From Frigidibacter mobilis (GTDB lineage Bacteria > Pseudomonadota > Alphaproteobacteria > Rhodobacterales > Rhodobacteraceae): DNA of 64,000 nt. A program made the translations under genes and the position numbers. Position 1 is the stretch's first letter. Each line of letters begins with the position of its first letter. The notes below the pieces were generated by a model. It had not been told where the DNA came from, did not search any database, and saw only the letters and a program-made list of their open reading frames with translations. The DNA lies in the NCBI RefSeq assembly GCF_001620265.1, contig NZ_CP012661.1, positions 3,578,501 to 3,642,500 on the forward strand, given 5' to 3'. Shown piece after piece: positions 1 to 64,000 of this stretch.

Positions 1-1388
1 CCGCCGAAGGCCCCGCCGATTTCCGCGCCCGAGGTGCCGATGTTCACATTGGCGATGCCGCAGTCAGACCCGGCGGCCGACAGGAACAGCTCGCTCTCGC
101 GCAGGTCCGTCGTGAAGATCGACGAGGACAGGCCCGCGCCGACGGCATTGTGATCCTCGATCGCCGCAGCCAGATCGGTATACCGCATGACATAGAGGAT
201 CGGCGCAAAGGTCTCCTCGAACACCGGCCCGGTCTGCGAGGGCATCTCGACCAGTGCGGGCTTGACGTAGAAGGCAGCCTCGGGGCCGGCCTCGGCCACG
301 CGGGCGCCGCCGTGGACGGTGCCCCCCGCGGTCTTCGCCGCAGCCAGCGCGGATTGCATGGCATCGAACGCGGCCTTGTCCACCAGCGGGCCGACCAGCG
401 CCTGCGTGGTCAGCGGGTTGCCGACGGACACGGACCCGTAGGCCTTTATCAGCCGCGGCACCAGCGCGTCATAGACGCTGTCATGCACGAACAGCCGCCG
501 CATCGTGGTGCAGCGCTGGCCCGCCGTCCCCATCGCGCCGAAGGCAATCGCCCGCAGCGCCATGTCAAGATCGGCCGAGGGGCAGACGATGCCGGCATTG
601 TTGCCGCCAAGCTCCAGGATGGACCGCCCGAACCGCGCCGCGACCTTCGGGCCGACCTGCCGGCCCATGCGGGTGGAGCCGGTGGCCGAGACCAGGGCCA
701 CGCGCGGGTCTTCCACCAGCGCCTCGCCAGCCTCGCGGCCGCCGATGATCACCTGCGACAGATGCGCGGGCGCGTCGCCGAAGCGGGCCAGCGCGCGGTC
801 CAGAATCGCCTGCGAGGCAAGCGCGGTCAGCGGCGTCTTTTCCGACGGCTTCCACACGACCGGGTTGCCGCAGACCAGTGCCAGCGCCGTGTTCCAGGAC
901 CAGACCGCCACCGGGAAGTTGAAGGCAGAGATCACGCCGACCACCCCCAGCGGGTGCCAGGTTTCCATCATGCGGTGCCCCGGCCGTTCGGTCGCAATCG
1001 TCAGGCCGTAAAGCTGGCGCGACAGGCCCACGGCAAAGTCGCAGATGTCGATCATCTCCTGCACCTCGCCCGCGCCTTCGGACGGGCTCTTGCCCGCCTC
1101 GATGGACACGAGGCGGCCCAGATCGGCCTTGGAAGCACGCAGCTCTTCGCCAAGCAACCGCACCAGCTCCCCCCGGCGCGGGGCCGGTACGTCGCGCCAG
1201 GCCCGGAAGGCGACAGCCGCCCGGCCGATGGTGGCGCCGACGGCCGCCGCATCCTGTTCGGGCAGTTCGGCCGTGCGCTCGCCGGTGACCGGCGAGAAGC
1301 TGTGCAGCGTGCCGCCCGTGTAAAGCGCGGCGTCAACGCCCAGACGGGCCAGAAGCTCGGTGCAGTCCTTGGCGATGGTATCGGTCAT
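1..1388 (-). CDS. amaB: L-2-aminoadipate-6-semialdehyde dehydrogenase (ALDH7-type), 3' end cut by window edge
   Basis: NAD(P)-dependent aldehyde dehydrogenase; the frame starts at an ATG at 1388 and is still open at base 1, giving 462 codons of a family usually near 500, so roughly 40 C-terminal residues are missing. Visible motifs are the Rossmann-side ISAFNFPVAVWSWN, the ELGGNNAGIV segment and the catalytic GQRCTT, with the nucleophilic cysteine at residue 293. The NNAGIV form and the closing GAEIGGAFGG match the ALDH7/antiquitin group (AmaB, aminoadipate semialdehyde to 2-aminoadipate) rather than succinate-semialdehyde dehydrogenases. It is the last visible gene of the operon with the 2-hydroxyglutarate dehydrogenase and HglS, 9 nt downstream of the former, which supports a lysine/pipecolate catabolic role. 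The exact aldehyde substrate is inferred from family and context. Confidence 0.85.
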   Translation of the reverse strand, partial: MTDTIAKDCTELLARLGVDAALYTGGTLHSFSPVTGERTAELPEQDAAAVGATIGRAAVAFRAWRDVPAPRRGELVRLLGEELRASKADLGRLVSIEAGKSPSEGAGEVQEMIDICDFAVGLSRQLYGLTIATERPGHRMMETWHPLGVVGVISAFNFPVAVWSWNTALALVCGNPVVWKPSEKTPLTALASQAILDRALARFGDAPAHLSQVIIGGREAGEALVEDPRVALVSATGSTRMGRQVGPKVAARFGRSILELGGNNAGIVCPSADLDMALRAIAFGAMGTAGQRCTTMRRLFVHDSVYDALVPRLIKAYGSVSVGNPLTTQALVGPLVDKAAFDAMQSALAAAKTAGGTVHGGARVAEAGPEAAFYVKPALVEMPSQTGPVFEETFAPILYVMRYTDLAAAIEDHNAVGAGLSSSIFTTDLRESELFLSAAGSDCGIANVNIGTSGAEIGGAFG

Positions 1389-1397
1389 GTCATGTCC

Positions 1398-2801
1398 TCA
1401 GTCGAAACGGGCGGCGCCAAGACGGGCGCCCCCGAGGGTTTCAAGAATGGCTTTCGACAACCTGCGTAGCGCAGGGTCGGCATATATGTCGTGGAATTTC
1501 TGGTTGCGGCGGCCGATGCCATGCTCGGCGCTGAAGCTGCCGCCGAAGTCGCGGACTGCCACCTCGACGATGCGCGCGCGCAGGGCGGCTTCGGCGGCGG
1601 GATCGGTCGCGCAGGCGCTGCCCGGCGGCACCACCAGATTGAAATGCACGCCACCGTCGCCGATATGGCCGAAATCGCACACCGAGACTTCGGGGTGGGT
1701 GCGGGCAAGCTCCTCGCGCATCTGCGCACAGAACCGCATCGTATCGCCGCGCCGGAAGCCCAGATCGAAGGCGATCAGCCGGCCCGCGGCCTTCACCCCT
1801 TCCGACAGCGCATGGCGCAGCGCCCAGCCATGTTCGGGACGCCCGAAGCGCGCATCGGCCAGCAGCCCTGGCTCCGCCTCGATCAGGTCGGACAGCACCG
1901 CTTGCAGCAGGTCATCCAGTCCCGCTTCACCCGGGGCGGCGGCCGAACTGCGCGCGATCTCGATCAAGATGGCATAATCCGGCACCGGACCGGGTGCGAA
2001 GGGGTCGCGCAGCGACGGCACATGTGCGAGCGCCGCACAGACAGCCTCGCGCGACATGCCCTCGAAGGCGCTCAGCAGCGCGCCGAAGCGGCGTTCGGCC
2101 TCGCGCAGAAGAGGCAGCACCGCCTCGGGCGCGGCAGGTACCAGAAGCGCAACCGCGGTTTCCCGCGGCAAGGGCGACAGGTGCAACTCTGCCTCGGTCA
2201 CGATGCCGAAGGCGCCGCTGGTGCCGATCAGCAGCTGCTTCCAATCCGGCCCGGTATTGTCCTTGCGAAGGCCCGCGCCAAGCCGAAGCACCTGCCCGTC
2301 CGGCAGCACCGCGGTCAGCCCCATGACATTCGCGCGCACATCGCCATGCCGCAGGAATCGCGCGCCGCCGGTATTGGTCGCAACCATGCCGCCGACCGAG
2401 GGATCGGCGCCAAGGTCAATGGGAAAGAACAACCCCTCGCCGGCAAGCCTCCCGTTCAGCTCGGACAGCAGCATCCCCGCGCCCACCGTTGCAGAAGCAT
2501 TGTCGAGGTCAAGCGCGAAGCCCTTCAGCCGCTGGAGGCTGAGGACGAGCTCGCCGCCGCTGCCATCGGGCGTCGAGCCGCCGACGAGGCCAGTATTTGC
2601 CCCCTGCGGCACAATCCGCATCTGGTGTCGCGCGGCGATGGCAACGCAAGTTGCCACCTCGTGCGTGTCTGCCGGGCGCAGCACGGCCAGACAGGTGCCG
2701 CTGTCATAGCGCGCACCCTGTTCGTAGCGGACCCGATCTGCCGCATCGGTCAGAACAGCCGCGGGGCCGATTGCGGCCCGCATGTCGTCTAGCACGGTCA
2801 T
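1398..2801 (-). CDS. FAD-linked oxidase, probable D-2-hydroxyglutarate dehydrogenase
   Basis: A 467-residue flavoprotein of the FAD-binding-4/PCMH plus FAD-oxidase-C family (GlcD/D2HGDH group). The N-terminal half has the pyrophosphate-binding PQGANTGLVGG loop and the VGGMVATNTGG and GTSGAFGIVTE stretches; the C-terminal half has the metal/substrate motifs HIGDGGVHFN (from about residue 379) and AEHGIG (about 425). Its start codon overlaps the stop of hglS in an ATGA, so the two are translationally coupled. HglS makes D-2-hydroxyglutarate, and a dehydrogenase returning it to 2-oxoglutarate is the expected next step; that neighbourhood is why I prefer this over D-lactate or glycolate dehydrogenase. 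Electrons would pass to the quinone pool through an acceptor such as ETF. The specificity is inferred. Confidence 0.82.
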   Translation of the reverse strand: MTVLDDMRAAIGPAAVLTDAADRVRYEQGARYDSGTCLAVLRPADTHEVATCVAIAARHQMRIVPQGANTGLVGGSTPDGSGGELVLSLQRLKGFALDLDNASATVGAGMLLSELNGRLAGEGLFFPIDLGADPSVGGMVATNTGGARFLRHGDVRANVMGLTAVLPDGQVLRLGAGLRKDNTGPDWKQLLIGTSGAFGIVTEAELHLSPLPRETAVALLVPAAPEAVLPLLREAERRFGALLSAFEGMSREAVCAALAHVPSLRDPFAPGPVPDYAILIEIARSSAAAPGEAGLDDLLQAVLSDLIEAEPGLLADARFGRPEHGWALRHALSEGVKAAGRLIAFDLGFRRGDTMRFCAQMREELARTHPEVSVCDFGHIGDGGVHFNLVVPPGSACATDPAAEAALRARIVEVAVRDFGGSFSAEHGIGRRNQKFHDIYADPALRRLSKAILETLGGARLGAARFD

Positions 2802-4168
2802 GCGCGGCCAAGCGCCTTCAGGCTGACCTGCAGCGAGGCGGCCTCGATACCGGCGTAATGGGCAAATTCGTCCAGCACGGCCGCCCCCAGGTCCGCCTCG
2901 AACATCTGCTGGTTGGGGCTGGCGACAAACTCCTGAATGCCGGAATCGCCAAGATTCGACTGAAAGATGCCCGCTGCCGAAACCGGCAGGAAGTCTTCAT
3001 AGACGATGGGGTCGCAGCGCAGCACCCCCGCCGCCAGCAGCGCCTCGGCATCGCCGGGGATGGCGGGCTTTCCCGTGGCGGACCATTCGAAATAGCCAAG
3101 GCCCTCTGCGCGGATGTCTTCCCAGCTGTCGGGAAAGGCGGTGAACACCTCTTCCAGCACCGCAACATACTCTGCCGCGTTGGAACCATCCGCAGCCGGC
3201 ACGATGCGCGCACGCACCTCGTCCAACAGCCTGTCGTAGAGCGCGCGCCCCTTCGGGGTCAGCGCGATGCCCCGCGCCTCGATCTCGCCGAAACGGGCGG
3301 TGTGCGAGCCGCTGACCGCCGTCTCGCCCGGGAATGTCACCGCCTCCTGAAGCGCCTTGAACGAGGTCTGGCGCAGCAGGATCGGGCAGTTGCGCCGGGG
3401 CGGCCCCTCGATCACGGCTTTGGGCGTGATGCCGGCCGCCGGCATCCGCTGCTGCACCGCGTCTATGTCGAGCGTGCGGGGCGTCAGGTGGTTGATATGC
3501 GGCCCCTTGAAAGACACGACATCCGCAACCAGCCGGTGCGCGCCGTGCAGTCGGTGATAGAGCTCGGCCGAGACCAGCGCGTCAGGGTGCCACCGGAAGG
3601 TCTTGGTCGCCTCGGCCACAAAACGCTCGGCATCGGGTTCGGACAGGCCGCCCTCGGCCTCGGCCTTCCCGATCAGCCCGAGGCAGGCGGGGGTAAAGAT
3701 GGTGCGGCGCGCGAGGATCTCTGCAGCCTTGGCCCGCAGCATTGGGTCGGCGATCAGATCCAGGCGCAACAGCGAGGTGAAGACGCGGAAGGGATTGTGG
3801 CGCAGCGCCGCCTCGCCCACCGGACGAAAAGCGGTGGAATGCACCGGAACGCCTGCCTCGCTCAGATCATAATAGCCGACGGGGTACATGCCCATCACCG
3901 CAAACAGGCGCCGCATCGTGGCCAGCTCGGCGGCCGTTCCCAGGCGGATCGCGCCGTGGCGTTCCTCCGAAATGCGCTGAAGCTGATCCGTCGCCGCAAG
4001 ATCGGCGGCAAGCCCCGCATCGCGCGCCAGCACCTCGCCGTTCACGTCCGCCACAAGAGACAGGAGCGTGCCATAGGCAGGCACTTCGTCACGGTACATC
4101 GCCGACATGGCCGCGGAAAACCGGGCACGGATCTGATCGGGTGAAAGCTGGGAAAGGCTGGTGGACAT
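2798..4168 (-). CDS. hglS: 2-oxoadipate dioxygenase/decarboxylase (DUF1338, HglS/YdcJ family)
   Basis: Non-heme Fe(II) enzyme converting 2-oxoadipate, O2-dependently, to D-2-hydroxyglutarate with loss of CO2, a late step of lysine breakdown. With the start at 4168 (MSTSLSQLS) the protein has 456 residues, close to the roughly 460 of the family, and begins where known homologues begin; the in-frame ATG at 4226 would add a non-homologous extension. His71, His227 and Glu295 fall where I recall the metal ligands of Pseudomonas putida HglS (His70, His226, Glu294), and Arg75 matches its substrate-binding Arg74, with the surrounding ERHGAIR conserved. It is the first gene of the operon, divergent from the LysR gene. 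No strong ribosome-binding site is visible before 4168, so the start rests on homology. Confidence 0.9.
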   Translation of the reverse strand: MSTSLSQLSPDQIRARFSAAMSAMYRDEVPAYGTLLSLVADVNGEVLARDAGLAADLAATDQLQRISEERHGAIRLGTAAELATMRRLFAVMGMYPVGYYDLSEAGVPVHSTAFRPVGEAALRHNPFRVFTSLLRLDLIADPMLRAKAAEILARRTIFTPACLGLIGKAEAEGGLSEPDAERFVAEATKTFRWHPDALVSAELYHRLHGAHRLVADVVSFKGPHINHLTPRTLDIDAVQQRMPAAGITPKAVIEGPPRRNCPILLRQTSFKALQEAVTFPGETAVSGSHTARFGEIEARGIALTPKGRALYDRLLDEVRARIVPAADGSNAAEYVAVLEEVFTAFPDSWEDIRAEGLGYFEWSATGKPAIPGDAEALLAAGVLRCDPIVYEDFLPVSAAGIFQSNLGDSGIQEFVASPNQQMFEADLGAAVLDEFAHYAGIEAASLQVSLKALGRA

Positions 4169-4264
4169 GAGGCCTGCAAGCTGATGATTGCTGTAGTCAT
4201 CCAGATAGCGTATCGGATTTCCCATGAAACGTGCTGATTTGGACTGACTTGATGTGGATCCGGA

Positions 4265-5149
4265 ATGAAATTGAGTCGTAGCCGCGTCCCGGACATCCTG
4301 TCGCTGCAATCCTTCGAGGCTGCGGCGCGCCACGGCAGCTTCACGCGCGCCGCCGAAGAGCTGAGCCTGACGCAAAGCGCCGTCAGCCGACAGATCAAGG
4401 ATCTGGAGACCCAACTTGGCGTCGCGCTATTCGAACGGGTGCGCCAGCGCGTGGTGCTGTCGAATGCCGGCGCGCGCCTGCTACCAGACGCCGCGCGCCT
4501 GCTGTCGCAGGTAGAGATGCTTGCCCTGCGTGCTGCCGGCTCCCGCGACGTGAAGGGGCAGATTGCCATCGCCACCTTGCCGACCTTCGGCAGCCGCTGG
4601 CTGGTGCCGCGCCTGACGGATTTCCTGGCTCAACACCCCGGATTGCAGGTCACGGTTACCTGCCGCGCGGAACCGTTTGACCTGAACGAGGCCGGCGTCA
4701 ACATTGCGATCCATTATGGGCAGCCGGTCTGGCCCCGCGCGAGCTGCATCTATCTTTGCGGCGAGACCGTGGTACCGGTAGCCTCGCCGATGCTGGCCCG
4801 GGAGCACGCCGACCCGATCCTGACTGCCCCCCTGCTGCACATGGATTCGCGTCCGATGCTGTGGGTCGAATGGCTTGCCGCGAACGATGAAACCACGACC
4901 GACGGGCTGCGCGGCCACAGGTTCGACCAGTTCACGCTGTTGATCGAGGCGGCGATGGCCGGGCTGGGGGTTGCGCTGGTGCCGACCTACCTGATCGAGC
5001 GCGAATTGCGCGAGGCCGCCCTCCAGATCGTCCGCGATGCCCCGCTCAAGACCGACGCGGCCTATTACGTCGTGCTGCCGAATGACCGCGCTTCGGATCC
5101 CGCGTGCAGCGCGTTTCTGACCTGGATCAGAAACAGCGTGGGCCAGTAG
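4265..5149 (+). CDS. LysR-family transcriptional regulator (GcvA-like)
   Basis: A 294-residue LysR-type regulator. The winged helix-turn-helix is near residues 9–66 (SLQSFEAAARHGSFTRAAEEL, then SQSAVSRQIKDLE-like recognition helix and LFERVRQRVVL wing), followed by a periplasmic-binding-like effector domain. The VPDI/LSLQSFEAAARH start and the effector-domain layout resemble the GcvA subgroup. It is divergent from the hglS operon with only 96 nt between the two start codons, the usual arrangement for a LysR protein acting on the adjacent operon, so it is the likely regulator of lysine/aminoadipate catabolism. The ligand (for example 2-aminoadipate or 2-oxoadipate) is not visible in the sequence. 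Confidence 0.85.
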   Translation: MKLSRSRVPDILSLQSFEAAARHGSFTRAAEELSLTQSAVSRQIKDLETQLGVALFERVRQRVVLSNAGARLLPDAARLLSQVEMLALRAAGSRDVKGQIAIATLPTFGSRWLVPRLTDFLAQHPGLQVTVTCRAEPFDLNEAGVNIAIHYGQPVWPRASCIYLCGETVVPVASPMLAREHADPILTAPLLHMDSRPMLWVEWLAANDETTTDGLRGHRFDQFTLLIEAAMAGLGVALVPTYLIERELREAALQIVRDAPLKTDAAYYVVLPNDRASDPACSAFLTWIRNSVGQ

Positions 5150-5180
5150 GCCCTAGGCTAGGTGATGCGCGGCAAGTGCA

Positions 5181-6683
5181 TCAGCCTCCATGTTCCAGCT
5201 TTTTGGCGATCTGCCCTCCCTTGATAGCCGACCAGGCCAAGAGCGCGACCGTCGTCACGATTATGCCGGCGCTGATCGGTTCGGTCAGGAAGACGGTCAG
5301 ATCGCCCATCGAGAGCAGCACGGCACGGCGGAAGTACTCTTCCATCATCGGGCCCAAGATGAGGCCCATGAGCAATGGGGCCGCATCGATCCTAAGCAGT
5401 CGCATCGCATACCCCAGGCCGCAGATGCCAAGAACCAGGAAGACATCGAAGCTGGACAACTTCAGGCTGTAGACACCTACGCATGTCAAGCAAACCACTG
5501 CGGGAAAGAGAAAGCGGTAGGGAATGCTCAACAGCTTGATCCAGACACCCACAAGCGGAATGTTCAGCACCAGCAGCAGGACGTTGCCGATCCAGAAGCT
5601 TGCGACAAGGGCCCAGAACAGATCGGCGTGTTCCGTCATCAGGCGCGGCCCCGGCGGAATGCCGTGGATCATCAGCGCGCCCAGGATCAGCGCCATCGTG
5701 GCGCTGCCGGGAATGCCCAGCGTCAAGGTCGGGATGAACGCCGTCTGCGCGGCCGCGTTGTTCGCCGCTTCGGGGCCTGTAACCCCCTCGACAATGCCGG
5801 TGCCGAAGCGTTCGGGATGACGGCTGACCCGCTTTTCCAGGGCATAGGCCAGGAACGACGCGATGGTGGGGCCGGTGGCGGGAAGCGCCCCGAGCAACGA
5901 GCCGAGCAACCCTCCGCGGGCAACCGGGCCCGTACTCTGACGGATATCCAGTCGCGTGGGACGCATGTCGCGCAATCTGACAGAGGTTTTTGCCGGGCCA
6001 TGCCGTGGCTGGCCGATATTGGCAACGATCTCGGGCAGCCCGAACAGCCCCATAGCGATGATGACGACACTGATGCCGTCATACAGGTCGAAGGTGCCGA
6101 AGGTGAAGCGCTGGACGCCGGTGTTCACATCCGTGCCCACGGTTCCCAACAAGATCCCGATGACGACAGCGCCGCAGCTTTTCAGTACAGAGCCTTGGGT
6201 AATGCAGGTTGCAGCAACCAATCCCAGGACCATCACGGAGAAGTAGTCCGCGGGGCCGAAGAGCAGCGAGATGTCCGCCAGGACCGGAGAAAAGACCGCC
6301 AGAATAACGATCCCGATAGAGCCGCCGACGAAGGAAGCAACCGCAGTCAGGAACAACGCCTGCGCCGAGCGCCCCTTCAGCGTCATCTGGTAGCCATCAA
6401 GCGTGGTGACGGCGCTAGAGGCCGATCCCGGCAGGTTTATCATGATGGAAGCGATCGATCCGCCATACTCGCCGCCGTAGTAGATGCCCGCCAGCATGAC
6501 CAACGCAGCATCCGGCGGCAGATAGAACGTCATCGGCAGCAGCAGGGAGATTGCGATCATCGAACCGATGCCCGGCAACACCCCGACGAAGGTGCCGACG
6601 GTCACGCCGATGAAGCAATACAACAGGTTCGTCAGCGTAAAAGCCTGGGCAAAACCAGACCCAAGATTGGTCAACAGTTCCAT
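5181..6683 (-). CDS. tctA: Tripartite tricarboxylate transporter, large membrane subunit TctA
   Basis: A 500-residue polytopic inner-membrane protein with about ten to twelve hydrophobic segments. The TctA signature glycine-rich motifs are present near the N-terminus (GVLPGIGSMIAISLLLP) and in the middle (GALPATGPTIASFLAYALEK, then PEAANNAA and TLGIPGSATMALILGALMIHG). It forms the translocation channel with TctB, fed by the periplasmic receptor TctC. It lies 3 nt downstream of tctB on the same strand; tctC is divergent. The substrate cannot be read from the sequence; the neighbouring CoA ligase and crotonase suggest a carboxylate that is activated to a CoA thioester after uptake. The gene has convergent neighbours with the LysR gene, separated by 31 nt. 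Confidence 0.92.
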   Translation of the reverse strand: MELLTNLGSGFAQAFTLTNLLYCFIGVTVGTFVGVLPGIGSMIAISLLLPMTFYLPPDAALVMLAGIYYGGEYGGSIASIMINLPGSASSAVTTLDGYQMTLKGRSAQALFLTAVASFVGGSIGIVILAVFSPVLADISLLFGPADYFSVMVLGLVAATCITQGSVLKSCGAVVIGILLGTVGTDVNTGVQRFTFGTFDLYDGISVVIIAMGLFGLPEIVANIGQPRHGPAKTSVRLRDMRPTRLDIRQSTGPVARGGLLGSLLGALPATGPTIASFLAYALEKRVSRHPERFGTGIVEGVTGPEAANNAAAQTAFIPTLTLGIPGSATMALILGALMIHGIPPGPRLMTEHADLFWALVASFWIGNVLLLVLNIPLVGVWIKLLSIPYRFLFPAVVCLTCVGVYSLKLSSFDVFLVLGICGLGYAMRLLRIDAAPLLMGLILGPMMEEYFRRAVLLSMGDLTVFLTEPISAGIIVTTVALLAWSAIKGGQIAKKLEHGG

Positions 6684-6686
6684 CTC

Positions 6687-7148
6687 TCAGACCCCCATCA
6701 CTGCCATGATCGGCATCCCCAGCAGTTGCACGAAAACCAGCCAGATCCCCCCGGCAAGCGCGGTGGCCAGCAGCACCGCCTCGTGCAGCTTGGTGCCGGG
6801 ATCCGCGAGGGCACTGATCGTGCCGCACAAGATGACCGCGGGCAGCAGGCCCAGACGGTCGATGGTCAGTGCAAACACCACAACGCTAGCCGCCACGAAC
6901 AGGAATGCGCGCACAGCCGGCCGCGGAATCGGGGCCGAGGGCTTTAGCAGATCGCCCAGAAAAACGGCAAGTCCGAGCAACATGGTGATTACACCTGTTG
7001 CAAACGGGAAATAACCGGCCCCCATTTCAGTCAGCGAGCCCGTTCCGAATCGGAGCGCACCCAGTGCGAAAACGCTACCGATAGCGGCAACACCCAAGCC
7101 TGCAACCGTGTCTCGAGAGCGGAATTTTCCTGGCAGATCGGCCTTCAC
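6687..7148 (-). CDS. tctB: Tripartite tricarboxylate transporter, small membrane subunit TctB
   Basis: Small four-helix membrane subunit (about 153 residues) partnering TctA. Hydrophobic segments are clear around VAGLGVAAIGSVFALGAL, FATGVITMLLGLAVFLG, AFLFVAASVVVFALTI and AVLLATALAGGIWLVFVQLL. Two starts compete: an ATG at 7157 directly abutting an AAGGAG, and a GTG at 7148 placed 9 nt after the same AAGGAG. The second has proper Shine–Dalgarno spacing, so I chose it. The gene is the first of the tctBA operon; its promoter must lie in the 160-bp intergenic region shared with the divergent tctC. Confidence 0.88.
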   Translation of the reverse strand: MKADLPGKFRSRDTVAGLGVAAIGSVFALGALRFGTGSLTEMGAGYFPFATGVITMLLGLAVFLGDLLKPSAPIPRPAVRAFLFVAASVVVFALTIDRLGLLPAVILCGTISALADPGTKLHEAVLLATALAGGIWLVFVQLLGMPIMAVMGV

Positions 7149-7276
7149 TAGGGTCATCTCCTTGCTGGATAACAGTTTTATTATTCTGGTCGAAGACTGG
7201 CTGCGACGACGCGTCGCGCAATCTTCGCTTGCCGCTTGACAGTAGCATCCAACTTTCCCACCATCAAAAAAATAAT

Positions 7277-7296
7277 TATAATAATTGGAATCCAAT
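7277..7296 (+). promoter_or_regulatory. Candidate promoter –10 box and palindromic operator before tctC
   Basis: An AT-rich patch in the tctB/tctC intergenic region contains TATAAT at 7277–7282 and, two bases on, the perfect palindrome ATTGGAATCCAAT at 7284–7296, ending 14 nt before the tctC start codon. A palindrome just after a –10 element is a natural repressor position. The TTGGAA…TTCCAA form resembles operators known for some IclR-family repressors, and two IclR genes lie nearby. No good –35 is visible at the right spacing, so the promoter call is weak; the palindrome is seen directly. Confidence 0.5.
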
Positions 7297-7310
7297 AGTG
7301 AGGACTAAAC

Positions 7311-8285
7311 ATGCTCCAGAAGCTTCTAAGCGGCCTTACCCTGACGGCTATGGCTTTGATGACATCCGCCGCGACTGTCCGCGCCGATGACTACCCCTCA
7401 AAACCGCCCCGGATCGTGGTTCCCTACAACGCAGGCGGTGCTGTCGACTACGTGGGAAGGGTCTCGGCGGAAGGTCTGTCGAAGCTCTTCGACCAGAACT
7501 TCGTGGTCGAGAATCGCCCCGGCGCGTCGGCAGCAATCGGGATCCAGTTCGTGAAGAACGCCCCACCCGACGGCTACACATTCCTGTTCACCTCGGTCAC
7601 CAGCAACGCGATCACTGCGGCAATGGAGCCCGGGGCTGGCGATTATGATCTGAAGACCGATCTGCAGCCGGTGGGTATCGTCGGCCAGGTGCCGCTGGTT
7701 TTGGTCGTCGGTGCGTCGGTTCCTGCAACGACGGTAGCCGAGTTGATCGACTATGCGAAAAGCCAAGGCACACCGCTTGCCTATGCCTCCTCTGGCGTCG
7801 GTTCGACCGAGCACCTAGGCGCGCTGGCCTTTGCAAAGGCTGCGGGCATCGAACTGCGGCACATCCCCTACACCGGCGGCGCGCCCGCAATGACAGACGT
7901 TGTCGGCGGGCGCGTTCCCTTGATGGTCGCCACGCTGCCGACGGCACAGCCGCAGATCGAGGCAGGCACGATCAAGGCGCTGGCCGTGGCCGTGGATGAG
8001 CGCGTCCAGAACCTGCCCGATGTCCCGACAGCCTCCGAAGCCGGACTGGAAGGCTTCACTGTCGCGTCGGTCTACGGACTGCTGGCCCCAGCTGGAATCG
8101 ACACTCACGTCTTGGCGACCCTGCGCGAAAATCTAGCAACGATGGTGGCGAGCCGGGACTTTTCCCAGAAGATGCTCGACCGCGGCATCATCCCGAACGC
8201 GCTTGTCAGCGACGACCCGGATGGAGCCTACGCCGCGGAAATCGACCTCTGGCATGATCTGGTCGCCCAGATCGAGGCCGAGTGA
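7311..8285 (+). CDS. tctC: Tripartite tricarboxylate transporter substrate-binding protein TctC (Bug family)
   Basis: Periplasmic receptor of 324 residues. The N-terminus is a Sec signal peptide (MLQKLL, hydrophobic stretch, cleavage near TVRADDYPSK), followed by the Bug-family P(F/Y)xAGGxxDxxxR signature (VPYNAGGAVDYVGR) that contacts the ligand carboxylate, then NRPGAS(A)AIG and the second-lobe YTGGAPAMTDVVGG motif. The ribosome-binding site GAGGA lies 7 nt before the ATG. It is divergent from tctBA and co-oriented with the CoA ligase, crotonase and IclR genes downstream. The substrate is unknown; Bug proteins bind a wide range of mono- and dicarboxylates. Confidence 0.93.
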   Translation: MLQKLLSGLTLTAMALMTSAATVRADDYPSKPPRIVVPYNAGGAVDYVGRVSAEGLSKLFDQNFVVENRPGASAAIGIQFVKNAPPDGYTFLFTSVTSNAITAAMEPGAGDYDLKTDLQPVGIVGQVPLVLVVGASVPATTVAELIDYAKSQGTPLAYASSGVGSTEHLGALAFAKAAGIELRHIPYTGGAPAMTDVVGGRVPLMVATLPTAQPQIEAGTIKALAVAVDERVQNLPDVPTASEAGLEGFTVASVYGLLAPAGIDTHVLATLRENLATMVASRDFSQKMLDRGIIPNALVSDDPDGAYAAEIDLWHDLVAQIEAE

Positions 8286-8312
8286 CGGGCCAGAATCAAC
8301 CCGGATGAGCTT

Positions 8313-8347
8313 CGCCCGGCCCCGCGGCACCTCTTCCGGGCCGGGCG
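8313..8347 (+). terminator. GC-rich hairpin downstream of tctC
   Basis: A 10-bp perfect stem (CGCCCGGCCC at 8313–8322 pairing with GGGCCGGGCG at 8338–8347) with a 15-nt loop begins 28 nt after the tctC stop. There is no U-run after it, so it may be a 3' stabilising or attenuating hairpin that raises receptor mRNA relative to the downstream genes instead of a full terminator. Such hairpins after binding-protein genes are common. Confidence 0.55.
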
Positions 8348-8363
8348 CCTGATTGAGACCTGT

Positions 8364-8379
8364 GGTGCCAGATGGCACC
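8364..8379. repeat. Inverted repeat upstream of the acyl-CoA synthetase
   Basis: GGTGCCA and its complement TGGCACC flank a 2-nt centre (GA). The ATG at 8372 is embedded in it. It could be an operator or a translation-controlling hairpin; its position 23 nt before the chosen start codon at 8402 is suggestive only. Confidence 0.5.
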
Positions 8380-8401
8380 CACTACGAACGAAAGATTGGC
8401 A

Positions 8402-9985
8402 ATGCGCAACTCCGTACCGATGGACCTCGTTGACAGTGTCCTGTTCCGCGACACCCTTGCCCGCCGGGCCGCGGAAGAGCCGGATGCAACCTTTCTGAAG
8501 TTTCGAGACGAGACCTACACAATCGCCCAGATCAACGCGTCGGCGAACCGCGTGGCGAATGCGCTTCTCGCCAGCGGGCTGCGCCCCGGGGACCGCGTGG
8601 GCCTGATGCTGCCCAGCCATCCCGACCACATCGTTGCGATTTTCGCCACGATGAAGGCGGGGCTGGTGCGCGTGCCGGTCAACGTTCACGCCAAGGGCCC
8701 ATCGCTTGCCCACTACTTCACGGCCTACGACCTGTCGGCGCTGATTGCCGACGAGTCGTATCGCGGCCAGTTGGGCGAGGCCTTTGCCGAAGTCACCTCC
8801 CCCAGGGTCATCTGGCGCGGCACCCCGGACAAGGAGAGTTTCGAGGCCATCATGGCGGCGGCAAGCGATGAGGAACCCACGGCCCATTTCGGCCCCGACG
8901 ACGTTCTTGCCCTGACCCCGAGTTCGGGCACGACCGGCGCCCCGAAGGGTGTGCTGAAATCCGACCGAACCTTGCGTGCCGGCCCCTTGGCGGTGCTGCA
9001 GGTCACCTCCGCGCGCCCCGGCGATGTGTTCTTGCTGTGGGAGCCGCTGCACCACGGCGCCGGTGTCGCGGTTGTCATCGCCGCCGTCCTGGGCAAGATC
9101 ACGTTGGCAATGGTGGAACGCTTCAGCGCCTCGAACTTCTGGAGCGACGTACGCCGCCACAGCGTGACCCATATCCACTATCTCGGCGGCGTCTTGCCCC
9201 TTCTGCTGAAGCAGCCCCCCAGTGACCGCGACCGCGATCACACCGTGCGCATCGCCTGGGGCGGCGGGTGCCCGCCCGAGATCTGGAAAGAGGTCGAAGA
9301 GCGCTTCGGCGTCACGCTACGCGAAGGTTATGGCCTTTCCGAGCTTATCACCTTCGTGATGATAAATGTCGACCGCCGTGTCGGGTCCTGCGGGCTGCCG
9401 CTATCGCTCTATGACATCAAGGTCGTGGATGATACCGGGGCAGAGGTTCCCGCGGGCGAAGTCGGCGAGATCGTGGCGAAGGCCAACCAGCCCGAGCTTG
9501 GGTTCATCGGCTACTACCGCAACGAGGCCACGACGGCAGAAACGCAGCGCGACGGCTGGCTGCTGACTGGCGACCTGGCGCGACGTGACGAGGACGGATT
9601 CTTCTTCTATGCGGGCCGCAAGAAAGAGATGTTGCGCCGCCGGGGCATCAATATCTCTGCCTGGGAAGTGGAACAGGTCGTCAGCAAGCACCCAAGCATT
9701 GCGGAATGCGCCCTGATCGGCGTGCCGAGCGAGCTTGGCGAGGACGATCTGAAGATCGTCGTGCGCTTGGTCGATGGTGCCAGCCTTGACCAGATGGAGC
9801 TGATCGACTTCTGCGAGGCGCGGATGCCCTATTATCAGGTGCCCCGCTATATCGAACAGATCGGCGAGTTTCCCAAAACACCCACGCAGCGCATCCGCAA
9901 GAAAGAGCTGTCCCGTTCCGTGGCCGGTGTCTGGGATCTCGAGGCGTCTGGCCGCGTCATCGCCAAGAGCAAGGCCAAGGCATGA
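8402..9985 (+). CDS. AMP-dependent acyl-CoA synthetase (class I adenylate-forming, CaiC-like)
   Basis: ATP- and CoA-dependent ligase of 527 residues that would activate the imported carboxylate. The phosphate loop TPSSGTTGAPKG is at residues 172–183, the GYGLSEL adenine motif, the GWLLTGDLARRDEDG core and the hinge GRKKEMLRRRGINISAWEVE follow, and the catalytic lysine region PKTPTQRIRK is near the C-terminus, so the enzyme is complete. An in-frame ATG at 8372 lies inside an inverted repeat (GGTGCCA at 8364–8370 and TGGCACC at 8373–8379), which makes it a poor start; I took the ATG at 8402. The stop overlaps the crotonase start (ATGA). It resembles crotonobetaine/carnitine-CoA ligases in overall form, but the acid is not identifiable. 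Confidence 0.88.
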   Translation: MRNSVPMDLVDSVLFRDTLARRAAEEPDATFLKFRDETYTIAQINASANRVANALLASGLRPGDRVGLMLPSHPDHIVAIFATMKAGLVRVPVNVHAKGPSLAHYFTAYDLSALIADESYRGQLGEAFAEVTSPRVIWRGTPDKESFEAIMAAASDEEPTAHFGPDDVLALTPSSGTTGAPKGVLKSDRTLRAGPLAVLQVTSARPGDVFLLWEPLHHGAGVAVVIAAVLGKITLAMVERFSASNFWSDVRRHSVTHIHYLGGVLPLLLKQPPSDRDRDHTVRIAWGGGCPPEIWKEVEERFGVTLREGYGLSELITFVMINVDRRVGSCGLPLSLYDIKVVDDTGAEVPAGEVGEIVAKANQPELGFIGYYRNEATTAETQRDGWLLTGDLARRDEDGFFFYAGRKKEMLRRRGINISAWEVEQVVSKHPSIAECALIGVPSELGEDDLKIVVRLVDGASLDQMELIDFCEARMPYYQVPRYIEQIGEFPKTPTQRIRKKELSRSVAGVWDLEASGRVIAKSKAKA

Positions 9986-10014
9986 GCATGAGCATGAGCA
10001 TGAGCATGAGCATG
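9982..10014 (+). repeat. Hexanucleotide microsatellite (ATGAGC)5 plus ATG at a translation start
   Basis: Five perfect copies of ATGAGC (9982–10011) followed by ATG. The first copy contains the TGA stop of the upstream ligase gene overlapping the first ATG. Each unit supplies a start codon in the same frame, so slippage would change the number of Met-Ser pairs and of initiation sites without a frameshift. Confidence 0.95.
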
Positions 10015-10806
10015 GCAGTCGAAGGCTGCGACTATGTCAGGGTCGATCACGATGGCGGCATGCTGGCATGCTTGGTGATCGACCGGCCGCACAAGCGCAA
10101 TGCACTGGACCGCGCGGGATGGCACGCGCTTGGCACCGCGCTCACCCGCCTTGGTGCTGACAGAAACCTGCGGTGCCTGATCGTGACCGGCGTGCCGGGC
10201 GCCTTCTGCGCTGGCGACGATATCCCGGCCTTTGCGGCCGTGCAGGACGATGCCGTGGCGCGGCAAGGCTATTGGGACACGATCATGCGCTGCTACGCCG
10301 CGATCAGCGCTGTCCCCGTCCCCGTCATCGCGGCCATCGACGGGCCCTGCATCGGTGGGGGCTGCACTCTTGCGCTGCGCGCCGACTTCCGGATCGCTGG
10401 TCCCGAAGCGTCATTCGCGGTTCCGCCGGCACGGCTGGGACTGGTCTATCCCGCCGACAGCACCGCGCTTCTGGCGCATGTCGTCGGGGACAGTTTCGCG
10501 CGCTATATGCTCTATTCCGGCCAGAGGATCGGTGCAGAGCGTGCCGTCTCGACTGGGCTGGCAATGGATGCAGGCGCAAGCAGCGGGCTTGCGATGGCGC
10601 GCGAGCTGGCGATGGAATTTGCCCATAGCGCGCCCCTCTCGGTCCGGGCATCGAAGCTGGTCCTGAATGCCGTCGCCGCGGGCAAGCTGGATCAGGTGCG
10701 AGATGAGGTCGAGCTACTCTCGCATCTGGCCGAGCAGAGCGCGGACCGGCGCGAGGGAACTGCAGCCTTCAAGGCGAAAAGACTGCCGAAGTTCAGCGGG
10801 AATTGA
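9982..10806 (+). CDS. Enoyl-CoA hydratase/isomerase (crotonase-fold) protein lacking both usual catalytic glutamates
   Basis: Crotonase-superfamily protein of about 274 residues, translationally coupled to the ligase. The oxyanion-hole motifs are intact: GAFCAGDDI near residues 73–81 and DGPCIGGGCTLAL near 120–131. Aligned with rat mitochondrial enoyl-CoA hydratase, Glu144 (in GGGCELA) is Thr129 here and Glu164 (in QPEILLG) is Pro149 (in VPPARLG), so ordinary hydration chemistry is doubtful; another crotonase reaction (hydrolysis, decarboxylation, isomerisation or racemisation) is possible. The N-terminus is (MS)5M encoded by a hexanucleotide repeat containing six possible ATG starts; without it the protein would begin MAVEGCDYV at 10012. 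It probably acts on the CoA thioester made by the upstream ligase. Confidence 0.85.
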   Translation: MSMSMSMSMSMAVEGCDYVRVDHDGGMLACLVIDRPHKRNALDRAGWHALGTALTRLGADRNLRCLIVTGVPGAFCAGDDIPAFAAVQDDAVARQGYWDTIMRCYAAISAVPVPVIAAIDGPCIGGGCTLALRADFRIAGPEASFAVPPARLGLVYPADSTALLAHVVGDSFARYMLYSGQRIGAERAVSTGLAMDAGASSGLAMARELAMEFAHSAPLSVRASKLVLNAVAAGKLDQVRDEVELLSHLAEQSADRREGTAAFKAKRLPKFSGN

Positions 10807-10847
10807 TAAGGCGTCGGGAGTTGAGCTTCCGCCAAGGGACATCCGCC

Positions 10848-11582
10848 ATGACCAAATCACCCGTGGCCGATATGGACCGCGATCCCGCAGGGGCTGATCC
10901 CCGCCTGTTCATCCAGTCTGTTCGCAAGGCGATGATCGTGCTGGAGGCATTCAACGCCGACGAACCCGCCATGACACTTCAGCAGCTGACGGAGCGGACC
11001 AGGCTGGGGCGCAGCGCGACGCAACGGTTTGTCCACACTCTCGAGATGCTGCAATACCTCAAGCGGGATCCCAAGACCCTGCGCTACCAGCTGTCGAACC
11101 GTGCCTTCCTGTTCGTGCGCAGCATACTTTCCGCCAATTCCGCGCTCGAGCGATCCTTCCACCTTCTGTCGCGTCTGACCGAGAAGACCGGCGAAACCGT
11201 ATCCTGGCTGGAGCGCGACGGCGGCGCGGCCGTCGTCATCGGCACGGTGCCCAGCCCGAACAGGACGGCCATCATCCTTCCGGTCGGCACCCGTCTGGGC
11301 CTTCCCGGTTCCTGCGCCGGGCTGTTTCTTCTCGACAGCTCCACCCCGCCATCACAGGCCATGTCCGATGCGCTGGCCCGTGGCTGGGCTATGGCCGAAG
11401 CTGACCTTGATCGCGGCAGCCTGTCGGTGGCAGCCCCCGTGAGGGATGTTAGGGGCAAGATCATTGCCGTAATCAACGTGTCGATCCTGCGGGACCGGAT
11501 GGCCCCCGCCGAGGCGCAGAAGCTGGTCGTGCCGGCCCTCCTCGAGGTCAGCCAGGAGGCAAGCCAACTGCTTCTGGGCTGA
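10848..11582 (+). CDS. IclR-family transcriptional regulator
   Basis: A 244-residue IclR protein: N-terminal winged helix-turn-helix (KAMIVLEAFNADEPAMTLQQLTER, recognition around LGRSATQRFVHTL) and a C-terminal effector domain (ETVSWLERDGGAAVVIGTVPS, SVAAPVRDVRGKIIAVINVS). The start at 10848 has AAGGGA 8 nt upstream; the longer frame from 10803 has none. It follows the crotonase by 41 nt and belongs to the same transcription unit, so it probably regulates the tctC–ligase–crotonase operon and perhaps divergent tctBA. The effector domain is somewhat short compared with typical 250–270 residue members. Confidence 0.88.
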   Translation: MTKSPVADMDRDPAGADPRLFIQSVRKAMIVLEAFNADEPAMTLQQLTERTRLGRSATQRFVHTLEMLQYLKRDPKTLRYQLSNRAFLFVRSILSANSALERSFHLLSRLTEKTGETVSWLERDGGAAVVIGTVPSPNRTAIILPVGTRLGLPGSCAGLFLLDSSTPPSQAMSDALARGWAMAEADLDRGSLSVAAPVRDVRGKIIAVINVSILRDRMAPAEAQKLVVPALLEVSQEASQLLLG

Positions 11583-11586
11583 ACCG

Positions 11587-12399
11587 CTAAAGGCCGAGCG
11601 CCTGCGCAATCCGTCTGACTGCTGATCGCATCGGCTCCAACAAGCGCGCCTCGGCTTCCGCTTTGGGCAATCTGCTTTGGAGCGCCGACACGTTGACGGC
11701 TCCGACCGGCAGGCCGTCTGCACCGATAACTGCAAGCGACATCGACAGGCTGTACAGGTCTTCGGCCTTTTCGGTCAAAGCATAGCCCCGGTCCTTTACC
11801 CGGCCAAGCAACTGAGAGTAGGCGCCGAAATCCGCAATGTTCAGGCGTTCACGGGCAGTGTTTGCGGCCCGATTGAAAGCAGTCTCAGCATCCTTGAGGT
11901 CATCATAGGCTAGGAATATCTGGCCAGAAGCTGCGGTCACGGCGCCAAACCGTTTTCCGACCGGCAGGCTGACATGGCTGAAATGACGACTCCGCACCGA
12001 CTGCAAGATGATGATTTCGTCTGCTTCCCGGCCGATCCAGGCAGTAGACTCGCCGGTCTCAACCGCAAGGGCCTGCAGTGCCGAAAGGATCTCAGGATCG
12101 GCAGTCTCGCTGCCAAACATGCCCCCACAGATCTGCAGGATCTGGGATGAAAGCCCGAACCGCTGGGTCGCCTCGTCCCGGCGCAGATATCCCAAATGCG
12201 ACAAGGTATAGACGATACGCTGAACGGCGCTTCGTCCGATACCGCTGCGTTCGGCAATCTCGGACAGGGAAAGCGAACTTCTGCCACCGTCGAACGATTG
12301 CAGAACCGTCATGTTGCGCTCTACCACCTGCACGTAAAGGCGCCGGTCCAGTTCTTGTTCAGCAGACAATCCAGCGCTTTGATCTTGAGTGTCGGCCAT
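11587..12399 (-). CDS. IclR-family transcriptional regulator
   Basis: A second IclR regulator (270 residues), convergent with the first and only 4 nt from its end. The helix-turn-helix is around residues 30–85 (NMTVLQSFDGG…LSLSEIAERSGIGRSAVQRIVYTLSHLGYL), the effector domain after about 100 (ESTAWIGREADEIIILQSV, GAVNVSALQSRL). The start at 12399 is preceded by GAGGA at 4 nt, better than the ATG at 12429. The two IclR proteins are only moderately similar, so they look like separate family members and not a recent duplication. Targets are unknown; the tct/ligase cluster or arsH on its other side are both possible. Confidence 0.87.
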   Translation of the reverse strand: MADTQDQSAGLSAEQELDRRLYVQVVERNMTVLQSFDGGRSSLSLSEIAERSGIGRSAVQRIVYTLSHLGYLRRDEATQRFGLSSQILQICGGMFGSETADPEILSALQALAVETGESTAWIGREADEIIILQSVRSRHFSHVSLPVGKRFGAVTAASGQIFLAYDDLKDAETAFNRAANTARERLNIADFGAYSQLLGRVKDRGYALTEKAEDLYSLSMSLAVIGADGLPVGAVNVSALQSRLPKAEAEARLLEPMRSAVRRIAQALGL

Positions 12400-12612
12400 T
12401 TCATCCTCACGTTCTGCCGCGCTCGACATTCGCTGTCCGTCGGGCAGTTCTGATGTGTCGTAGGCTCCATCTATATTCGGACGGCATCTGCCTTGCCACG
12501 GGTGTTTCCTTCAGGCCGATCCGGTCTGGTTGCAGACATCGGGCCGGTGGACACCACCCCTTGCGGCGCACGTCCACGCCGCCATATCCTTTGCACAGCG
12601 AAGGATACCCCC

Positions 12613-13326
12613 ATGACCGATACCCCACATCTGGACGCCGCGCTCTTGCCAGGCATCGACCGCGACGCCCTGCTGGCCCCCGCAATCTCCACCCACCCGC
12701 CACGGATCCTGCTGCTCTACGGCTCGCTACGCCCCCGCAGTTTCAGCCGGCTGACGGCCGAAGAGGCCGGGCGCATTCTCACCCACCTTGGCGCCGAGGT
12801 GCGGATCTTCAACCCGTCGGGCCTGCCGCTGGTCGACGAGCCCGGCGCCGACATGACCAAGGTCGAGGAACTGCGCGCGGCGGTGATGTGGTGCGAGGGG
12901 ATGGTCTGGTCCTCGCCCGAGCGCCACGGCGCGATGACCGGCCTGATGAAGACACAGATCGACTGGATCCCGCTGTCACAGGGCGCGGTGCGCCCGACGC
13001 AGGGCAAGACGCTGGCGGTGATGCAGGTCTCGGGCGGCTCACAAAGCTTTAATGCGGTGAACCAGATGCGGCTGCTGGGGCGCTGGATGCGGCTCATCAC
13101 CATTCCCAACCAGTCGTCTGTGGCAAAGGCGTATCAGGAGTTCGGCGAGGATGACCGTATGCGCCCCTCGCCCTATTACGACCGGATCGTGGATGTGATG
13201 GAAGAGCTGGTGAGATTTACCCTGCTGACCCGTGACCGCGCCGGTGAGCTGGTGAACCGTTATTCCGAGCGCAAGGAGGCCGCCGAAGCACTTCACGCGC
13301 GGCTGAACCTCGGCAAGGCGCTGTAA
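12613..13326 (+). CDS. arsH: ArsH-type NADPH-dependent FMN reductase / organoarsenical oxidase
   Basis: Flavodoxin-fold NADPH:FMN oxidoreductase of 237 residues. ArsH hallmarks are visible: [14 protein letters not shown] (FMN phosphate loop), [21 protein letters not shown], the [22 protein letters not shown] segment and [11 protein letters not shown]. ArsH oxidises trivalent methylarsenicals and has general quinone/metal reductase activity. AAGGA lies 7 nt before the chosen ATG. It is unusual here because no arsR, arsB/acr3 or arsC is adjacent; it stands between an IclR gene and an exported cyclase, so a role in general redox defence is as likely as arsenic resistance. Confidence 0.85.
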
Positions 13327-13444
13327 TGCCCAGGCGGCCAGCAGGAGGCGCCTCGACGCGGTGTCGGGCAAGAAAAATTCTTGACCGACACGGCAGCACG
13401 GGCGTCAACTCGAGGGATCGTCATCACCCGAGGGAAGCCGCGAA

Positions 13445-14260
13445 ATGTGCAACGCCTGCCTGATCGACACCATCAAATCCTCCATGCTCTCGCGCCGGTC
13501 GCTGTTCACCGGCGCGGCGGCGGTCACGGCGGCCAGCATGGCCTCGGGCCTGGTGTCGGCGCGGCCGGCGCTGGCGCAGGCCAGCGGCAAGGTCGTGGAC
13601 CTAACCCATACCTATGACAGCGACTTCCCCACCTTCGACGGCAAGCCGGGCATCCACTACGACGTGGACAAGGACTTTGCCGCCGACGGCTACCACCTGT
13701 TCAAGCTGACGATCTTCGAGCACACCGGCACCCATATCGACACGCCGCTGCATTTCTCGGAAGGGGGAACCTCGGTCGATGCGCTGCCGGTGGAAAACCT
13801 CGTCTGCCCGCTGTGCATCATCGACATCTCTGCCAAGGCCGCCGATGACGCGAATGCCACGGTCGAGGCCGAGGATATAGAAGCCTGGATCAGCGCCAAT
13901 GGCGAGATCCCGGCGGGGGCCTGCGTCGCCATGAATTCGGGCTGGGGCGCAAAGGCCCCGGGGGCATCCTGGCGCAACACGCCCGATGGCACGATGGCCT
14001 TCCCGGGTTTCGGAAAATCCGCGACCGACCTGCTGATGGAAACCGGCGCGGCCTCGATCGGGGTGGATACCATGTCGCTCGACCCCGGCAATTCGGCCGA
14101 TTTCGCGGTGCATTACTCCTGGCTGCCCTCCGGCCGCTTCGGGATCGAGGGGCTGGCCAATCTGAACCAGTTGCCCGCCAGCGGTGCCACCGTCTTCATC
14201 GGCGCGCCCAAGCATCGCGGTGGCACCGGCGGCCCGGCACGGGTGATGGCGATGGTCTGA
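13445..14260 (+). CDS. Tat-exported cyclase-family protein (KynB-like metal-dependent hydrolase)
   Basis: A 271-residue member of the cyclase/arylformamidase family (PF04199). Residues 1–45 form a twin-arginine signal (SRRSLFTGAAAVTAAS, cleavage near ALAQA), so it acts in the periplasm, unlike kynurenine formamidase. The metal-binding motif HTGTHIDTPLHF follows DLTHTYDSDFPTFDG, giving the characteristic HxGTHxDxPxHF pattern. Homologues hydrolyse amides or lactones, but no substrate can be inferred. The unusual N-terminus MCNACLID with two cysteines before the Tat motif is kept in the start chosen here; a start at the internal Met in SSMLSRRS is an alternative. Confidence 0.8.
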   Translation: MCNACLIDTIKSSMLSRRSLFTGAAAVTAASMASGLVSARPALAQASGKVVDLTHTYDSDFPTFDGKPGIHYDVDKDFAADGYHLFKLTIFEHTGTHIDTPLHFSEGGTSVDALPVENLVCPLCIIDISAKAADDANATVEAEDIEAWISANGEIPAGACVAMNSGWGAKAPGASWRNTPDGTMAFPGFGKSATDLLMETGAASIGVDTMSLDPGNSADFAVHYSWLPSGRFGIEGLANLNQLPASGATVFIGAPKHRGGTGGPARVMAMV

Positions 14261-14465
14261 CCCCGTGACGGGGGGCCGCCCCCATCCAACCGCATGGGAC
14301 CCAACCCTCCGGCACAGACCCGCCGAAACCGCAGCTGCGCCCGGCGATGTCTCGCGCATCGGGCCCGCCTTGGCCCAGCATGTTTTGCGATGCGATCCCC
14401 GGGGTGCTACCCCGCGCAAAAGAAGCTCTGCCAGGGAGCCCCTCCGGCAACAAGGATCGCGCGGC

Positions 14466-14774
14466 ATGGAAACTGACGAGACCCCGAAAACCCCGCCCGA
14501 GGTGCCCCGGGAGGCGCCAGACCTACGGTTCCTGACCGAGACCGATGCCCGCTTCCTGATTTCGCATCTTTCGGGCGTCACCTCGGTGATGGTGCGTGTC
14601 CTGGGGGAGCATCCGGATGCCGGCCCCGAGGTCGCCGCCTTCCTGCGCGCCTCGGGCTATGAGGTGCGGCAAGAAACCCTGCAGCGAATGGAGCCGCCGC
14701 CATTGACCCGCTTCGCGCTGCGTTACCAGGGCAAGGCGGCCACGCTGACCGTCGCCCCAGCGGTGCCGTCCTGA
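14466..14774 (+). CDS. Hypothetical protein
   Basis: A 102-residue protein I do not recognise. After a proline- and glutamate-rich start (METDETPKTPPEVPREAP) it has a compact segment DARFLISHLSGVTSVMVRVLGEHPDAGPEVAAFLRASGYEV… with mixed helix/strand character and no signal or membrane segment. AAGGAT lies about 10 nt before the ATG. The third-position GC pattern looks coding. It is isolated, 205 nt after the cyclase gene, with no operon partner evident. Confidence 0.55.
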   Translation: METDETPKTPPEVPREAPDLRFLTETDARFLISHLSGVTSVMVRVLGEHPDAGPEVAAFLRASGYEVRQETLQRMEPPPLTRFALRYQGKAATLTVAPAVPS

Positions 14775-14994
14775 CCCTCCCCGCGCGCCTGGCAGCACAA
14801 AGATTGCCGTAAACGCAAGCGCGCCGTAAGACATCGAGCGTGGCGAGTGAGGACGCGGCGATTCTGCCGCGCGGCGGGTGGTAGGGATGGGGTCAACCTT
14901 AGAAGGCAGCCAAGGGACGGCGGATACGCCTGCATCGACCTGCAGGACCGAGCTCGCCGCGCCCCGCGACGTACTTTCCTCTCTTCCCGCCTCG

Positions 14995-15342
14995 ATGGAC
15001 CAGCCCGTCCCCCTTGACCGTATCGACGCGATAACCCGCCGCGCCATCGAAACCCTGCTGAACGGCCCTGGCGGCTGGCGCCCGCTGGCACGCAACCTGG
15101 TGGCGGCCTGGCCCGATGCCCCGCCGCTGGAGCTGGTCTTTGCCATCGTCAGCGCCGCCGAGGCCATCGAGACGATGTTTGCACCCGGCAGTCCGGCCCT
15201 TGCAGGGGCCGAGGCGGGCTACAAGGTGGCCGCCTTGCTGGGGGTCGATCTTTTTGCCATGCAAAGCTTGGGCCTGCCGCACCACACAGCCGCGGATTTC
15301 ACAAGCTACTGGCACGCCGATCCGTGGTTTCGCTTGGTCTGA
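14995..15342 (+). CDS. Hypothetical protein
   Basis: An alpha-helical protein of about 115 residues without a recognised family. The start at 14995 (MDQPVPLDRIDAITRRAIETLL) is chosen because the region before it in the open frame (from 14878) is low-complexity and not obviously coding. It has neither signal peptide nor transmembrane segment; it ends TSYWHADPWFRLV. It is convergent with the DUF1523 gene, with 5 nt between stop codons. Confidence 0.5.
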   Translation: MDQPVPLDRIDAITRRAIETLLNGPGGWRPLARNLVAAWPDAPPLELVFAIVSAAEAIETMFAPGSPALAGAEAGYKVAALLGVDLFAMQSLGLPHHTAADFTSYWHADPWFRLV

Positions 15343-15347
15343 CTCCC

Positions 15348-16013
15348 TCAGCTACCCAGGCTGCGCAGCCAGGCCTTGAACCGGCCCCAACTTGTCCGAG
15401 CCCCGCGCCGGGCCGCGCCCGCGCGGTCACCGGCGTCCTCCCATACCTCTTCGGCTGTGCCGAAGAGCGGGTCCAGCGTGCGTTCGCGGAATTGCCGCCA
15501 CATCCGTCGCAGCATGATCCCGGCCACGGCCAGCAGCGTCAGGATCACGATATTCGTCCAGGGGATGATCCGCTCATTCGGCCCCTCGGCCAGCCGCACC
15601 GCCACCGCATTGGGGAAGATCGTAAAGAACTCGTTGCGCCAGCCGTAATGGGTGACCACCACCCAGCGCGGATCGGCGGAGGTTGATCGCAGGTCCGACG
15701 CCTCGGTCTGCAGGTTGTAGCTGTTGAACTTGAAATAGGGCGGCCAGATCCAGCCGGTATCCTCGTTGCGGTAGACCATCGGGCGACCATTCTGCTGGAT
15801 CGTCTCGATGAACTTCACATCCCGCGTCGCCTGCGCCGCGCCGGTCCCGGCATCGGGCGAAGCCCAGAAGATCGAGTTTTCGCCAAAGTCGATGCGCCGG
15901 GTATCGGTATTGGTGATGCGCACGATGTCATGCTGCGGCAGCACGTAATGCAGGAAGGCGAAGACCGTCAGCGCGATCAGGGTGTAGAAGGTCCACTTGA
16001 CGTATCTCATCAT
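15348..16013 (-). CDS. DUF1523 family membrane protein
   Basis: A 221-residue inner-membrane protein of the DUF1523 family, found mainly in Rhodobacterales. It has one N-terminal transmembrane segment (WTFYTLIALTVFAFLHYVL), a periplasmic domain of about 110 residues (QHDIVRITNTDTRRIDFG…WIWPPYFKFNSYNLQTEA) and a second membrane segment (IVILTLLAVAGIMLRRMW) followed by a basic cytoplasmic tail. Function unknown. It lies 4 nt downstream of another small membrane protein gene and the two are presumably co-expressed. Confidence 0.75.
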   Translation of the reverse strand: MMRYVKWTFYTLIALTVFAFLHYVLPQHDIVRITNTDTRRIDFGENSIFWASPDAGTGAAQATRDVKFIETIQQNGRPMVYRNEDTGWIWPPYFKFNSYNLQTEASDLRSTSADPRWVVVTHYGWRNEFFTIFPNAVAVRLAEGPNERIIPWTNIVILTLLAVAGIMLRRMWRQFRERTLDPLFGTAEEVWEDAGDRAGAARRGARTSWGRFKAWLRSLGS

Positions 16014-16017
16014 TGCC

Positions 16018-16296
16018 TCAGGAATAATTGTTCCGCCAGATCAGCAGCAAGACCACCAGCGCCGGCACCACATAGACCAGCCCGATCAGCCATCGCCGCA
16101 GGCGGCGCTCATAGATGCGCATCCCCGCCCTGACATAGGCATCGCGGTCCCCGGGCACATCCCCTTCGGCCTGATCCTCGTCCCAGCGTTTTTCCAGCGC
16201 CTCGCGGCGGACGGACCGGGCGTAGATCGAGATCAGCCAGTAGACCCCCGTCAGTACCACGAAGCCGATGGCAGCAAGGCGCAGGAAGGCGATCAT
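16018..16296 (-). CDS. Small two-helix membrane protein
   Basis: A 92-residue protein with two predicted transmembrane segments (residues about 3–24, LRLAAIGFVVLTGVYWLISIY, and about 69–87, LIGLVYVVPALVVLLLIW) joined by a charged cytoplasmic loop containing KRWDEDQAEGDVPGDRDAYV. It is immediately upstream of the DUF1523 gene on the same strand (4 nt gap), a pairing that suggests joint function. No family function is known to me. Confidence 0.7.
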   Translation of the reverse strand: MIAFLRLAAIGFVVLTGVYWLISIYARSVRREALEKRWDEDQAEGDVPGDRDAYVRAGMRIYERRLRRWLIGLVYVVPALVVLLLIWRNNYS

Positions 16297-16417
16297 CGGA
16301 ATTCTCCGGCAGGGCGCGGCATGCGCGAGTTATGGCGCAATCGCCCGCCCCCGTCATCCGCTTTCGCGCCCCCCGTTTGCCATTGCCGAGGCGCGGCGCC
16401 GGCCTTAGCCTTGCGCC

Positions 16418-17695
16418 ATGACCCATCCCCTCACCGCCCCCCTGCAAGCCGAGATCGCCCGCCGTCGTGACGATCTGATCCGCCTCACGCAAGACCTGAT
16501 CCGCATCCCGACGCTGAACCCGCCGGGCCGCAACTACCGGCAGATCTGCGACTATCTGGCCGCTCGGCTGGAAGCCTCAGGTTTCACCTGCCACCTGCTG
16601 AGGGCAGAGGGCGCCCCCGGCGACAGCGAGGCCTATCCGCGCTGGAACCTCGTTGCACGGCGTGAGGGCCGCCGCCCCGGCGAGTGCGTGCATTTCAACG
16701 GCCATCATGACGTGGTCGAGGTCGGCCACGGCTGGACCCGCGATCCCTTCGGCGGCGAACTGGACGGGGATCGCATCTATGGCCGCGGCGCCTGCGACAT
16801 GAAGGGCGGCATCGCCGCCAGCATCATCGCCGCCGAGGCCTTCATCGCCCTCTGCCCCGACTTCGCCGGCGCCATCGAAATCTCGGCCACCGCAGACGAG
16901 GAATCGGGCGGCTTTGGCGGCGTCGCCTGGCTGGCGCAGAACGGCTGGTTCGACAACGTCCAGCACGTCCTGATCCCCGAACCCCTGCACAAGGACCGCA
17001 TCTGCCTTGGCCATCGCGGCGTCTGGTGGGCCGAGGTTGAAACCCGCGGCCGCATCGCCCACGGCTCCATGCCCTTCCTCGGCGATAGCGCCATCCGCCA
17101 CATGGGCGCGGTGCTGGAAGAGATCGAGCGCACGCTCTACCCGCTTCTCGCCGGCAAGCGCACCGCCATGCCGGTGATCCCCGAGGGCGCGCGGCAATCC
17201 ACGCTCAACATCAATTCCATCCACGGCGGCGAGCCAGAACCCGAGCCCGGTTATACCGGCCTGCCCGCGCCCTGCGTCGCCGACCGCTGCCGCATCATCC
17301 TCGACCGCCGCTTCCTGATCGAGGAGGAGGTGGGCGAGGTGAAGGCCGAGGTCACCGCGCTGCTGGAGCGGGTGAAGGCCACCCGCCCGAGTTTCGAATA
17401 CGAGGTGCGCGACCTCTTCGAAGTGCAACCCAGCATGACCGACCGCGAGGCGCCTGTGGTGCAGGCCACCGCCCGCGCCATTGCCTCGGTGCTGGGGGCA
17501 GAGGCCGCCTATGTCGTCTCGCCCGGCACCTATGACCAGAAGCATATCGACCGCATTGGCCGCCTGAAGAACTGTATAGCCTATGGGCCGGGCGTGCTCG
17601 ACCTCGCCCACCAGCCCGACGAGTGGATCGGCGTGCAGGACATGATGGACAGCGCCGCGGTGATGGGGCTGGTGCTGGCGGAGTTGCTGGCATGA
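16418..17695 (+). CDS. M20-family deacylase (ArgE/DapE: acetylornithine deacetylase or succinyl-diaminopimelate desuccinylase-like)
   Basis: A 425-residue zinc-dependent M20 amidohydrolase. The first metal motif NGHHDVVEVG, the GRGACDMKGGIA aspartate, and the ATADEESGGFGG catalytic/metal glutamates are all present, followed by the dimerisation lid (GHRGVWWAEVETRGRIAHGSMPF) and the C-terminal histidine region (PGTYDQKHIDRIG). It removes an acyl group from an amino acid or related amide. It stands alone, with neither arg nor dap genes nearby, so the biosynthetic roles implied by the names are not supported; a catabolic deacylase is equally plausible. Confidence 0.82.
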   Translation: MTHPLTAPLQAEIARRRDDLIRLTQDLIRIPTLNPPGRNYRQICDYLAARLEASGFTCHLLRAEGAPGDSEAYPRWNLVARREGRRPGECVHFNGHHDVVEVGHGWTRDPFGGELDGDRIYGRGACDMKGGIAASIIAAEAFIALCPDFAGAIEISATADEESGGFGGVAWLAQNGWFDNVQHVLIPEPLHKDRICLGHRGVWWAEVETRGRIAHGSMPFLGDSAIRHMGAVLEEIERTLYPLLAGKRTAMPVIPEGARQSTLNINSIHGGEPEPEPGYTGLPAPCVADRCRIILDRRFLIEEEVGEVKAEVTALLERVKATRPSFEYEVRDLFEVQPSMTDREAPVVQATARAIASVLGAEAAYVVSPGTYDQKHIDRIGRLKNCIAYGPGVLDLAHQPDEWIGVQDMMDSAAVMGLVLAELLA

Positions 17696-17811
17696 ACGAG
17701 CGGTTTCAAATGAATGGCACCGGATGCGGCAAAAGCCTGCGCCGCGCCCGAAAATGTGCCCCGTGTACCGGAGCCTTGCGCTAAACTGCACGTGGCACCC
17801 AGGGAGTCCGC

Positions 17812-18531
17812 ATGACCCGTACCGCCCGCCTTGACGGCACCCCACCGCTGGAGATCGCACTGCGCCGCTCCGCGCGGGCGCGGCGCTTCTCGCTGCGGGT
17901 GTCGCGGCTGGACGGGCGAGTGACGCTGACCCTGCCCCAGCACGCGCGCGAGGCCGAGGCGCTGGCCTTTGCCCGCGGCAAGGATGGATGGATCCGCCAG
18001 GTGCTGGGGCAGATGGGCTTCGGGGCGGGGGCTGTGACGGAGCCGGGCCTGCGCTTTGGCGATACCGTGCCGTTCGAAGGCCGGGCGCTGGTGCTGACCC
18101 CGGCCGCGCTGCGCAGCCCGCGGGTGGAGGGCAGCGCGCTGCTGATGCCGGCCGATCCGGCGCGGCTGGTGCCGCGGCTGACGGCCTTCCTGAAGCTGGC
18201 TGCGCGCGACCGGCTGACCGAGGCCTCTGACCGACACGCCGCCGCGCTTGGCCTGCGTTATGCCCGGATCACCCTGCGCGATACCCGGTCCCGCTGGGGG
18301 TCCTGCACCTCGGACGGGGCGTTGATGTATTCTTGGCGGCTGATCCTGGCGCCGCCCGCCGTGCTGGATTACGTGGCTGCGCATGAGGTGGCGCATCTGG
18401 CCGAGATGAACCATTCGCCCGCCTTCTGGGCGGTTGTGGCACGGCTGATGCCGGATTATGCCCGGCACCGGCAGTGGCTGCGCACCGAAGGAGCGGCACT
18501 GCACCGGCTGCGGCCGAACGTTGCCGGTTGA
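17812..18531 (+). CDS. M48-type metal-dependent hydrolase (YgjP/DUF45 family)
   Basis: A 239-residue putative zinc metalloprotease of the YgjP/SprT-like group. The catalytic AAHEVAHLAEMNHSPAFW segment supplies the HExxH zinc ligands and the third histidine, preceded by the family's TRSRWGSCTSDGALMYSWRLILAP motif. No signal peptide or membrane segment, so cytoplasmic. Substrate unknown; the Escherichia coli homologue is often linked to UTP hydrolysis/metalloprotease annotations without firm function. The GntR gene begins 46 nt downstream. Confidence 0.8.
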   Translation: MTRTARLDGTPPLEIALRRSARARRFSLRVSRLDGRVTLTLPQHAREAEALAFARGKDGWIRQVLGQMGFGAGAVTEPGLRFGDTVPFEGRALVLTPAALRSPRVEGSALLMPADPARLVPRLTAFLKLAARDRLTEASDRHAAALGLRYARITLRDTRSRWGSCTSDGALMYSWRLILAPPAVLDYVAAHEVAHLAEMNHSPAFWAVVARLMPDYARHRQWLRTEGAALHRLRPNVAG

Positions 18532-18549
18532 CGTGGCCGGTTGACGCGG
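18524..18549. repeat. Tandem 13-bp repeat before the GntR gene
   Basis: Two adjacent 13-bp units, CCGGTTGACGTGG (18524–18536) and CCGGTTGACGCGG (18537–18549), differ at one base and overlap the end of the metalloprotease gene. Each contains TTGACG, a plausible –35 element; the second places its –10 region over the GTGATCAC palindrome at 18561. The repeat may have duplicated a promoter element. Confidence 0.6.
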
Positions 18550-18560
18550 CCACGGATTTC

Positions 18561-18568
18561 GTGATCAC
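18561..18568. promoter_or_regulatory. GTGATCAC palindrome at the GntR gene start (candidate autoregulatory operator)
   Basis: A perfect 8-bp palindrome (10 bp counting the flanking C…G) ends 8 nt before the ATG of the GntR regulator. The same 8-mer occurs in spaced pairs upstream of sucC and sdhC. It matches the GT-N4-AC pattern of FadR/FCD-type GntR operators. Its position over the promoter/start region would suit autorepression. Function inferred. Confidence 0.65.
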
Positions 18569-18576
18569 GCTGCACG

Positions 18577-19221
18577 ATGCACAAGCCTGTCCGCCTTCCC
18601 GAAACCGCCGCGCATGAGCGGATCTATCGCGCCCTGCGCCAGCAGATCATGCATGGCGAACTGGCACCCGGCCAGGCGCTGACGCTGCGAGGCCTGGGCA
18701 AGACGCATGGTGTGTCGATGACCCCGGCGCGCGAGGCGCTGCGGCGGCTGGCGGCGGAGGGCGCCCTGTCACTGTCGGCCTCGGGCCGGGTCGGCACGCC
18801 CGAGCTGTCGAACGAGCGCATCGAGGAACTGGCGATGCTGCGGGCGCTGATCGAGCCGGAACTGGCCAGCCGGGCTCTGCCGCGGGCCCATATGGCGCTG
18901 ATCGAGCGGTTGCAGGCGATCAACATGGCCAATGCCGAGGCGGTGGTGAAGCAGGATGCAGTCGGCTACATCCGCACCAATCTGGAATTTCACCGGACGC
19001 TCTACCTGCGTGCGCAGGCGCCGGCGATGCTGGCGATCGTGGAAACGGTCTGGCTGCAACTGGGGCCGACGATGCGGGCGCTCTACGGGCGGCTGCGCCG
19101 CTCGGAGGCGCCGCCGCATCACCGCATCATCATTGCTGCGCTGAAGGCGGGGGACGAGCCGGGGTTGCGGCTGGCGGTGCGCACCGATGTGACGCAGGGG
19201 CTGCGGCACCTGGCGGGTTAG
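18577..19221 (+). CDS. GntR-family transcriptional regulator (FadR/FCD subfamily), candidate TCA-cycle regulator
   Basis: A 214-residue GntR protein: winged helix-turn-helix at about residues 13–75 (HERIYRALRQQIMHGELAPG…LGKTHGVSMTPAREALRRLAAEGAL) and an all-helical FCD effector domain (EELAMLRALIEPELASRAL, NLEFHRTLYLRA with a metal-ligand histidine, HHRIIIAALKAGD). No Shine–Dalgarno is visible, so the message may be leaderless or weakly translated; a GTGATCAC site sits just upstream. It is convergent with lpdA, the last gene of the suc cluster, across a shared terminator. Given identical sites at sucC and sdhC, I infer it regulates 2-oxoglutarate dehydrogenase, succinyl-CoA synthetase and succinate dehydrogenase genes. 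Regulators called AkgR and CceR control TCA genes in relatives; I cannot tell whether this is one of them. Confidence 0.85.
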   Translation: MHKPVRLPETAAHERIYRALRQQIMHGELAPGQALTLRGLGKTHGVSMTPAREALRRLAAEGALSLSASGRVGTPELSNERIEELAMLRALIEPELASRALPRAHMALIERLQAINMANAEAVVKQDAVGYIRTNLEFHRTLYLRAQAPAMLAIVETVWLQLGPTMRALYGRLRRSEAPPHHRIIIAALKAGDEPGLRLAVRTDVTQGLRHLAG

Positions 19222-19223
19222 GG

Positions 19224-19246
19224 CCGGCCCGGTTCACCCGGGCCGG
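19224..19246. terminator. Bidirectional hairpin between GntR gene and lpdA
   Basis: A 9-bp perfect stem (CCGGCCCGG at 19224–19232, CCGGGCCGG at 19238–19246) with a 5-nt loop lies between the convergent stops of the GntR gene (19221) and lpdA (19261). No U-run follows on either strand, but position and strength suit a shared terminator in a GC-rich genome. Confidence 0.65.
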
Positions 19247-19260
19247 ATCACCTTGCAATA

Positions 19261-20649
19261 TCAGGCGTGTATCGCCCCGTCGCCGCAGGCAAGCGCCGCC
19301 TCGCGCACCGCTTCCGAGAAGGTGGGATGGGCGTGGCAGGTCAGCGCCACATCCTGGGCGGAGGCGCCGAATTCCATCGCCACGCAGATCTCGTGGATCA
19401 GGTCGCCGGCCGCCGGGCCGATGATGTGGCAGCCCAGAACCCGGTCGGTATCCTTGTCGGCGAGGATCTTCACGAAGCCCTCGCCCATGAACACCGCCTT
19501 GGCGCGGGCATTGCCCATGAAGGGGAACTTGCCGACCTTGTAGGCGCGGCCGGCCTCTTTCAGTTGCTCTTCGGTCTGGCCGACGCTGGCAACCTCGGGC
19601 GAGGTGTATATGACGCCGGGGATGACGCCATAGTTCACATGCCCATGTTTTCCTGCAAGAATTTCGGCAACAGCCATGCCTTCGTCTTCGGCCTTGTGGG
19701 CCAGCATCGGGCCGGGAACCGCATCGCCGAGGGCGTAGATGCCTTTCACACTGGTCTGGAAATGGTCGTCGATCCTGACCATGCCGCGGGGCAGCATCTC
19801 GACCCCAAGCGCCTCCAGACCGAGGCCGGCGGTATAGGGTTTGCGGCCGGTGGCGACCAGCACGGTATCGGCCTCCAGCGTCGCCTCGCTGTCATCCTTG
19901 CGCAGTTTGTAGGTGACGGTGGCCTTGCCCTTTGCCACGTCAACCTTCTGCACGGCGGCGCCCATGATGAACTCAAGCCCCTGTTTCACCAGCATTTTCT
20001 GGAAGGCCTTGACCACCTCTCCATCCATGCCGGGGGTGATGGCGTCGAGGTATTCGACGACGGTGACCTTGGCGCCGAGGCGGGCGTAGACGGAACCCAT
20101 TTCGAGGCCGATCACGCCGGCGCCGATGACGACCAGGGATTTCGGGATCTTGCCGAGCGACAGGGCGCCGGTGGAGGTGACGACGGTCTGTTCATCGACT
20201 TCCACGCCGGGCAGCGAGGCGGGTTCCGAGCCGGTGGCGATGACGATGGACTTCGCCTCGTGGACCTCATCCCCGACCTTGACCTTGCCGGGCTCAACGA
20301 TCGAGCCCCAGCCTTTCAGCCAGGTGACCTTGTTCTTCTTGAACAGGAACTCAATGCCCTTGGTGTTGCCGTCCACCACATCTTGTTTGTAGGCGAGCAT
20401 CTGAGCCCAATCCACAGTGGGAGCCTTGCCCTTCAGGCCCATCTTGGCGAAGTTGTGTTCCGCCTCGTGCAGGTGGTGGGTGGCGTTCAGCAGCGCCTTG
20501 GACGGGATGCAGCCGATGTTGAGGCAGGTGCCGCCAAGCGTCTCGCGGCCCTCGACACAGGCGACCTTCAGGCCGAGTTGCGCGCAGCGGATGGCGCAGA
20601 CATAGCCGCCGGGGCCGGCGCCGATCACGATCACATCAAAGCTTGCCAT
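19261..20649 (-). CDS. lpdA: Dihydrolipoyl dehydrogenase (E3)
   Basis: FAD-dependent E3 subunit (462 residues) that reoxidises dihydrolipoamide of the 2-oxoglutarate dehydrogenase complex with NAD. FAD-binding [11 protein letters not shown] is at the N-terminus, the redox disulfide is Cys42/Cys47 in [13 protein letters not shown], the NAD-binding [17 protein letters not shown] is in the middle, and the C-terminal [15 protein letters not shown] carries the catalytic His/Glu pair. It is the promoter-distal gene of the suc cluster, separated from sucB by two unrelated membrane-protein genes. As the genome shows no pdh genes here, this copy is most likely dedicated to OdhAB. Confidence 0.95.
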
Positions 20650-20739
20650 TTGGGGTCTCCTTCAAGCGTTTTCGGTGTCTGGAAACCGTATGGAAACGAT
20701 ATGGTTTTCATACATACGGGTTGCCACACGGGAATTCGA

Positions 20740-21135
20740 TCAGAACAGGGCGGCGAGGATCATCGCCACCGTCGCAAAGAAGCCGGTGCCCCAGATCACC
20801 GAACGCCAGGGCGTCCAGCCGAGGGCATAGGCGGGAACGTAGAGCACCCGCATCGCAAGGTAGATCCAGGCGCAGGCGGCGGTGAATCCGGTCGCCTGCC
20901 CGCCGAGCGTGACGACGACCACGGCGAGGGTGAAGAGGATCAGCCCCTCGAAATGGTTGTTCAGCGCGCGCTGCAGCCGGGCGGTGCGCGGGCTGAGCGA
21001 CCGAGAGGGCGCCCGGTCGCGGGGGCTGGAGGTGTAGCCGGTCCCCAGCTCCATATTCGCCGGGAGGGCGAAGAGCATGTATTGGACCGCTTGCAGGAGG
21101 CCGGCGAGGGCGAGGGCTGTGAGTTCGGGGGTCAT
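20740..21135 (-). CDS. MAPEG-family membrane protein
   Basis: A 131-residue four-helix membrane protein of the MAPEG superfamily (relatives of microsomal glutathione S-transferase and leukotriene C4 synthase). It has the ELTALALAGLLQAVQYMLFALPAN first helix, the QRALNNHFEGLILFTLAVVVV motif with the conserved asparagine/glutamate, and a last helix near VIWGTGFFATVAMILAALF. Its start overlaps the preceding gene's stop (ATGA). Bacterial members of this YecN-like type have no assigned reaction. It sits inside the suc cluster between sucB and lpdA and is presumably co-transcribed. Confidence 0.82.
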   Translation of the reverse strand: MTPELTALALAGLLQAVQYMLFALPANMELGTGYTSSPRDRAPSRSLSPRTARLQRALNNHFEGLILFTLAVVVVTLGGQATGFTAACAWIYLAMRVLYVPAYALGWTPWRSVIWGTGFFATVAMILAALF

Positions 21136-21644
21136 TTGATCGTGGCCCTGTAGCTGGTTTCTTCAGATATCTTGAAGTGGTTAGCCCCCAGCCACGCGAG
21201 AAAGTAGATCACGAGAGCCGGAGGGAAAAATACCGAAATCACTATGCACAGACCGGCAAACAAGAGCGGCTGGCGCACGAAGGTGGGAAGAACTCCGACC
21301 TTATCCAGTAGATCAATTTGAAAATTCCAGAGGGTGGCCAAGAGTGCGAGCACAGACCAGACAAGGCGCTCGAAGAAATCCCGGTTTGGCACGTCACTAA
21401 CCGAGTTTTCTGAAACCGCCTCTTGAGGCCTCTCCTGCACACTGGTCGCCGGCTCTACGCCTGCTGCCGCCTGCTTCGTTGCGCCGCCAATACTTCTGGA
21501 GATCAGCCACCCAATGAACGCACCCAGAGGAGTCAGAAAAACAGCTGCGTTGTAGGCTGTTCCGCCGACGGCAATCCCCATCGACGAGCCAAGAACAAGA
21601 CCAATGACCGCCCCTGTCACCATAAGTGCATTAGCTTGTGACAA
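21132..21644 (-). CDS. Hypothetical membrane protein, TTG start
   Basis: A 170-residue protein with two N-terminal membrane segments (MVTGAVIGLVLGSSMGIAVGG and AAVFLTPLGAFIGWLIS), a polar 40-residue linker, and two C-terminal ones (LVWSVLALLATLWNFQIDLL and PLLFAGLCIVISVFFPPALVIYFLAWL). The start is a TTG at 21644 with AGGAG 8 nt upstream; the first in-frame ATG at 21623 has none. The gene is noticeably more AT-rich than its neighbours, hinting at later acquisition within the suc cluster. It is translationally coupled to the MAPEG gene. Function unknown. Confidence 0.65.
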   Translation of the reverse strand: MSQANALMVTGAVIGLVLGSSMGIAVGGTAYNAAVFLTPLGAFIGWLISRSIGGATKQAAAGVEPATSVQERPQEAVSENSVSDVPNRDFFERLVWSVLALLATLWNFQIDLLDKVGVLPTFVRQPLLFAGLCIVISVFFPPALVIYFLAWLGANHFKISEETSYRATIK

Positions 21645-21684
21645 GGGCGGATCTCCTAGGTTTCAAGTGCGACGGGGACGTAGC

Positions 21685-23211
21685 TCAAATATCCACCAGC
21701 AACCGCCGCGGATCCTCCAGCGCTTCCTTGACGCGCACGAGGAAGGTCACGGCGCCCTTGCCGTCGACGATGCGATGATCGTAGCTCAGCGCCAGATACA
21801 TCATCGGGCGGATGACGATCTGGCCGTTCATCACGACCGGGCGGTCCTGGATCTTGTGCATGCCGAGGATGCCCGATTGCGGCGGGTTCAGGATCGGCGA
21901 GGACATCAGCGAGCCATAGACGCCGCCGTTGGAGATGGTGAAGCTGCCGCCCTGCATTTCGGCCATCGACAGCTTGCCGTCGCGGGCGCGCAGGCCAAGC
22001 TCGCCGATCTTCTTCTCGATCTGGGCAAAGCCCATCTGGTCGGCGTCGCGCACCACCGGGACCACGAGGCCCGAGGGAGTGCCGACGGCGACGCCCATGT
22101 GGACGTAATGCTTGTAGACCACATCGCCGCCGTCGATCTCGGCATTGACCTCGGGCACTTCCTTCAGCGCGTGGCAGCAGGCCTTCACGAAGAAGGACAT
22201 GAAGCCCATCTTCACGCCGTGCTTCTTCTCGAACTGGTCCTTGTAGGCGTTGCGCAGCTCCATGACGCCGGACATGTCCACCTCGTTATAGGTGGTCAGC
22301 ATGGCGGCGGTGTTCTGCGCTTCCTTCAGGCGGCGGGCGATGGTGGCGCGCAGGCGGGTCATCTTCACCCGTTCCTCGCGGGCGGCATCCTCGGCCGGGA
22401 CCGGGGCGCGCGGGGCGGAAGCGGGGGCCGGGGCGGAGGTCGATGCAGCCGGGGCCTTGGGGGCCGCGGCGGCGCGGGCGACGTCTTCCTTCATGATCCG
22501 GCCATCACGGCCCGAGCCGGTAACCTGATCGGAGCTGAGGCCAGCCTCGGCCATCGCCTTCTTGGCCGAGGGCGCGTCTTCCACGTCCTTCGCCTTGGCG
22601 GCGGGGGTGGCAGCGGCGGGGGCCGGCGCGGCCTCTTCCGACTTCGGCGCGGCGGGCGAGGCGGCGGCGCCTTCCGAGACCACGGCCAGCTTGGCCTTGG
22701 CGTCGACGGTGGTGCCCTCGGGTGCCAGGATCTCGGTCAGCACGCCGGCGACCGGGCTGGGAACCTCGACCGACACCTTGTCGGTTTCCAGCTCGCACAG
22801 CATTTCATCCTGCGCGACCGCGTCGCCCACCTTCTTGAACCAGGTGGCCACGGTCGCCTCGGTCACGCTTTCGCCCAGCGTCGGCACCATCACATCGGTC
22901 ATCTTGCCCTCTTTCGCGCCAGCTTCGGCTTCGGCGCCTTTTTTCGGCTTCACTTCTTCGGGGCCGGCATTCCCGGCCTCGGCGATCTGCGCAAGCAGCG
23001 CGGCAACCCCGACCGTGGTGCCTTCGGGCGCCACGATCTCCAGCAGTTTTCCGGCGGCGGGGGCAGGAACCTCCACCGTCACCTTGTCGGTCTCCAGTTC
23101 GCAGAGCATCTCGTCGGCGGCGACGGTGTCGCCGACCTTCTTGAACCATGTGGCGACGGTCGCTTCGGACACGCTTTCGCCAAGGGTCGGGACGCGGACT
23201 TCGATGGCCAT
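21685..23211 (-). CDS. sucB: 2-oxoglutarate dehydrogenase E2 (dihydrolipoyl succinyltransferase), two lipoyl domains
   Basis: E2 core of the 2-oxoglutarate dehydrogenase complex (508 residues). It has two tandem lipoyl domains: residues about 1–78 with Lys43 and 104–180 with Lys145, both in the ELETDK turn, joined and followed by Ala/Pro-rich linkers; then a peripheral E3-binding domain ([27 protein letters not shown]) and the catalytic domain ending in the SYDHRIVDG active-site motif. Many OdhB proteins have only one lipoyl domain. GGAGG lies upstream of the ATG and only 3 nt separate it from sucA, so the two are co-expressed. Confidence 0.96.
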
Positions 23212-23214
23212 CAG

Positions 23215-26175
23215 TTATCCTCCGACCGTTAGGGCTTCGTTGACCAGCGCTTCCTGCTCGGCCTTGTGGCGAGAGGCGAGGCCGGTGGCCGGCGAGGCAG
23301 AAGCGGCGCGGCCGACATAGCGGGCGCGGCCGTGGGTGGCGCCGATGCGGCCCAGAACCCATTCGAGATTGGGTTCGACAAAGGTCCAGGCGCCCTGGTT
23401 CTTGGGTTCTTCCTGGCACCAGACGATCTCGGCGCCCAGGAAGCGGCTGAGCTCCTTGACGATGGATTGCGCCGGGAACGGGTAGAACTGTTCCAGCCGC
23501 AGCAGGTAGACATCGTCGATGCCGCGCTTGTCGCGTTCGGCCAGCAGGTCATAATAGACCTTGCCCGAGCAGATGACGACGCGCTTGACCTCGGCATCGG
23601 GGGCCAGCTTGGTGGCGGAATGGCCCTTTTCGGCATCGTCCCACAGCACGCGGTGGAATTGCGAGCCGGTGGTGAACTCGGCGGCATCGGACACGGCCAG
23701 CGGGTGGCGCAGCAGGGATTTCGGCGTCATCAGCACCAGCGGCTTGCGGAAGCTGCGGTGGATCTGGCGGCGCAGGATGTGGAAGTAGTTCGCCGGGGTC
23801 GAGCAGTTGGCGACGATCCAGTTATCCTCGGCCGAGTTCTGCAAGAAGCGTTCGAGCCGGGCGGAGGAGTGTTCCGGCCCCTGCCCTTCGAAGCCATGCG
23901 GCAGCAGCATGACAAGGCCCGACATCCGCAGCCATTTGCGCTCGCCCGAGCAGATGAACTGGTCGAACATGATCTGCGCGCCGTTGGCAAAGTCGCCGAA
24001 CTGCGCCTCCCACATCACCAGCGCGTTCGGCTCGGCCAGCGAATAGCCGTATTCGAAGCCGAGGACCGCGTATTCCGACAGCATCGAGTCGATGGCCTCA
24101 TACTTGGCCTGGCCCGCGCGGATGTGGTTCAGCGGGAAGTAGCGTTCTTCGGTGGTCTGGTCGATGAAGGCCGAATGCCGCTGGCTGAAGGTGCCGCGGA
24201 TGCAGTCCTGCCCGGACAGGCGCACCGGATAGCCCTCGATGGCAAGCGAGCCGAAGGCCAGCGCCTCGGCTGTCGCCCAGTCGAAGCCGGCGCCGGTGTC
24301 GAACATCTTCGCCTTGGCGTCGAGCTGTCGGCCGACGGTCTTGTGCAGGTCGAACCCCTCGGGAACGCGGGTCAGCGCGGCGCCGATCTCGGCCATCGTT
24401 TCAGGGGCGATGGCGGTCTTTCCGGCCTGGTATTCGGCCCCTTCGGAATCGAGCCCGGACCAGCGTCCGTCGAGCCAGTCGGCGCGGTTGGGCTTGAAGT
24501 CCTTGCCGGCCTCGAACTCTTCGTTCAGCTTGGCCTGGAAGGCGGCCTTCATGTCCTCGATCTCGCCCTCGGGGATCAGGCCGTCCTTCACCAGACGCTC
24601 GGTATACAGCTGCAGCGTGGTCTTGTGCGACTTGATACGCTTGTACATCGCCGGGTTGGTGAACATCGGCTCGTCGCCTTCGTTGTGACCGAAGCGGCGA
24701 TAGCAGAAGATGTCCAGAACCACGTCCTTGTGGAACTTCTGGCGGAACTCGGTGGCGACCTTGGCGGCGTGGACCACGGCCTCGGGGTCATCGCCGTTGA
24801 CGTGGAAGATCGGCGCCTCGACCATCAGGGCAATGTCGGTCGGATAGGGCGAAGAGCGGCTGAAATGCGGCGCGGTGGTGAAGCCGATCTGGTTGTTCAC
24901 GACGATATGCATGGTGCCGCCGGTGCGGTGCCCGGTCAGGCCCGAGAGGCCAAAGCACTCGGCCACGACGCCCTGCCCTGCAAAGGCGGCATCGCCGTGC
25001 AGCAGCACGGGCAGCACCTGATGGCGGGTGGTGTCGCCCAGCTGGAACTGCTTTGCGCGGACCTTGCCCAGCACGACCGGGTTCACCGCCTCGAGGTGCG
25101 AGGGGTTGGCGGTCAGCGACAGGTGGACGGTGTTGCCGTCGAAGCTGCGGTCCGACGAGGCGCCGAGGTGGTATTTCACGTCGCCAGAGCCATCCACATC
25201 CTCGGGCTTGAAGCTGCCACCCTGGAATTCGTGGAAGATGGCGCGGTAGGGCTTGGACATGACGTTGGCCAGCACCGACAGACGGCCGCGGTGGGGCATC
25301 CCGATCACCACTTCGCGCACGCCAAGGCTGCCGCCGCGCTTGATGATCTGCTCCATCGCCGGGATCAGCGCCTCGCCACCATCGAGACCAAAGCGTTTGG
25401 TGCCCATGTACTTGACATGCAGGAACTTCTCGAAGCCCTCGGCCTCGACCAGCTTGTTCAGGATGGCACGGCGGCCTTCACGGGTGAAGGTGATTTCCTT
25501 GCCATAGCCCTCGATCCGCTCTTTCAGCCAGCTGGCCTGCTCGGGATCAGAGATGTGCATGTATTGCAGCGCGAAGGTGCCGCAATAGGTGCGCTTCACG
25601 ATGTCGAGGATCTGCCGCATCGAGGCGATCTGCAGTCCCAGCACGTTGTCGATGAAGATCGGGCGGTCCATGTCGGCTTCGGTGAAGCCGTAGGATTTGG
25701 GGTCCAGTTCCGGGTGCGGGGTCTGTTCCGTCATCCCCAGCGGGTCCAGATCGGCGGCGAGGTGGCCGCGGATCCGGTAGGCACGGATAATCATGATGGC
25801 GCGGATCGAATCCAGCACCGCGCGTTTGATCTGGTCATCGCTGACCGACACGCCCTTGGCGGTGGCGGCTTCCTTGATCTTGGCACCGGCGCCCTTGATC
25901 TCGCGCATGGCGGCCGGCCATTCGCCGGTGAGCGCGGCGGTCAGGTCATCATTTGGCATCGGCGGCCAGTCGGCGCGCGTCCAGGAGGCGCCGGCGGCCT
26001 CTTTCTTCACGTCCATCTCGGCATCGCCAAGGCTGCGGAAGAACTCGCCCCAGGCAGCATCGACCGCAGAGGGGTCGGCGGCATAGCGGGCGTAAAGCTG
26101 CTCGATATATTCCGCGTTATGGCCCTGCAGGAAGCTGGAGGCGTGCAGAAGATCGTTGGGGGATTGGTCGGTCAT
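23215..26175 (-). CDS. sucA: 2-oxoglutarate dehydrogenase E1 (thiamine diphosphate-dependent)
   Basis: E1 subunit of 986 residues, the expected length, decarboxylating 2-oxoglutarate and transferring the succinyl group to lipoyl-SucB. It begins with the short SucB-contacting helix (SSFLQGHNAEYIEQLYARYA), and contains the ThDP region (HGDAAFAGQGVVAECFGLS, then NNQIGFTT and FCYRRFGHNEGDEP) and the C-terminal transketolase-like half (GYSLAEPNALVMWEAQFGDFANGAQIMFDQF, LLPHGFEGQGPEHSSARLERFL). It is preceded by a 450-bp gap from sucD that contains strong hairpins, so it may have its own promoter or be subject to attenuation. Confidence 0.97.
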   Translation of the reverse strand: MTDQSPNDLLHASSFLQGHNAEYIEQLYARYAADPSAVDAAWGEFFRSLGDAEMDVKKEAAGASWTRADWPPMPNDDLTAALTGEWPAAMREIKGAGAKIKEAATAKGVSVSDDQIKRAVLDSIRAIMIIRAYRIRGHLAADLDPLGMTEQTPHPELDPKSYGFTEADMDRPIFIDNVLGLQIASMRQILDIVKRTYCGTFALQYMHISDPEQASWLKERIEGYGKEITFTREGRRAILNKLVEAEGFEKFLHVKYMGTKRFGLDGGEALIPAMEQIIKRGGSLGVREVVIGMPHRGRLSVLANVMSKPYRAIFHEFQGGSFKPEDVDGSGDVKYHLGASSDRSFDGNTVHLSLTANPSHLEAVNPVVLGKVRAKQFQLGDTTRHQVLPVLLHGDAAFAGQGVVAECFGLSGLTGHRTGGTMHIVVNNQIGFTTAPHFSRSSPYPTDIALMVEAPIFHVNGDDPEAVVHAAKVATEFRQKFHKDVVLDIFCYRRFGHNEGDEPMFTNPAMYKRIKSHKTTLQLYTERLVKDGLIPEGEIEDMKAAFQAKLNEEFEAGKDFKPNRADWLDGRWSGLDSEGAEYQAGKTAIAPETMAEIGAALTRVPEGFDLHKTVGRQLDAKAKMFDTGAGFDWATAEALAFGSLAIEGYPVRLSGQDCIRGTFSQRHSAFIDQTTEERYFPLNHIRAGQAKYEAIDSMLSEYAVLGFEYGYSLAEPNALVMWEAQFGDFANGAQIMFDQFICSGERKWLRMSGLVMLLPHGFEGQGPEHSSARLERFLQNSAEDNWIVANCSTPANYFHILRRQIHRSFRKPLVLMTPKSLLRHPLAVSDAAEFTTGSQFHRVLWDDAEKGHSATKLAPDAEVKRVVICSGKVYYDLLAERDKRGIDDVYLLRLEQFYPFPAQSIVKELSRFLGAEIVWCQEEPKNQGAWTFVEPNLEWVLGRIGATHGRARYVGRAASASPATGLASRHKAEQEALVNEALTVGG

Positions 26176-26625
26176 GTCTGGACCTCGTTGGCGGCAAGCC
26201 GGTTGTCGGTGCCCGGGATCGGGCGGGAGAGCGGGGCCGGGCAGAGCCGGGATGATCGGGCGGCGCGGTCAGGGGTCGGGGCGGGGGTCGGGAACCCAAC
26301 GCGGGCGGATGCGCCGGGGTTGCGAGCGCAAGCCGGGCACGCACCCTGACGGCGCGTCAAGGCGGGCGCGCGGGGCGCAGCAGGCAAGAGTGCGATGCAC
26401 GAAGGAGCGGGGAGCGATGCCAAAGCCCACACCTGCGGCGCCAGCCGCGTGGGGGCTTTGGCGCCTGCCGTGTTGCGCGCCCCGCGGGGGGCATCGCGCC
26501 TATGGCTGACCATGACCATCGAGGGTCGGGCTCCGGGTTGGCCCGTGCCGCACTGCGGCGATGGGCCTTTGCAGGTGAACAGAGTGCCGGAGCGGGGGCC
26601 GCTCCGGCACAAATTTGCGGCCTGA
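26176..26625 (-). other. 450-bp intergenic region between sucD and sucA with structured RNA elements
   Basis: No convincing gene is present. Read on the minus strand it holds the sucD 3' hairpin (26584–26610), a second long hairpin at 26419–26462 (outer 12-bp stem GCCAAAGCCCAC/GTGGGGGCTTTGGC with a 2-nt bulge, inner stem GCGGC/GCCGC), a short CCCCGCGGGG palindrome, and a very G+C-rich stretch down to the sucA start. An ordinary ribosome-binding site (GAGG) precedes sucA. The layout is that of a long structured leader or attenuator. No T-rich tail follows the second hairpin. Confidence 0.55.
26584..26610 (-). terminator. Strong hairpin downstream of sucD
   Basis: A perfect 12-bp stem (GTGCCGGAGCGG at 26584–26595 with CCGCTCCGGCAC at 26599–26610) and a 3-nt loop, 15 nt after the sucD stop. 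No U-tract follows in the sucD direction. It may be a terminator or a processing/stability hairpin giving different sucCD and sucAB transcript levels. Confidence 0.65.
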
Positions 26626-27510
26626 TTACAGGCTGATAGCTTTCAGCACGGCTTCGCCCAGACCGGCGGGGCTGTCGGCAACGATGATCCCGGCGGATTT
26701 CATCGCCTCGATCTTCGACTCCGCGTCACCCTTGCCGCCCGAAACGATGGCGCCGGCATGGCCCATGCGGCGGCCCGGAGGGGCGGTGCGCCCGGCGATG
26801 AAGCCGGCGGTCGGCTTCCAGCGACCGCGCCGCTTTTCATCGGCCAGGAACTGCGCGGCTTCTTCTTCGGCCGCGCCGCCGATCTCACCGATCATGATGA
26901 TCGAGTGGGTTTCGGGGTCGGCCAGGAACATTTCCAGCACGTCGAGATGCTCGGTGCCCTTGATCGGGTCGCCGCCGATGCCGACAGCCGAGGACTGGCC
27001 AAGGCCAACGTCGGTGGTCTGCTTCACGGCCTCATAGGTCAGCGTGCCCGAACGGGACACGACGCCGACAGAGCCGCGCTTGAAGATCGAGCCCGGCATG
27101 ATGCCGATCTTGCATTCGTCCGGCGTCATCACGCCGGGGCAGTTCGGGCCGATCAGCCGCGATTTGGAGTTCAGCAGCGCGCGCTTGACGCGCATCATGT
27201 CCAGCACCGGGATGCCTTCGGTGATGCAGACGATCAGCTCCATCTCGGCGTCGATCGCCTCGAGGATCGAGTCGGCGGCAAAGGGCGGCGGAACGTAGAT
27301 CGCCGAGGCATTGGCGCCGGTGCGTTCCTTGGCCTCGTGGACCGAGTTGTAGACCGGCAGGCCGAGATGCTCGGTGCCGCCCTTGCCCGGGGTCACGCCG
27401 CCGACCATCTTGGTGCCATAGGCGATGGCCTGTTCGGAGTGGAAGGTGCCCTGCGAGCCGGTGAAGCCCTGGCAGATGACCTTGGTGTTCTTGTCAACGA
27501 GAACCGCCAT
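26626..27510 (-). CDS. sucD: Succinyl-CoA synthetase (ADP/GDP-forming), alpha subunit
   Basis: Alpha subunit of 294 residues, which binds CoA and is phosphorylated on a histidine. The N-terminal CoA-binding Rossmann domain has [28 protein letters not shown], the phosphorylation-loop region [26 protein letters not shown] is in the middle, and the active-site histidine is in [15 protein letters not shown] near the C-terminus. With SucC it makes succinate and a nucleoside triphosphate from succinyl-CoA. It lies downstream of sucC, with a small broken secreted-protein gene between them. Confidence 0.96.
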
Positions 27511-27514
27511 CGGG

Positions 27515-28017
27515 TTATTCTCCTACTAGTGAGAGCGAAACGAGATTGCTCGAAACGCTTGATTTTTCTGTGAGCAAGACGGCGCCTCTATTGCGACGGT
27601 ATTTTACGTCCCAATAGGTGTAGCGGACTCCATCTTTGACTTCATCTGCTTGCGGATTGCCCGCAAAATCCCAAGTCTTTAACATCTCTCTAATAGAGCC
27701 AGCACGCGCAGCCTTAGTGTCAAGCGTACAGACTCCCCCAGGCGCATCTGAGTCATCGGGCGGAAGAAATGACGCGATCATGAGCGCATCGAACCTGTAC
27801 CTTCTTCTTACACTCTCGCCGCCCATGCGCTCAAAGCCGAGAAACTCCATATCTCCCGCTTCCTGTGCGGTCGGCCAGTCCGTATCGAAGCAGACGGTTC
27901 GGAACATGTCGAAGAACAATTCGTCCAGCTCCCTTGGGATGGCCCGCCTTGCGCAACAAGCTTGTCAGGCAAAGCTATTGCCATCAAGAATGCCGCGCAT
28001 GACAGGAAGCGGATCAT
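27515..28017 (-). pseudogene. Small exported protein between sucC and sucD, frameshifted
   Basis: An ATG at 28017, 1 nt after the sucC stop codon, opens a frame encoding a clear signal peptide (MIRFLSCAAFLMAIALPDKLVAQ). After about 27,945 coding character switches to the frame that runs to the stop at 27515 and reads AIPRELDELFFDMFRTVCFDTD…, ending VSLSLVGE; this second frame has no good start upstream. Joining them needs one frameshift near CCAAGGGAG. The mature part would be about 140 residues, with two cysteines and no known family. Either the gene is broken, there is programmed frameshifting, or there is a sequencing error. The region is more AT-rich than sucC and sucD. Confidence 0.65.
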
Positions 28018-28018
28018 T

Positions 28019-29212
<1,194 letters not shown>

Positions 29213-29576
29213 GGTAGCGTCCCATGCTGGTGCAATTCGGGGCTGAATGGCACAGCTTCCTTGATGGCAAAAGGGATTTCGGTGCAATCGGCGGTTTGTG
29301 GCCGCTTTTGCGGGTTTTGTGATCACGGGTTTGAAAGCTGTGATCACAATCCATTTCCGACCCGGAAAAGGGCAGGTTTCCGGCGATCTCCGACGCCGAA
29401 TCAGGTGGCGCTAACAGGGAGGGGGCAGGCGCCCGCTGAACACCCGGACTGATCCGGGGGCCATTGCGCCGGGCCCATGTCGACGGCGATCCCTAACATA
29501 CGCCGGTGATGTTGTTACCAAACCCGCTCTTGGCTATGACGCACAGGGTCATCAGCCGAGAGGGCCGCGCAACGCG
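29213..29576. promoter_or_regulatory. sucC upstream region (about 360 bp without a gene)
   Basis: The region holds the sucC leader and promoter on the minus strand and the start region of the divergent glycosyltransferase-like gene. The recognisable element is the pair of GTGATCAC palindromes (29319–29347). No convincing –10/–35 can be assigned by eye, no tRNA or small gene is evident, and the rest shows nothing I can support. Confidence 0.6.
29319..29347. promoter_or_regulatory. Paired GTGATCAC operators upstream of sucC
   Basis: GTGATCAC at 29319–29326 and at 29340–29347 (the latter extended to TGTGATCACA) are separated by 13 bp, 21 bp centre to centre, i.e. on one face of the helix. The same pair with the same spacing precedes sdhC. 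The spacer sequences differ, so it is the palindromes that are conserved. Likely bound by two dimers of a GntR/FCD regulator; activation or repression cannot be told without a mapped start site. Confidence 0.75.
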
Positions 29577-30431
29577 ATGTATGTCATCACCCTATCGACC
29601 ATTCCACCGCGCTTTCCCTTTGTGGGCCACACGCTGCGGGCACTGCTTCGCCAGACGAAGCGGGCCGAACGTATCGTGCTGTACATTCCGCGCCGGTATC
29701 GACGCTTCCCGGGCTATGATGGCGCGCTGCCCGAAGTGCCGCCCGGCGTCGATGTCCGCGTGGTGGAGGAGGATATCGGCCCCGCAACCAAGGTGCTGTT
29801 CGCTGCCGAGGAGTTCCGGGGAAGCGGCCTGCGGCTGCTGTATTGCGATGATGACAGGCTCTACCAGCGCGACTGGGCGGCCAAGCTGCTGCGTGCCGGC
29901 AGGCGCCATCCCGATGCGGCCATCGCAGGATGGGGGTTCGATCTGGGGCTTATCGGCATGACGCCCGGAAGTGACCAGCCCAGGTTCGAGCCGCTTGAGC
30001 GCCGCCCGCGCGACCTGCGCTACCGGATAAATCGGCTCCGGGACAAGATCGCGGCATTTCCCGACAAGCCATCGGGCCCCGGTCAACCGCGCAGGATATT
30101 CCGCAGTTCGGGATTTGCCGATATCGCGGAGGGATTTGGGGGCGTCCTGGTTCGACCCGAGTTCTTCACGCCCGAGGACAGGGTGATACCGCCGGTGATG
30201 TGGGCGGTGGATGACATCTGGCTGTCCGGGTTGATGGCGATGCGCGGCATTCCCATATGGCTGGAGGCCGGGGCCGAGCGGACCCGCACCGACCCGAACC
30301 ATGAGCCCGACGCGCTGAACAGCGCGGTCATCGAAGGCGCGGATCGGCACCAGGCCAATAGATTGTGTGCGGCGCATATGCGCGAGCGGTTCGGCATCTG
30401 GAATGGCGGGCGCGTGGCGCGGGACATCTGA
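29577..30431 (+). CDS. Glycosyltransferase-like protein (GT-A fold)
   Basis: A 284-residue protein with the look of a family-2-type glycosyltransferase: an N-terminal nucleotide-sugar-binding half (MYVITLSTIPPRF…LRALLRQTKRAERIVLYIP), a DDD-type metal motif in YCDDDRLYQRDW near residue 100, and a later acidic VDDIWLSG that could be the catalytic base. No signal or membrane segment. It is inserted between sucC and mdh on the opposite strand and has no partner genes, so the acceptor is unknown. It is convergent with mdh across a strong hairpin. Confidence 0.7.
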   Translation: MYVITLSTIPPRFPFVGHTLRALLRQTKRAERIVLYIPRRYRRFPGYDGALPEVPPGVDVRVVEEDIGPATKVLFAAEEFRGSGLRLLYCDDDRLYQRDWAAKLLRAGRRHPDAAIAGWGFDLGLIGMTPGSDQPRFEPLERRPRDLRYRINRLRDKIAAFPDKPSGPGQPRRIFRSSGFADIAEGFGGVLVRPEFFTPEDRVIPPVMWAVDDIWLSGLMAMRGIPIWLEAGAERTRTDPNHEPDALNSAVIEGADRHQANRLCAAHMRERFGIWNGGRVARDI

Positions 30432-30449
30432 AAGTGCCCGATGCGAGAA

Positions 30450-30473
30450 GGGCCGCACCTGCCGGTGCGGCCC
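30450..30473. terminator. Bidirectional terminator between the glycosyltransferase-like gene and mdh
   Basis: Perfect 10-bp stem (GGGCCGCACC at 30450–30459, GGTGCGGCCC at 30464–30473) with a TGCC loop, in the 68-bp gap between convergent stop codons. On the plus strand it is followed by CCTTCGGTT, on the minus strand by TTCTCG; both give weak pyrimidine tails. Confidence 0.75.
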
Positions 30474-30499
30474 CCTTCGGTTCAGCCTCTGGCCAACGG

Positions 30500-31603
<1,104 letters not shown>

Positions 31604-31712
31604 CTATGTTTGCGCTAAAGAGCCGGCGCGCTGCGCGGGCACCGCCCGAAAACCGGGCGCGGGGGCCTGTGGCGGGCGGGCGATTCTGTGCAAAGCGAAG
31701 GACGAACCGGCC

Positions 31713-32456
31713 GTGCAAGACTCCGTGCTGTTCTGGGTGGCGGCGCTGGCCGCAGCCTTGCTGGTGGGGGCGGCCAAGGGCGGGCTGCCGGTGACGGGGA
31801 TGCTGGCAGTGCCGATCCTGTCATTGGTGATGCCGCCGGTGATGGCGGCGGGGCTGCTGCTGCCGGTCTATGTGGTGTCGGACATGTTCGGGGTCTGGGC
31901 GTTCCGCCATGCTTTCGACCGGCGCAATCTGGCGATCCTGATCCCGGGCGCGGTGGCGGGGATCGCGCTTGGCTGGGCGACGGCGAGCCTTGTGCCGGAC
32001 CGCGCGGTGACCGGGCTGGTGGGGCTGATCGGGCTGGTGTTCTCGGCAAACCTGCTGCTGCGTCGGACGGTCCCGCCAGAGCGGGGCGCCGCCGTGGCGC
32101 CAGGCCTGTTCTGGGGGGCCGTGGCGGGGTTCACCAGCTTCGTCAGCCATGCCGGCGCGCCACCCTATCAGGTCTACGTGCTGCCGCAGCGGCTGGAGAA
32201 GACCGTCTTCGCCGGAACCACAACGCTGTTCTTTGCGGTGGTGAACGCAGTGAAGCTGGTCCCCTACTGGGCGCTAGGGCAACTGTCGGTGGAGAACCTG
32301 AAGGTGGCGGCGGTGCTGGTGGTGCCTGCGAGCCTCGCGGTGTTCGCCGGGCTGAAGCTGGTCAAGGTGCTGCCCGAGAAGCTGTTCTTCGCGCTGGTGA
32401 CATGGGCGCTGCTGGCGGTATCGCTGCGGCTGATCTGGCAGGCTGCGGCGGGCTGA
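31713..32456 (+). CDS. TSUP-family permease (TauE/SafE)
   Basis: A 247-residue membrane protein with seven to eight hydrophobic segments and the duplicated TauE/SafE pattern (LLVGAAKGGLPVTGMLAVPILSLVMPP in the first half, GAVAGFTSFVSHAGAPPYQVYVLPQ in the second). TSUP proteins export or import sulfite, sulfonates or other small organic anions. The start is a GTG at 31713 with AAGGA 10 nt upstream; the frame is open to 31449 but that part is not protein-like. No sulfur genes are adjacent, so the substrate is open. Confidence 0.82.
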   Translation: MQDSVLFWVAALAAALLVGAAKGGLPVTGMLAVPILSLVMPPVMAAGLLLPVYVVSDMFGVWAFRHAFDRRNLAILIPGAVAGIALGWATASLVPDRAVTGLVGLIGLVFSANLLLRRTVPPERGAAVAPGLFWGAVAGFTSFVSHAGAPPYQVYVLPQRLEKTVFAGTTTLFFAVVNAVKLVPYWALGQLSVENLKVAAVLVVPASLAVFAGLKLVKVLPEKLFFALVTWALLAVSLRLIWQAAAG

Positions 32457-32459
32457 CGA

Positions 32460-32777
32460 TCAGGCGTCGGTGCCCTTGGGCGGCAGCGCATCGGCCATCG
32501 CCTCGTAATGCTGGCCCGAGGCCAGCAGGCAGGTACGGCCATCGGGCAGGGTAACGGTGATCGTCCAGGTTCCGGTGGCGTCGGAGGCGAAGACCTCGAC
32601 CACGGCATTTCCGGTGGCAAGGCCGATGCCGCGGCGGGTCTCGCCATAGGTGGCCGCCAGCCGCTCCACCACCGATGCGCGGTTCCCGCAGCTTGGGCCC
32701 GGATCGGCGAAGGCGGCCTGTGCGGCGAGCACGAAGCCCGCAAGGCCGAGGGAAAGCGCGAAGAGTTTGTGTTGCAT
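32460..32777 (-). CDS. Small exported hypothetical protein
   Basis: A 105-residue protein with a signal peptide (MQHKLFALSLGLAGFVLAAQAAFADPG). The mature part contains two cysteines (PSCGNRAS and GRTCLLAS), consistent with a disulfide, and the phrase GNAVVEVFASDATGTWTITVTLPDGRTC, typical of small Rhodobacterales periplasmic proteins of unknown role. It is convergent with the TSUP gene (3 nt between stops). Confidence 0.7.
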   Translation of the reverse strand: MQHKLFALSLGLAGFVLAAQAAFADPGPSCGNRASVVERLAATYGETRRGIGLATGNAVVEVFASDATGTWTITVTLPDGRTCLLASGQHYEAMADALPPKGTDA

Positions 32778-32973
32778 GACCTGTTGCCCCGATGCTGTGC
32801 CCCGGCAAAGGGGCGCGGTATGCGGAAGACTGCGGCCAGAGCGGGTAACAAACCGTTAACGATGCGCGCCAGGCAGTCGCTCCGCTGCGTCGCGGCAATT
32901 CCGGGGTTGCCGAATCTGCCGCATATGTGGTCCTTGGCGAAATAAAGTTGCGAGGAGAGAATCATGGCTGCGG

Positions 32974-33846
32974 TTGCTGACGGGCGCGCGCCCCTTCCGG
33001 TCGGTTCTGTATATCCCCGGCTCCAAGGAGCGGGCGCTGGAGAAGGCCAAGGATCTGCCGGCCGATGCGATCATCTTCGATCTGGAAGACGCTGTGGCGG
33101 CCGACGAAAAGCCGGCGGCGCGGGCGCTGCTGGCGCAGGTGCTGGCCGAGGCCGATTACGGCCCGCGCGCGCGGATCGTGCGGATCAACGGGCTTGACAG
33201 CGACTGGGGCCGCGATGACGTGGCGACCTTTGCCAAGGCGATTGCGGCCGGGGCCAAGGTCGATGCGATCCTGATCCCCAAGGTCTCGACCCCCGCGGAC
33301 CTTGATGCCGTGGCCGCGCTGATTCCCGATGTGCCGCTTTGGGCGATGATGGAAACCGCACTGGGGATGCTGAACGCGGCCAGCATCGCCGCGCATCCGC
33401 GGCTGGCCGGGATGGTGATGGGCACCAATGACCTCGCCAAGGAACTGGGCAGCCGGTTCCGCGCCGACCGCCTTGCCATGCAGGCGGGGCTTGGGCTGTG
33501 CCTGCTGGCGGCGCGGGCCTATGGGCTGACCATCGTCGATGGCGTCTACAATGCGTTCAAGGACGAGGCCGGGCTGCTGGCCGAATGCGAGCAGGGCCGC
33601 GACATGGGCTTTGATGGCAAGACCCTGATCCACCCGGCGCAGCTGGAGATCGCCAACATCGCCTTTGCGCCGTCGGAGGCCGAAATCGACCTGGCCCGCC
33701 GCCAGATCGCCGCGTTCGACGAGGCCGAGGCGCGGGGGCTGGGTGTCGCAGTCGTGGATGGCAGGATCGTCGAAAACCTGCATATCGTGACGGCGCGGCA
33801 GACTCTGGCAAAAGCGGAGGCGATTGCCGCGCTCAACGCAAGCTGA
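32974..33846 (+). CDS. mcl2: CoA ester lyase family protein, probable (3S)-malyl-CoA thioesterase (Mcl2-like); start region disrupted
   Basis: A CitE/HpcH-family protein of about 290 residues: FRSVLYIPGSKERAL at the N-terminus, the Mg-binding DAIIFDLEDAVA and MMETALGMLNA (catalytic-site Arg/Glu pair in VRING and ETA), then GTNDLAKELG. Length and neighbourhood (nnrU, DUF1737, mch, sdh) match R. sphaeroides mcl2, whose product hydrolyses malyl-CoA in the ethylmalonyl-CoA/glyoxylate network. The best ribosome-binding site (GAGGAGAG) serves an ATG at 32964 that is one frame off and reads MAAVADG before leaving the conserved frame; removing one G from the GGG at about 32981 would give MAAVADGARPFRSV. 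As it stands only a TTG at 32974 starts the correct frame. Confidence 0.82.
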   Translation: MLTGARPFRSVLYIPGSKERALEKAKDLPADAIIFDLEDAVAADEKPAARALLAQVLAEADYGPRARIVRINGLDSDWGRDDVATFAKAIAAGAKVDAILIPKVSTPADLDAVAALIPDVPLWAMMETALGMLNAASIAAHPRLAGMVMGTNDLAKELGSRFRADRLAMQAGLGLCLLAARAYGLTIVDGVYNAFKDEAGLLAECEQGRDMGFDGKTLIHPAQLEIANIAFAPSEAEIDLARRQIAAFDEAEARGLGVAVVDGRIVENLHIVTARQTLAKAEAIAALNAS

Positions 33847-33856
33847 AAGGCCAGCC

Positions 33857-34411
33857 ATGACGCTTCTGATCCTCGGACTTCTGCTGTGGTGGGGCGCGCA
33901 TCTGTTCAAGCGCGCCGCGCCCGACGCCCGCGCCAATCTGGGCGGGCGCGGCAAGGGTTATGTCGCGCTGGCGATTGGGGCAGCGCTGCTGCTGATGGTG
34001 ATCGGCTATCGCGGCGCCGAGTTCGTGCCTGTGTATTCGCCGCTGCCCGGCATGGGCCATGCCAACAACACGCTGATGCTGATTTCCGTGTTCCTGTTCG
34101 GGGTCGGCGGCACCAAGGGCACGCTCTACCCGAAGATGCGCCACCCGATGCTGTGGGGTACGGTGATCTGGGCGCTGGCGCATCTGCTGGTGAACGGCGA
34201 TCTGGCCTCGCTGGTGCTGTTCGGTGGTATCGGCGCCTGGGCCTTGGTGGAGATGGCCGTCATCAACCGCACGCCCTGGCAGCGGCCGGCGCCGGGACGC
34301 GGCATCAAGGGCGACGCGATGAACCTTGTGGGCACATTGGTGCTGCTCGGGTTGATCGCCGCCATCCATATCTGGCTGGGCCACAATCCATTCCTGGGGA
34401 CTTACGGATGA
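33857..34411 (+). CDS. nnrU: NnrU family membrane protein
   Basis: A 184-residue polytopic membrane protein of the NnrU family, first noted near denitrification genes but widespread in Rhodobacterales, with no proven biochemical role. About five hydrophobic segments are visible, beginning MTLLILGLLLWWGAHLFKR and including GHANNTLMLISVFLFGVG, the HPMLWGTVIWALAHLLVNGDLASLVLF family signature, and a C-terminal LVGTLVLLGLIAAIHIWLGHNPF. AAAGG lies 6 nt before the ATG. The stop overlaps the DUF1737 start (ATGA), and it follows mcl2 by 10 nt, so mcl2–nnrU–DUF1737–mch is one operon. Confidence 0.85.
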   Translation: MTLLILGLLLWWGAHLFKRAAPDARANLGGRGKGYVALAIGAALLLMVIGYRGAEFVPVYSPLPGMGHANNTLMLISVFLFGVGGTKGTLYPKMRHPMLWGTVIWALAHLLVNGDLASLVLFGGIGAWALVEMAVINRTPWQRPAPGRGIKGDAMNLVGTLVLLGLIAAIHIWLGHNPFLGTYG

Positions 34412-34611
34412 AACTCTATCGCCTGCTGACCGAAGACGACACCTCGGCCTTCTGCCACAAGGTCAGCCTTGCGCTGTCGAAGGGGTGGGAGCTGCATGGC
34501 GCGCCGACCTATGCCTTTGACGCGGCGCGCGGCGTGATGCGCTGCGGGCAGGCGGTGGTGAAGGATGTGCCCGGGGATTATCACCCCGAGCTGAAGCTGG
34601 GAGAGCAGTGA
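34408..34611 (+). CDS. DUF1737 protein
   Basis: A 67-residue cytoplasmic protein (MKLYRLLTEDDTSAFCHKVSLALSKGWELHGAPTY…) matching the small DUF1737 family, whose members carry the K-L-Y-R…GW-L-G-P pattern. It overlaps nnrU by four bases and abuts mch (the stop at 34611 is followed directly by the mch ATG), so it is tightly embedded in the ethylmalonyl-CoA pathway operon. Function unknown. Confidence 0.8.
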   Translation: MKLYRLLTEDDTSAFCHKVSLALSKGWELHGAPTYAFDAARGVMRCGQAVVKDVPGDYHPELKLGEQ

Positions 34612-35643
34612 ATGAAGACCAACCCGGGCCGGTTCTTTGAGGATTACCGCATTGGCGAGGTGATCGCCCATGCGGTGCCGCGCACGGTGTCGGGCGGGGA
34701 GCGCGCGCTCTACCATGCGCTTTATCCGGCGCGCGGCGCGCTTTATTCGTCGGACGCCTTCGCGCAGGCCTGCGGGCTGCCGCAAAGCCCGGTCGATGAC
34801 CTGATCGCCTTCCATACGGTGTTCGGCAAGACGGTGCCCGATATCAGCCTGAACGCGGTGGCGAACCTTGGCTATGCCGAGGGGCGCTGGCTGGCCCCGG
34901 TCTATCCCGGCGACACGCTGCGGGCACAGTCCGAGGTGATCGGGCTGAAGGAGAACTCGAACGGCGCTTCGGGAAATGTCTATGTGCGCACCGCCGGGCT
35001 GAACCAGCACGGGGTGACGGTGCTGGACTATGTCCGCTGGGTGATGGTGCGCAAGCGCAGCCCGGATGCGCCTGCGCCCGATCCGGTGGTGCCCGCCCTG
35101 GCCAAGGTGGTGGCGCCCGCCGACCTGGTGGTGCCGCAGGGGCTGACCTTCGAGGGCTACGACTTCGCGCTGGCCGGCGAGCCGCATCGCTGGGGCGATT
35201 ATGCGGTGGGCGAGCAGATCGACCATGTCGATGGCGTGACCATCGAGGAAGCCGAGCACATGATCGCCACGCGGCTGTGGCAGAACACCGCCAAGGTGCA
35301 TTTCGATGCCACCTTCCGGCCCGATGGGCGGCGGCTGATCTATGGTGGCCATGTCATCAGCCTGGCGCGGGCGCTGTCCTTCAACGGGCTGGCGAACGCG
35401 CAGATGATCGTGGCGCTGAACGGCGGTGCCCATGCCAACCCCTGCTTTGCCGGCGACACCGTCAAGGCCTGGTCCGAGGTGCTGGACAAGGCGGAAACCG
35501 CGGCCCCCGGTATTGGCGCGATCCGGTTGCGGCTGGTGGCGACCAAGCAGGGCGCGGAGCCGTTCGCGCTGCGCGGGGAGGCGGGCAAGTACCTGCCCGA
35601 GGTGCTGCTGGACCTGGATTACTGGGCGCTGATGCCGCTTTAG
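34612..35643 (+). CDS. mch: Mesaconyl-CoA hydratase (beta-methylmalyl-CoA dehydratase)
   Basis: MaoC-like double hot-dog hydratase of 343 residues, exactly the length of the R. sphaeroides enzyme. The N-terminal MKTNPGRFFEDYRIGEVIAHAVPRTVSGGERALYHALYP and the C-terminal domain with MIATRLWQNTAKVHFD and YGGHVISLARALSFNGL are characteristic. It hydrates mesaconyl-CoA to beta-methylmalyl-CoA in the ethylmalonyl-CoA pathway of acetyl-CoA assimilation, whose product is cleaved to glyoxylate and propionyl-CoA. Presence with an Mcl-type gene implies the organism uses this pathway in place of, or beside, the glyoxylate bypass. Confidence 0.92.
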   Translation: MKTNPGRFFEDYRIGEVIAHAVPRTVSGGERALYHALYPARGALYSSDAFAQACGLPQSPVDDLIAFHTVFGKTVPDISLNAVANLGYAEGRWLAPVYPGDTLRAQSEVIGLKENSNGASGNVYVRTAGLNQHGVTVLDYVRWVMVRKRSPDAPAPDPVVPALAKVVAPADLVVPQGLTFEGYDFALAGEPHRWGDYAVGEQIDHVDGVTIEEAEHMIATRLWQNTAKVHFDATFRPDGRRLIYGGHVISLARALSFNGLANAQMIVALNGGAHANPCFAGDTVKAWSEVLDKAETAAPGIGAIRLRLVATKQGAEPFALRGEAGKYLPEVLLDLDYWALMPL

Positions 35644-36773
35644 GCCCCTGCCCCGCCCTTGTCCGCGATCCATCGGGCGATGGCGGGCCAGGTCTGCTGC
35701 AGCGCCGGCGCGCCGATGAACAGGCCAAGGTGGTCGGTGGGCAGGGTCTGCTGCACGATCTCGGCCGCTGGCGTGCCCAGCAGGGCGGCGGCGGCCAGCA
35801 CCTGCGGCGCGGGGGCGATGGCGTCGGCCTCGCCCGCCAGCAGGTAGGCGGGGCAGGTCACATCGGCCAGCGACAGGGTGCAGCCAAGCGCGGTAAACCG
35901 GCCCTCGGCCAGCAGGTTCTGCTGAAACAGCTGCTCGATCACCTGCAGGTAGAAGCGCCCCGGAAGATCCAGCGCGGCATCGCACCAGCGCTGGAAGGCA
36001 TCGCTGCGGGACAGGTCGCCCTCTGCCGCAAACTCGCGGTGCAGTTCCAGCATCCGGCCGAGATAGTGACCCGGATTCAGGCTTTTCCAGCTCTCCATCA
36101 GATAGCGGCCAGACATCCGCCCCTGCCCCCAGCCAACCAGCTGGCGGTAAACCTCCAGCGGCAGCGCATGGGCCAGCATCCCCGGCTTGCCCTGCCCGGC
36201 CGAAAGGTCGATCGGCGCCCCGGCCAGCACCAGCGTGCACACCTTGTGCGGAAAGCAGGCCGCATACATCGCCGACATCCAGCCGCCCTGGCAGATGCCG
36301 ACCAGATTGACGGCGCCACCCAGATCGTCCACCGCCGCGTTCAGATCGGCCAGATAGCTGTCGATGCCCAGATCGCGCATCGGGGCGCTGGCGGATTTCC
36401 AGTCGGTGACCAGCACCCGCTGCAGCCCGCCGGCCAGCAGAACCTGCACCAGACTTTGCCCGGTCGCCAGGTCGACAAGCACGGGGCTATTGCCGGCATG
36501 GGGCGCGGCGATCAGTACGGGCACCGCATCCCCCCGCGCCTCTGTGGCAGAGAAGTCGCGCAGCAGCATCGTCTCCAGGTCAAGCGCTACGCGGTTGGGA
36601 CTGGCCCAGTCCGGCGGCGGGCGCGCCATCATGCCAGCGGCCGCGGCGGCGAAGCCGAACTCCCGTTGCAGCGCCCCCAACCAGGCGGCGCTTGCCGCAG
36701 CGCCGGCGGCGGCCGGCCAGAACAGAGCCGGCAATTCGGCAAAGCCGGGTGGGGTTTTGGGCGGTGTTGTCAT
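35640..36773 (-). CDS. PhaC-like alpha/beta hydrolase with cysteine nucleophile
   Basis: A 377-residue alpha/beta-hydrolase-fold protein resembling poly(3-hydroxyalkanoate) synthases. The lipase-like box is G-I-C-Q-G-G with Cys161 as nucleophile, and the triad is completed by Asp317 (GEADAIAP) and His348 (PTDHLGLFIG). At this length it is far shorter than class I PhaC (about 590) and near class III catalytic subunits (about 355), but no PhaE or phasin gene is adjacent. A thioesterase or PHA-mobilising role is also possible. The start at 36773 has GGGAG 9 nt upstream; the frame extends to 36878. It is convergent with mch, overlapping by 4 nt. Confidence 0.72.
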   Translation of the reverse strand: MTTPPKTPPGFAELPALFWPAAAGAAASAAWLGALQREFGFAAAAAGMMARPPPDWASPNRVALDLETMLLRDFSATEARGDAVPVLIAAPHAGNSPVLVDLATGQSLVQVLLAGGLQRVLVTDWKSASAPMRDLGIDSYLADLNAAVDDLGGAVNLVGICQGGWMSAMYAACFPHKVCTLVLAGAPIDLSAGQGKPGMLAHALPLEVYRQLVGWGQGRMSGRYLMESWKSLNPGHYLGRMLELHREFAAEGDLSRSDAFQRWCDAALDLPGRFYLQVIEQLFQQNLLAEGRFTALGCTLSLADVTCPAYLLAGEADAIAPAPQVLAAAALLGTPAAEIVQQTLPTDHLGLFIGAPALQQTWPAIARWIADKGGAGA

Positions 36774-36940
36774 GTCGCATCGCTCCCGCGCCGGTCTGCC
36801 GCGCGAGCCGTCGGCGCGCAGGCCGCGGGGCAGCATAGCAAAGGTGGGGGCCCTGCAGCAACGTGGCGCATTGACCACCCCGGTCGTGCGTCATCGAGAG
36901 TTCAGCCACCGGCGACAATCCGGCTACGTTAGCGCAAACC

Positions 36941-36969
36941 GTGATCACGGCCCGAAATTTCGTGATCAC
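36941..36969. promoter_or_regulatory. Paired GTGATCAC operators upstream of sdhC
   Basis: GTGATCAC at 36941–36948 (extended CCGTGATCACGG) and 36962–36969 are separated by 13 bp, 21 bp centre to centre, 153–181 bp before the sdhC start. Spacing and sequence are identical to the pair before sucC. This supports coordinated control of sdh and suc by one dimeric factor, most simply the GntR protein whose own start has a single copy. Confidence 0.75.
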
Positions 36970-37045
36970 AAAGGTGATTTTCTGCATTGCAAAACCGATC
37001 CCCAGCAGCTTTGAAAGCATCGGGGGCGTGACTTGCCCGAAAAAA

Positions 37046-37062
37046 CCGCTATTGAATAGCGG
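37046..37062. promoter_or_regulatory. 17-bp palindrome in the sdhC leader
   Basis: CCGCTATT and AATAGCGG flank a single G: a perfect inverted repeat, 59 bp before the sdhC ATG and downstream of the GTGATCAC pair. It could be a second regulator's operator or, if transcribed, would give a stem without a proper loop, which favours a DNA-binding role. Confidence 0.55.
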
Positions 37063-37121
37063 GAAAACAAGCCCGCCCGCCGCCACCCTCGACGGGCTGC
37101 CAGACACAGAAGGAATCCATC

Positions 37122-37505
37122 ATGGCTGAGTCCAACCGGGTTATCCGGCCGCTCTCCCCCCACCTTCAGGTCTATCGCCCGCAGCTGACCTCGATCACTT
37201 CAATCCTGACCCGGATCACCGGCAACGGCCTGATCGTCGGAACCATGCTGATCGTGTGGTGGCTGGTGGCCGCGGCGGCGGGGCCTGACCAGTTTGCCAC
37301 CGCGAATGCGGTGCTGACCTCGTGGTTCGGCGATCTCGTGCTGTTCCTGTCGCTCTGGGCGGTTGCCTACCACTACCTGGCGGGGTTGCGGCACCTGATC
37401 TGGGATTCGGGCCACGGGCTGGACATGCCGACGGCCGAAAAGCTGGGCTGGGGCGTCATCATCGGTTCGGTCGTGCTGACCGTGCTGGCCTGGATTGTGA
37501 TCTGA
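37122..37505 (+). CDS. sdhC: Succinate dehydrogenase cytochrome b556 subunit
   Basis: Membrane anchor of complex II, 127 residues with three transmembrane helices. RPLSPHLQVYRPQLTSITSILTRITG is the SdhC quinone-site signature with the conserved serine and arginine, and the heme-ligand histidine lies in the second helix region (AVAYHYLAGLRHLIWDSGHGLD). First gene of the sdhCDAB operon; the upstream region carries the GTGATCAC pair. Confidence 0.95.
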   Translation: MAESNRVIRPLSPHLQVYRPQLTSITSILTRITGNGLIVGTMLIVWWLVAAAAGPDQFATANAVLTSWFGDLVLFLSLWAVAYHYLAGLRHLIWDSGHGLDMPTAEKLGWGVIIGSVVLTVLAWIVI

Positions 37506-37515
37506 GGGGGCTGAC

Positions 37516-37887
37516 ATGCGTTATCTGACCGACCGCAAGCGCGCCGAAGGCAAGGGCGCCGCACATACCGGGACCGAGCATCACTGGTTCATGATGGTCT
37601 CCTCGGTGGGGCTGGCCTTCCTGATCCCCGCTTTCGTGATCGCCTTCGGGCGCGCGCTTGGCGGCACATATGAAGAGGTTCTGGCCTTCTTCTCGCGGCC
37701 CTTCATCGCCATTCTCACTGCCCTGACGCTGGTCGCCTCCATGCGGCACTTCGCCAAGGGCGCGCAGGTGATGATCGAGGACTATGCACAAGGTACCACC
37801 CGCAAGGCGCTGATTATCGGCGCCATCTCGCTTTCCTGGGCGGTGACGGCGACGGGACTGTTCGCGCTGGCGAAGATCGCGCTCTGA
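37516..37887 (+). CDS. sdhD: Succinate dehydrogenase hydrophobic membrane anchor subunit
   Basis: Second membrane anchor of complex II, 123 residues, three transmembrane helices ([75 protein letters not shown]). The histidine in [10 protein letters not shown] and the following tyrosine correspond to heme and quinone positions. It begins 10 nt after sdhC with AGGGGG upstream. Confidence 0.93.
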
Positions 37888-37904
37888 GGCAAGGACGAAG
37901 ACAA

Positions 37905-39707
37905 ATGGCAGCTTACGCTTACGAGACGCATATCTATGACGTCGTGGTGGTTGGCGCCGGGGGCTCTGGCCTTCGCGCAACCTTGGGCATGGCAGAGCAG
38001 GGGCTTCGCACCGCCTGCGTGACCAAGGTGTTCCCCACCCGGTCCCATACCGTGGCGGCCCAGGGCGGCATCGCGGCCAGCCTTGGCAACATGGGCCCCG
38101 ACAGCTGGCAATGGCACATGTACGACACCGTCAAGGGGTCGGACTGGCTGGGCGACACCGACGCGATGGAATACCTCGCCCGCGAGGCGCCCAAGGCGGT
38201 GTACGAGCTGGAGCATTACGGCGTGCCGTTCAGCCGCACCGAAGAGGGCCGCATCTACCAGCGCCCGTTCGGCGGCCACACCACCGAATACGGCGAAGGC
38301 CCGCCGGTGCAGCGCACCTGCGCCGCCGCCGACCGCACGGGGCACGCCATTCTGCACACGCTCTATGGCCAGTCGCTCAAGCACAACGCGGAATTCTACA
38401 TCGAATATTTCGCCATCGACCTTATCATGGAAGAAGGCCGCTGCACCGGCGTCCTGGCCTGGAAGCTGGACGACGGCACCTTGCATGTGTTCAGCGCCAA
38501 GATGGTGGTGCTGGCGACGGGTGGTTATGGCCGCGCCTATTTCAGCGCGACCTCTGCCCATACCTGCACCGGCGACGGGGGCGGCATGGTTGCCCGCGCC
38601 GGGCTGCCGCTGCAGGACATGGAGTTCGTGCAGTTCCACCCGACCGGCATCTACGGCTCGGGCTGCCTGATTACCGAGGGCGCCCGCGGCGAAGGCGGCT
38701 ATCTGACCAACTCGGAAGGCGAGCGATTCATGGAACGCTATGCCCCGACCTACAAGGACCTGGCATCGCGCGATGTGGTCAGCCGCTGCATGACGATGGA
38801 GATCCGCGAGGGCCGCGGCGTCGGCCCCGACAAGGACCACATCTTCCTGCACCTGAACCACCTGCCGCCGGCCACGCTGAACGAACGCCTGCCCGGCATT
38901 TCCGAAAGCGCCCGGATCTTTGCCGGCGTCGACCTGACGAAAGAGCCGATCCCGGTGCTGCCAACCGTGCATTACAACATGGGTGGCATCCCCACGAACT
39001 ACTGGGGCGAGGTGCTGAACCCGCAGCCGGGCAATCCCGATGCGGTGTTCCCGGGCCTGATGGCGGTGGGCGAGGCTGGCTGCGCCTCGGTCCACGGGGC
39101 GAACCGGCTTGGCTCGAACTCGCTGATCGACCTTGTGGTGTTTGGCCGCGCCGCGGCGATCCGCGCCGCGGAAATCGTCAACCCGGCCGAGGCGACCCCT
39201 GCCCCGAACAAGGCCAGCATCGAGGCCGGGCTCGACCGCTTCGACGCTGCCCGCCACGCCTCGGGCGCGATCCCGACGGCGGAACTGCGGCTGGAGATGC
39301 AGCGCACCATGCAGTCGGACGCGGCGGTGTTCCGCACCGACAAGACCCTGGCCGAAGGCGTCGAGAAGATGATCGCGGTGGCCGGCAAGATGGCCGACAT
39401 CAAGGTCACCGACCGCAGCCTGGTGTGGAACAGCGACCTGATGGAAACGCTGGAACTGCAGAACCTGATGCCGAACGCGCTGGCCACCATCGTGGCGGCC
39501 GAGGCGCGCAAGGAATCCCGCGGCGCCCATGCCCATGAGGATTACCCCAGCCGCGACGACGTGAACTGGCGCGTTCACAGCCTGGCCCATGTCGATGGCG
39601 CGAAAGTCACGCTCTCCAGCCGTCCGGTGCATCTGGATCCGCTGACCACACTCGACCAGGGCGGGATCGACCTGAAGAAGATCGCGCCGAAGGCACGGGT
39701 CTATTGA
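37905..39707 (+). CDS. sdhA: Succinate dehydrogenase flavoprotein subunit
   Basis: Catalytic flavoprotein of complex II, 600 residues, full length. The FAD-binding [20 protein letters not shown], the covalent-flavin histidine in [12 protein letters not shown], the active-site [21 protein letters not shown] and the FAD-contacting [18 protein letters not shown] motif are all present. It oxidises succinate to fumarate and passes electrons to SdhB. Its stop codon overlaps the ATG of a small lipoprotein gene that separates it from sdhB. Confidence 0.97.
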
Positions 39708-40006
39708 TGCGGCTGCGGCCGGGATATGTGCTGGTGCTGGCGGCGCTTGCCCTCGCCGGCTGCAGCCCAATCCCGGTTGCCCGGGCCGAAGCCGTCTGCG
39801 CCGAACGCTTTGCCGCCGCGGCGCCTGTTTCGGGCACCGCCAAGGCGGGTGTGTCCTCAAACGGCGGCACTGTCAGCGGCTTCGAGGTGGAGTTCGCTCC
39901 CAGCGTCAGCTTTGGCGACCCGTCGGCGGCCTATACCGCCTGCGTGGTGCGCAAGTCGGGCGAGTATCCGACCCGCCCGCTCTATCAACGCGGCGCCGCG
40001 CCATGA
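39707..40006 (+). CDS. Small lipoprotein inside the sdh operon
   Basis: A 99-residue predicted lipoprotein. The signal ends in the lipobox LAGC (YVLVLAALALAGCSPIP), so the mature protein is anchored by Cys18. The remainder has two further cysteines (EAVCAERF, YTACVVRK) and an FEVEFAPSVSFGDPSAAYTAC segment. Start overlaps the sdhA stop (TGATG), so it is translationally coupled. Its position between sdhA and sdhB is typical for Rhodobacterales but no function is known to me. Confidence 0.75.
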   Translation: MRLRPGYVLVLAALALAGCSPIPVARAEAVCAERFAAAAPVSGTAKAGVSSNGGTVSGFEVEFAPSVSFGDPSAAYTACVVRKSGEYPTRPLYQRGAAP

Positions 40007-40096
40007 CCGGCCGCCCCGCCCCGCATCTGCCAGACCTCCGGCCAGCACCCGCCTTGGCCGCCAGAACCCCGGAATGACTGGAAGGGAAACCTAGCA

Positions 40097-40873
40097 ATGG
40101 TTCAGTTCACGCTTCCCAAGAACTCGAAGATCCGCGTCGGCAAGACCTGGCCGAAGCCCGAGGGCAAGAACGTCCGCAAGTTCAAGATCTACCGCTGGAA
40201 CCCCGATGACGGCGAGAATCCGCGGGTCGATACCTACTTTCTGGACATGGACAAATGCGGCCCGATGATTCTGGACGCGCTCATCAAGATCAAGAACGAG
40301 ATCGACCCGACCCTGACCTTCCGCCGCTCCTGCCGCGAGGGGATCTGCGGGTCCTGCGCGATGAACATCGACGGGATCAACACGCTGGCCTGCATCTATG
40401 GCCTCGACGAGGTGAAGGGCGACGTCAAGATCTACCCGCTGCCGCATATGCCGGTGGTCAAGGACCTGATCCCCGACCTGACGCATTTCTACGCCCAGCA
40501 TGCCAGCATCATGCCCTGGCTGGAAACCAAGACCAACCAGCCGGCGAAAGAGTGGAAGCAATCGATCGGCGACCGCAAGAAACTCGACGGCCTCTATGAG
40601 TGCGTGATGTGCGCCTGCTGCTCGACCTCCTGCCCGAGCTACTGGTGGAATTCTGACCGCTACCTCGGCCCGGCGGCCTTGCTGCATGCCTATCGCTGGA
40701 TCATCGACAGCCGCGATGAGGCGACGGGCGAGCGCCTGGACGACCTCGAAGACCCGTTCAAGCTGTACCGCTGCCACACGATTATGAACTGTGCCAAGAC
40801 CTGCCCCAAGGGCCTGAACCCGGCCAAGGCGATTGCCGAGATCAAGAAGATGATGGTCGAACGCGTGGTGTGA
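40097..40873 (+). CDS. sdhB: Succinate dehydrogenase iron-sulfur subunit
   Basis: Iron–sulfur protein of complex II, 258 residues. The N-terminal plant-type ferredoxin domain holds the [2Fe-2S] cysteines ([16 protein letters not shown]…LAC), and the C-terminal domain the [4Fe-4S] and [3Fe-4S] ligands ([16 protein letters not shown] and [17 protein letters not shown]). GGAAGGGAAACC upstream gives a good ribosome-binding site. The 3' 184 bp are overlapped on the other strand by the read-through tail of the ICE recombinase frame. Confidence 0.97.
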
Positions 40874-42780
40874 TCCACGCCGCCGTTCGACAGGGGCCCC
40901 CGCCGCAAGCCGGGGGCCTTTTGCGTTTGGGGCCAAGGCCTGCGCGATCCGGCCCCGACGGGCCCCACCACAGCCGAGGCGTCGGCCCGGCGGTTCCGCA
41001 AGACCTCCAACACCGCACCCACCCCGGATTTTCGGCCTTGTTTCTCGGTTATCTCCCCCCTATACGCATCGGCGGAGCTGTGGCCGAGTGGTCGAAGGCA
41101 CACCCCTGCTAAGGGTGCAGACGGGGAACCGTCTCGAGGGTTCGAATCCCTTCGGCTCCGCCACTTCGGTATAAAACCGGGAACGCCGATTCCCGCCGTT
41201 TTCCCTCCTTTCGTGGCCACCAGCGTCCTCAACAGGGTGCTTTTCGTCCCTCTGATGTAAATCGCGTCGTCCGCGACCTCGACACGCTGGGCAAAAGCCC
41301 GGACGTGTTCCCGCCGATAGCCGCCCTTTTCGAGACGCAGCCGGCCCCGTGCCTCGGTTGCCAGCTCGCGCACGGCCGCCCCTGTGAGACCCTGGTGCGC
41401 GGAGCTTTTCAGCATCGCCTCGATCCTTACCGCATCTGCCCGTGCTTGGTCTCGCAACGCGATCAGCCCTGCGATGCGCTCACCAAGGGCAGATTCGGCC
41501 GGGTCGAGCGAACCTGCCTCGATGGCGTCGTAGAGACGCTTGAGCCGCATGTCGGCTTCGGCCGCGCGCTTGTTCAGCTCCGCGATATGCTGGCCGCGCC
41601 GCTCGACGCTCTCCTGCCGGCGGTCGAGCAGCGATGCGAGGACGACTTCGATCCGCTCGGGGTCGAGCAACCTTTCCTCGATATGGCTGACCACCATCTT
41701 GTCGAGCTTGTCCATGGGGATTGCCCGGCCTTTGCAGCCGGTGTCGCCCTGACGCGCCCGGATCGAGCAGGCATAATAGCGGTAGCGGCCGTTCTTGCCG
41801 GTGCGCAGCGTCATGGCCCCACCGCAGTTGCCGCAATGGCAGATGCCCGTGAGCAGGTTCGGGCCGCTGACGACGCGCGGCGGCGTCACCTTCGGATTGT
41901 GGGCCTTCAAGCGCTTCTGGACGGCCTCGAAGGTCTCAAGGTCGATCAGCGGCGGCACGGCGACGGTGACGACCTCATCGTCGGGTTTCAGTTCCTTGGC
42001 CTTGGAGCGCTTGTTGAACTGATGCTCGCCGATATAGGTGCGCCGGGTCAGGATGCGGTGAAGCTGGCCGATGCCCCAACGCCCGCCGTTGCGGGTGAAC
42101 ATGCAGTTCCTGTTCAGGTGGCTGACGATGTTCTTGACGCCCAGGGGGCCGGACGTGCCGTCGCCCTCCGTTGCGAGCCGGAAGATCAGCCGCACAGTGT
42201 CGGCGTGAAGCGGATCGATCTCCAGCTTCTTCTTCATCTTCGCGCCGCGCTGCTCGGCGTCGATGACGCGGTAGCCGATAGGCGGCAGGGAGCCGTTCCA
42301 GAAGCCTTGCCGCGCATTCTCCTTCAAGGCGCGCAGGACGTGCTTGGCGTTTTCCTTCGACTGATACTCGTCGAACAAGGCCATGATCTGCCGCATCATG
42401 ACGTGCATCGGATCGTCGCCCATCTCCTGCGTGATGGAGACAAGGCGCACCCCGTTCTTGGCCAGCCTCCTGACGTTGAACTCCAGCTCGAAGTGATCGC
42501 GGAAGAACCGGCTGAACGAGTGGACCACGACAACATCGAAGGGCGCGGGCCTGGACGTTCCCGCCTCGATCATCCGTTGGAACTCGGGGCGGCGGTCATT
42601 GGTGGCCGAAGCGCCGGCCTCCACAAAGGTTTCGACAAGCTGGTAGCCGCGCGAGGCGCAATAGGCTTCGCCCTGCTTGCGCTGGTCGGGGATCGACACG
42701 TCATGCTCGGCCTGCCGGGCAGTCGAGACGCGGAGATAGAGGGCAGCGCGCAGGGCGACGTTCGGGGTTTGCGCGTTCAT
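40690..42780 (-). CDS. Large serine recombinase (ICE integrase) whose open frame reads through tRNA-Ser into sdhB
   Basis: A large serine recombinase: resolvase domain ([11 protein letters not shown] with nucleophile Ser19, [34 protein letters not shown]), recombinase domain (residues about 190–300) and zinc ribbon ([12 protein letters not shown]…[17 protein letters not shown]), then a coiled-coil. The family-like part ends near residue 539. From residue 540 (codon at 41163) the frame is the antisense of the tRNA, reading [12 protein letters not shown]…, and continues across the sdh terminator into sdhB before stopping at 40690, giving 696 residues. The last about 157 residues are therefore chromosomal antisense, not native protein. 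The start overlaps the upstream HTH gene (ATGA). Confidence 0.85.
40893..40922 (+). terminator. Rho-independent terminator of the sdh operon
   Basis: Stem GGCCCCCG (40895–40902) pairing with CGGGGGCC (40911–40918), 8-nt loop, followed by TTTT, 20 nt after the sdhB stop. A standard intrinsic terminator. The antisense recombinase frame runs through it. Confidence 0.85.
41074..41163 (+). tRNA. tRNA-Ser (anticodon GCU), 3'-CCA encoded
   Basis: A 90-nt class II tRNA. Acceptor GGAGCTG pairs with CGGCTCC (one G·T), discriminator G and encoded CCA follow. The anticodon loop has GCT at 41108–41110 within a CCCT…AGGG stem, the long variable arm (CAGACGGGGAACCGTCTC) marks a serine tRNA, and the T arm reads GAGGGTTCGAATCCCTT. 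The tRNA is intact and is the integration site of the ICE, whose first gene lies directly beyond it. Confidence 0.97.
41140..41163 (+). other. Probable ICE attachment site (attL) at the tRNA-Ser 3' end
   Basis: Element-specific sequence (the recombinase gene) begins immediately 3' of the tRNA CCA, the usual result of integration into the T-arm/acceptor end. The core is expected to include the TTCGAATCCC…GCTCCGCCA segment duplicated at the other end of the element. That other end is outside the window, so the exact core cannot be confirmed. Confidence 0.6.
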
Positions 42781-43166
42781 GCCCGGCCTCCCACGGCTTT
42801 GCGGCGCTCGATCAGCGGCAACTCCAGCTCCACGCGATCATGCAGCACCTTGGGGACGAGCTTCTGGCCTTCTCCTGGGTCCATGCGGATGAGGCCGTAA
42901 TTCACCATCGTCTTGAGAGTTCGGGACAGGCTGGGCTTCGTCCGTCCGGTGATCCGCGACAATTCCTCCAGTGAGCCGGGCGACTGTTCGTTGATGACGC
43001 GCAGCAGCTCGCGGTTCCCGCTGGAAAGGATTTGCGCGAAGGATTCCGTGGACGTGAACCACACCTTCGGATCGTCGGACGCTGGCTTTTCCTCGCCGCG
43101 CGCAATCCGCATGGTGCGGGCCTTCATTTCGTCGTAGTCGGCGATCCCGACTTTCAATGTCGTCAT
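42777..43166 (-). CDS. Winged-helix DNA-binding protein, probable TumA-type antitoxin
   Basis: A 129-residue protein with a MarR-like winged helix in its C-terminal half (ELLRVINEQSPGSLEELSRITGRTKPSLSRTLKTMVNYGLIRMDPGEG) preceded by an N-terminal segment (VGIADYDEMKARTMRIARGEEKP) that could bind a partner. It is the type of helix-turn-helix protein found beside DUF6516/TumE toxins, and here overlaps the tumE-like gene by 4 nt upstream and the recombinase by 4 nt downstream. I infer antitoxin plus autoregulator of the recombinase operon. Confidence 0.75.
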   Translation of the reverse strand: MTTLKVGIADYDEMKARTMRIARGEEKPASDDPKVWFTSTESFAQILSSGNRELLRVINEQSPGSLEELSRITGRTKPSLSRTLKTMVNYGLIRMDPGEGQKLVPKVLHDRVELELPLIERRKAVGGRA

Positions 43167-43516
43167 GTTATGCCTCGCTCCTTCAACACCGCATCCACCG
43201 CCTGCCAGAAGTCGGCCAGCAGCGTGGCCGCATCCTCCCAGGCGTAAGGCTTCACGGTCTGGAAGCGGTGCCGATGATCCATTGGCTCGCCGCGTCTGCC
43301 TCGACCAACCGGATGGGCGTTATCGAAGCCGACCAGCCGTTCGCCCGAAGGCCCGTGAAGCGTGAGCGAGTAGTCGAGGCCGTGCGGCTTTTCCGGCGAT
43401 GCCGGAACGCGGGTGACAACGAACTTCACCCAATGGCCGCCCTCGGGATCGACAACGAGCACCTGTCCGTCGAGGTCCAGAAGCGTGTCGAGGCTCGGGT
43501 CACGATCCTCGCTCAT
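43163..43516 (-). CDS. TumE-type (DUF6516) toxin-like protein
   Basis: A 117-residue protein (MSEDRDPSLDTLLDLDGQVLVVDPEGGHWVKFVVTRV…) matching the toxin–antitoxin TumE/DUF6516 family pattern: VLVVDPEGGHWVKF, a central SLTLHGPSGERLVGFDNAH strand pair and the terminal HRHRFQTVKPYAWEDAATLLADFW motif. Its neighbour is the matching helix-turn-helix protein with an ATGA overlap. Toxin activity is inferred from family naming; the biochemical target is not known to me. Confidence 0.75.
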   Translation of the reverse strand: MSEDRDPSLDTLLDLDGQVLVVDPEGGHWVKFVVTRVPASPEKPHGLDYSLTLHGPSGERLVGFDNAHPVGRGRRGEPMDHRHRFQTVKPYAWEDAATLLADFWQAVDAVLKERGIT

Positions 43517-43538
43517 GACTTACTGTTACCATCTGTTG

Positions 43539-43838
43539 TTAACTTAGGCAAGTCCTGATTGTCAGGGTCTGCGTTGATGGGCCGAACAGCCGGTCGAGCA
43601 CGTCGCCGAAATATCGCTCGAAGATTTGCAGTTCTTCCTCGGTGATCGGCACCTTCTCGGGCCAGTCGTCGATGACGGGCAGCGTTTCCACATCGACGAT
43701 GCGAAGCGGCGATCTGCGGCGCTGTGGCCCGTCCGCCGGGATCGTATCGTCGGCATAGTCGAAGAGGTCGTCGGGGAGCGGTTCCGGGACCGAGTGTCGC
43801 GGTCGCCCTTTGCGGGCGGGGTGGCGCTTCGCGCTCAT
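43539..43838 (-). CDS. Hypothetical protein, first gene of the recombinase operon
   Basis: A 99-residue protein starting at 43838 with an ideal GGAGG upstream (spacing 6). It is basic at the N-terminus (MSAKRHPARKGRPRHS) and acidic later (DLFDYADDTIPADG, DDWPEKVPITEEELQIFERYFGDVLDRLF). No recognised family. It lies 22 nt before the tumE-like gene on the same strand, so it is probably the promoter-proximal member of a four-gene unit ending with the recombinase. The charge pattern would suit a DNA- or protein-binding accessory factor, but that is speculation. Confidence 0.6.
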   Translation of the reverse strand: MSAKRHPARKGRPRHSVPEPLPDDLFDYADDTIPADGPQRRRSPLRIVDVETLPVIDDWPEKVPITEEELQIFERYFGDVLDRLFGPSTQTLTIRTCLS

Positions 43839-44054
43839 GAAATCCTCCGTGGTTCTGTGGTGGATTCCGGGGTGTTCATCGTCCCGGAATAAGCGAACCA
43901 TGGAGGGGATTGGCGGCCTGTAGCGTGCCGCATTCGCGCCTATGCGCTGGCGGCACCCATCTTCTGTGTTCCAAGATAGCGTTGCGCCGTAGTCGCAAAC
44001 CATTTCGTAAATTGCAGCATGCAGTTTGTCTTATCGATAGCAGGGAGGCTGGTA

Positions 44055-44744
44055 ATGAATGGCGACGATCTTCTCAAAGAGTTTGAACGAAGAATCACGA
44101 AGTCCAAGGGAACGAAAACTGTCACTGACTCTGTGCTGGCAAGGGCACTTGGTGTTACCCAGCCGCAACTGACCAATTATCGTGGTAAAACTCTCACAGC
44201 TCGCCAGGTGGTCAACCTCGTCGAAAAATACTCAAAGGCAGCCGAGCGTCAGCTCGTCGAGAGTACCGTTGTTCCAATCGTCGAGTTCCTACACATCGAC
44301 CTTACGGAATCGCGGCGGGGAGCACGTTGGGAAATCTTTAGAAGCGTCGATGATCGAGGGAACGACCGCCCGTATTTCGTCGGCCTTCGGAAAGCGTTGG
44401 AAGCCAAGCACGGCATATATGTGTTTCATGATAGCCGAGGCCGAGCCATCTATGCAGGAAAAGCGCAACGGCTTTCGCTGTGGACCGAGATGAATAACGC
44501 TTTCAATCGGGATCGCGGCGAGGTGCAGAATATAAAACGAGTTTCACATCCGCAAAATCGTGTTGAATATCGAACACCCCAAGAGCAGCATCGGCAAATT
44601 GTGAAACAGTCGGTCCCGCTACATGACGTTGCAAGCTATTGTAGCGCCTACGAAGTTCCCGATCAGATGATAGGCAAATTTGAGGCTCTTATAGTGCGTG
44701 CTTTTGCGAATGACCTTCTTAACGTCAGAATGGAGAATTTTTAA
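44055..44744 (+). CDS. Helix-turn-helix / GIY-YIG nuclease-like fusion protein
   Basis: A 229-residue protein, the only plus-strand gene between integration and conjugation modules. Residues about 20–60 look like a Cro/CI-type helix-turn-helix (VLARALGVTQPQLTNYRGKTLTARQVVNLV). Residues 118–223 have the GIY-YIG order: G120-I-Y122, then IYAGK at 132–136 (YAG in place of YIG), Arg139, Glu210 (FEALIVRAF) and Asn219/223. All the catalytic landmarks of the nuclease fold are therefore present. GGGAGG lies 6 nt before the ATG at 44055. The gene is clearly more AT-rich than the backbone and flanked by non-coding gaps, a cargo-like position. A defence, addiction or regulatory nuclease role is possible. 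Confidence 0.7.
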   Translation: MNGDDLLKEFERRITKSKGTKTVTDSVLARALGVTQPQLTNYRGKTLTARQVVNLVEKYSKAAERQLVESTVVPIVEFLHIDLTESRRGARWEIFRSVDDRGNDRPYFVGLRKALEAKHGIYVFHDSRGRAIYAGKAQRLSLWTEMNNAFNRDRGEVQNIKRVSHPQNRVEYRTPQEQHRQIVKQSVPLHDVASYCSAYEVPDQMIGKFEALIVRAFANDLLNVRMENF

Positions 44745-44789
44745 TCCAGACACATCCACGCTACAGCCCTTTATTTTAACGGAAATTCG

Positions 44790-45014
44790 TCACGCCTGAT
44801 TTATCCGCCGTGCCTTCGCAAATCCTCGATCCGTAGCGATGAACCGCACCAGCATCGGGACAATCAGCTTGATGGGATCGGCGACGGGCTGGCCGGTCTC
44901 ACGGGCCAGGACTTCGGCATAGGCGACCAGATCGCGGTGAAGCGGAGCGGGCAGCTCCACCGTGATCTTGACGGGCTTGTCCTCGACGATGGGGCCGAGT
45001 TTCAGTTTTGCCAT
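44790..45014 (-). CDS. DUF2274 family protein at the end of the trb operon
   Basis: A 74-residue protein (MAKLKLGPIVEDKPVKITVELPAPLHRDLVAYAEVLARETG…) of the DUF2274 family that regularly ends trb operons of Tn4371-like ICEs. The sequence has a ribbon-helix-helix feel (KITVELPAPLHRDLVAYAEVLA), so DNA binding and operon autoregulation are plausible. AGGAGG lies upstream and it starts 2 nt after trbI. Confidence 0.85.
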   Translation of the reverse strand: MAKLKLGPIVEDKPVKITVELPAPLHRDLVAYAEVLARETGQPVADPIKLIVPMLVRFIATDRGFAKARRINQA

Positions 45015-45016
45015 GG

Positions 45017-46150
45017 TCAGCCTCCTGCGTTCTCGACTACGAGGTCGCGGGTGACGATGACCCTGACCGGGAAGCCGGGTCGAATCGTCAGTGTCGGGGC
45101 GACCTGCAATTGGCGCTGGATGATCTGCTGGCCGGCCTGATTGATGGTGTCCTGCGCTCCGTCGCGGATGGCGCGGATCAGCCGGTCCTCGTCGCTGGTC
45201 GCCAGCTCCGTGCCAACACCAAGCAAGGTCGAGAGTCCGGCGGCTTTCATCAGATCCCACCAATGATAATCGACGCCATCCTCAAGCCCCGCGTAGCCGG
45301 AAGCGTCCGCGCCCGGCAGGCGTTCCAAGACGATAGAACGACCGCCCGGCAGGATCAGGCGGCTCCAGACAAGCAGCACGCGGCGCTGGCCGAAAGTTAC
45401 GCCATCATCGTATTGGCCGATGATGCGCGTGCCCTGTGGGATCAGCAGGAGGGAGCCGGTCGGGCTGTCATAGACGTTCTCCGTCACCTGCGCCGTGATC
45501 TGTCCGGGGAGATCGGAACGGATGCCGGTGATCAGCGCGGCCGGGATCACGGCCCCGGCCTGCAGAATGTATGGCGATGCCGGTGGCGTGACGCGATCCG
45601 GCGCGACGGTCTGCCGGTCCACGGGTTCATTGAGAAAAGCCATATGCCGGTCCTGCGTCGCGGACTGTCCGCCGAGGTCGAGACCGGCAAGGCCGGGCAT
45701 GGTCGTGCCGGCGGCTCCAGCGCGCGGGCCGGTCTGGAAGAACACGTTGCTCAGCCGCGCGGCTTCTTCCTCGGCGCGGCGGCGTTCTTCCTCTGGATCG
45801 ACGGCGGCCGTCGCCATGACGGGCGGCGTGACGGGTTGTCCACGGTTCTGCGCGTCGAGGATCGGCCTGCCGAGGTCGCCCGGCAGCGCCGGGCCGAGCA
45901 CCGGCCCGGTATAGTCGCGCGGCAGGCCGGATAGCCCATCCGCCGTAGGGCGGTTCTCGGTCGAATAGAGTTCTCCGCCGCCCGGTCCTCCGTCGCGGGT
46001 CTGGAGCGCGTAGATCAGTGCGCCGCCGATACCGAGCAAGGCGACAGCGCCGACGCCGGCCAGCACCTTGCGGGACAAGCGGGTGACGCGCGGCGGTTCG
46101 GCGCGCAGCCGCATGGGCGCGGCGGTGTCGGTAGTGGTGTTGTCTGTCAT
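45017..46150 (-). CDS. trbI: Conjugal transfer protein TrbI (VirB10 homologue)
   Basis: VirB10-like protein of 377 residues spanning inner membrane to outer-membrane core of the type IV secretion channel. A single N-terminal transmembrane segment (VLAGVGAVALLGIGGALIYAL) is followed by a proline-rich periplasmic region and the conserved beta-barrel domain (PYILQAGAVIPAALITGIRSDLPGQI, GSLLLIPQGTRIIGQYDDGVTFGQRRVLLVW). Overlaps the trbG stop by ATGA. Confidence 0.94.
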   Translation of the reverse strand: MTDNTTTDTAAPMRLRAEPPRVTRLSRKVLAGVGAVALLGIGGALIYALQTRDGGPGGGELYSTENRPTADGLSGLPRDYTGPVLGPALPGDLGRPILDAQNRGQPVTPPVMATAAVDPEEERRRAEEEAARLSNVFFQTGPRAGAAGTTMPGLAGLDLGGQSATQDRHMAFLNEPVDRQTVAPDRVTPPASPYILQAGAVIPAALITGIRSDLPGQITAQVTENVYDSPTGSLLLIPQGTRIIGQYDDGVTFGQRRVLLVWSRLILPGGRSIVLERLPGADASGYAGLEDGVDYHWWDLMKAAGLSTLLGVGTELATSDEDRLIRAIRDGAQDTINQAGQQIIQRQLQVAPTLTIRPGFPVRVIVTRDLVVENAGG

Positions 46151-47142
46151 GACGGGGAATCTCCGTTCACGCTGGCGGGCAGCGCGGCGGCGGCCTGCGT
46201 CGGGTTGATGCGGACGATCCTGACCGTCTGCTGACGATTACCGCTGCCAAGGCGCAGTTCGGCCGCGCCGAACAGGCGGTCCACGATCAGGACGTTCTGG
46301 TGGACCCGGCTGTTGACGATCTGCGGCTCGTCATTGGAGCCGAGCACAAAGATCGGCGGCATCTCGCCCTGCACGATGCCGGCCGGGAAGACGACATAGA
46401 CGCGCCTGCCATCGTCGAAGACGGAAACCGGCCGCCATGGCGGGCTGTCGCCCTGAAGACCGTAACGATAGTTCCGCGCGGCCTCGGTCGGGATGACGGG
46501 CGCGGCCGGAACCGTCTGCCGCTGGCCGGGCGGCGGCGCGGGATAGGCCCATGCCACGGCGGGCATGTAGAGCGATTCTCGCGCGTGCAGCTCGATCATG
46601 TAGATGCGCCGGTCGGTGGTGACGACGAGGTTGGTGGAGATGTCCGGCCGCGACGGCTTCGCGAGGATATGGACACGGCGGTTTGCCCCCGAACCGGATT
46701 CCGTGTCGCCGATGATCCAGCGGGCGGTGTCGCCGGCCGCGATCGGCCCTCCGCCGGTCAGGGTCTCGCCGGGCTCGAGGGCGATGGTGGTGATCTGACC
46801 GACCGCCGCATAAACCTGATAGAGCGCGCCTTCCGACCATGGATAAATCTGGATGGCGTTGTGATAGCCCTCTCGGCGCGGTTCTACACGGGCGGCAGCG
46901 TTGGCGTTGCCGACCTGTGCCGTAGGTGTCGAAGCATTCGCGCCGCCGCGCGCGACCGTCCAGGCCGGAGGCGTGTGCAGCGGCCGAGGCGCGTCGTTGG
47001 TGACGGCCGCCTGCACCGTGGGCAGCGGCGGAACCTCGGCGTCGTAGCTCCATTGCTGGGTGCGATTGGTGGCGCAGCCGGCCAGCATGGTGGCTGAAAG
47101 CAGCACGGCCGCAATGGCGGGTGTGTGGGTGATCGTCCTCAT
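46147..47142 (-). CDS. trbG: Conjugal transfer protein TrbG (VirB9 homologue), lipoprotein signal
   Basis: VirB9-like component of the outer-membrane core complex, 331 residues. The N-terminus carries a lipoprotein signal (AAVLLSATMLAGCATN), unusual for VirB9 itself but frequent in TrbG. The C-terminal VirB9 domain has NYRYGLQGDSPPWRPVSVFDDGRRVYVVFP and VNSRVHQNVLIVDRLFGAAELRLG. The start at 47142 overlaps the trbF stop (ATGA); the longer open frame upstream is not native. Confidence 0.93.
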   Translation of the reverse strand: MRTITHTPAIAAVLLSATMLAGCATNRTQQWSYDAEVPPLPTVQAAVTNDAPRPLHTPPAWTVARGGANASTPTAQVGNANAAARVEPRREGYHNAIQIYPWSEGALYQVYAAVGQITTIALEPGETLTGGGPIAAGDTARWIIGDTESGSGANRRVHILAKPSRPDISTNLVVTTDRRIYMIELHARESLYMPAVAWAYPAPPPGQRQTVPAAPVIPTEAARNYRYGLQGDSPPWRPVSVFDDGRRVYVVFPAGIVQGEMPPIFVLGSNDEPQIVNSRVHQNVLIVDRLFGAAELRLGSGNRQQTVRIVRINPTQAAAALPASVNGDSPS

Positions 47143-47828
47143 TGGCTCATCTCCCGCGACCAGGAAATCGCGTTGACGTAGATGCCAAGCGGATTGGCGC
47201 GCAGGCGCTCGGCGTCGCGTGGCGGCTGGATCACGATGGTGAGGATGGCCGTCCATCGTTCCGTGGTCGAAAGCTGGCCGTTCTCGTAATGGCGTTCGGT
47301 CCAGGCGACGCGGAAGCTGTCAGGCGAGGCCCGGATGACGCTGGACACGTCGACGGCGATCTGCTGACGGCCGACGCGCGTGAACGGGTCGTTGGCGCGG
47401 GCATAGTCGTTGAGCGCCGCCGCGCCGCGATCCGTGGTGAACTCGTAGGCTCTCAACCAGTTCTGGCGGACGATGATGGCGTCGGCCGGGATCGCGCGAA
47501 CCTGCTCGATGAAACGGCCGAGATGCCATGCGATCTGCGGATCGGTCGGGCGATAGTCGGCGACGGCCGGCGCAACGGTCTGCGACTGCCCGAGACTGTC
47601 GACCTGCACCACCCAGGGCACCACGGTCCCGCGCGCCGATTGCCAGACCAGGGCGGACGCGAAGCCGGCCGAGAGGACCAGCGAGCCGAAGGCCATGAGC
47701 CTCCAGTTGCGGGCCTGCACGCGGGCCGAGCCGATGCGCTCGTCCCATGCCTGCGCGGCCTTCTGATAGGGCGTCTCGGGTTCGGGGGACTTGCCGTAAT
47801 GAGTTGCGGGTCGTTTGAAGATGCTCAT
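47139..47828 (-). CDS. trbF: Conjugal transfer protein TrbF (VirB8 homologue)
   Basis: VirB8-like inner-membrane assembly factor, 229 residues: cytoplasmic N-terminus, one transmembrane segment (LMAFGSLVLSAGFASALVW), then a periplasmic NTF2-like domain (PTDPQIAWHLGRFIEQVRAIPAD, FRVAWTERHYENGQLSTTERWTAILTIVI). It bridges TrbI, TrbG and the inner-membrane complex. Overlaps trbL and trbG by 4 nt each. Confidence 0.93.
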   Translation of the reverse strand: MSIFKRPATHYGKSPEPETPYQKAAQAWDERIGSARVQARNWRLMAFGSLVLSAGFASALVWQSARGTVVPWVVQVDSLGQSQTVAPAVADYRPTDPQIAWHLGRFIEQVRAIPADAIIVRQNWLRAYEFTTDRGAAALNDYARANDPFTRVGRQQIAVDVSSVIRASPDSFRVAWTERHYENGQLSTTERWTAILTIVIQPPRDAERLRANPLGIYVNAISWSREMSQ

Positions 47829-49180
47829 GTGCGGTCGCTTTCGGAAAGGTTGACGGAGGAACCGGAGCCGTGGCTGTCGCCGGAGCGCACGGCATGGGCG
47901 GCCATGGTGGTGCCGTGGTTCATTGCTTGAGAGCGCTGCATCCGCTGCGCCCAGGCCGGAGGTCCGGCGGTTGCAGATGATGCGGCCGGGGCGGCGCTCA
48001 CGCCGCCGACCGTGCCCATCGACGATGTGCCGCCGCCAGTGGCAAAGCCTGCGCGCGCCCCATCGGTGAAGCTCGATTTGATGGATTCGCTTGCGCTTGC
48101 GGCGGCGCGTTTGAGGGGCGAGACGGCGGCAGAACCTGCGGCACGCGCAACGCCGCCAAGGCCGGAGGCGACACCGGCCGCGCCGGACTGGCCGAGCGAG
48201 CCGACGCTATAGGCTGCGGTCGCCGCGCCCGCGGTGGCCGCGCCGCCGCGGACGGCCGCGGCCCCGCCGGACAGGGCAGCGGCACCGCCTTTCGCGGCGA
48301 GCATGGTCGCGCCGCCAGCGGCGACGGCCGCGCCGCCGACCGCAAGGCCCGTTCCCACGACAGCACCCGCGCCGAGCTGCGGCCCGCCGGAGACGATGCC
48401 GTTGGCGATGCCGGGACCGAAGATGCCGAGGCCGAGCAGCGACAGGGCGGCCAGCACAATCGCCATGGCCTCGTCGATGGTCGGGGTCTGGCCGCCGAAC
48501 CCGGCCGTGAACTGGCTGAACAGGGTCGAGCCGATGCCGATGATGACGGCCAAGACCAAGACCTTGATGCCGGACGAGACGACATTCCCGAGCACGCGTT
48601 CGGCCATGAAGGCCGTTTTCCCAAAAAGGCCGAAGGGGATCAGCACGAAGCCGGCGAGCGTGGTCAGCTTGAACTCGATCAGAGTCACAAAGAGCTGGAT
48701 GGCGAGGATGAAGAACGCCAGCACCACCAGCGCCCATGCGAACAGCAGGCACGCGATCTGGATGAAGTTCTCGAAGAACGCGATCCAGCCCATCAGGTCG
48801 GAAATGGAATCGAGCAGCGGCCGGCCGGCGTCGAGCCCGGTCTGTGCGACGCGGCCGGGACGCATCAGGTCTTCGACTGAAAAGCCGGTGCCCGATGCCA
48901 TCAGGCCGAGGCCGGCGAAGCTCTCGAAGACGATGCGCGCGAGGTTATTCCAGTTGGAAATGATGTAGGCGAATACCCCGACGAACAGGGTCTTTTTGAC
49001 CAGCCGCGCGATAATGTCGTCATCCGCGCCCCATGCCCAAAAGAGAGCGGCGAGCGTCACGTCGATGACGATCAGCGTCGTGGCGATGAAGGCGACCTCG
49101 CTGCCGAGCAGGCCAAAACCGCTGTCGATGTAGGAGGTGAAGACCCCGAGAAAATTGTCGATGACGCCCGTGTTGTTCAT
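47825..49180 (-). CDS. trbL: Conjugal transfer protein TrbL (VirB6 homologue)
   Basis: Polytopic inner-membrane protein of 451 residues, homologous to VirB6, with about six transmembrane segments in its first 260 residues (FIATTLIVIDVTLAALFWAWG, LVLAVIIGIGSTLFSQFTAGFGG, AMAIVLAALSLLGLGIFG). The C-terminal 190 residues are a low-complexity Ala/Gly/Ser-rich tail, as in other TrbL proteins, which is poorly conserved. It forms part of the DNA translocation path. Starts 2 nt after trbK. Confidence 0.92.
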   Translation of the reverse strand: MNNTGVIDNFLGVFTSYIDSGFGLLGSEVAFIATTLIVIDVTLAALFWAWGADDDIIARLVKKTLFVGVFAYIISNWNNLARIVFESFAGLGLMASGTGFSVEDLMRPGRVAQTGLDAGRPLLDSISDLMGWIAFFENFIQIACLLFAWALVVLAFFILAIQLFVTLIEFKLTTLAGFVLIPFGLFGKTAFMAERVLGNVVSSGIKVLVLAVIIGIGSTLFSQFTAGFGGQTPTIDEAMAIVLAALSLLGLGIFGPGIANGIVSGGPQLGAGAVVGTGLAVGGAAVAAGGATMLAAKGGAAALSGGAAAVRGGAATAGAATAAYSVGSLGQSGAAGVASGLGGVARAAGSAAVSPLKRAAASASESIKSSFTDGARAGFATGGGTSSMGTVGGVSAAPAASSATAGPPAWAQRMQRSQAMNHGTTMAAHAVRSGDSHGSGSSVNLSESDRT

Positions 49181-49182
49181 GG

Positions 49183-49449
49183 TCAGCGCGCCTCGCTGCG
49201 ATCACGGCCGAGGAAACGGTCGCGGCTTTCGGCCCAGGCGGCGAGGCATTCGGCGTCGCTTGCGGCAGCCTCGCCGAGCTGCTGGCAGCGGCGCAGGCTT
49301 TCGCGGAGCGGATCGGCCGGCGGCTGGAGGGCCGGCGCGGGACGCGGCGCGGAACGTTCGTCCTTCCGCGCCATGTCGATTGCGGTCGCCGTGACGGCGA
49401 TGGCGATGAACACCACGGCCCCGAGCCGGGCCAGCATCTTGCCGTCCAT
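49183..49449 (-). CDS. trbK: TrbK-like small protein (entry-exclusion type, alternative form)
   Basis: An 88-residue protein with an N-terminal hydrophobic segment (LGAVVFIAIAVTATAI) and a polar tail with two cysteines (LRRCQQLGEAAASDAECLAAWAESRDRFLGR). It matches the TrbK-alt group found between trbJ and trbL, thought by position to give entry exclusion. It lacks a lipobox, unlike classical TrbK lipoproteins, so exclusion activity is an inference from location. Confidence 0.82.
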   Translation of the reverse strand: MDGKMLARLGAVVFIAIAVTATAIDMARKDERSAPRPAPALQPPADPLRESLRRCQQLGEAAASDAECLAAWAESRDRFLGRDRSEAR

Positions 49450-49462
49450 GGCGACCCTCCCG

Positions 49463-50242
49463 TCAGTTGTTGCCGTTGTTGAACATCTGCGCGTTGCCGG
49501 GCTGGTAGCCTGTGCCCGGCGTCAGGAACCGCTGGCGCTGGATGCGGCCCTGTTCGGCAGCGGTCGCGCGCTCGGCCTCGGTTAGCGCCTCGGCGCGGCC
49601 GTTCGCCGCCATCATCGCGATCAGGTCGGAAAGCTGTTGCGACTGGAGGGCGAGAAGCTGGTTGCCCGCCTGCGTGGCTTGCAGCGCGCCGGTCGCGCCC
49701 TGGCTCTGGCCGACAAGCGCGGACATTTCGGCGCGGTTGGCGTCGATGTTGCGGACGACGCCGGCCTGCACGCGCATCGCGTCCTGCAAGCCGCCGACCG
49801 TGTTCTCCCAGCGTGAGCGTGCATCGGCGACGAGCTGCTGTTCGGTCGCCGAGAGCGAGACGTTGCCGTATTGCTGCTGGAACGCCTGGTCGATCTGGCC
49901 GACCTCGAAGGCAATGTTCTGCGCCTGCCCCAAGAGCTGCTGCGTGCGTTGGACGCTCTGCTGAATCTGCTGGAGCGAGGAATGCGGCAGGCTCGCAAGA
50001 TTGCGGGCCTGATTGATGAGCATCTGCGCCTCGTTCTGGAGGCTCTGAATCTGGTTGTTGATCTGCTCCAGCGTGCGCGCGGCCGTGAGCACGTTCTGCG
50101 CATAGTTGGACGGGTCATAGACGATGCGGCCGAAGCCAAAGAGCTGGGCATGGGCCGGGCTTGCCAGCATGGGTGAAAGCGCGACGGGCACGGCGAGCGC
50201 CAGTGCGAGGGCCGAGGCCCCGACGATTCTGGAATAGGTCAT
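49463..50242 (-). CDS. trbJ: Conjugal transfer protein TrbJ (VirB5-like)
   Basis: Periplasmic P-type conjugative pilus component, 259 residues. Signal peptide MTYSRIVGASALALALAVPVALSPMLASPAHAQ, then mostly coiled helices rich in glutamine (TLEQINNQIQSLQNEAQMLINQARNLASL, QQIQQSVQRTQQLLGQAQNIAFE). It would localise at the pilus tip, like VirB5. Start overlaps trbE stop (ATGA). Confidence 0.92.
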   Translation of the reverse strand: MTYSRIVGASALALALAVPVALSPMLASPAHAQLFGFGRIVYDPSNYAQNVLTAARTLEQINNQIQSLQNEAQMLINQARNLASLPHSSLQQIQQSVQRTQQLLGQAQNIAFEVGQIDQAFQQQYGNVSLSATEQQLVADARSRWENTVGGLQDAMRVQAGVVRNIDANRAEMSALVGQSQGATGALQATQAGNQLLALQSQQLSDLIAMMAANGRAEALTEAERATAAEQGRIQRQRFLTPGTGYQPGNAQMFNNGNN

Positions 50243-52731
50243 GGAAGAATCTCCTGTGTGGGGTGGGTATCCGGCACGTCCGGCGCGGCGGTTTCCGGCC
50301 GGTCGGCGAGATTGGTGAGGTTCGGGATCAGGTCGGCCGCCCAATCGACACCGCGCTCGCGCAGCCAAGCGGCGAGGAAGCCCTCGCGGCCGTGTTTGGC
50401 GACAATCTGCGCAATGAGGGTCTGGTCGGATTTGGAAGATGCGGCGCAGAGCGCGAGGCCGGCTTCGGACAGGCCAAGCTCGAACAGCCGATTGCCGCGC
50501 CGCGACTGGCAATAGTATTCGCGTTTCGGCGTCGCCCGTGCGAGAATTTCGATTTGGCGGTCATTGAGGCCGAAGCGGCGATAGATGGCCGTGATCTGCG
50601 GTTCGATGGCCCGCTCGTTGGGCAACAGGAGCCGCGTCGGGCAGCTCTCGATAATCGCAGGCGCGATGTTGCTGCCGTCAATGTCGGACAGGCTTTGCGT
50701 GGCGAAGATGACGCTGGCGTTCTTCTTGCGCAGCGTTTTTAGCCATTCGCGGAGTTGGCCGGCGAATCCCTCGTCGTCCAGCGCCAGCCAGCCCTCGTCG
50801 ATGATGAGCAGCGTGGGCCGCCCGTCGAGCCGGTCGCCGATGCGATGGAACAGATAGGCGAGCACGGCCGGGGCCGCGCCGGTCCCGACAAGGCCCTCGA
50901 TCTCGAAGGCTTGCACATCGGCCGAGCCGAGATGTTCCGCCTCGGCGTCGAGCAGCCGGCCATAGGCACCGCCGACGCAGAACGGGCGCAATGCCTGCTT
51001 CAAGTCGTTCGACTGGAGCAGCACGGCAAGGCCGGTGATGGTGCGTTCTTCGACCGGCGCGGACGCAAGCGAAGTGAGAGCCGTCCAAAGATGCTCCTTT
51101 ACCTCCGGCGTGATGGCAACGCCCTCGCGCATGAGGATGGCGGCGATCCAATCGCCGGCCCATGCCCGTTCATAGGTGTCGTGGATGCGGGCGAGCGGCT
51201 GGAGCGAAACGGACGCCTCGGCCCCTTCTGTCAGTCCACCGCCGAGGTCGTGCCAGTCGCCGCCCATGGCGAGCGACGCAGCGCGGATGCTGCCGCCGAA
51301 GTCGAAGGCGAGCACCTGCGAACCTGCATAGCGCCGGAACTGGAGCGCCATGAGCGCGAGCAGCACGGATTTGCCTGCGCCGGTCGGGCCGACGACAAGG
51401 GTGTGGCCCACATCGCCGACATGGAGGGAAAACCGGAACGGGGTTGAGCCTTCGGTCTTTCCAAAGAGCAAAGAGGGTGCACCGAAATGCTCGTCCCGTT
51501 CCGGCCCCGCCCACACCGCCGAAAGCGGGATCATGTGGGCGAGATTCAAAGTGCTGATGGGGGGCTGGCGGACATTCGCGTAGGCGTGTCCGGGCAGACT
51601 GCCGAGCCATGCGTCAACCGCGTTGACCGTCTCGGGCATGGCGGTGAAGTCGCGGCCCTGAACGATCTTCTCGACTAGGCGCAGCTTCTCGTCGGCTAGG
51701 CGCGGGTCGGCATCCCATACGGTGACGGTGGCCGTGACGTAGGCCATGCCCGCCACGTCCGCCCCGAGTTCCTGCAACGCCATGTCGGCGTCGAGCGCCT
51801 TGTTCGCGGCGTCGGTGTCCACGAGGGCGGACGCCTCGTTGGTCATCACCTCTTTCAGAATAGCGGCGATGCTCTTGCGCTTGGCGAACCATTGCCGCCT
51901 GATCTTGGTGAGCAGCCGGGTCGCATCTGTCTTGTCGAGCAGGATCGCCCGCGTGCTCCACCGATACGGGAACGGCAGGCGGTTCATCTCGTCGAGCAGG
52001 CCGGGCGTCGTCGCGGTCGGGAATCCCACGATGGTCAGCACGCGGAGGTGCTGGTCGCCAAGGCGCGGCTCCAGCCCGCCGGTCAACGGCTGGTCGGCGA
52101 GCAGCGCGTCGAGGTGCATCGGCACCTCGGGCACGCGCACGCGATGCCGGTTCGTGGAAATCGTTGAGTGCAGATAAGTCAGCGTCGCGCCGTCATCCAA
52201 CCAACGGCACTCGGGCATGAAGCCGTCGAGCAGCGCCAGCACGCGGTCGGTGCGGTCGATGAAGCCGCGCAGCAGCTCCCACGGGTCCACGCCGGATTGC
52301 TCGCGACCCTCATAGAGCCAGGATTCCGCGCGGGCGGCTTCCTCGACGGGCGGCAGATAGAGGAAGGTCAAGTAGTAGCCCGACACGAAATGCGTGCCGG
52401 CTTCCTCGAACCCGGCTTTCCGCTCGGCATCGACCAGCGCCGACGCGGGATCGGGAAAGGTGCTGTCGGGATAGGTCGCGGCTTCGCTGCGCTGCGCCTC
52501 GACGAAGATGCTCCAGCCGGAGCCGAGACGGCGCACGGCGTTGTTGATCCGGCCGGCGACGGCGACCAGCTCGGCGGCGACGGCGGAATCCAGATCGGGA
52601 CCGCGAAACTTCGCGGTGCGCTGGAACGAGCCGTCCTTGTTCAAGACGACGCCGGAGCCGACCAGAGCTGCCCATGGCAGATAGTCGGCGAGACGGGCGG
52701 CGGTGCGGCGGTATTCGGAAAGGTTCATCAT
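50239..52731 (-). CDS. trbE: Conjugal transfer ATPase TrbE (VirB4 homologue)
   Basis: VirB4-type ATPase of about 830 residues energising pilus assembly and transfer. The N-terminal VirB4/CagE domain begins MMNLSEYRRTAARLADYLPW; the C-terminal motor domain has Walker A VGPTGAGKS, Walker B LLIIDEGWLALDD, and the ATQSLSDIDGSN sensor segment. The start at 52731 (GAGGG 7 nt upstream) is chosen over an open frame extending to 52863. It lies 10 nt from trbD. Confidence 0.95.
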   Translation of the reverse strand: MMNLSEYRRTAARLADYLPWAALVGSGVVLNKDGSFQRTAKFRGPDLDSAVAAELVAVAGRINNAVRRLGSGWSIFVEAQRSEAATYPDSTFPDPASALVDAERKAGFEEAGTHFVSGYYLTFLYLPPVEEAARAESWLYEGREQSGVDPWELLRGFIDRTDRVLALLDGFMPECRWLDDGATLTYLHSTISTNRHRVRVPEVPMHLDALLADQPLTGGLEPRLGDQHLRVLTIVGFPTATTPGLLDEMNRLPFPYRWSTRAILLDKTDATRLLTKIRRQWFAKRKSIAAILKEVMTNEASALVDTDAANKALDADMALQELGADVAGMAYVTATVTVWDADPRLADEKLRLVEKIVQGRDFTAMPETVNAVDAWLGSLPGHAYANVRQPPISTLNLAHMIPLSAVWAGPERDEHFGAPSLLFGKTEGSTPFRFSLHVGDVGHTLVVGPTGAGKSVLLALMALQFRRYAGSQVLAFDFGGSIRAASLAMGGDWHDLGGGLTEGAEASVSLQPLARIHDTYERAWAGDWIAAILMREGVAITPEVKEHLWTALTSLASAPVEERTITGLAVLLQSNDLKQALRPFCVGGAYGRLLDAEAEHLGSADVQAFEIEGLVGTGAAPAVLAYLFHRIGDRLDGRPTLLIIDEGWLALDDEGFAGQLREWLKTLRKKNASVIFATQSLSDIDGSNIAPAIIESCPTRLLLPNERAIEPQITAIYRRFGLNDRQIEILARATPKREYYCQSRRGNRLFELGLSEAGLALCAASSKSDQTLIAQIVAKHGREGFLAAWLRERGVDWAADLIPNLTNLADRPETAAPDVPDTHPTQEILP

Positions 52732-52741
52732 GGCCGCGCCC

Positions 52742-53023
52742 TCACACCGCCAGAAAAGCCGGGATGCGCAGATGCCGCCGCCCGACTTCGACAAAGAGGG
52801 GATCGCGCTTCGCCGCCCACACGGCCGCGAAATGGCCGATGGCCCAGATGGCGATGCCGACAAGCCAGAGACGCAGGCCGAGGCCCACGGCCCCGGCCAG
52901 CGTCCCGTTCATGATTGCGATGGCGCGCGGTGCGCCGCCGAGCAAAATATGCTCGGTCAGCGCCCGATGGACCGGGACAGTGAAGCCCGGCACCGCGTCG
53001 AGTTGTTCAAGGCCGCCCGCCAT
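52742..53023 (-). CDS. trbD: Conjugal transfer protein TrbD (VirB3 homologue)
   Basis: VirB3-like membrane protein of 93 residues: an amphipathic N-terminus with the conserved VPVHRALTEHILLGGAPRAIAI and one long hydrophobic stretch (AGAVGLGLRLWLVGIAIWAIGHFAAVWAA). It recruits TrbE to the membrane. Its start ATG shares the A of the trbC TGA stop, a one-base overlap in an ATGA context. Confidence 0.92.
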   Translation of the reverse strand: MAGGLEQLDAVPGFTVPVHRALTEHILLGGAPRAIAIMNGTLAGAVGLGLRLWLVGIAIWAIGHFAAVWAAKRDPLFVEVGRRHLRIPAFLAV

Positions 53024-53355
53024 CAAACGAGCGCCCCGCCGCCGAACGAGAAGAACGACAGGAAGAAGCTCGACGCGGCGAACGCAATCGAGAGGCCGAA
53101 CACGATCTGGATCAACCGGCGGAAGCCGCCGCCTGTATCGCCGAAGGCCAGCGTCAAGCCGGTGACGATGATGATGATGACGGCGATGATCTTGGCGACC
53201 GGTCCCTCGATGGACTGAAGGACTTGCTCCAGTGGCTGCTCCCACGGCATCGACGAACCGGACGCATGGGCGGCCGGGGCGAGCATGAGGCTGATGACAA
53301 GGGCGGATGCGGTGGTCGCCATGCGGCGATAGCCGCGCGAAATCGTGCGGATCAT
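53023..53355 (-). CDS. trbC: Conjugal transfer protein TrbC (VirB2 pilin)
   Basis: Pilin precursor of 110 residues: signal peptide (RMATTASALVISLMLAPAAHAS), then two hydrophobic helices (VAKIIAVIIIIVTGLTLAFGD and LIQIVFGLSIAFAASSFFLSFFSFG) around a short positively charged GGGFRR loop, the VirB2/TrbC plan. P-type pilins are cyclised by TraF; that peptidase gene is not in the window. Overlaps trbB by 4 nt. Confidence 0.93.
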   Translation of the reverse strand: MIRTISRGYRRMATTASALVISLMLAPAAHASGSSMPWEQPLEQVLQSIEGPVAKIIAVIIIIVTGLTLAFGDTGGGFRRLIQIVFGLSIAFAASSFFLSFFSFGGGALV

Positions 53356-54347
53356 GAAGTTTCTCCTGTGCTGGTGGGGATTGCCAAAGGGATGGGATGC
53401 GTGATGCGGTAGTCGCCGTCCGGCCCCAGCCCTTCGACACGGGCGAGTTCGGCCAGCCGACGCGCGGAACCGCGCCCGGAAAGGACGGCAACAAGGTCGA
53501 TGGTCTCGGCGATCAGGGCACGCGGGACGGTGACGACAGCCTCTTGAATGAGCTGTTCAAGCCGACGCAGCGCGCCGATGCCGGAACCGGCATGAATGGT
53601 GCCGATGCCGCCCGGATGGCCGGTGCCCCACGCTTTCAGAAGGTCGAGGGCTTCCGCGCCGCGCACCTCGCCGATGGGGATGCGGTCGGGGCGTAGGCGG
53701 AGGCTGGACCGGACCAGATCAGAGAGCGTGGCGACGCCATCCTTGGTGCGCATCGCCACCAAATTCGGCGCGGCGCATTGCAACTCGCGGGTGTCCTCGA
53801 TGATGACGACGCGATCCGCGCCTTTTGCCACCTCGGCGAGCAGGGCATTGGTGAGTGTCGTCTTGCCGGTGCTGGTGCCGCCGGCGACGAGGATGTTGGC
53901 GCGAGACGCGACGGCTTCCCGCAACGTCTCGGCCTGATCCTCCGACATGATGCCGGCGGCGATGTAATCGTCGAGGGTGAAGACCGCGACGGCCGGCTTG
54001 CGGATCGCGAAGGCCGGCGCAGCAACCACTGGCGGCAACAGGCCCTCGAACCGCTCTCCGGTTTCGGGAAGCTCGGCCGAGACGCGCGGCGAGCGGGTAT
54101 GCACCTCCGCACCGACATGGTGGGCGACCAGGCGCACGATACGTTCGCCATCGGCGGCGGACAGGCGCTCGCCCGTATCGGACAGCCCTTCGGAAAGACG
54201 ATCGATCCACAACCGCCCGTCCGGGTTCAGCATCACCTCGACCACGGCCGGGTCTTCGAGAAAGCGCGCGATGGCGGGACCGAGCGCGGTGCGCAACATG
54301 CGTGCGCCGCGCTGGATGGCTTCCGGTCTTTGGTGGTTGGCGGTCAT
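53352..54347 (-). CDS. trbB: Conjugal transfer ATPase TrbB (VirB11 homologue)
   Basis: Hexameric secretion ATPase of 331 residues, VirB11/GspE type. Walker A GGTSTGKT at residues 156–163, the Asp box region IEDTRELQ, the [29 protein letters not shown] motif with His box, in family order. It switches the apparatus between pilus building and DNA transfer. First gene of the trb operon; a 22-bp element shared with the traG promoter region lies 118–139 bp upstream. The start at 54347 is preferred to a TTG at 54383. Confidence 0.94.
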
Positions 54348-54464
54348 GTCGGCCCCGGCTTCTGGCGGGGACGCGACAGGCAATCCCCGGATCGGGGTCG
54401 ATTAAGAGAGGCCGAAATCCGGCCGGTTCAACAAGTATCTAAGCGTAGGCGGGCATCGGCGGTG

Positions 54465-54486
54465 ATCGGCGGCAAATAGGATGGGT
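54465..54486. repeat. 22-bp repeat, copy upstream of trbB
   Basis: A 22-bp sequence (starting ATCGGCGGC and ending AGGATGGGT on the plus strand) is identical to 57989–58010 upstream of traG. Both copies are in the same orientation relative to the downstream minus-strand operon, 118 bp and 80 bp from the respective start codons. Flanking sequences differ, so a conserved regulatory element is more likely than a duplication. Confidence 0.8.
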
Positions 54487-54591
54487 TATGCGTTGCAACA
54501 TTCACCGACGATAGCCAGCAACTCATGGCATTGAACTCGGCGTATTGTTGATTCGGCTTCCTGAATTGCACCTAAAATGCGACGATGAGCC

Positions 54592-55455
54592 ATGTATATC
54601 GACGCCCCTCAAGGACGACTGCATATCGAACAGGCTGGTGACCAGGGGCCGCCGGTCATTCTTCTCAGCGGCGCTGGCATCGATAACGCCCAACTGAGCT
54701 GGAAGCGCCTGATGCCCGTGCTGGCCGAGCGGCACCGTGTCTTCGCGCCCGACTGGCCGAAGCAGGGCAAGACAACTGCATGGCGTGGTAAGGCCGATCA
54801 CGCGTCGATGCTGGGTTGCGTTGATGCGGTCATGGACCATTTCGGCCTGAAGCGGGCGGCGCTCGTCGGGTTGTCACAGGGCGGTGCCATCGCCCTGTCC
54901 TACGCGATCGAGCGCCCGGAGCGGGTCGACCGCCTCGTCGCCATCGCTCCGGGGGGCATCCTCCGCTTCCCCCCGGTCGTGCATCAACTGCTCTGGCTGT
55001 CGGCAAAGCTTCCGTGGCTGATCTCGGGCCTGTCGCACATGCTGCTTCGGTCCCGCTGGGGTGTCGAACGGCTGGTGCGCACCGGGCTGTTCGCCGGCCC
55101 GTCTCCCGATTTCGACGATGTCGTGGACGATATACAGGAAGAGGTGCGGAGGAGCGGCGTGCGGGCTTCCGACTGGCAGAACGCCTCGATCGGGTTCCGG
55201 CGGATGAAGGTCGACCTCATGCCCGACCTCCACCGGATCGAGTGCCCCGTGCTGTTCATCCAGGGTGACAAGGATGTCGCCGTGCCACCAAACCGCACGC
55301 GGGAGGCGGCGAGCAGGGTCAAGGATGCCGAGTTCGTCCTTTTGGAAAACCATGGGCACTGGCCGAACCGGCAATCACCCGATCGCATCGCGGCACTCGT
55401 GACAGCCTTTCTAGATGGCCGGCAAGCCCGCTTCGAAGGAAACGATCACGGCTGA
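54592..55455 (+). CDS. Alpha/beta-hydrolase fold protein (ICE cargo)
   Basis: A 287-residue alpha/beta hydrolase. Catalytic serine in GLSQGG (ALVGLSQGGAIALSYA), aspartate in QGDKDVAVPP, histidine in ENHGHWPNRQSPD; the oxyanion-side motif ILLSGAGIDNAQLSW precedes. No signal peptide. It is reversed relative to the conjugation genes and inserted between trbB and the ribbon-helix-helix gene, whose end it overlaps by 10 nt, so it is cargo. The substrate is unknown (esterase, epoxide or lactone hydrolase all possible); it might serve detoxification. Confidence 0.82.
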   Translation: MYIDAPQGRLHIEQAGDQGPPVILLSGAGIDNAQLSWKRLMPVLAERHRVFAPDWPKQGKTTAWRGKADHASMLGCVDAVMDHFGLKRAALVGLSQGGAIALSYAIERPERVDRLVAIAPGGILRFPPVVHQLLWLSAKLPWLISGLSHMLLRSRWGVERLVRTGLFAGPSPDFDDVVDDIQEEVRRSGVRASDWQNASIGFRRMKVDLMPDLHRIECPVLFIQGDKDVAVPPNRTREAASRVKDAEFVLLENHGHWPNRQSPDRIAALVTAFLDGRQARFEGNDHG

Positions 55456-55895
55456 ACCGGAATATCATCGGCCAAGGCCTCGCTGGTCGGTTCGATGTCT
55501 CGCGACAGCTCTTTCAGGAACCTGTCTCCGGTTGCCAGCCGCTTGCCGAGGGTTTGCAGGAAGCCCTCGAACCGCTCGGTCCCTTTCGTGCGGGCGACGG
55601 ATTGCGCACCCTCCGGCAATGGCGGCGTGATGGTCATCCAGAATTGGACGAACAGCGAGACCGTCTCGCCGAGCACGGCTAGATCTTCGTCGAGCGTGTC
55701 GATCTGGCGGCCGAGCTTGTCGAGGCGGCGTGACATGGCCGCCTCCAGATGCTCGCCTGAATCACCGGACAGGAAGGAAGCGACCGCCGCCTCGACAATC
55801 TTGGATTGGGCAACCTTGCGGCGCAGGGCAAGCGTCTTCACCTCGCCGAGCAGTTCGGGGGCCAGATACACATTTACGCGGGTGCGGTTTGTCAT
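55446..55895 (-). CDS. Ribbon-helix-helix (CopG-like) protein beside traG
   Basis: A 149-residue protein with an N-terminal ribbon-helix-helix (RTRVNVYLAPELLGEVKTLALRRKVAQSKIVEAAVASFLSG) and a helical C-terminal region (EAAMSRRLDKLGRQIDTLDEDLAVLGETVSLFVQFW, GTERFEGFLQTLGKRLATGDRFLKEL). Such genes regularly lie between traG and trbB of Tn4371-type elements and may be the mobilisation auxiliary or repressor of transfer genes. The start at 55895 has GAGGA at 7 nt; an earlier ATG at 55925 overlaps traG more. It overlaps neither catalytic motif of traG. Confidence 0.83.
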   Translation of the reverse strand: MTNRTRVNVYLAPELLGEVKTLALRRKVAQSKIVEAAVASFLSGDSGEHLEAAMSRRLDKLGRQIDTLDEDLAVLGETVSLFVQFWMTITPPLPEGAQSVARTKGTERFEGFLQTLGKRLATGDRFLKELSRDIEPTSEALADDIPVQP

Positions 55896-55905
55896 GGGCG
55901 TGTCC

Positions 55906-57909
55906 TCAAAGGTCGATTCCGTCATCGGGGTTCATGGAGACCTGCCGCGCCACCATCCGCATACGCTGGCGCATGGCGCGAGCCTTGGCCGCATCAACGT
56001 CCGGCTCGTCGTCCAGAAACTCGAACTCCTGTTCGGGCGGCGGCGGGACGACGACTTCCTCATGCTCGGGCAATTCCGGCTCGCGGCGGATACCGGCATT
56101 GGCGGGATCGCCCTCGGCGTCGCTGGCGATAGACGTGGCAGAACGGCTCGCCGCCGCGACGATCCGGCTCGTCCAGTCGTCGGATGATGGGTCGGCGGCG
56201 GCGGGATCGGCCATCGGATCGGGCGGAGTCAGGATACGCTCCTGAAACCGCGCGTCCTCGTAATAGCGGGCCTTGGTGGCGCGGATCGGCGGCGTGCCCG
56301 CGACCATGACAATTTCGTCGGTGGGCGGAAGCTGCATGATTTCGCCGGGCGTGAGCAGCGGCCGCGCGGTCTCCTGCCGCGACACCATCAAATGCCCCAA
56401 CCACGGCGCGAGGCGATGGCCGGCATAGTTGGTGGAATCGCGCAACTCGGTCGCGGTGCCGAGCGCGTCGCTCACCCGCTTGGCCGTGCGTTCGTCGTTC
56501 GTGGCGAAGCTGACGCGGACGTGGCAGTTGTCGAGGATCGCATTGTTCGGCCCATAGGCGCGCTCGATCTGATTGAGGCTCTGCGCGATCAGGAAGCCCT
56601 TGAGGCCGTAGCCGGCCATGAAGGCGAGCGCGGATTCAAAGAAGTCGAGCCGGCCCAAGGCGGGAAACTCGTCCAACATCAGTAGGAGGCGATGGCGCTT
56701 GCCAGAGGTGTGCAATTCCTCGGTCAGCCTGCGGCCGATCTGATTCAGAATGAGCCGGATCAAAGGTTTCGTCCGATTGATGTCGGACGGCGGGACGACA
56801 AGGTAGAGCGTGACCGGCTGGCGGCTGCCGACCAGATCGGCAATGCGCCAGTCGCAGCGCGCCGTCACCCGCGCCACCACGGGATCGCGGTAGAGGCCGA
56901 GAAACGACATGGCGGTGCTGAGCACGCCCGACCGTTCGTTCTCGGACTTGTTCAGCAGCTCGCGGGCCGATGACGCGATAACGGGATGAACGCCTGCCTC
57001 GCCGAGATGCGGCGTGTCCATCATGGCGCGCAAGGTCGCCTCAACCGGGCGGCGGGGGTCGGACAGGAAGTTGGCGACGCCCGCCAGCGTCTTGTCCTTC
57101 TCAGCATAGAGAACATGCAGGATCGCGCCGACCAGCAACGAATGGCTGGTCTTTTCCCAATGGTTGCGCTTGTCGAGACTGCCTTCGGGATCGACCAGAA
57201 TATCCGCGATATTCTGCACGTCCCTGACCTCCCATTCTCCTTGCCGGACCTCCAGCAACGGATTGTAGGCGGACGATCTGGCATTGGTCGGATCGAACAG
57301 CAGGACGCGGCCATGCTTCGTCCGAAAGCCGGCCGTCAGGGTCCAGTTCTCGCCCTTGATGTCATGGACGATGCAACTGCCCGGCCAGGTCAGCAGCGTC
57401 GGCACCACCAGGCCGACGCCCTTGCCGCTGCGGGTCGGGGCGAAGCAAAGGACATGCTCCGGGCCGTCATGCCGGAGATAGTCACGCTCGTATCTGCCGA
57501 GCACGACGCCATCGGGGCCGAGCAGACCGGCGGCGTGGATTTCCCGATCCTCAGCCCATCGCGCCGAACCGTAGGTGGCGACGTTGCGGGCTTCGCGTGC
57601 CCGGATGATCGACATGAAGATGGCGGCGGCGATGGCGACGAAGCCGCCCGACGCTGCGATGATCGCGCCCTCGACGAAGATCGCAGGCGCATAGGCGTCG
57701 AAGGAGAACCACCACCAGAAAAAGGCCGGCGGGTAATAGACCGGCCAGCCCGCCAGCTCGAACCACGGATTGCCAAGCTGGGGCTGGAAGCCGAGCCGCC
57801 ACGCCGTCCATTGCGTCGCCGCCCAGGTCGTCACCACAACGATGGTGAAGACGACAGCGATCTGACCCCAAAGGATTCGGCCTCCGCGCATTCGGGCTCC
57901 AATCGGCAA
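55906..57909 (-). CDS. traG: Type IV coupling protein TraG (VirD4 homologue)
   Basis: Coupling ATPase of 667 residues linking relaxosome to the secretion channel. Two N-terminal transmembrane segments (IAVVFTIVVVTTWAATQW, AIFVEGAIIAASGGFVAIAAAIFMS), Walker A PTRSGKG at 158–164, Walker B LLLMLDEFPALG, and the family RPLLTPGEIMQLPP motif near the C-terminus. It precedes the ribbon-helix-helix gene and overlaps it in the chosen or alternative start. The 22-bp repeat at 57989 is 80 bp upstream, suggesting a shared regulator with trb. Confidence 0.95.
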   Translation of the reverse strand: MPIGARMRGGRILWGQIAVVFTIVVVTTWAATQWTAWRLGFQPQLGNPWFELAGWPVYYPPAFFWWWFSFDAYAPAIFVEGAIIAASGGFVAIAAAIFMSIIRAREARNVATYGSARWAEDREIHAAGLLGPDGVVLGRYERDYLRHDGPEHVLCFAPTRSGKGVGLVVPTLLTWPGSCIVHDIKGENWTLTAGFRTKHGRVLLFDPTNARSSAYNPLLEVRQGEWEVRDVQNIADILVDPEGSLDKRNHWEKTSHSLLVGAILHVLYAEKDKTLAGVANFLSDPRRPVEATLRAMMDTPHLGEAGVHPVIASSARELLNKSENERSGVLSTAMSFLGLYRDPVVARVTARCDWRIADLVGSRQPVTLYLVVPPSDINRTKPLIRLILNQIGRRLTEELHTSGKRHRLLLMLDEFPALGRLDFFESALAFMAGYGLKGFLIAQSLNQIERAYGPNNAILDNCHVRVSFATNDERTAKRVSDALGTATELRDSTNYAGHRLAPWLGHLMVSRQETARPLLTPGEIMQLPPTDEIVMVAGTPPIRATKARYYEDARFQERILTPPDPMADPAAADPSSDDWTSRIVAAASRSATSIASDAEGDPANAGIRREPELPEHEEVVVPPPPEQEFEFLDDEPDVDAAKARAMRQRMRMVARQVSMNPDDGIDL

Positions 57910-57988
57910 GAGAGATGGAGCCGATCAGAGAATAAGCGTTTCACCGGGAGGCAACAGGAAAGATGATGTGGGAGGCCTGCCGGATACT

Positions 57989-58010
57989 ATCGGCGGCAAA
58001 TAGGATGGGT
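57989..58010. repeat. 22-bp repeat, copy upstream of traG
   Basis: Identical over 22 bp to 54465–54486. It contains GGCGGCAAATAGGATGGG. No further copy was found before the relaxase or recombinase genes by eye. A joint operator or promoter element for transfer genes is the simplest reading. Confidence 0.8.
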
Positions 58011-58049
58011 CGCACCGGGATCGCGAGGCCGGATAAACTGCCGGACGAG

Positions 58050-59024
58050 TCAGATGGACCGGCCTGACCGATTCATCTGGCAAGCAAGGTCGAGAAGGCT
58101 CCTGAGCGCCGGACTGCGATTGTGCGGGGACCAGATCGCGGAGAACGGGAGAGATTCCGGCTCGTCGAGGATCGGCAGGAACGTCACGCCGGACGCATGA
58201 AGAAGTGTCGTCGCCTCGCCGGCAATCGTGACGCCATAGCCCTGCGCGACCATCGAAAGCAGCGTGCCGCGCTCAACGTCGAAACGAAGAATGGACAGTT
58301 CCGGTGAGCTACTAGCAAGCCGCATGACGATGTGGTCATGCACTTGCGGCCCGGTGCCGCCCTGTCGGACGATGAACGTGTCGCCCGCCAGATCGGCCCA
58401 GGTCACGCCTGCTCCATCGGCGAGCGGATGGCGCGCGGGCAGCGCCGCCAGAAGCCGTTCGCGCCATATGGGGCGGGAATGACAATCGGGAAACTCGGGC
58501 GAGCCCGCAACGAATGTAAGATCGAGCCCGTTGGCGCGAAGCCGCATGACGCAATCGCGGGCTGTGCCTTCGGCGATTTCCACGTCAATGCCTGGATGCT
58601 GCTCCCGGTAGCGTTCGATCAGGCTGGCGAGGAAGCTGCCGGGGATCAGGGCGTGGATACCGACGCGCAGCCGGCCATGCTCTCCCCGCGCCACCATGCC
58701 GGCGGTCCTGACGGCATGGTCGAGTTGTTCGACGCCGACCGTCACCCGCTCGATGAAATGTCGGCCGGCTTCCGTCAGCCGGACGCCGCGTGCGTGACGC
58801 TCGAACAGGAGGATGCCAATGTCTTCCTCCAGAGCCTTCACGCGCGCGCTGACGCTCGACTGACTGATGCCCATGGCATTCGCCGCATGGCGGAAATTCA
58901 GATACTCGGCAACGGCCAATGTCTGAATCAAAGAAAGCAGCGGTATTCTGGTGCCTAAGAATGATTCCCGGCCCAATGAGCTCAAAGGACCAGTCCTTTG
59001 AGGATGCTGGGCTAGCCGCCGCAT
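58050..59024 (-). CDS. LysR-family transcriptional regulator (ICE cargo)
   Basis: A LysR-type regulator with the helix-turn-helix from LIQTLAVAEYLNFRHAANAMGISQSSVSARVKALEEDIGILLFERHARGVRL and a C-terminal effector domain. The open frame gives 324 residues, but the first about 30 (MRRLAQHPQRTGPLSSLG…) are outside the domain and are encoded over a perfect palindrome, so translation probably begins further in (for instance at RIPLLSLIQ or a TTG just before). It is cargo between traG and the relaxase. Its target is not obvious; the alpha/beta hydrolase is 2.6 kb away. Confidence 0.83.
   Translation of the reverse strand: MRRLAQHPQRTGPLSSLGRESFLGTRIPLLSLIQTLAVAEYLNFRHAANAMGISQSSVSARVKALEEDIGILLFERHARGVRLTEAGRHFIERVTVGVEQLDHAVRTAGMVARGEHGRLRVGIHALIPGSFLASLIERYREQHPGIDVEIAEGTARDCVMRLRANGLDLTFVAGSPEFPDCHSRPIWRERLLAALPARHPLADGAGVTWADLAGDTFIVRQGGTGPQVHDHIVMRLASSSPELSILRFDVERGTLLSMVAQGYGVTIAGEATTLLHASGVTFLPILDEPESLPFSAIWSPHNRSPALRSLLDLACQMNRSGRSI
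58981..59002. promoter_or_regulatory. Perfect 22-bp inverted repeat at the start of the LysR gene
   Basis: CTCAAAGGAC (58981–58990) and GTCCTTTGAG (58993–59002) flank a 2-bp centre. It overlaps the nominal 5' end of the LysR frame, which suggests that the true start is downstream and that this is an autoregulatory operator. It might alternatively be a remnant of a transposition boundary. Confidence 0.55.
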
Positions 59025-59027
59025 CGA

Positions 59028-59482
59028 CTAGCTATCGGTAGGGATCAAATCCGGGTTCCATACCACTTCCCAAACGTGGCCGTTCGGATCGCGAAAGTAT
59101 CCGGCATATCCGCCGTAAAACGTGTCCTCGGGATTCTTCACAATATCGGCTCCAGCATCGGCGGCCGTTTTCATAACCTCGTCCACTTCTGCCTTACTCG
59201 CGACGTTATGCCCGATTGTGAAGGAGGTCGAACTGATTGGGGACTTTGGCAGGCCAGTGTCATGGGCAACATCGTCTTGCGCCCAGATGACGAGTTTCAG
59301 CCCCCGGACAGCTCGAAAAATGCAACAGCGCCGTGCTCAAACTCTCGGCCGACGATGCCATCGGTCGGTAGGCCGAGGCCGTCACGATAGAACGCCAGAG
59401 ATTGGTCAAGATCGGCAACGCCAAGCGTCAGGACTGAAATTCGCGCTTTCACGGTAGACTCCTTGGACTCTTTGGAGTGCAA
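59028..59482 (-). pseudogene. VOC (glyoxalase/bleomycin-resistance) family protein, frameshifted
   Basis: A vicinal-oxygen-chelate protein broken by one missing base. The first frame reads KARISVLTLGVADLDQSLAFYRDGLGL…FFELSGG and then stops; about 59,300 the next frame continues LKLVIWAQDDVAHDTGLP…, DAGADIVKNPEDTFYGGYAGYFRDPNGHVWEVVWNPDLIPTDS, to a TAG at 59028. Restoring a C in the GGGGGC run rejoins the frames. The full protein would be about 140 residues with a normal beta-alpha-beta-beta-beta duplication. It is downstream of an AraC regulator on the same strand. Whether it is a true mutation or a homopolymer sequencing error cannot be told. Confidence 0.8.
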
Positions 59483-59559
59483 GGCTAAGCCTCACAGGCA
59501 GGAAATTATTGAACAAAACGGCCAACGAAGCCGTCGTAGGGATGAACGCGATAGCTGCT

Positions 59560-60327
59560 CTAGGCTTGAAGCAAACCTTGTAGCTGCCGAGGCGTTGTCC
59601 CCGTATGACGCCGGCACTCCCGAATTAGGTGTGCTTGATCGGAATATCCGGCCTCAGATGCCGCGTTCGCAACCGATACGTTTGACTGGCTCAAAAGCCG
59701 CAGAAATCGTTGGTAACGAAGAATGCGATCAAGCGTCTTTGGGCCATATCCGAATGATTCATTGAAGCTTCTCCGTAGTGTTCTTTCGCTCATGTCCAGT
59801 TTTGACATGAGCCAAGGAATAAGATGTGTATTTGAAGGCGCGCCGACCTTCACCAGATCGTATGCGGCACTCATGGTGGCGTTCGGTTTTGTTAGGTCAC
59901 TGACTTCGGATATGGCATCTGCAACAGAATGAACGAGTGATTTTATATTGCCATCCTGACGCACCCGCTTCGCCATTTGTTGAGCCCTTCTTTCCAGAAG
60001 ATCTTCGAGCAAACACCTTTGACTAGTTAATTCGGCCATCGATATACCTAGCCACCCCGCTGCTGCTGCCGGGTGAAAGCGGAATCCGATTACAACCTCG
60101 TTCGGCCCTACATGCTCTGTTTGCGCTTCCCTATCCGGGCCTGCGACGCGCAAACTCCCCCTGAACCATTGCAGGTCCACAGTGGCGTCAGGCGTGATGA
60201 TGACCGGGGGAATGCTCGCCGAAGTCATCTGATGAACCCACACAGCCGCGAACGTGTCTTTGAGACGCGCTGGCGCTGCGCGTTCAGAAAACAACCCGGT
60301 GGCTTGTGCTGGGATAGTTTCAGTCAT
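59560..60327 (-). CDS. AraC-family transcriptional regulator (ICE cargo)
   Basis: A 255-residue AraC/XylS-type regulator. The N-terminal half resembles the DUF6597 sensor domain (IPPVIITPDATVDLQWFRGSLRVAGP, VVIGFRFHPAAAAGWLG), the C-terminal half has the two helix-turn-helix motifs (MSERTLRRSFNESFGYGPKTLDRILRYQRFL; ASEAGYSDQAHLIRECRRHTGTTPRQL). It lies upstream of the broken VOC gene, probably its regulator. The patch 59.0–60.4 kb is more AT-rich than the backbone, as expected for cargo. Confidence 0.85.
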   Translation of the reverse strand: MTETIPAQATGLFSERAAPARLKDTFAAVWVHQMTSASIPPVIITPDATVDLQWFRGSLRVAGPDREAQTEHVGPNEVVIGFRFHPAAAAGWLGISMAELTSQRCLLEDLLERRAQQMAKRVRQDGNIKSLVHSVADAISEVSDLTKPNATMSAAYDLVKVGAPSNTHLIPWLMSKLDMSERTLRRSFNESFGYGPKTLDRILRYQRFLRLLSQSNVSVANAASEAGYSDQAHLIRECRRHTGTTPRQLQGLLQA

Positions 60328-60467
60328 TAGCGTTCTTGCTCACTTCCAATGCTCTGCAATCATCCACTCACAAAACACTATACGGTCAAAGCGCTGGAAA
60401 TCCTACGCATTGTGCCCGATCTCACCCACCGAAGGACAGCAGCTAACAAGACGGTTGCTCGCCTCGC

Positions 60468-62531
60468 TCATATTTCGATCCCTCGCGTTTTTCCAAGCTG
60501 CCACGACACAGAACCGCCCTGCACGACGCCCTTGACCTCGCGGCTGAGCTGGCGGTCGATGACCGGCCGCCACGGGACAAGGGTGAACTCGTGGCTCTTT
60601 TCGACCATGGCGAACTTGCCGCTCGATAGCTGCACGGTGCCGGTGAACTTCCCGCTGACGCTCGCGCCGTCCGTAGCGGCTCGGAACGGCAGGCCCTTGT
60701 TCGTGGCCATCTCCGCGCCGACGCGGGCAACCTCGCGCTCGCGCAGCGTGGCGAGAAGATTGCGCCGGTAGAACACGCGGCCTTGCTGCTGGCGCGTGGC
60801 ATCGCCTCGTTCGATATGATGCTCGCGGCGATTGTCCATTGCGTCCCGCACCTGCTGGCCGAACCCGGTCGGGGCGAGATCCGATGCTTCGGCGGATAGT
60901 AGCCGCCGGTCGAGCCACGTCGCGCCGTCCGCCCCGATCTGCTTTTCCAGATCGACGGAGGAAAGAACGCGAACGCTCGCTTGCCGGTTGCGGCCGGCAT
61001 CGTAGGCGGCGGCGCGGCTCTCCAAATCTTCGGGAACGCGCCATTGATCGGCGTCGATGCGCTCGACGATCCCGGCGCGGCGCAACGCTTCCAGCCGGCG
61101 GACATGAGCATCGACATAACTCTGATAGTCGCCGCCGGGAACGCGCCCCTCAAATTTCGCCTGCTCCAGATGGCGGCTGGGCCGATAGATGCCGTCCTCG
61201 GCGATGGCGGCAATGCCCCGGTCGGATGGGCGCTGGGCGGTGTCTGGCGGGCCGATCTCGACGACGCTGCCTATCCGCGCGCCCTCGACGCGGGCCGGGT
61301 CGATGCCGGCGACATGGTGGGTTCGGCCGTCGATCCCGTCCACCACCACGGTCAGGTTCTCGCCCATCTCGTCGGACAGATGCTTGTCCACGACGCGGCC
61401 GACGATAGGCGTCGCGGGCGGCCCATCATGGATTTGGAAGGTGAGAGGGTCGCGCTCCAGCCCATCGGCCTTCAACGCCTTGTGCATGGCGCGGATGATG
61501 TCCCCGCGCTCGCCCATCTCGCGCAAGGTCGGCTCCATATCCTTGCTCAACTCCCAAACGCCCGGCGCGGGCTCGGTCGCCAGCCCCATCTTCTCCAGCT
61601 TGGCGAGACGGCGCAGGCGCAGCGTGCGGTTGAACTGGCGCTTGTGGTCGGCCGGCTCATGGCGAATGTCGAGAAAGCGTCCATCGGCTTCCTCGGTCAT
61701 CGCCCGGTCGATGCGGGTGAAACGGTCCTGGTCGATCTCGGCCGACAGCTTGCGGGTCTGCTCGATCTCGGTGACGGGGCCAAGCTCCAGCGTGGCCAGT
61801 TCGCTCGCCCGCTCGCGAATCCCGTTGGCGAGATAGTCGCCGTTGATGACAAGGTTCTCGCCCAGCTCGTCCTTCCCCCGGACGATGACATGCATATGGG
61901 GATGGCCGGTGTTGTGGTGGTTGACGGCGACCCAATCGAGCTTGGTGCCAAGATCGCCTTCGATCCGGCTCATCAGGTCGCGGGTGTGCGCCGTCAGGTC
62001 GGTCAGGTCCGCGCCGTCCTCCGGCGAGACGATGAACCGGAACTGGTGGCGGTCGTCCTTTCCGCGATCAAGGAAGGCGTCGCCATCGGCCCGGTCTTCG
62101 GTCGTCGAATAGAGCTGGCCGCGCTCACCGTCCCGCGAGGTTCCGTCGCGCTGGATATAGCGCAGATGGGCGGTTGCCCTGCCGTTCCGGCCGGCGTTCT
62201 GGACGTATCGGGTTTTGACGACGACGCGGCGCATTCCCGACGCGCTATGCCGCCAGCCGCCTGACAGCGTGCGAGCACGAACGAAGGCCGCGCCACGTCC
62301 GCGCCGGACCCCCGGTCCTCCGGCCGCGCGAGTCCTGCTGCCGCCCGTCGCGGCGCTGCCGGATTTGGAGCTTGGCAATGATCGCGATGAGGATCGTGAC
62401 GGGCTATTGCTGTGCTGCCGCGCAAGCTTCTTGGCCTGCGTCAGAAAGCTTTTGGTCTTGCCCGCGCGCAGCGTGTCGGATCGGATGCGGCCCGGCCTTG
62501 GGCGGAAGCGGTTATCGTCGTCGGCGCTCAC
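60468..62531 (-). CDS. Relaxase (VirD2/TraI-like, MOBP type, DUF3363 C-terminus)
   Basis: DNA-nicking relaxase of 687 residues. The catalytic three-histidine motif is NHHNTGHPHMHVIV with His210, His212 and His214; a tyrosine candidate lies in VVVKTRYVQNAG or HLRYIQRDG upstream. The first 100 residues are basic and Ser/Arg-rich. The C-terminal half (from about 300) matches the DUF3363 region common in Alphaproteobacteria relaxases. It would cut oriT and pilot the strand through TraG. It begins a short distance downstream of a set of nested inverted repeats, the likely oriT. Confidence 0.92.
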   Translation of the reverse strand: MSADDDNRFRPRPGRIRSDTLRAGKTKSFLTQAKKLARQHSNSPSRSSSRSLPSSKSGSAATGGSRTRAAGGPGVRRGRGAAFVRARTLSGGWRHSASGMRRVVVKTRYVQNAGRNGRATAHLRYIQRDGTSRDGERGQLYSTTEDRADGDAFLDRGKDDRHQFRFIVSPEDGADLTDLTAHTRDLMSRIEGDLGTKLDWVAVNHHNTGHPHMHVIVRGKDELGENLVINGDYLANGIRERASELATLELGPVTEIEQTRKLSAEIDQDRFTRIDRAMTEEADGRFLDIRHEPADHKRQFNRTLRLRRLAKLEKMGLATEPAPGVWELSKDMEPTLREMGERGDIIRAMHKALKADGLERDPLTFQIHDGPPATPIVGRVVDKHLSDEMGENLTVVVDGIDGRTHHVAGIDPARVEGARIGSVVEIGPPDTAQRPSDRGIAAIAEDGIYRPSRHLEQAKFEGRVPGGDYQSYVDAHVRRLEALRRAGIVERIDADQWRVPEDLESRAAAYDAGRNRQASVRVLSSVDLEKQIGADGATWLDRRLLSAEASDLAPTGFGQQVRDAMDNRREHHIERGDATRQQQGRVFYRRNLLATLREREVARVGAEMATNKGLPFRAATDGASVSGKFTGTVQLSSGKFAMVEKSHEFTLVPWRPVIDRQLSREVKGVVQGGSVSWQLGKTRGIEI

Positions 62532-62844
62532 GAGCGCGCACCGGGCGAAAATCGTGAGGAAATACCAGATTCCGGCCTGTAGTGCCGGTCAAAACCCAGC
62601 AAAGCCAAGGCTTTGCGCCAAATCCCGGCACTACGGGTCCAAAACCGTGGTGCTGGTCGCGGCTCCCCTAAACAGTGTGCAGACAACGATAATTTCAGAA
62701 ACCGGCCCGACATGGTGCCGGTTTCCTTTATCTTGCCCTCCGCTTTCTCTGCCCTTTCCGCCCCTCCTGCCGAAAATTCAGCCAAGCGCAAACCCGCCTG
62801 ACTGGACACTGGAATGAGCCTCGCCGAGCTTGGGAACGCGATCC
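62532..62844. other. 313-bp non-coding region upstream of the relaxase (candidate oriT region)
   Basis: No gene. It contains nested inverted repeats at 62579–62634 and, further right, a GAAACCGGCCCGACATGGTGCCGGTTTC-type hairpin around 62699–62727 (arms AACCGGC and GCCGGTT). Position between the lytic transglycosylase stop and the relaxase start, rich in symmetrical elements, is typical of an origin of transfer. Confidence 0.6.
62579..62634. promoter_or_regulatory. Nested inverted repeats, candidate oriT
   Basis: Outer arms GTAGTGCCGG (62579–62588) and CCGGCACTAC (62625–62634), inner arms GCAAAGCC (62599–62606) and GGCTTTGC (62609–62616). The left outer arm is preceded by CCGGCCTG, which resembles the YCTG|Y nick sites of MOBP relaxases. 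The hairpins lack a T-run, so a terminator is less likely. Nick position is a guess. Confidence 0.5.
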
Positions 62845-63777
62845 TCATGGCGTTTTTCCCTCGCTCGCGCGGGCCACGAAAATGCTGCCGCGCTGCGGCT
62901 CCGCATCGGCGGAATCGCGCACTGGAATTGCAACGGGGGCGTCGCCGGATTGCGCTTCGGACAGCAGTGCGGCGGCAGCCCGCATGTCGGCCGAGCGCAT
63001 GACGAATAAGGGTGCGACGCGCCAGTCGGGAGGCGGCGGCGGTAGCGGGATTGGCGGTTCGGATGCGACCGCGCCGCCGAGCATCGGCGCGAGCGCGGCG
63101 ACATAGGCGCGGGTCTCGGCGGGCAATATGCGGCCGGTCGCAAGGTATTCGTCGTAGCGGCCGGGACCGGCATTGTAAGCGGCCAGCATCGCCGCGACAT
63201 TGCCATAGCGGTCGAACATCTCACGCAGATAGGCCGTGCCCGCAAGGATGTTGTCGCGCGGTTCGTAGGGATCGCGGCCGAGACCGTACCGGCTACGCAG
63301 TTCCGCCCATGTCGCGGGCATGACCTGCATCAGCCCCATCGCCCCGGCCATTGAGACCGCACGCACGTCGCCCGCGCTTTCGGCGCGCAGCACGGCGGTA
63401 ATCCAGTGCTCGGGGATACCGAATCGCCGCGACGCCTCGGCGATGTGATCGGCATGAAGATCGACGGCGGCGGGGCGGACGATGGGCGTCGATTGCGCGA
63501 CCGCCGCCGCCGATCCGCTGCCAAGCGAGAGCGCGCCGATCGCTGCGAGAACGACACAACGCCATGCCGCCCTGTCTCGGCTTTGAGCCCAGCCTGCCAG
63601 CGTGCTCGCTGCGGTCAAGGGTGCGCGCGAAGCGCCGGCCGGTGGCCGCCCCTGACCTTCGCTGCGCGCGCCGGCCGTCCGGTCGTCGAGCGGGACGGAG
63701 GGATGAGACGCCTTTTCCGCGAACAAAGGGATGCGGGTATCGAGCGCGATAACGGCTCGGACGCGCGGGGGCGTCAT
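62845..63777 (-). CDS. Lytic transglycosylase (VirB1-like)
   Basis: A 310-residue protein with a Slt-type transglycosylase domain. It has an internal signal-like hydrophobic stretch (AWRCVVLAAIGALSLGSGSAAAVAQ, residues about 71–95) preceded by a long basic, Pro/Arg-rich N-terminus, and the domain with catalytic Glu133 in VLRAESAGD, then MAGAMGLMQVMPATW and AMLAAYNAGPGRYDEYL. It would locally open peptidoglycan for the conjugation apparatus. Start at 63777 has AGGATCAGGA upstream and overlaps the DUF736 stop (ATGA). Confidence 0.92.
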   Translation of the reverse strand: MTPPRVRAVIALDTRIPLFAEKASHPSVPLDDRTAGARSEGQGRPPAGASRAPLTAASTLAGWAQSRDRAAWRCVVLAAIGALSLGSGSAAAVAQSTPIVRPAAVDLHADHIAEASRRFGIPEHWITAVLRAESAGDVRAVSMAGAMGLMQVMPATWAELRSRYGLGRDPYEPRDNILAGTAYLREMFDRYGNVAAMLAAYNAGPGRYDEYLATGRILPAETRAYVAALAPMLGGAVASEPPIPLPPPPPDWRVAPLFVMRSADMRAAAALLSEAQSGDAPVAIPVRDSADAEPQRGSIFVARASEGKTP

Positions 63778-64000
63778 TCCTGATCCTCGCGTTTCCGGGG
63801 GCGCTTCCAATGCAGGCCCCAGGACGAAGGATCGTCGCCGGACTGGAACAGTCTGGCGCGGATGGGGAACGGGAAGATGGGACCGTCGAGTTTCAGGGAG
63901 AGGAACTCGCCGGCGTGTTCGCTGGCGTCTTTCCAGGCGGGACCAACTTCCGGGCCGTCCTCGCTGTCGAGATACACGCGGTAGTCGGGCGCGTTCTTCG
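63774..64000 (-). CDS. DUF736 family protein, 5' end beyond window
   Basis: The visible 75 C-terminal codons (KNAPDYRVYLDSEDGPEVGPAWKD…LSLKLDGPIFPFPIRARLFQ…WGLHWKRPRKR) match the DUF736 family, small (about 100–110 residues) beta-rich proteins encoded beside relaxase and transglycosylase genes of ICEs and conjugative plasmids. Function unknown. The frame is open at the right edge. Confidence 0.85.
   Translation of the reverse strand, partial: KNAPDYRVYLDSEDGPEVGPAWKDASEHAGEFLSLKLDGPIFPFPIRARLFQSGDDPSSWGLHWKRPRKREDQE

What the first reader, a model, noticed from the sequence alone, without database searches (positions are those of the whole stretch)
18561..36969. A paired GTGATCAC operator links sdh, suc and an adjacent GntR gene: a probable TCA-cycle regulon
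Seen: GTGATCAC occurs at 18561 (8 nt before the GntR ATG), 29319 and 29340 (before sucC), 36941 and 36962 (before sdhC). Both pairs have exactly 13 bp between the palindromes, i.e. 21 bp centre to centre, two helical turns. By eye I found no other copy in 64 kb, and a random occurrence of such an 8-mer in this composition is expected about once or less. All five are intergenic. Established: FadR/FCD-type GntR proteins bind palindromes of the form GT-Nx-AC. Inference: the GntR protein is autoregulated and controls suc and sdh through cooperative dimers. AkgR and CceR are described TCA regulators in relatives; I do not know whether this is one of them.
Basis: partly seen in the sequence, partly recalled or inferred. 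Interest (0 to 1): 0.88.

Follow-up and report, generated by a model that had tools for sequence, protein, structure and literature searches.

The report
Paired AkgR-type switch for TCA genes
Two matched pairs of a short DNA palindrome in front of the sucC and sdhC operons are very probably the binding sites of the neighbouring GntR protein, the local version of a known citric-acid-cycle activator (AkgR), and in the relatives examined their distance to the sdh promoter changes by whole turns of the DNA helix.

Summary
The exact N13 pair occurs nowhere else in the 5-Mb genome. Pairs occur in 364 of 395 family genomes (reversed-pattern control 2 of 395), but in 6 of 381 other Alphaproteobacteria. 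Of 76 pair loci read, 70 precede sucC or sdhC. Pair and close GntR orthologue are present or absent together (361 both, 27 neither, 7 discordant), with at least 9 changes on a tree. GTGATCAC is reported for the Rhodobacter sphaeroides activator AkgR, and GntR protein RSP_0981 was predicted for the same operons: known in kind. Added here: (i) before sdhC the distance from pair to a conserved CGTGAC element falls at about 47, 57.5, 68 or 78 bp, whole helical turns, with at least 15 shifts on a tree, pointing to face-of-helix activation; (ii) a single site on the -10 of the regulator's own, probably leaderless, promoter in 56 of 80 named relatives, pointing to autorepression. Binding, expression and sequence orthology to AkgR were not tested.

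The parts
18577..19221 (+). GntR/FCD regulator, AkgR-type (214 aa)
   Evidence: Pfam GntR and FCD; co-occurrence with the pair; fold like McbR/YncC
18561..18568 (.). single GTGATCAC over the predicted -10 of the regulator's own promoter
   Evidence: exact site before the start in 56 of 80 named orthologue loci; position fixed
18541..18546 (+). TTGACG, predicted -35 of the regulator's promoter
   Evidence: sequence; TTGA[CT] starts 18-20 bp before the site in 55 of 59 loci
29340..29347 (.). distal palindrome of the suc pair (sucC is on the - strand)
29319..29326 (.). proximal palindrome of the suc pair, 106 bp before the sucC ATG
28019..29212 (-). sucC, first gene of the suc/OGDH cluster
   Evidence: frame and conserved start by tblastn; gene name from recalled family knowledge
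19261..27510 (-). rest of the suc/OGDH cluster: sucD 26626-27510, sucA 23215-26175, sucB 21685-23211, a MAPEG gene 20740-21135, lpd 19261-20649
   Evidence: frames; Pfam for lpd and MAPEG; other names from gene order, not searched
36941..36948 (.). distal palindrome of the sdh pair
36962..36969 (.). proximal palindrome of the sdh pair
37027..37055 (+). conserved CGTGAC (37027-37032, predicted -35) and TA-rich -10 (37050-37055) of the sdh promoter, 57 bp after the proximal palindrome
   Evidence: a standard sigma-70 consensus scan finds no promoter here
36928..36939 (.). GTTAGCGCAAAC, CceR-like core next to the sdh pair
   Evidence: sequence; GTT-N6-8-AAC is the predicted CceR motif (PMC4344238 passage); looser core enriched near pairs
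37122..40873 (+). sdhC, sdhD, sdhA, a small gene, sdhB
   Evidence: frames; sdhA found by homology in 25 of 30 relatives; names from recalled family knowledge

Best explanation
This is the AkgR-type TCA-cycle regulon of a Frigidibacter-like member of the Rhodobacteraceae. The FCD-GntR protein at 18577-19221 binds GTGATCAC. Two dimers side by side on one face of the DNA (21 bp apart) upstream of sucC and of sdhC activate weak promoters; at sdh the palindromes centre about 97 and 118 bp before the predicted transcription start, and activation needs the right helical face, as in class I activation. One dimer on the single site over the -10 of the regulator's own, probably leaderless, promoter represses it. 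Shown here: the sites, their conservation, spacing and phasing, and their co-occurrence with the gene. Inferred: binding, sign of regulation, start sites, cooperativity. The effector is unknown; invariant N135, H139, H182 and D204 suggest a metal or carboxylate pocket (the comparison with other FCD proteins is recalled).
For: Pair in 364 of 395 family genomes, control 2 of 395; 70 of 76 pairs read precede sucC or sdhC; pair and close orthologue co-occur, Fisher p 3e-34, or 2e-27 at a looser cut-off, with at least 9 presence/absence changes on a tree; three of the four genomes with gene but no exact pair keep a pair with 1-2 mismatches at sucC and/or sdhC; distances to CGTGAC in whole-turn classes; autosite fixed on the -10; AkgR motif GTGATCAC and 'transcriptional activator' (PMC6365646 passage); RSP_0981 predicted for sucCD, sdh and OGDH (PMC4344238 passage).
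Against: No binding or expression data. The genome has 24 FCD proteins, and at least 4 others resemble this one at E<=1e-10. Three genomes have the pair without a close orthologue (G018, G105, G225; G018 and G225 are 91-93% complete assemblies) and G139 has the gene without a pair found. 24 of 80 named orthologue loci lack an exact autosite. Five of 33 sdhC loci lack the GTGAC element and 186 of 395 genomes lack the exact N13 pair-plus-CGTGAC pattern.
Confidence: 0.85

Rival explanations
1. The pairs are bound by another protein, such as a paralogous FCD regulator or an unrelated dimeric factor, and the adjacent GntR only shares a similar site.
For: 24 FCD proteins in the genome; GTGATCAC also precedes a different GntR-like gene in another family (L254) and is proposed for PS417_07240 in Pseudomonas (PMC6365646 passage); three genomes have the pair without a close orthologue.
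Against: Joint presence and absence of pair and this gene (361/27 against 7 discordant of 395) with repeated losses, and the autosite at this gene. Paralogues were not tested for co-occurrence.
Confidence: 0.07
2. The pairs are repressor sites: the protein represses suc and sdh from upstream, for example by looping or by hindering another activator, rather than activating them.
For: GntR-FCD proteins are often repressors (recalled); looping also gives helical phasing; CceR-like cores lie close to the pairs (12 of 33 sdhC, 10 of 37 sucC).
Against: The sdh pair lies well upstream of the predicted promoter; AkgR is called an activator; the promoter elements are weak (no sigma-70 consensus match); in 23 genomes read without pair and gene the CGTGAC element is also gone in 21.
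Confidence: 0.1
3. Chance or a general repeat without regulatory meaning.
For: Single copies of the 8-mer occur in coding-like frames.
Against: Enrichment in the window, only two exact N13 pairs in the genome, conservation in 364 of 395 family genomes with control 2 of 395, fixed place and phase.
Confidence: 0.005

Closest known systems
AkgR (RSP_0981) of Rhodobacter sphaeroides (Imam, Noguera and Donohue 2015; primary paper not held, known from memory and from passages of PMC6365646 and PMC4344238)
   Same: GntR family; motif GTGATCAC; predicted targets sucCD, sdh and OGDH; called an activator
   Different: Sequence orthology and gene place not compared. RSP_0981 is numbered next to the sdh genes RSP_0974-6, whereas here the gene lies beyond lpd. 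The paired N13 spacing, phasing and autosite are not in the passages I saw; whether the primary paper has them is unknown to me
PS417_07240 of Pseudomonas simiae, deoxyribonate cluster regulator (PMC6365646 passage)
   Same: Same palindrome GTGATCAC; 32% identical to AkgR according to that paper
   Different: Other target genes; a palindrome at -47 to -40 of the start codon, no pair mentioned in the passage
E. coli McbR/YncC (PDB 4p9f)
   Same: Closest solved structure: TM-scores 0.86 and 0.87, 27% identity; best PDB sequence match
   Different: Different role (recalled); the NCBIfam PRK11414 equivalog cut-off is missed, 80.8 against 225 bits
CceR (RSP_1663, LacI family)
   Same: Acts on central carbon genes, sdh among them in R. 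sphaeroides (PMC4344238 and PMC11323563 passages)
   Different: Other protein family and motif (GTT-N6-8-AAC); may be a partner at these promoters

Membership tests
GntR superfamily, FCD group | GntR helix-turn-helix plus FCD domain | tested here: met
   Pfam GntR 55.6 bits (cut-off 27) and FCD 66 bits (cut-off 24.3); model and fold search
AkgR regulon | operator GTGATCAC | tested here: met
   motif from PMC6365646 passage
AkgR regulon | targets are suc/OGDH and sdh operons | tested here: met
   70 of 76 pair loci before sucC or sdhC; targets of RSP_0981 from PMC4344238 passage
AkgR regulon | regulator is the orthologue of RSP_0981 | tested here: inconclusive
Inferred only from motif, targets and family-wide co-occurrence
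AkgR regulon | direct binding and activation | not testable with these tools
   needs experiment
Class I type activator site | site upstream of, not overlapping, the -35, at distances restricted to one helical face | tested here: met
   promoter elements are predicted, contact with RNA polymerase not testable here
E. coli PRK11414 (NCBIfam equivalog) | curated score cut-off | tested here: not met
   80.8 against 225 bits

The most novel reading that the evidence does not exclude
The pair works only when it faces the sdh promoter, so evolution of the pair-promoter distance is quantised in whole DNA turns: at least 15 changes between classes on a tree of 49 loci, steps of -1, +1 and +2 turns, and no out-of-phase element among the sdhC loci checked. 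The same regulator silences itself through one site on the -10 of a leaderless promoter. This would be a two-mode, position-coded circuit spread across the Rhodobacteraceae and lost repeatedly as a unit.
Probability: 0.6. Interest if true: 0.6.

Novelty: new member of a known kind. Interest (0 to 1): 0.45.

Why it matters
It gives a regulator candidate for the two central TCA operons in most sampled Rhodobacteraceae, including Paracoccus denitrificans, where a recent paper places sdh and 2-oxoglutarate dehydrogenase outside the CceR regulon and suggests other control (PMC11323563 passage) and where the pair stands before sdhC. The natural series of whole-turn spacings amounts to a helical-phasing experiment done by evolution and makes the mode of activation testable with a few promoter variants.

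Tried and rejected
Chance and general repeat: rejected. CRP/FNR-type half-sites: only considered; half-sites without a spacer do not fit (recalled, no call). Distance to the start codon as the constraint: narrow for sucC (99-115 bp in 32 of 37) but not for sdhC (107-191 bp), so at sdhC the promoter element is the anchor.

Rows set aside: 7 of the 150 rows lie off the whole-turn classes (53, 74, 76, 76, 83, 87, 92 bp). Checked: G002, G033 and G346 are sdhC pairs read in the direction away from sdhC, and towards sdhC they have GTGAC at 57, 58 and 59; G134, G176 (second row), G295 and G394 are sucC pairs. The p values (0 to 6e-4, by assumed repeat) were computed with these rows still in and treat genomes as independent. 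Of the other 143 rows I verified the sdhC target only for those fetched.

Limits: the phase classes and the E cut-off of 1e-70 were set after seeing the data; the co-occurrence table was counted by eye from the rows. The 20 loci were picked for unusual distance, so one search is not a random sample. The 7 named loci are only partly independent: Frigidibacter albus (L309) is the same place as row G182, four are Paracoccus, and the others may be among the 59 genomes not listed there. The 16 genomes were chosen from orthologue carriers. A strict GTT-N6-AAC site near pairs is rare (3 of 37 sucC, 4 of 33 sdhC); the looser core that is enriched was chosen after looking. A standard sigma-70 scan finds no promoter at sdhC in the window. 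Naming the R. sphaeroides orthologue failed.
Full report
Observation. GTGATCAC occurs five times in the window at the stated places and nowhere else in it (100 shuffles: mean 0.91, largest 4). Both pairs are GTGATCAC-N13-GTGATCAC. In the whole genome the 8-mer occurs 28 times; of the 23 copies outside the window 19 are in coding-like frames and 4 were not assigned by a crude test. The exact N13 pair occurs only at sucC and sdhC; the next best places have 2 mismatches. The regulator is 98% identical to that of Frigidibacter records.

Conservation. A pair with any spacer of 5-30 bp is present in 364 of 395 genomes of the family (325 of 351 genera); the reversed pattern in 2. The output listed 75 places; I read 74 of them plus the two own ones: 37 precede sucC, 33 precede sdhC, 6 neither. 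Of the 70, 64 have spacer 13 and 6 spacer 12. The six others are one N13 pair before a class II fumarase gene (L223, named from its sequence), one N5 double site before the GntR gene itself (L226), and four with spacers 10, 10, 19 and 23 and no target assigned. Among 387 genomes of the class 12 have a pair with spacer 11-15, 6 of them from the family; of the other 6 of 381, three (G563, G650, G695) have G+C-rich spacers like gene-internal repeats and one (L254) lies upstream of a different GntR-like gene. Of 16 named genomes, chosen from carriers of the orthologue, 16 have at least one pair, and the one read in each is before sucC or sdhC; Paracoccus denitrificans has it before sdhC.

Regulator. 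The gene at 18577-19221 encodes a GntR-FCD protein, close in fold to E. coli McbR/YncC (model pLDDT 86.9, pTM 0.83, 26 sequences). N135, H139, H182 and D204 are invariant in the 26 aligned sequences. That these positions match FCD metal ligands, with Asp in place of the last His, is recalled knowledge. Counting by eye over 395 genomes, 361 have pair and close orthologue (E<=1e-70), 27 neither, 3 the pair only (G018, G105, G225), 4 the orthologue only (Fisher p 3e-34). With a cut-off of 1e-40 the table is 361 both, 23 neither, 3 pair only, 8 orthologue only (p 2e-27). Of the four 'orthologue only' genomes, G035 keeps both pairs with one mismatch each, G258 the sucC pair with one, G367 the sucC pair with two; for G139, in some 370 contigs, no such pair was found. 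Of the 27 'neither' genomes 23 had an SdhA match and were read: none has the pair before sdhC (one has a single near-match), and a [CG]GTGAC element remains in 2 of 23. On a tree of 57 loci presence/absence changes at least 9 times, so the link is not one historical event, although many forks are weakly supported.

Own promoter. In 56 of 80 named orthologue loci an exact GTGATCAC lies 13-40 bp before the inferred first residue, and in 13 of 30 unnamed loci one lies upstream (some species overlap). In the 78 named loci with enough upstream DNA, 59 have a site with at most one mismatch, against 0 of 78 in a stretch further upstream. The site starts 18-20 bp after TTGA[CT] in 55 of 59 and ends 8-9 nt before an in-frame start codon in 52 of 59. 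It therefore sits where the -10 should be, and transcription should start at or next to the start codon. I infer autorepression of a leaderless message.

Target promoters. Before sdhC a CGTGAC element, with a TA-rich -10 sixteen bases further on, keeps a set distance from the pair. In the first 33 sdhC loci, counting from the end of the proximal palindrome to GTGAC, 25 lie at 57-60, one at 48, two at 78-79, and five have no such element. A family-wide search for N13 pair plus CGTGAC within 35-95 bp hits 209 of 395 genomes, control 0. Of the 150 rows listed, 143 have the element at 46-47 (8), 56-59 (127), 68-69 (4) or 77-79 (4) bp. The other 7 are sdhC pairs read the wrong way (3, in phase when read towards sdhC) or sucC pairs (4). 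These are steps of one DNA turn. Of 50 loci with a verified sdhC, 45 have GTGAC 40-95 bp away and all 45 are in these classes (9, 26, 4, 6; three genomes counted twice, 20 loci picked for unusual distance); on a tree of 49 of them the class changes at least 15 times. Seven named loci fit too: four Paracoccus at 46-47, three others at 56-57, one of which is a row already counted. In the window the element is at 57 bp and the predicted start near 37062, so the palindromes centre near -97 and -118. For sucC a T-rich -35-like stretch lies 46-49 bp from the pair, about one turn nearer. Helical phasing without overlap is the mark of an activator that must face RNA polymerase; looping is the alternative.

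Comparison with the known. [quoted passage not shown] sphaeroides. PMC4344238 (passages) predicts GntR protein RSP_0981 for sucCD, sdh and OGDH. The primary AkgR paper is not held; from memory it names RSP_0981 AkgR and reports direct activation of TCA genes. Searches for AkgR with CceR, GTGATCAC with GntR, AkgR alone, RSP_0981, GntR with TCA terms, and CceR with TCA cycle (listings only, apart from passages of PMC6365646, PMC5507952, PMC11323563, PMC4419725, PMC4344238 and PMC7471390) showed no title or abstract on paired spacing or phasing; the primary paper may contain some of it. CceR-like cores are enriched beside the pairs (12 of 33 sdhC and 10 of 37 sucC loci, about 1.3 and 1.4 expected). 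PMC11323563 (passage) reports sdh and OGDH outside the CceR regulon in P. denitrificans.

Verdict. A real, family-wide TCA-cycle regulon of AkgR type. The kind is known; the fixed pair, the whole-turn phasing and the autosite are what this work adds. Binding and sign of regulation remain inferred here.

Noticed in passing
L223 (G037), pair at 1001-1029: An N13 pair lies directly before a gene that reads as class II fumarase, a further TCA-cycle target in one genome.
   Followed up: partly
G122 C8:374318-374367: Three palindromes in a row at 21-bp steps, about 10 kb from the regulator gene, where the sucC side lies in the window; target not verified.
   Followed up: no
L055 and L308, position 323 (Amylibacter kogurei): A single GTGATCAC directly before the inferred mdh start, placed like the autosite of the regulator.
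   Followed up: no
L254 (G520, another family), about 992-1020: An N13 pair upstream of a different GntR-like gene (29% identity to this one) that diverges from a TonB-receptor-like gene: same palindrome, other regulon.
   Followed up: partly
L226 (G166), sites at 1001 and 1014: Two palindromes 5 bp apart upstream of the regulator gene itself.
   Followed up: no
window 36928-36939: GTTAGCGCAAAC, a CceR-like core directly upstream of the sdh pair; similar cores are enriched near pairs in relatives.
   Followed up: partly
window 37046-37062: Inverted repeat CCGCTATT-G-AATAGCGG over the predicted -10 and start of the sdh promoter, reported by the scan as terminator-like on the - strand.
   Followed up: no
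L311 (Paracoccus denitrificans): Exact pair before sdhC with the promoter element one turn nearer (46 bp), as in the three other Paracoccus sdhC loci read.
   Followed up: yes
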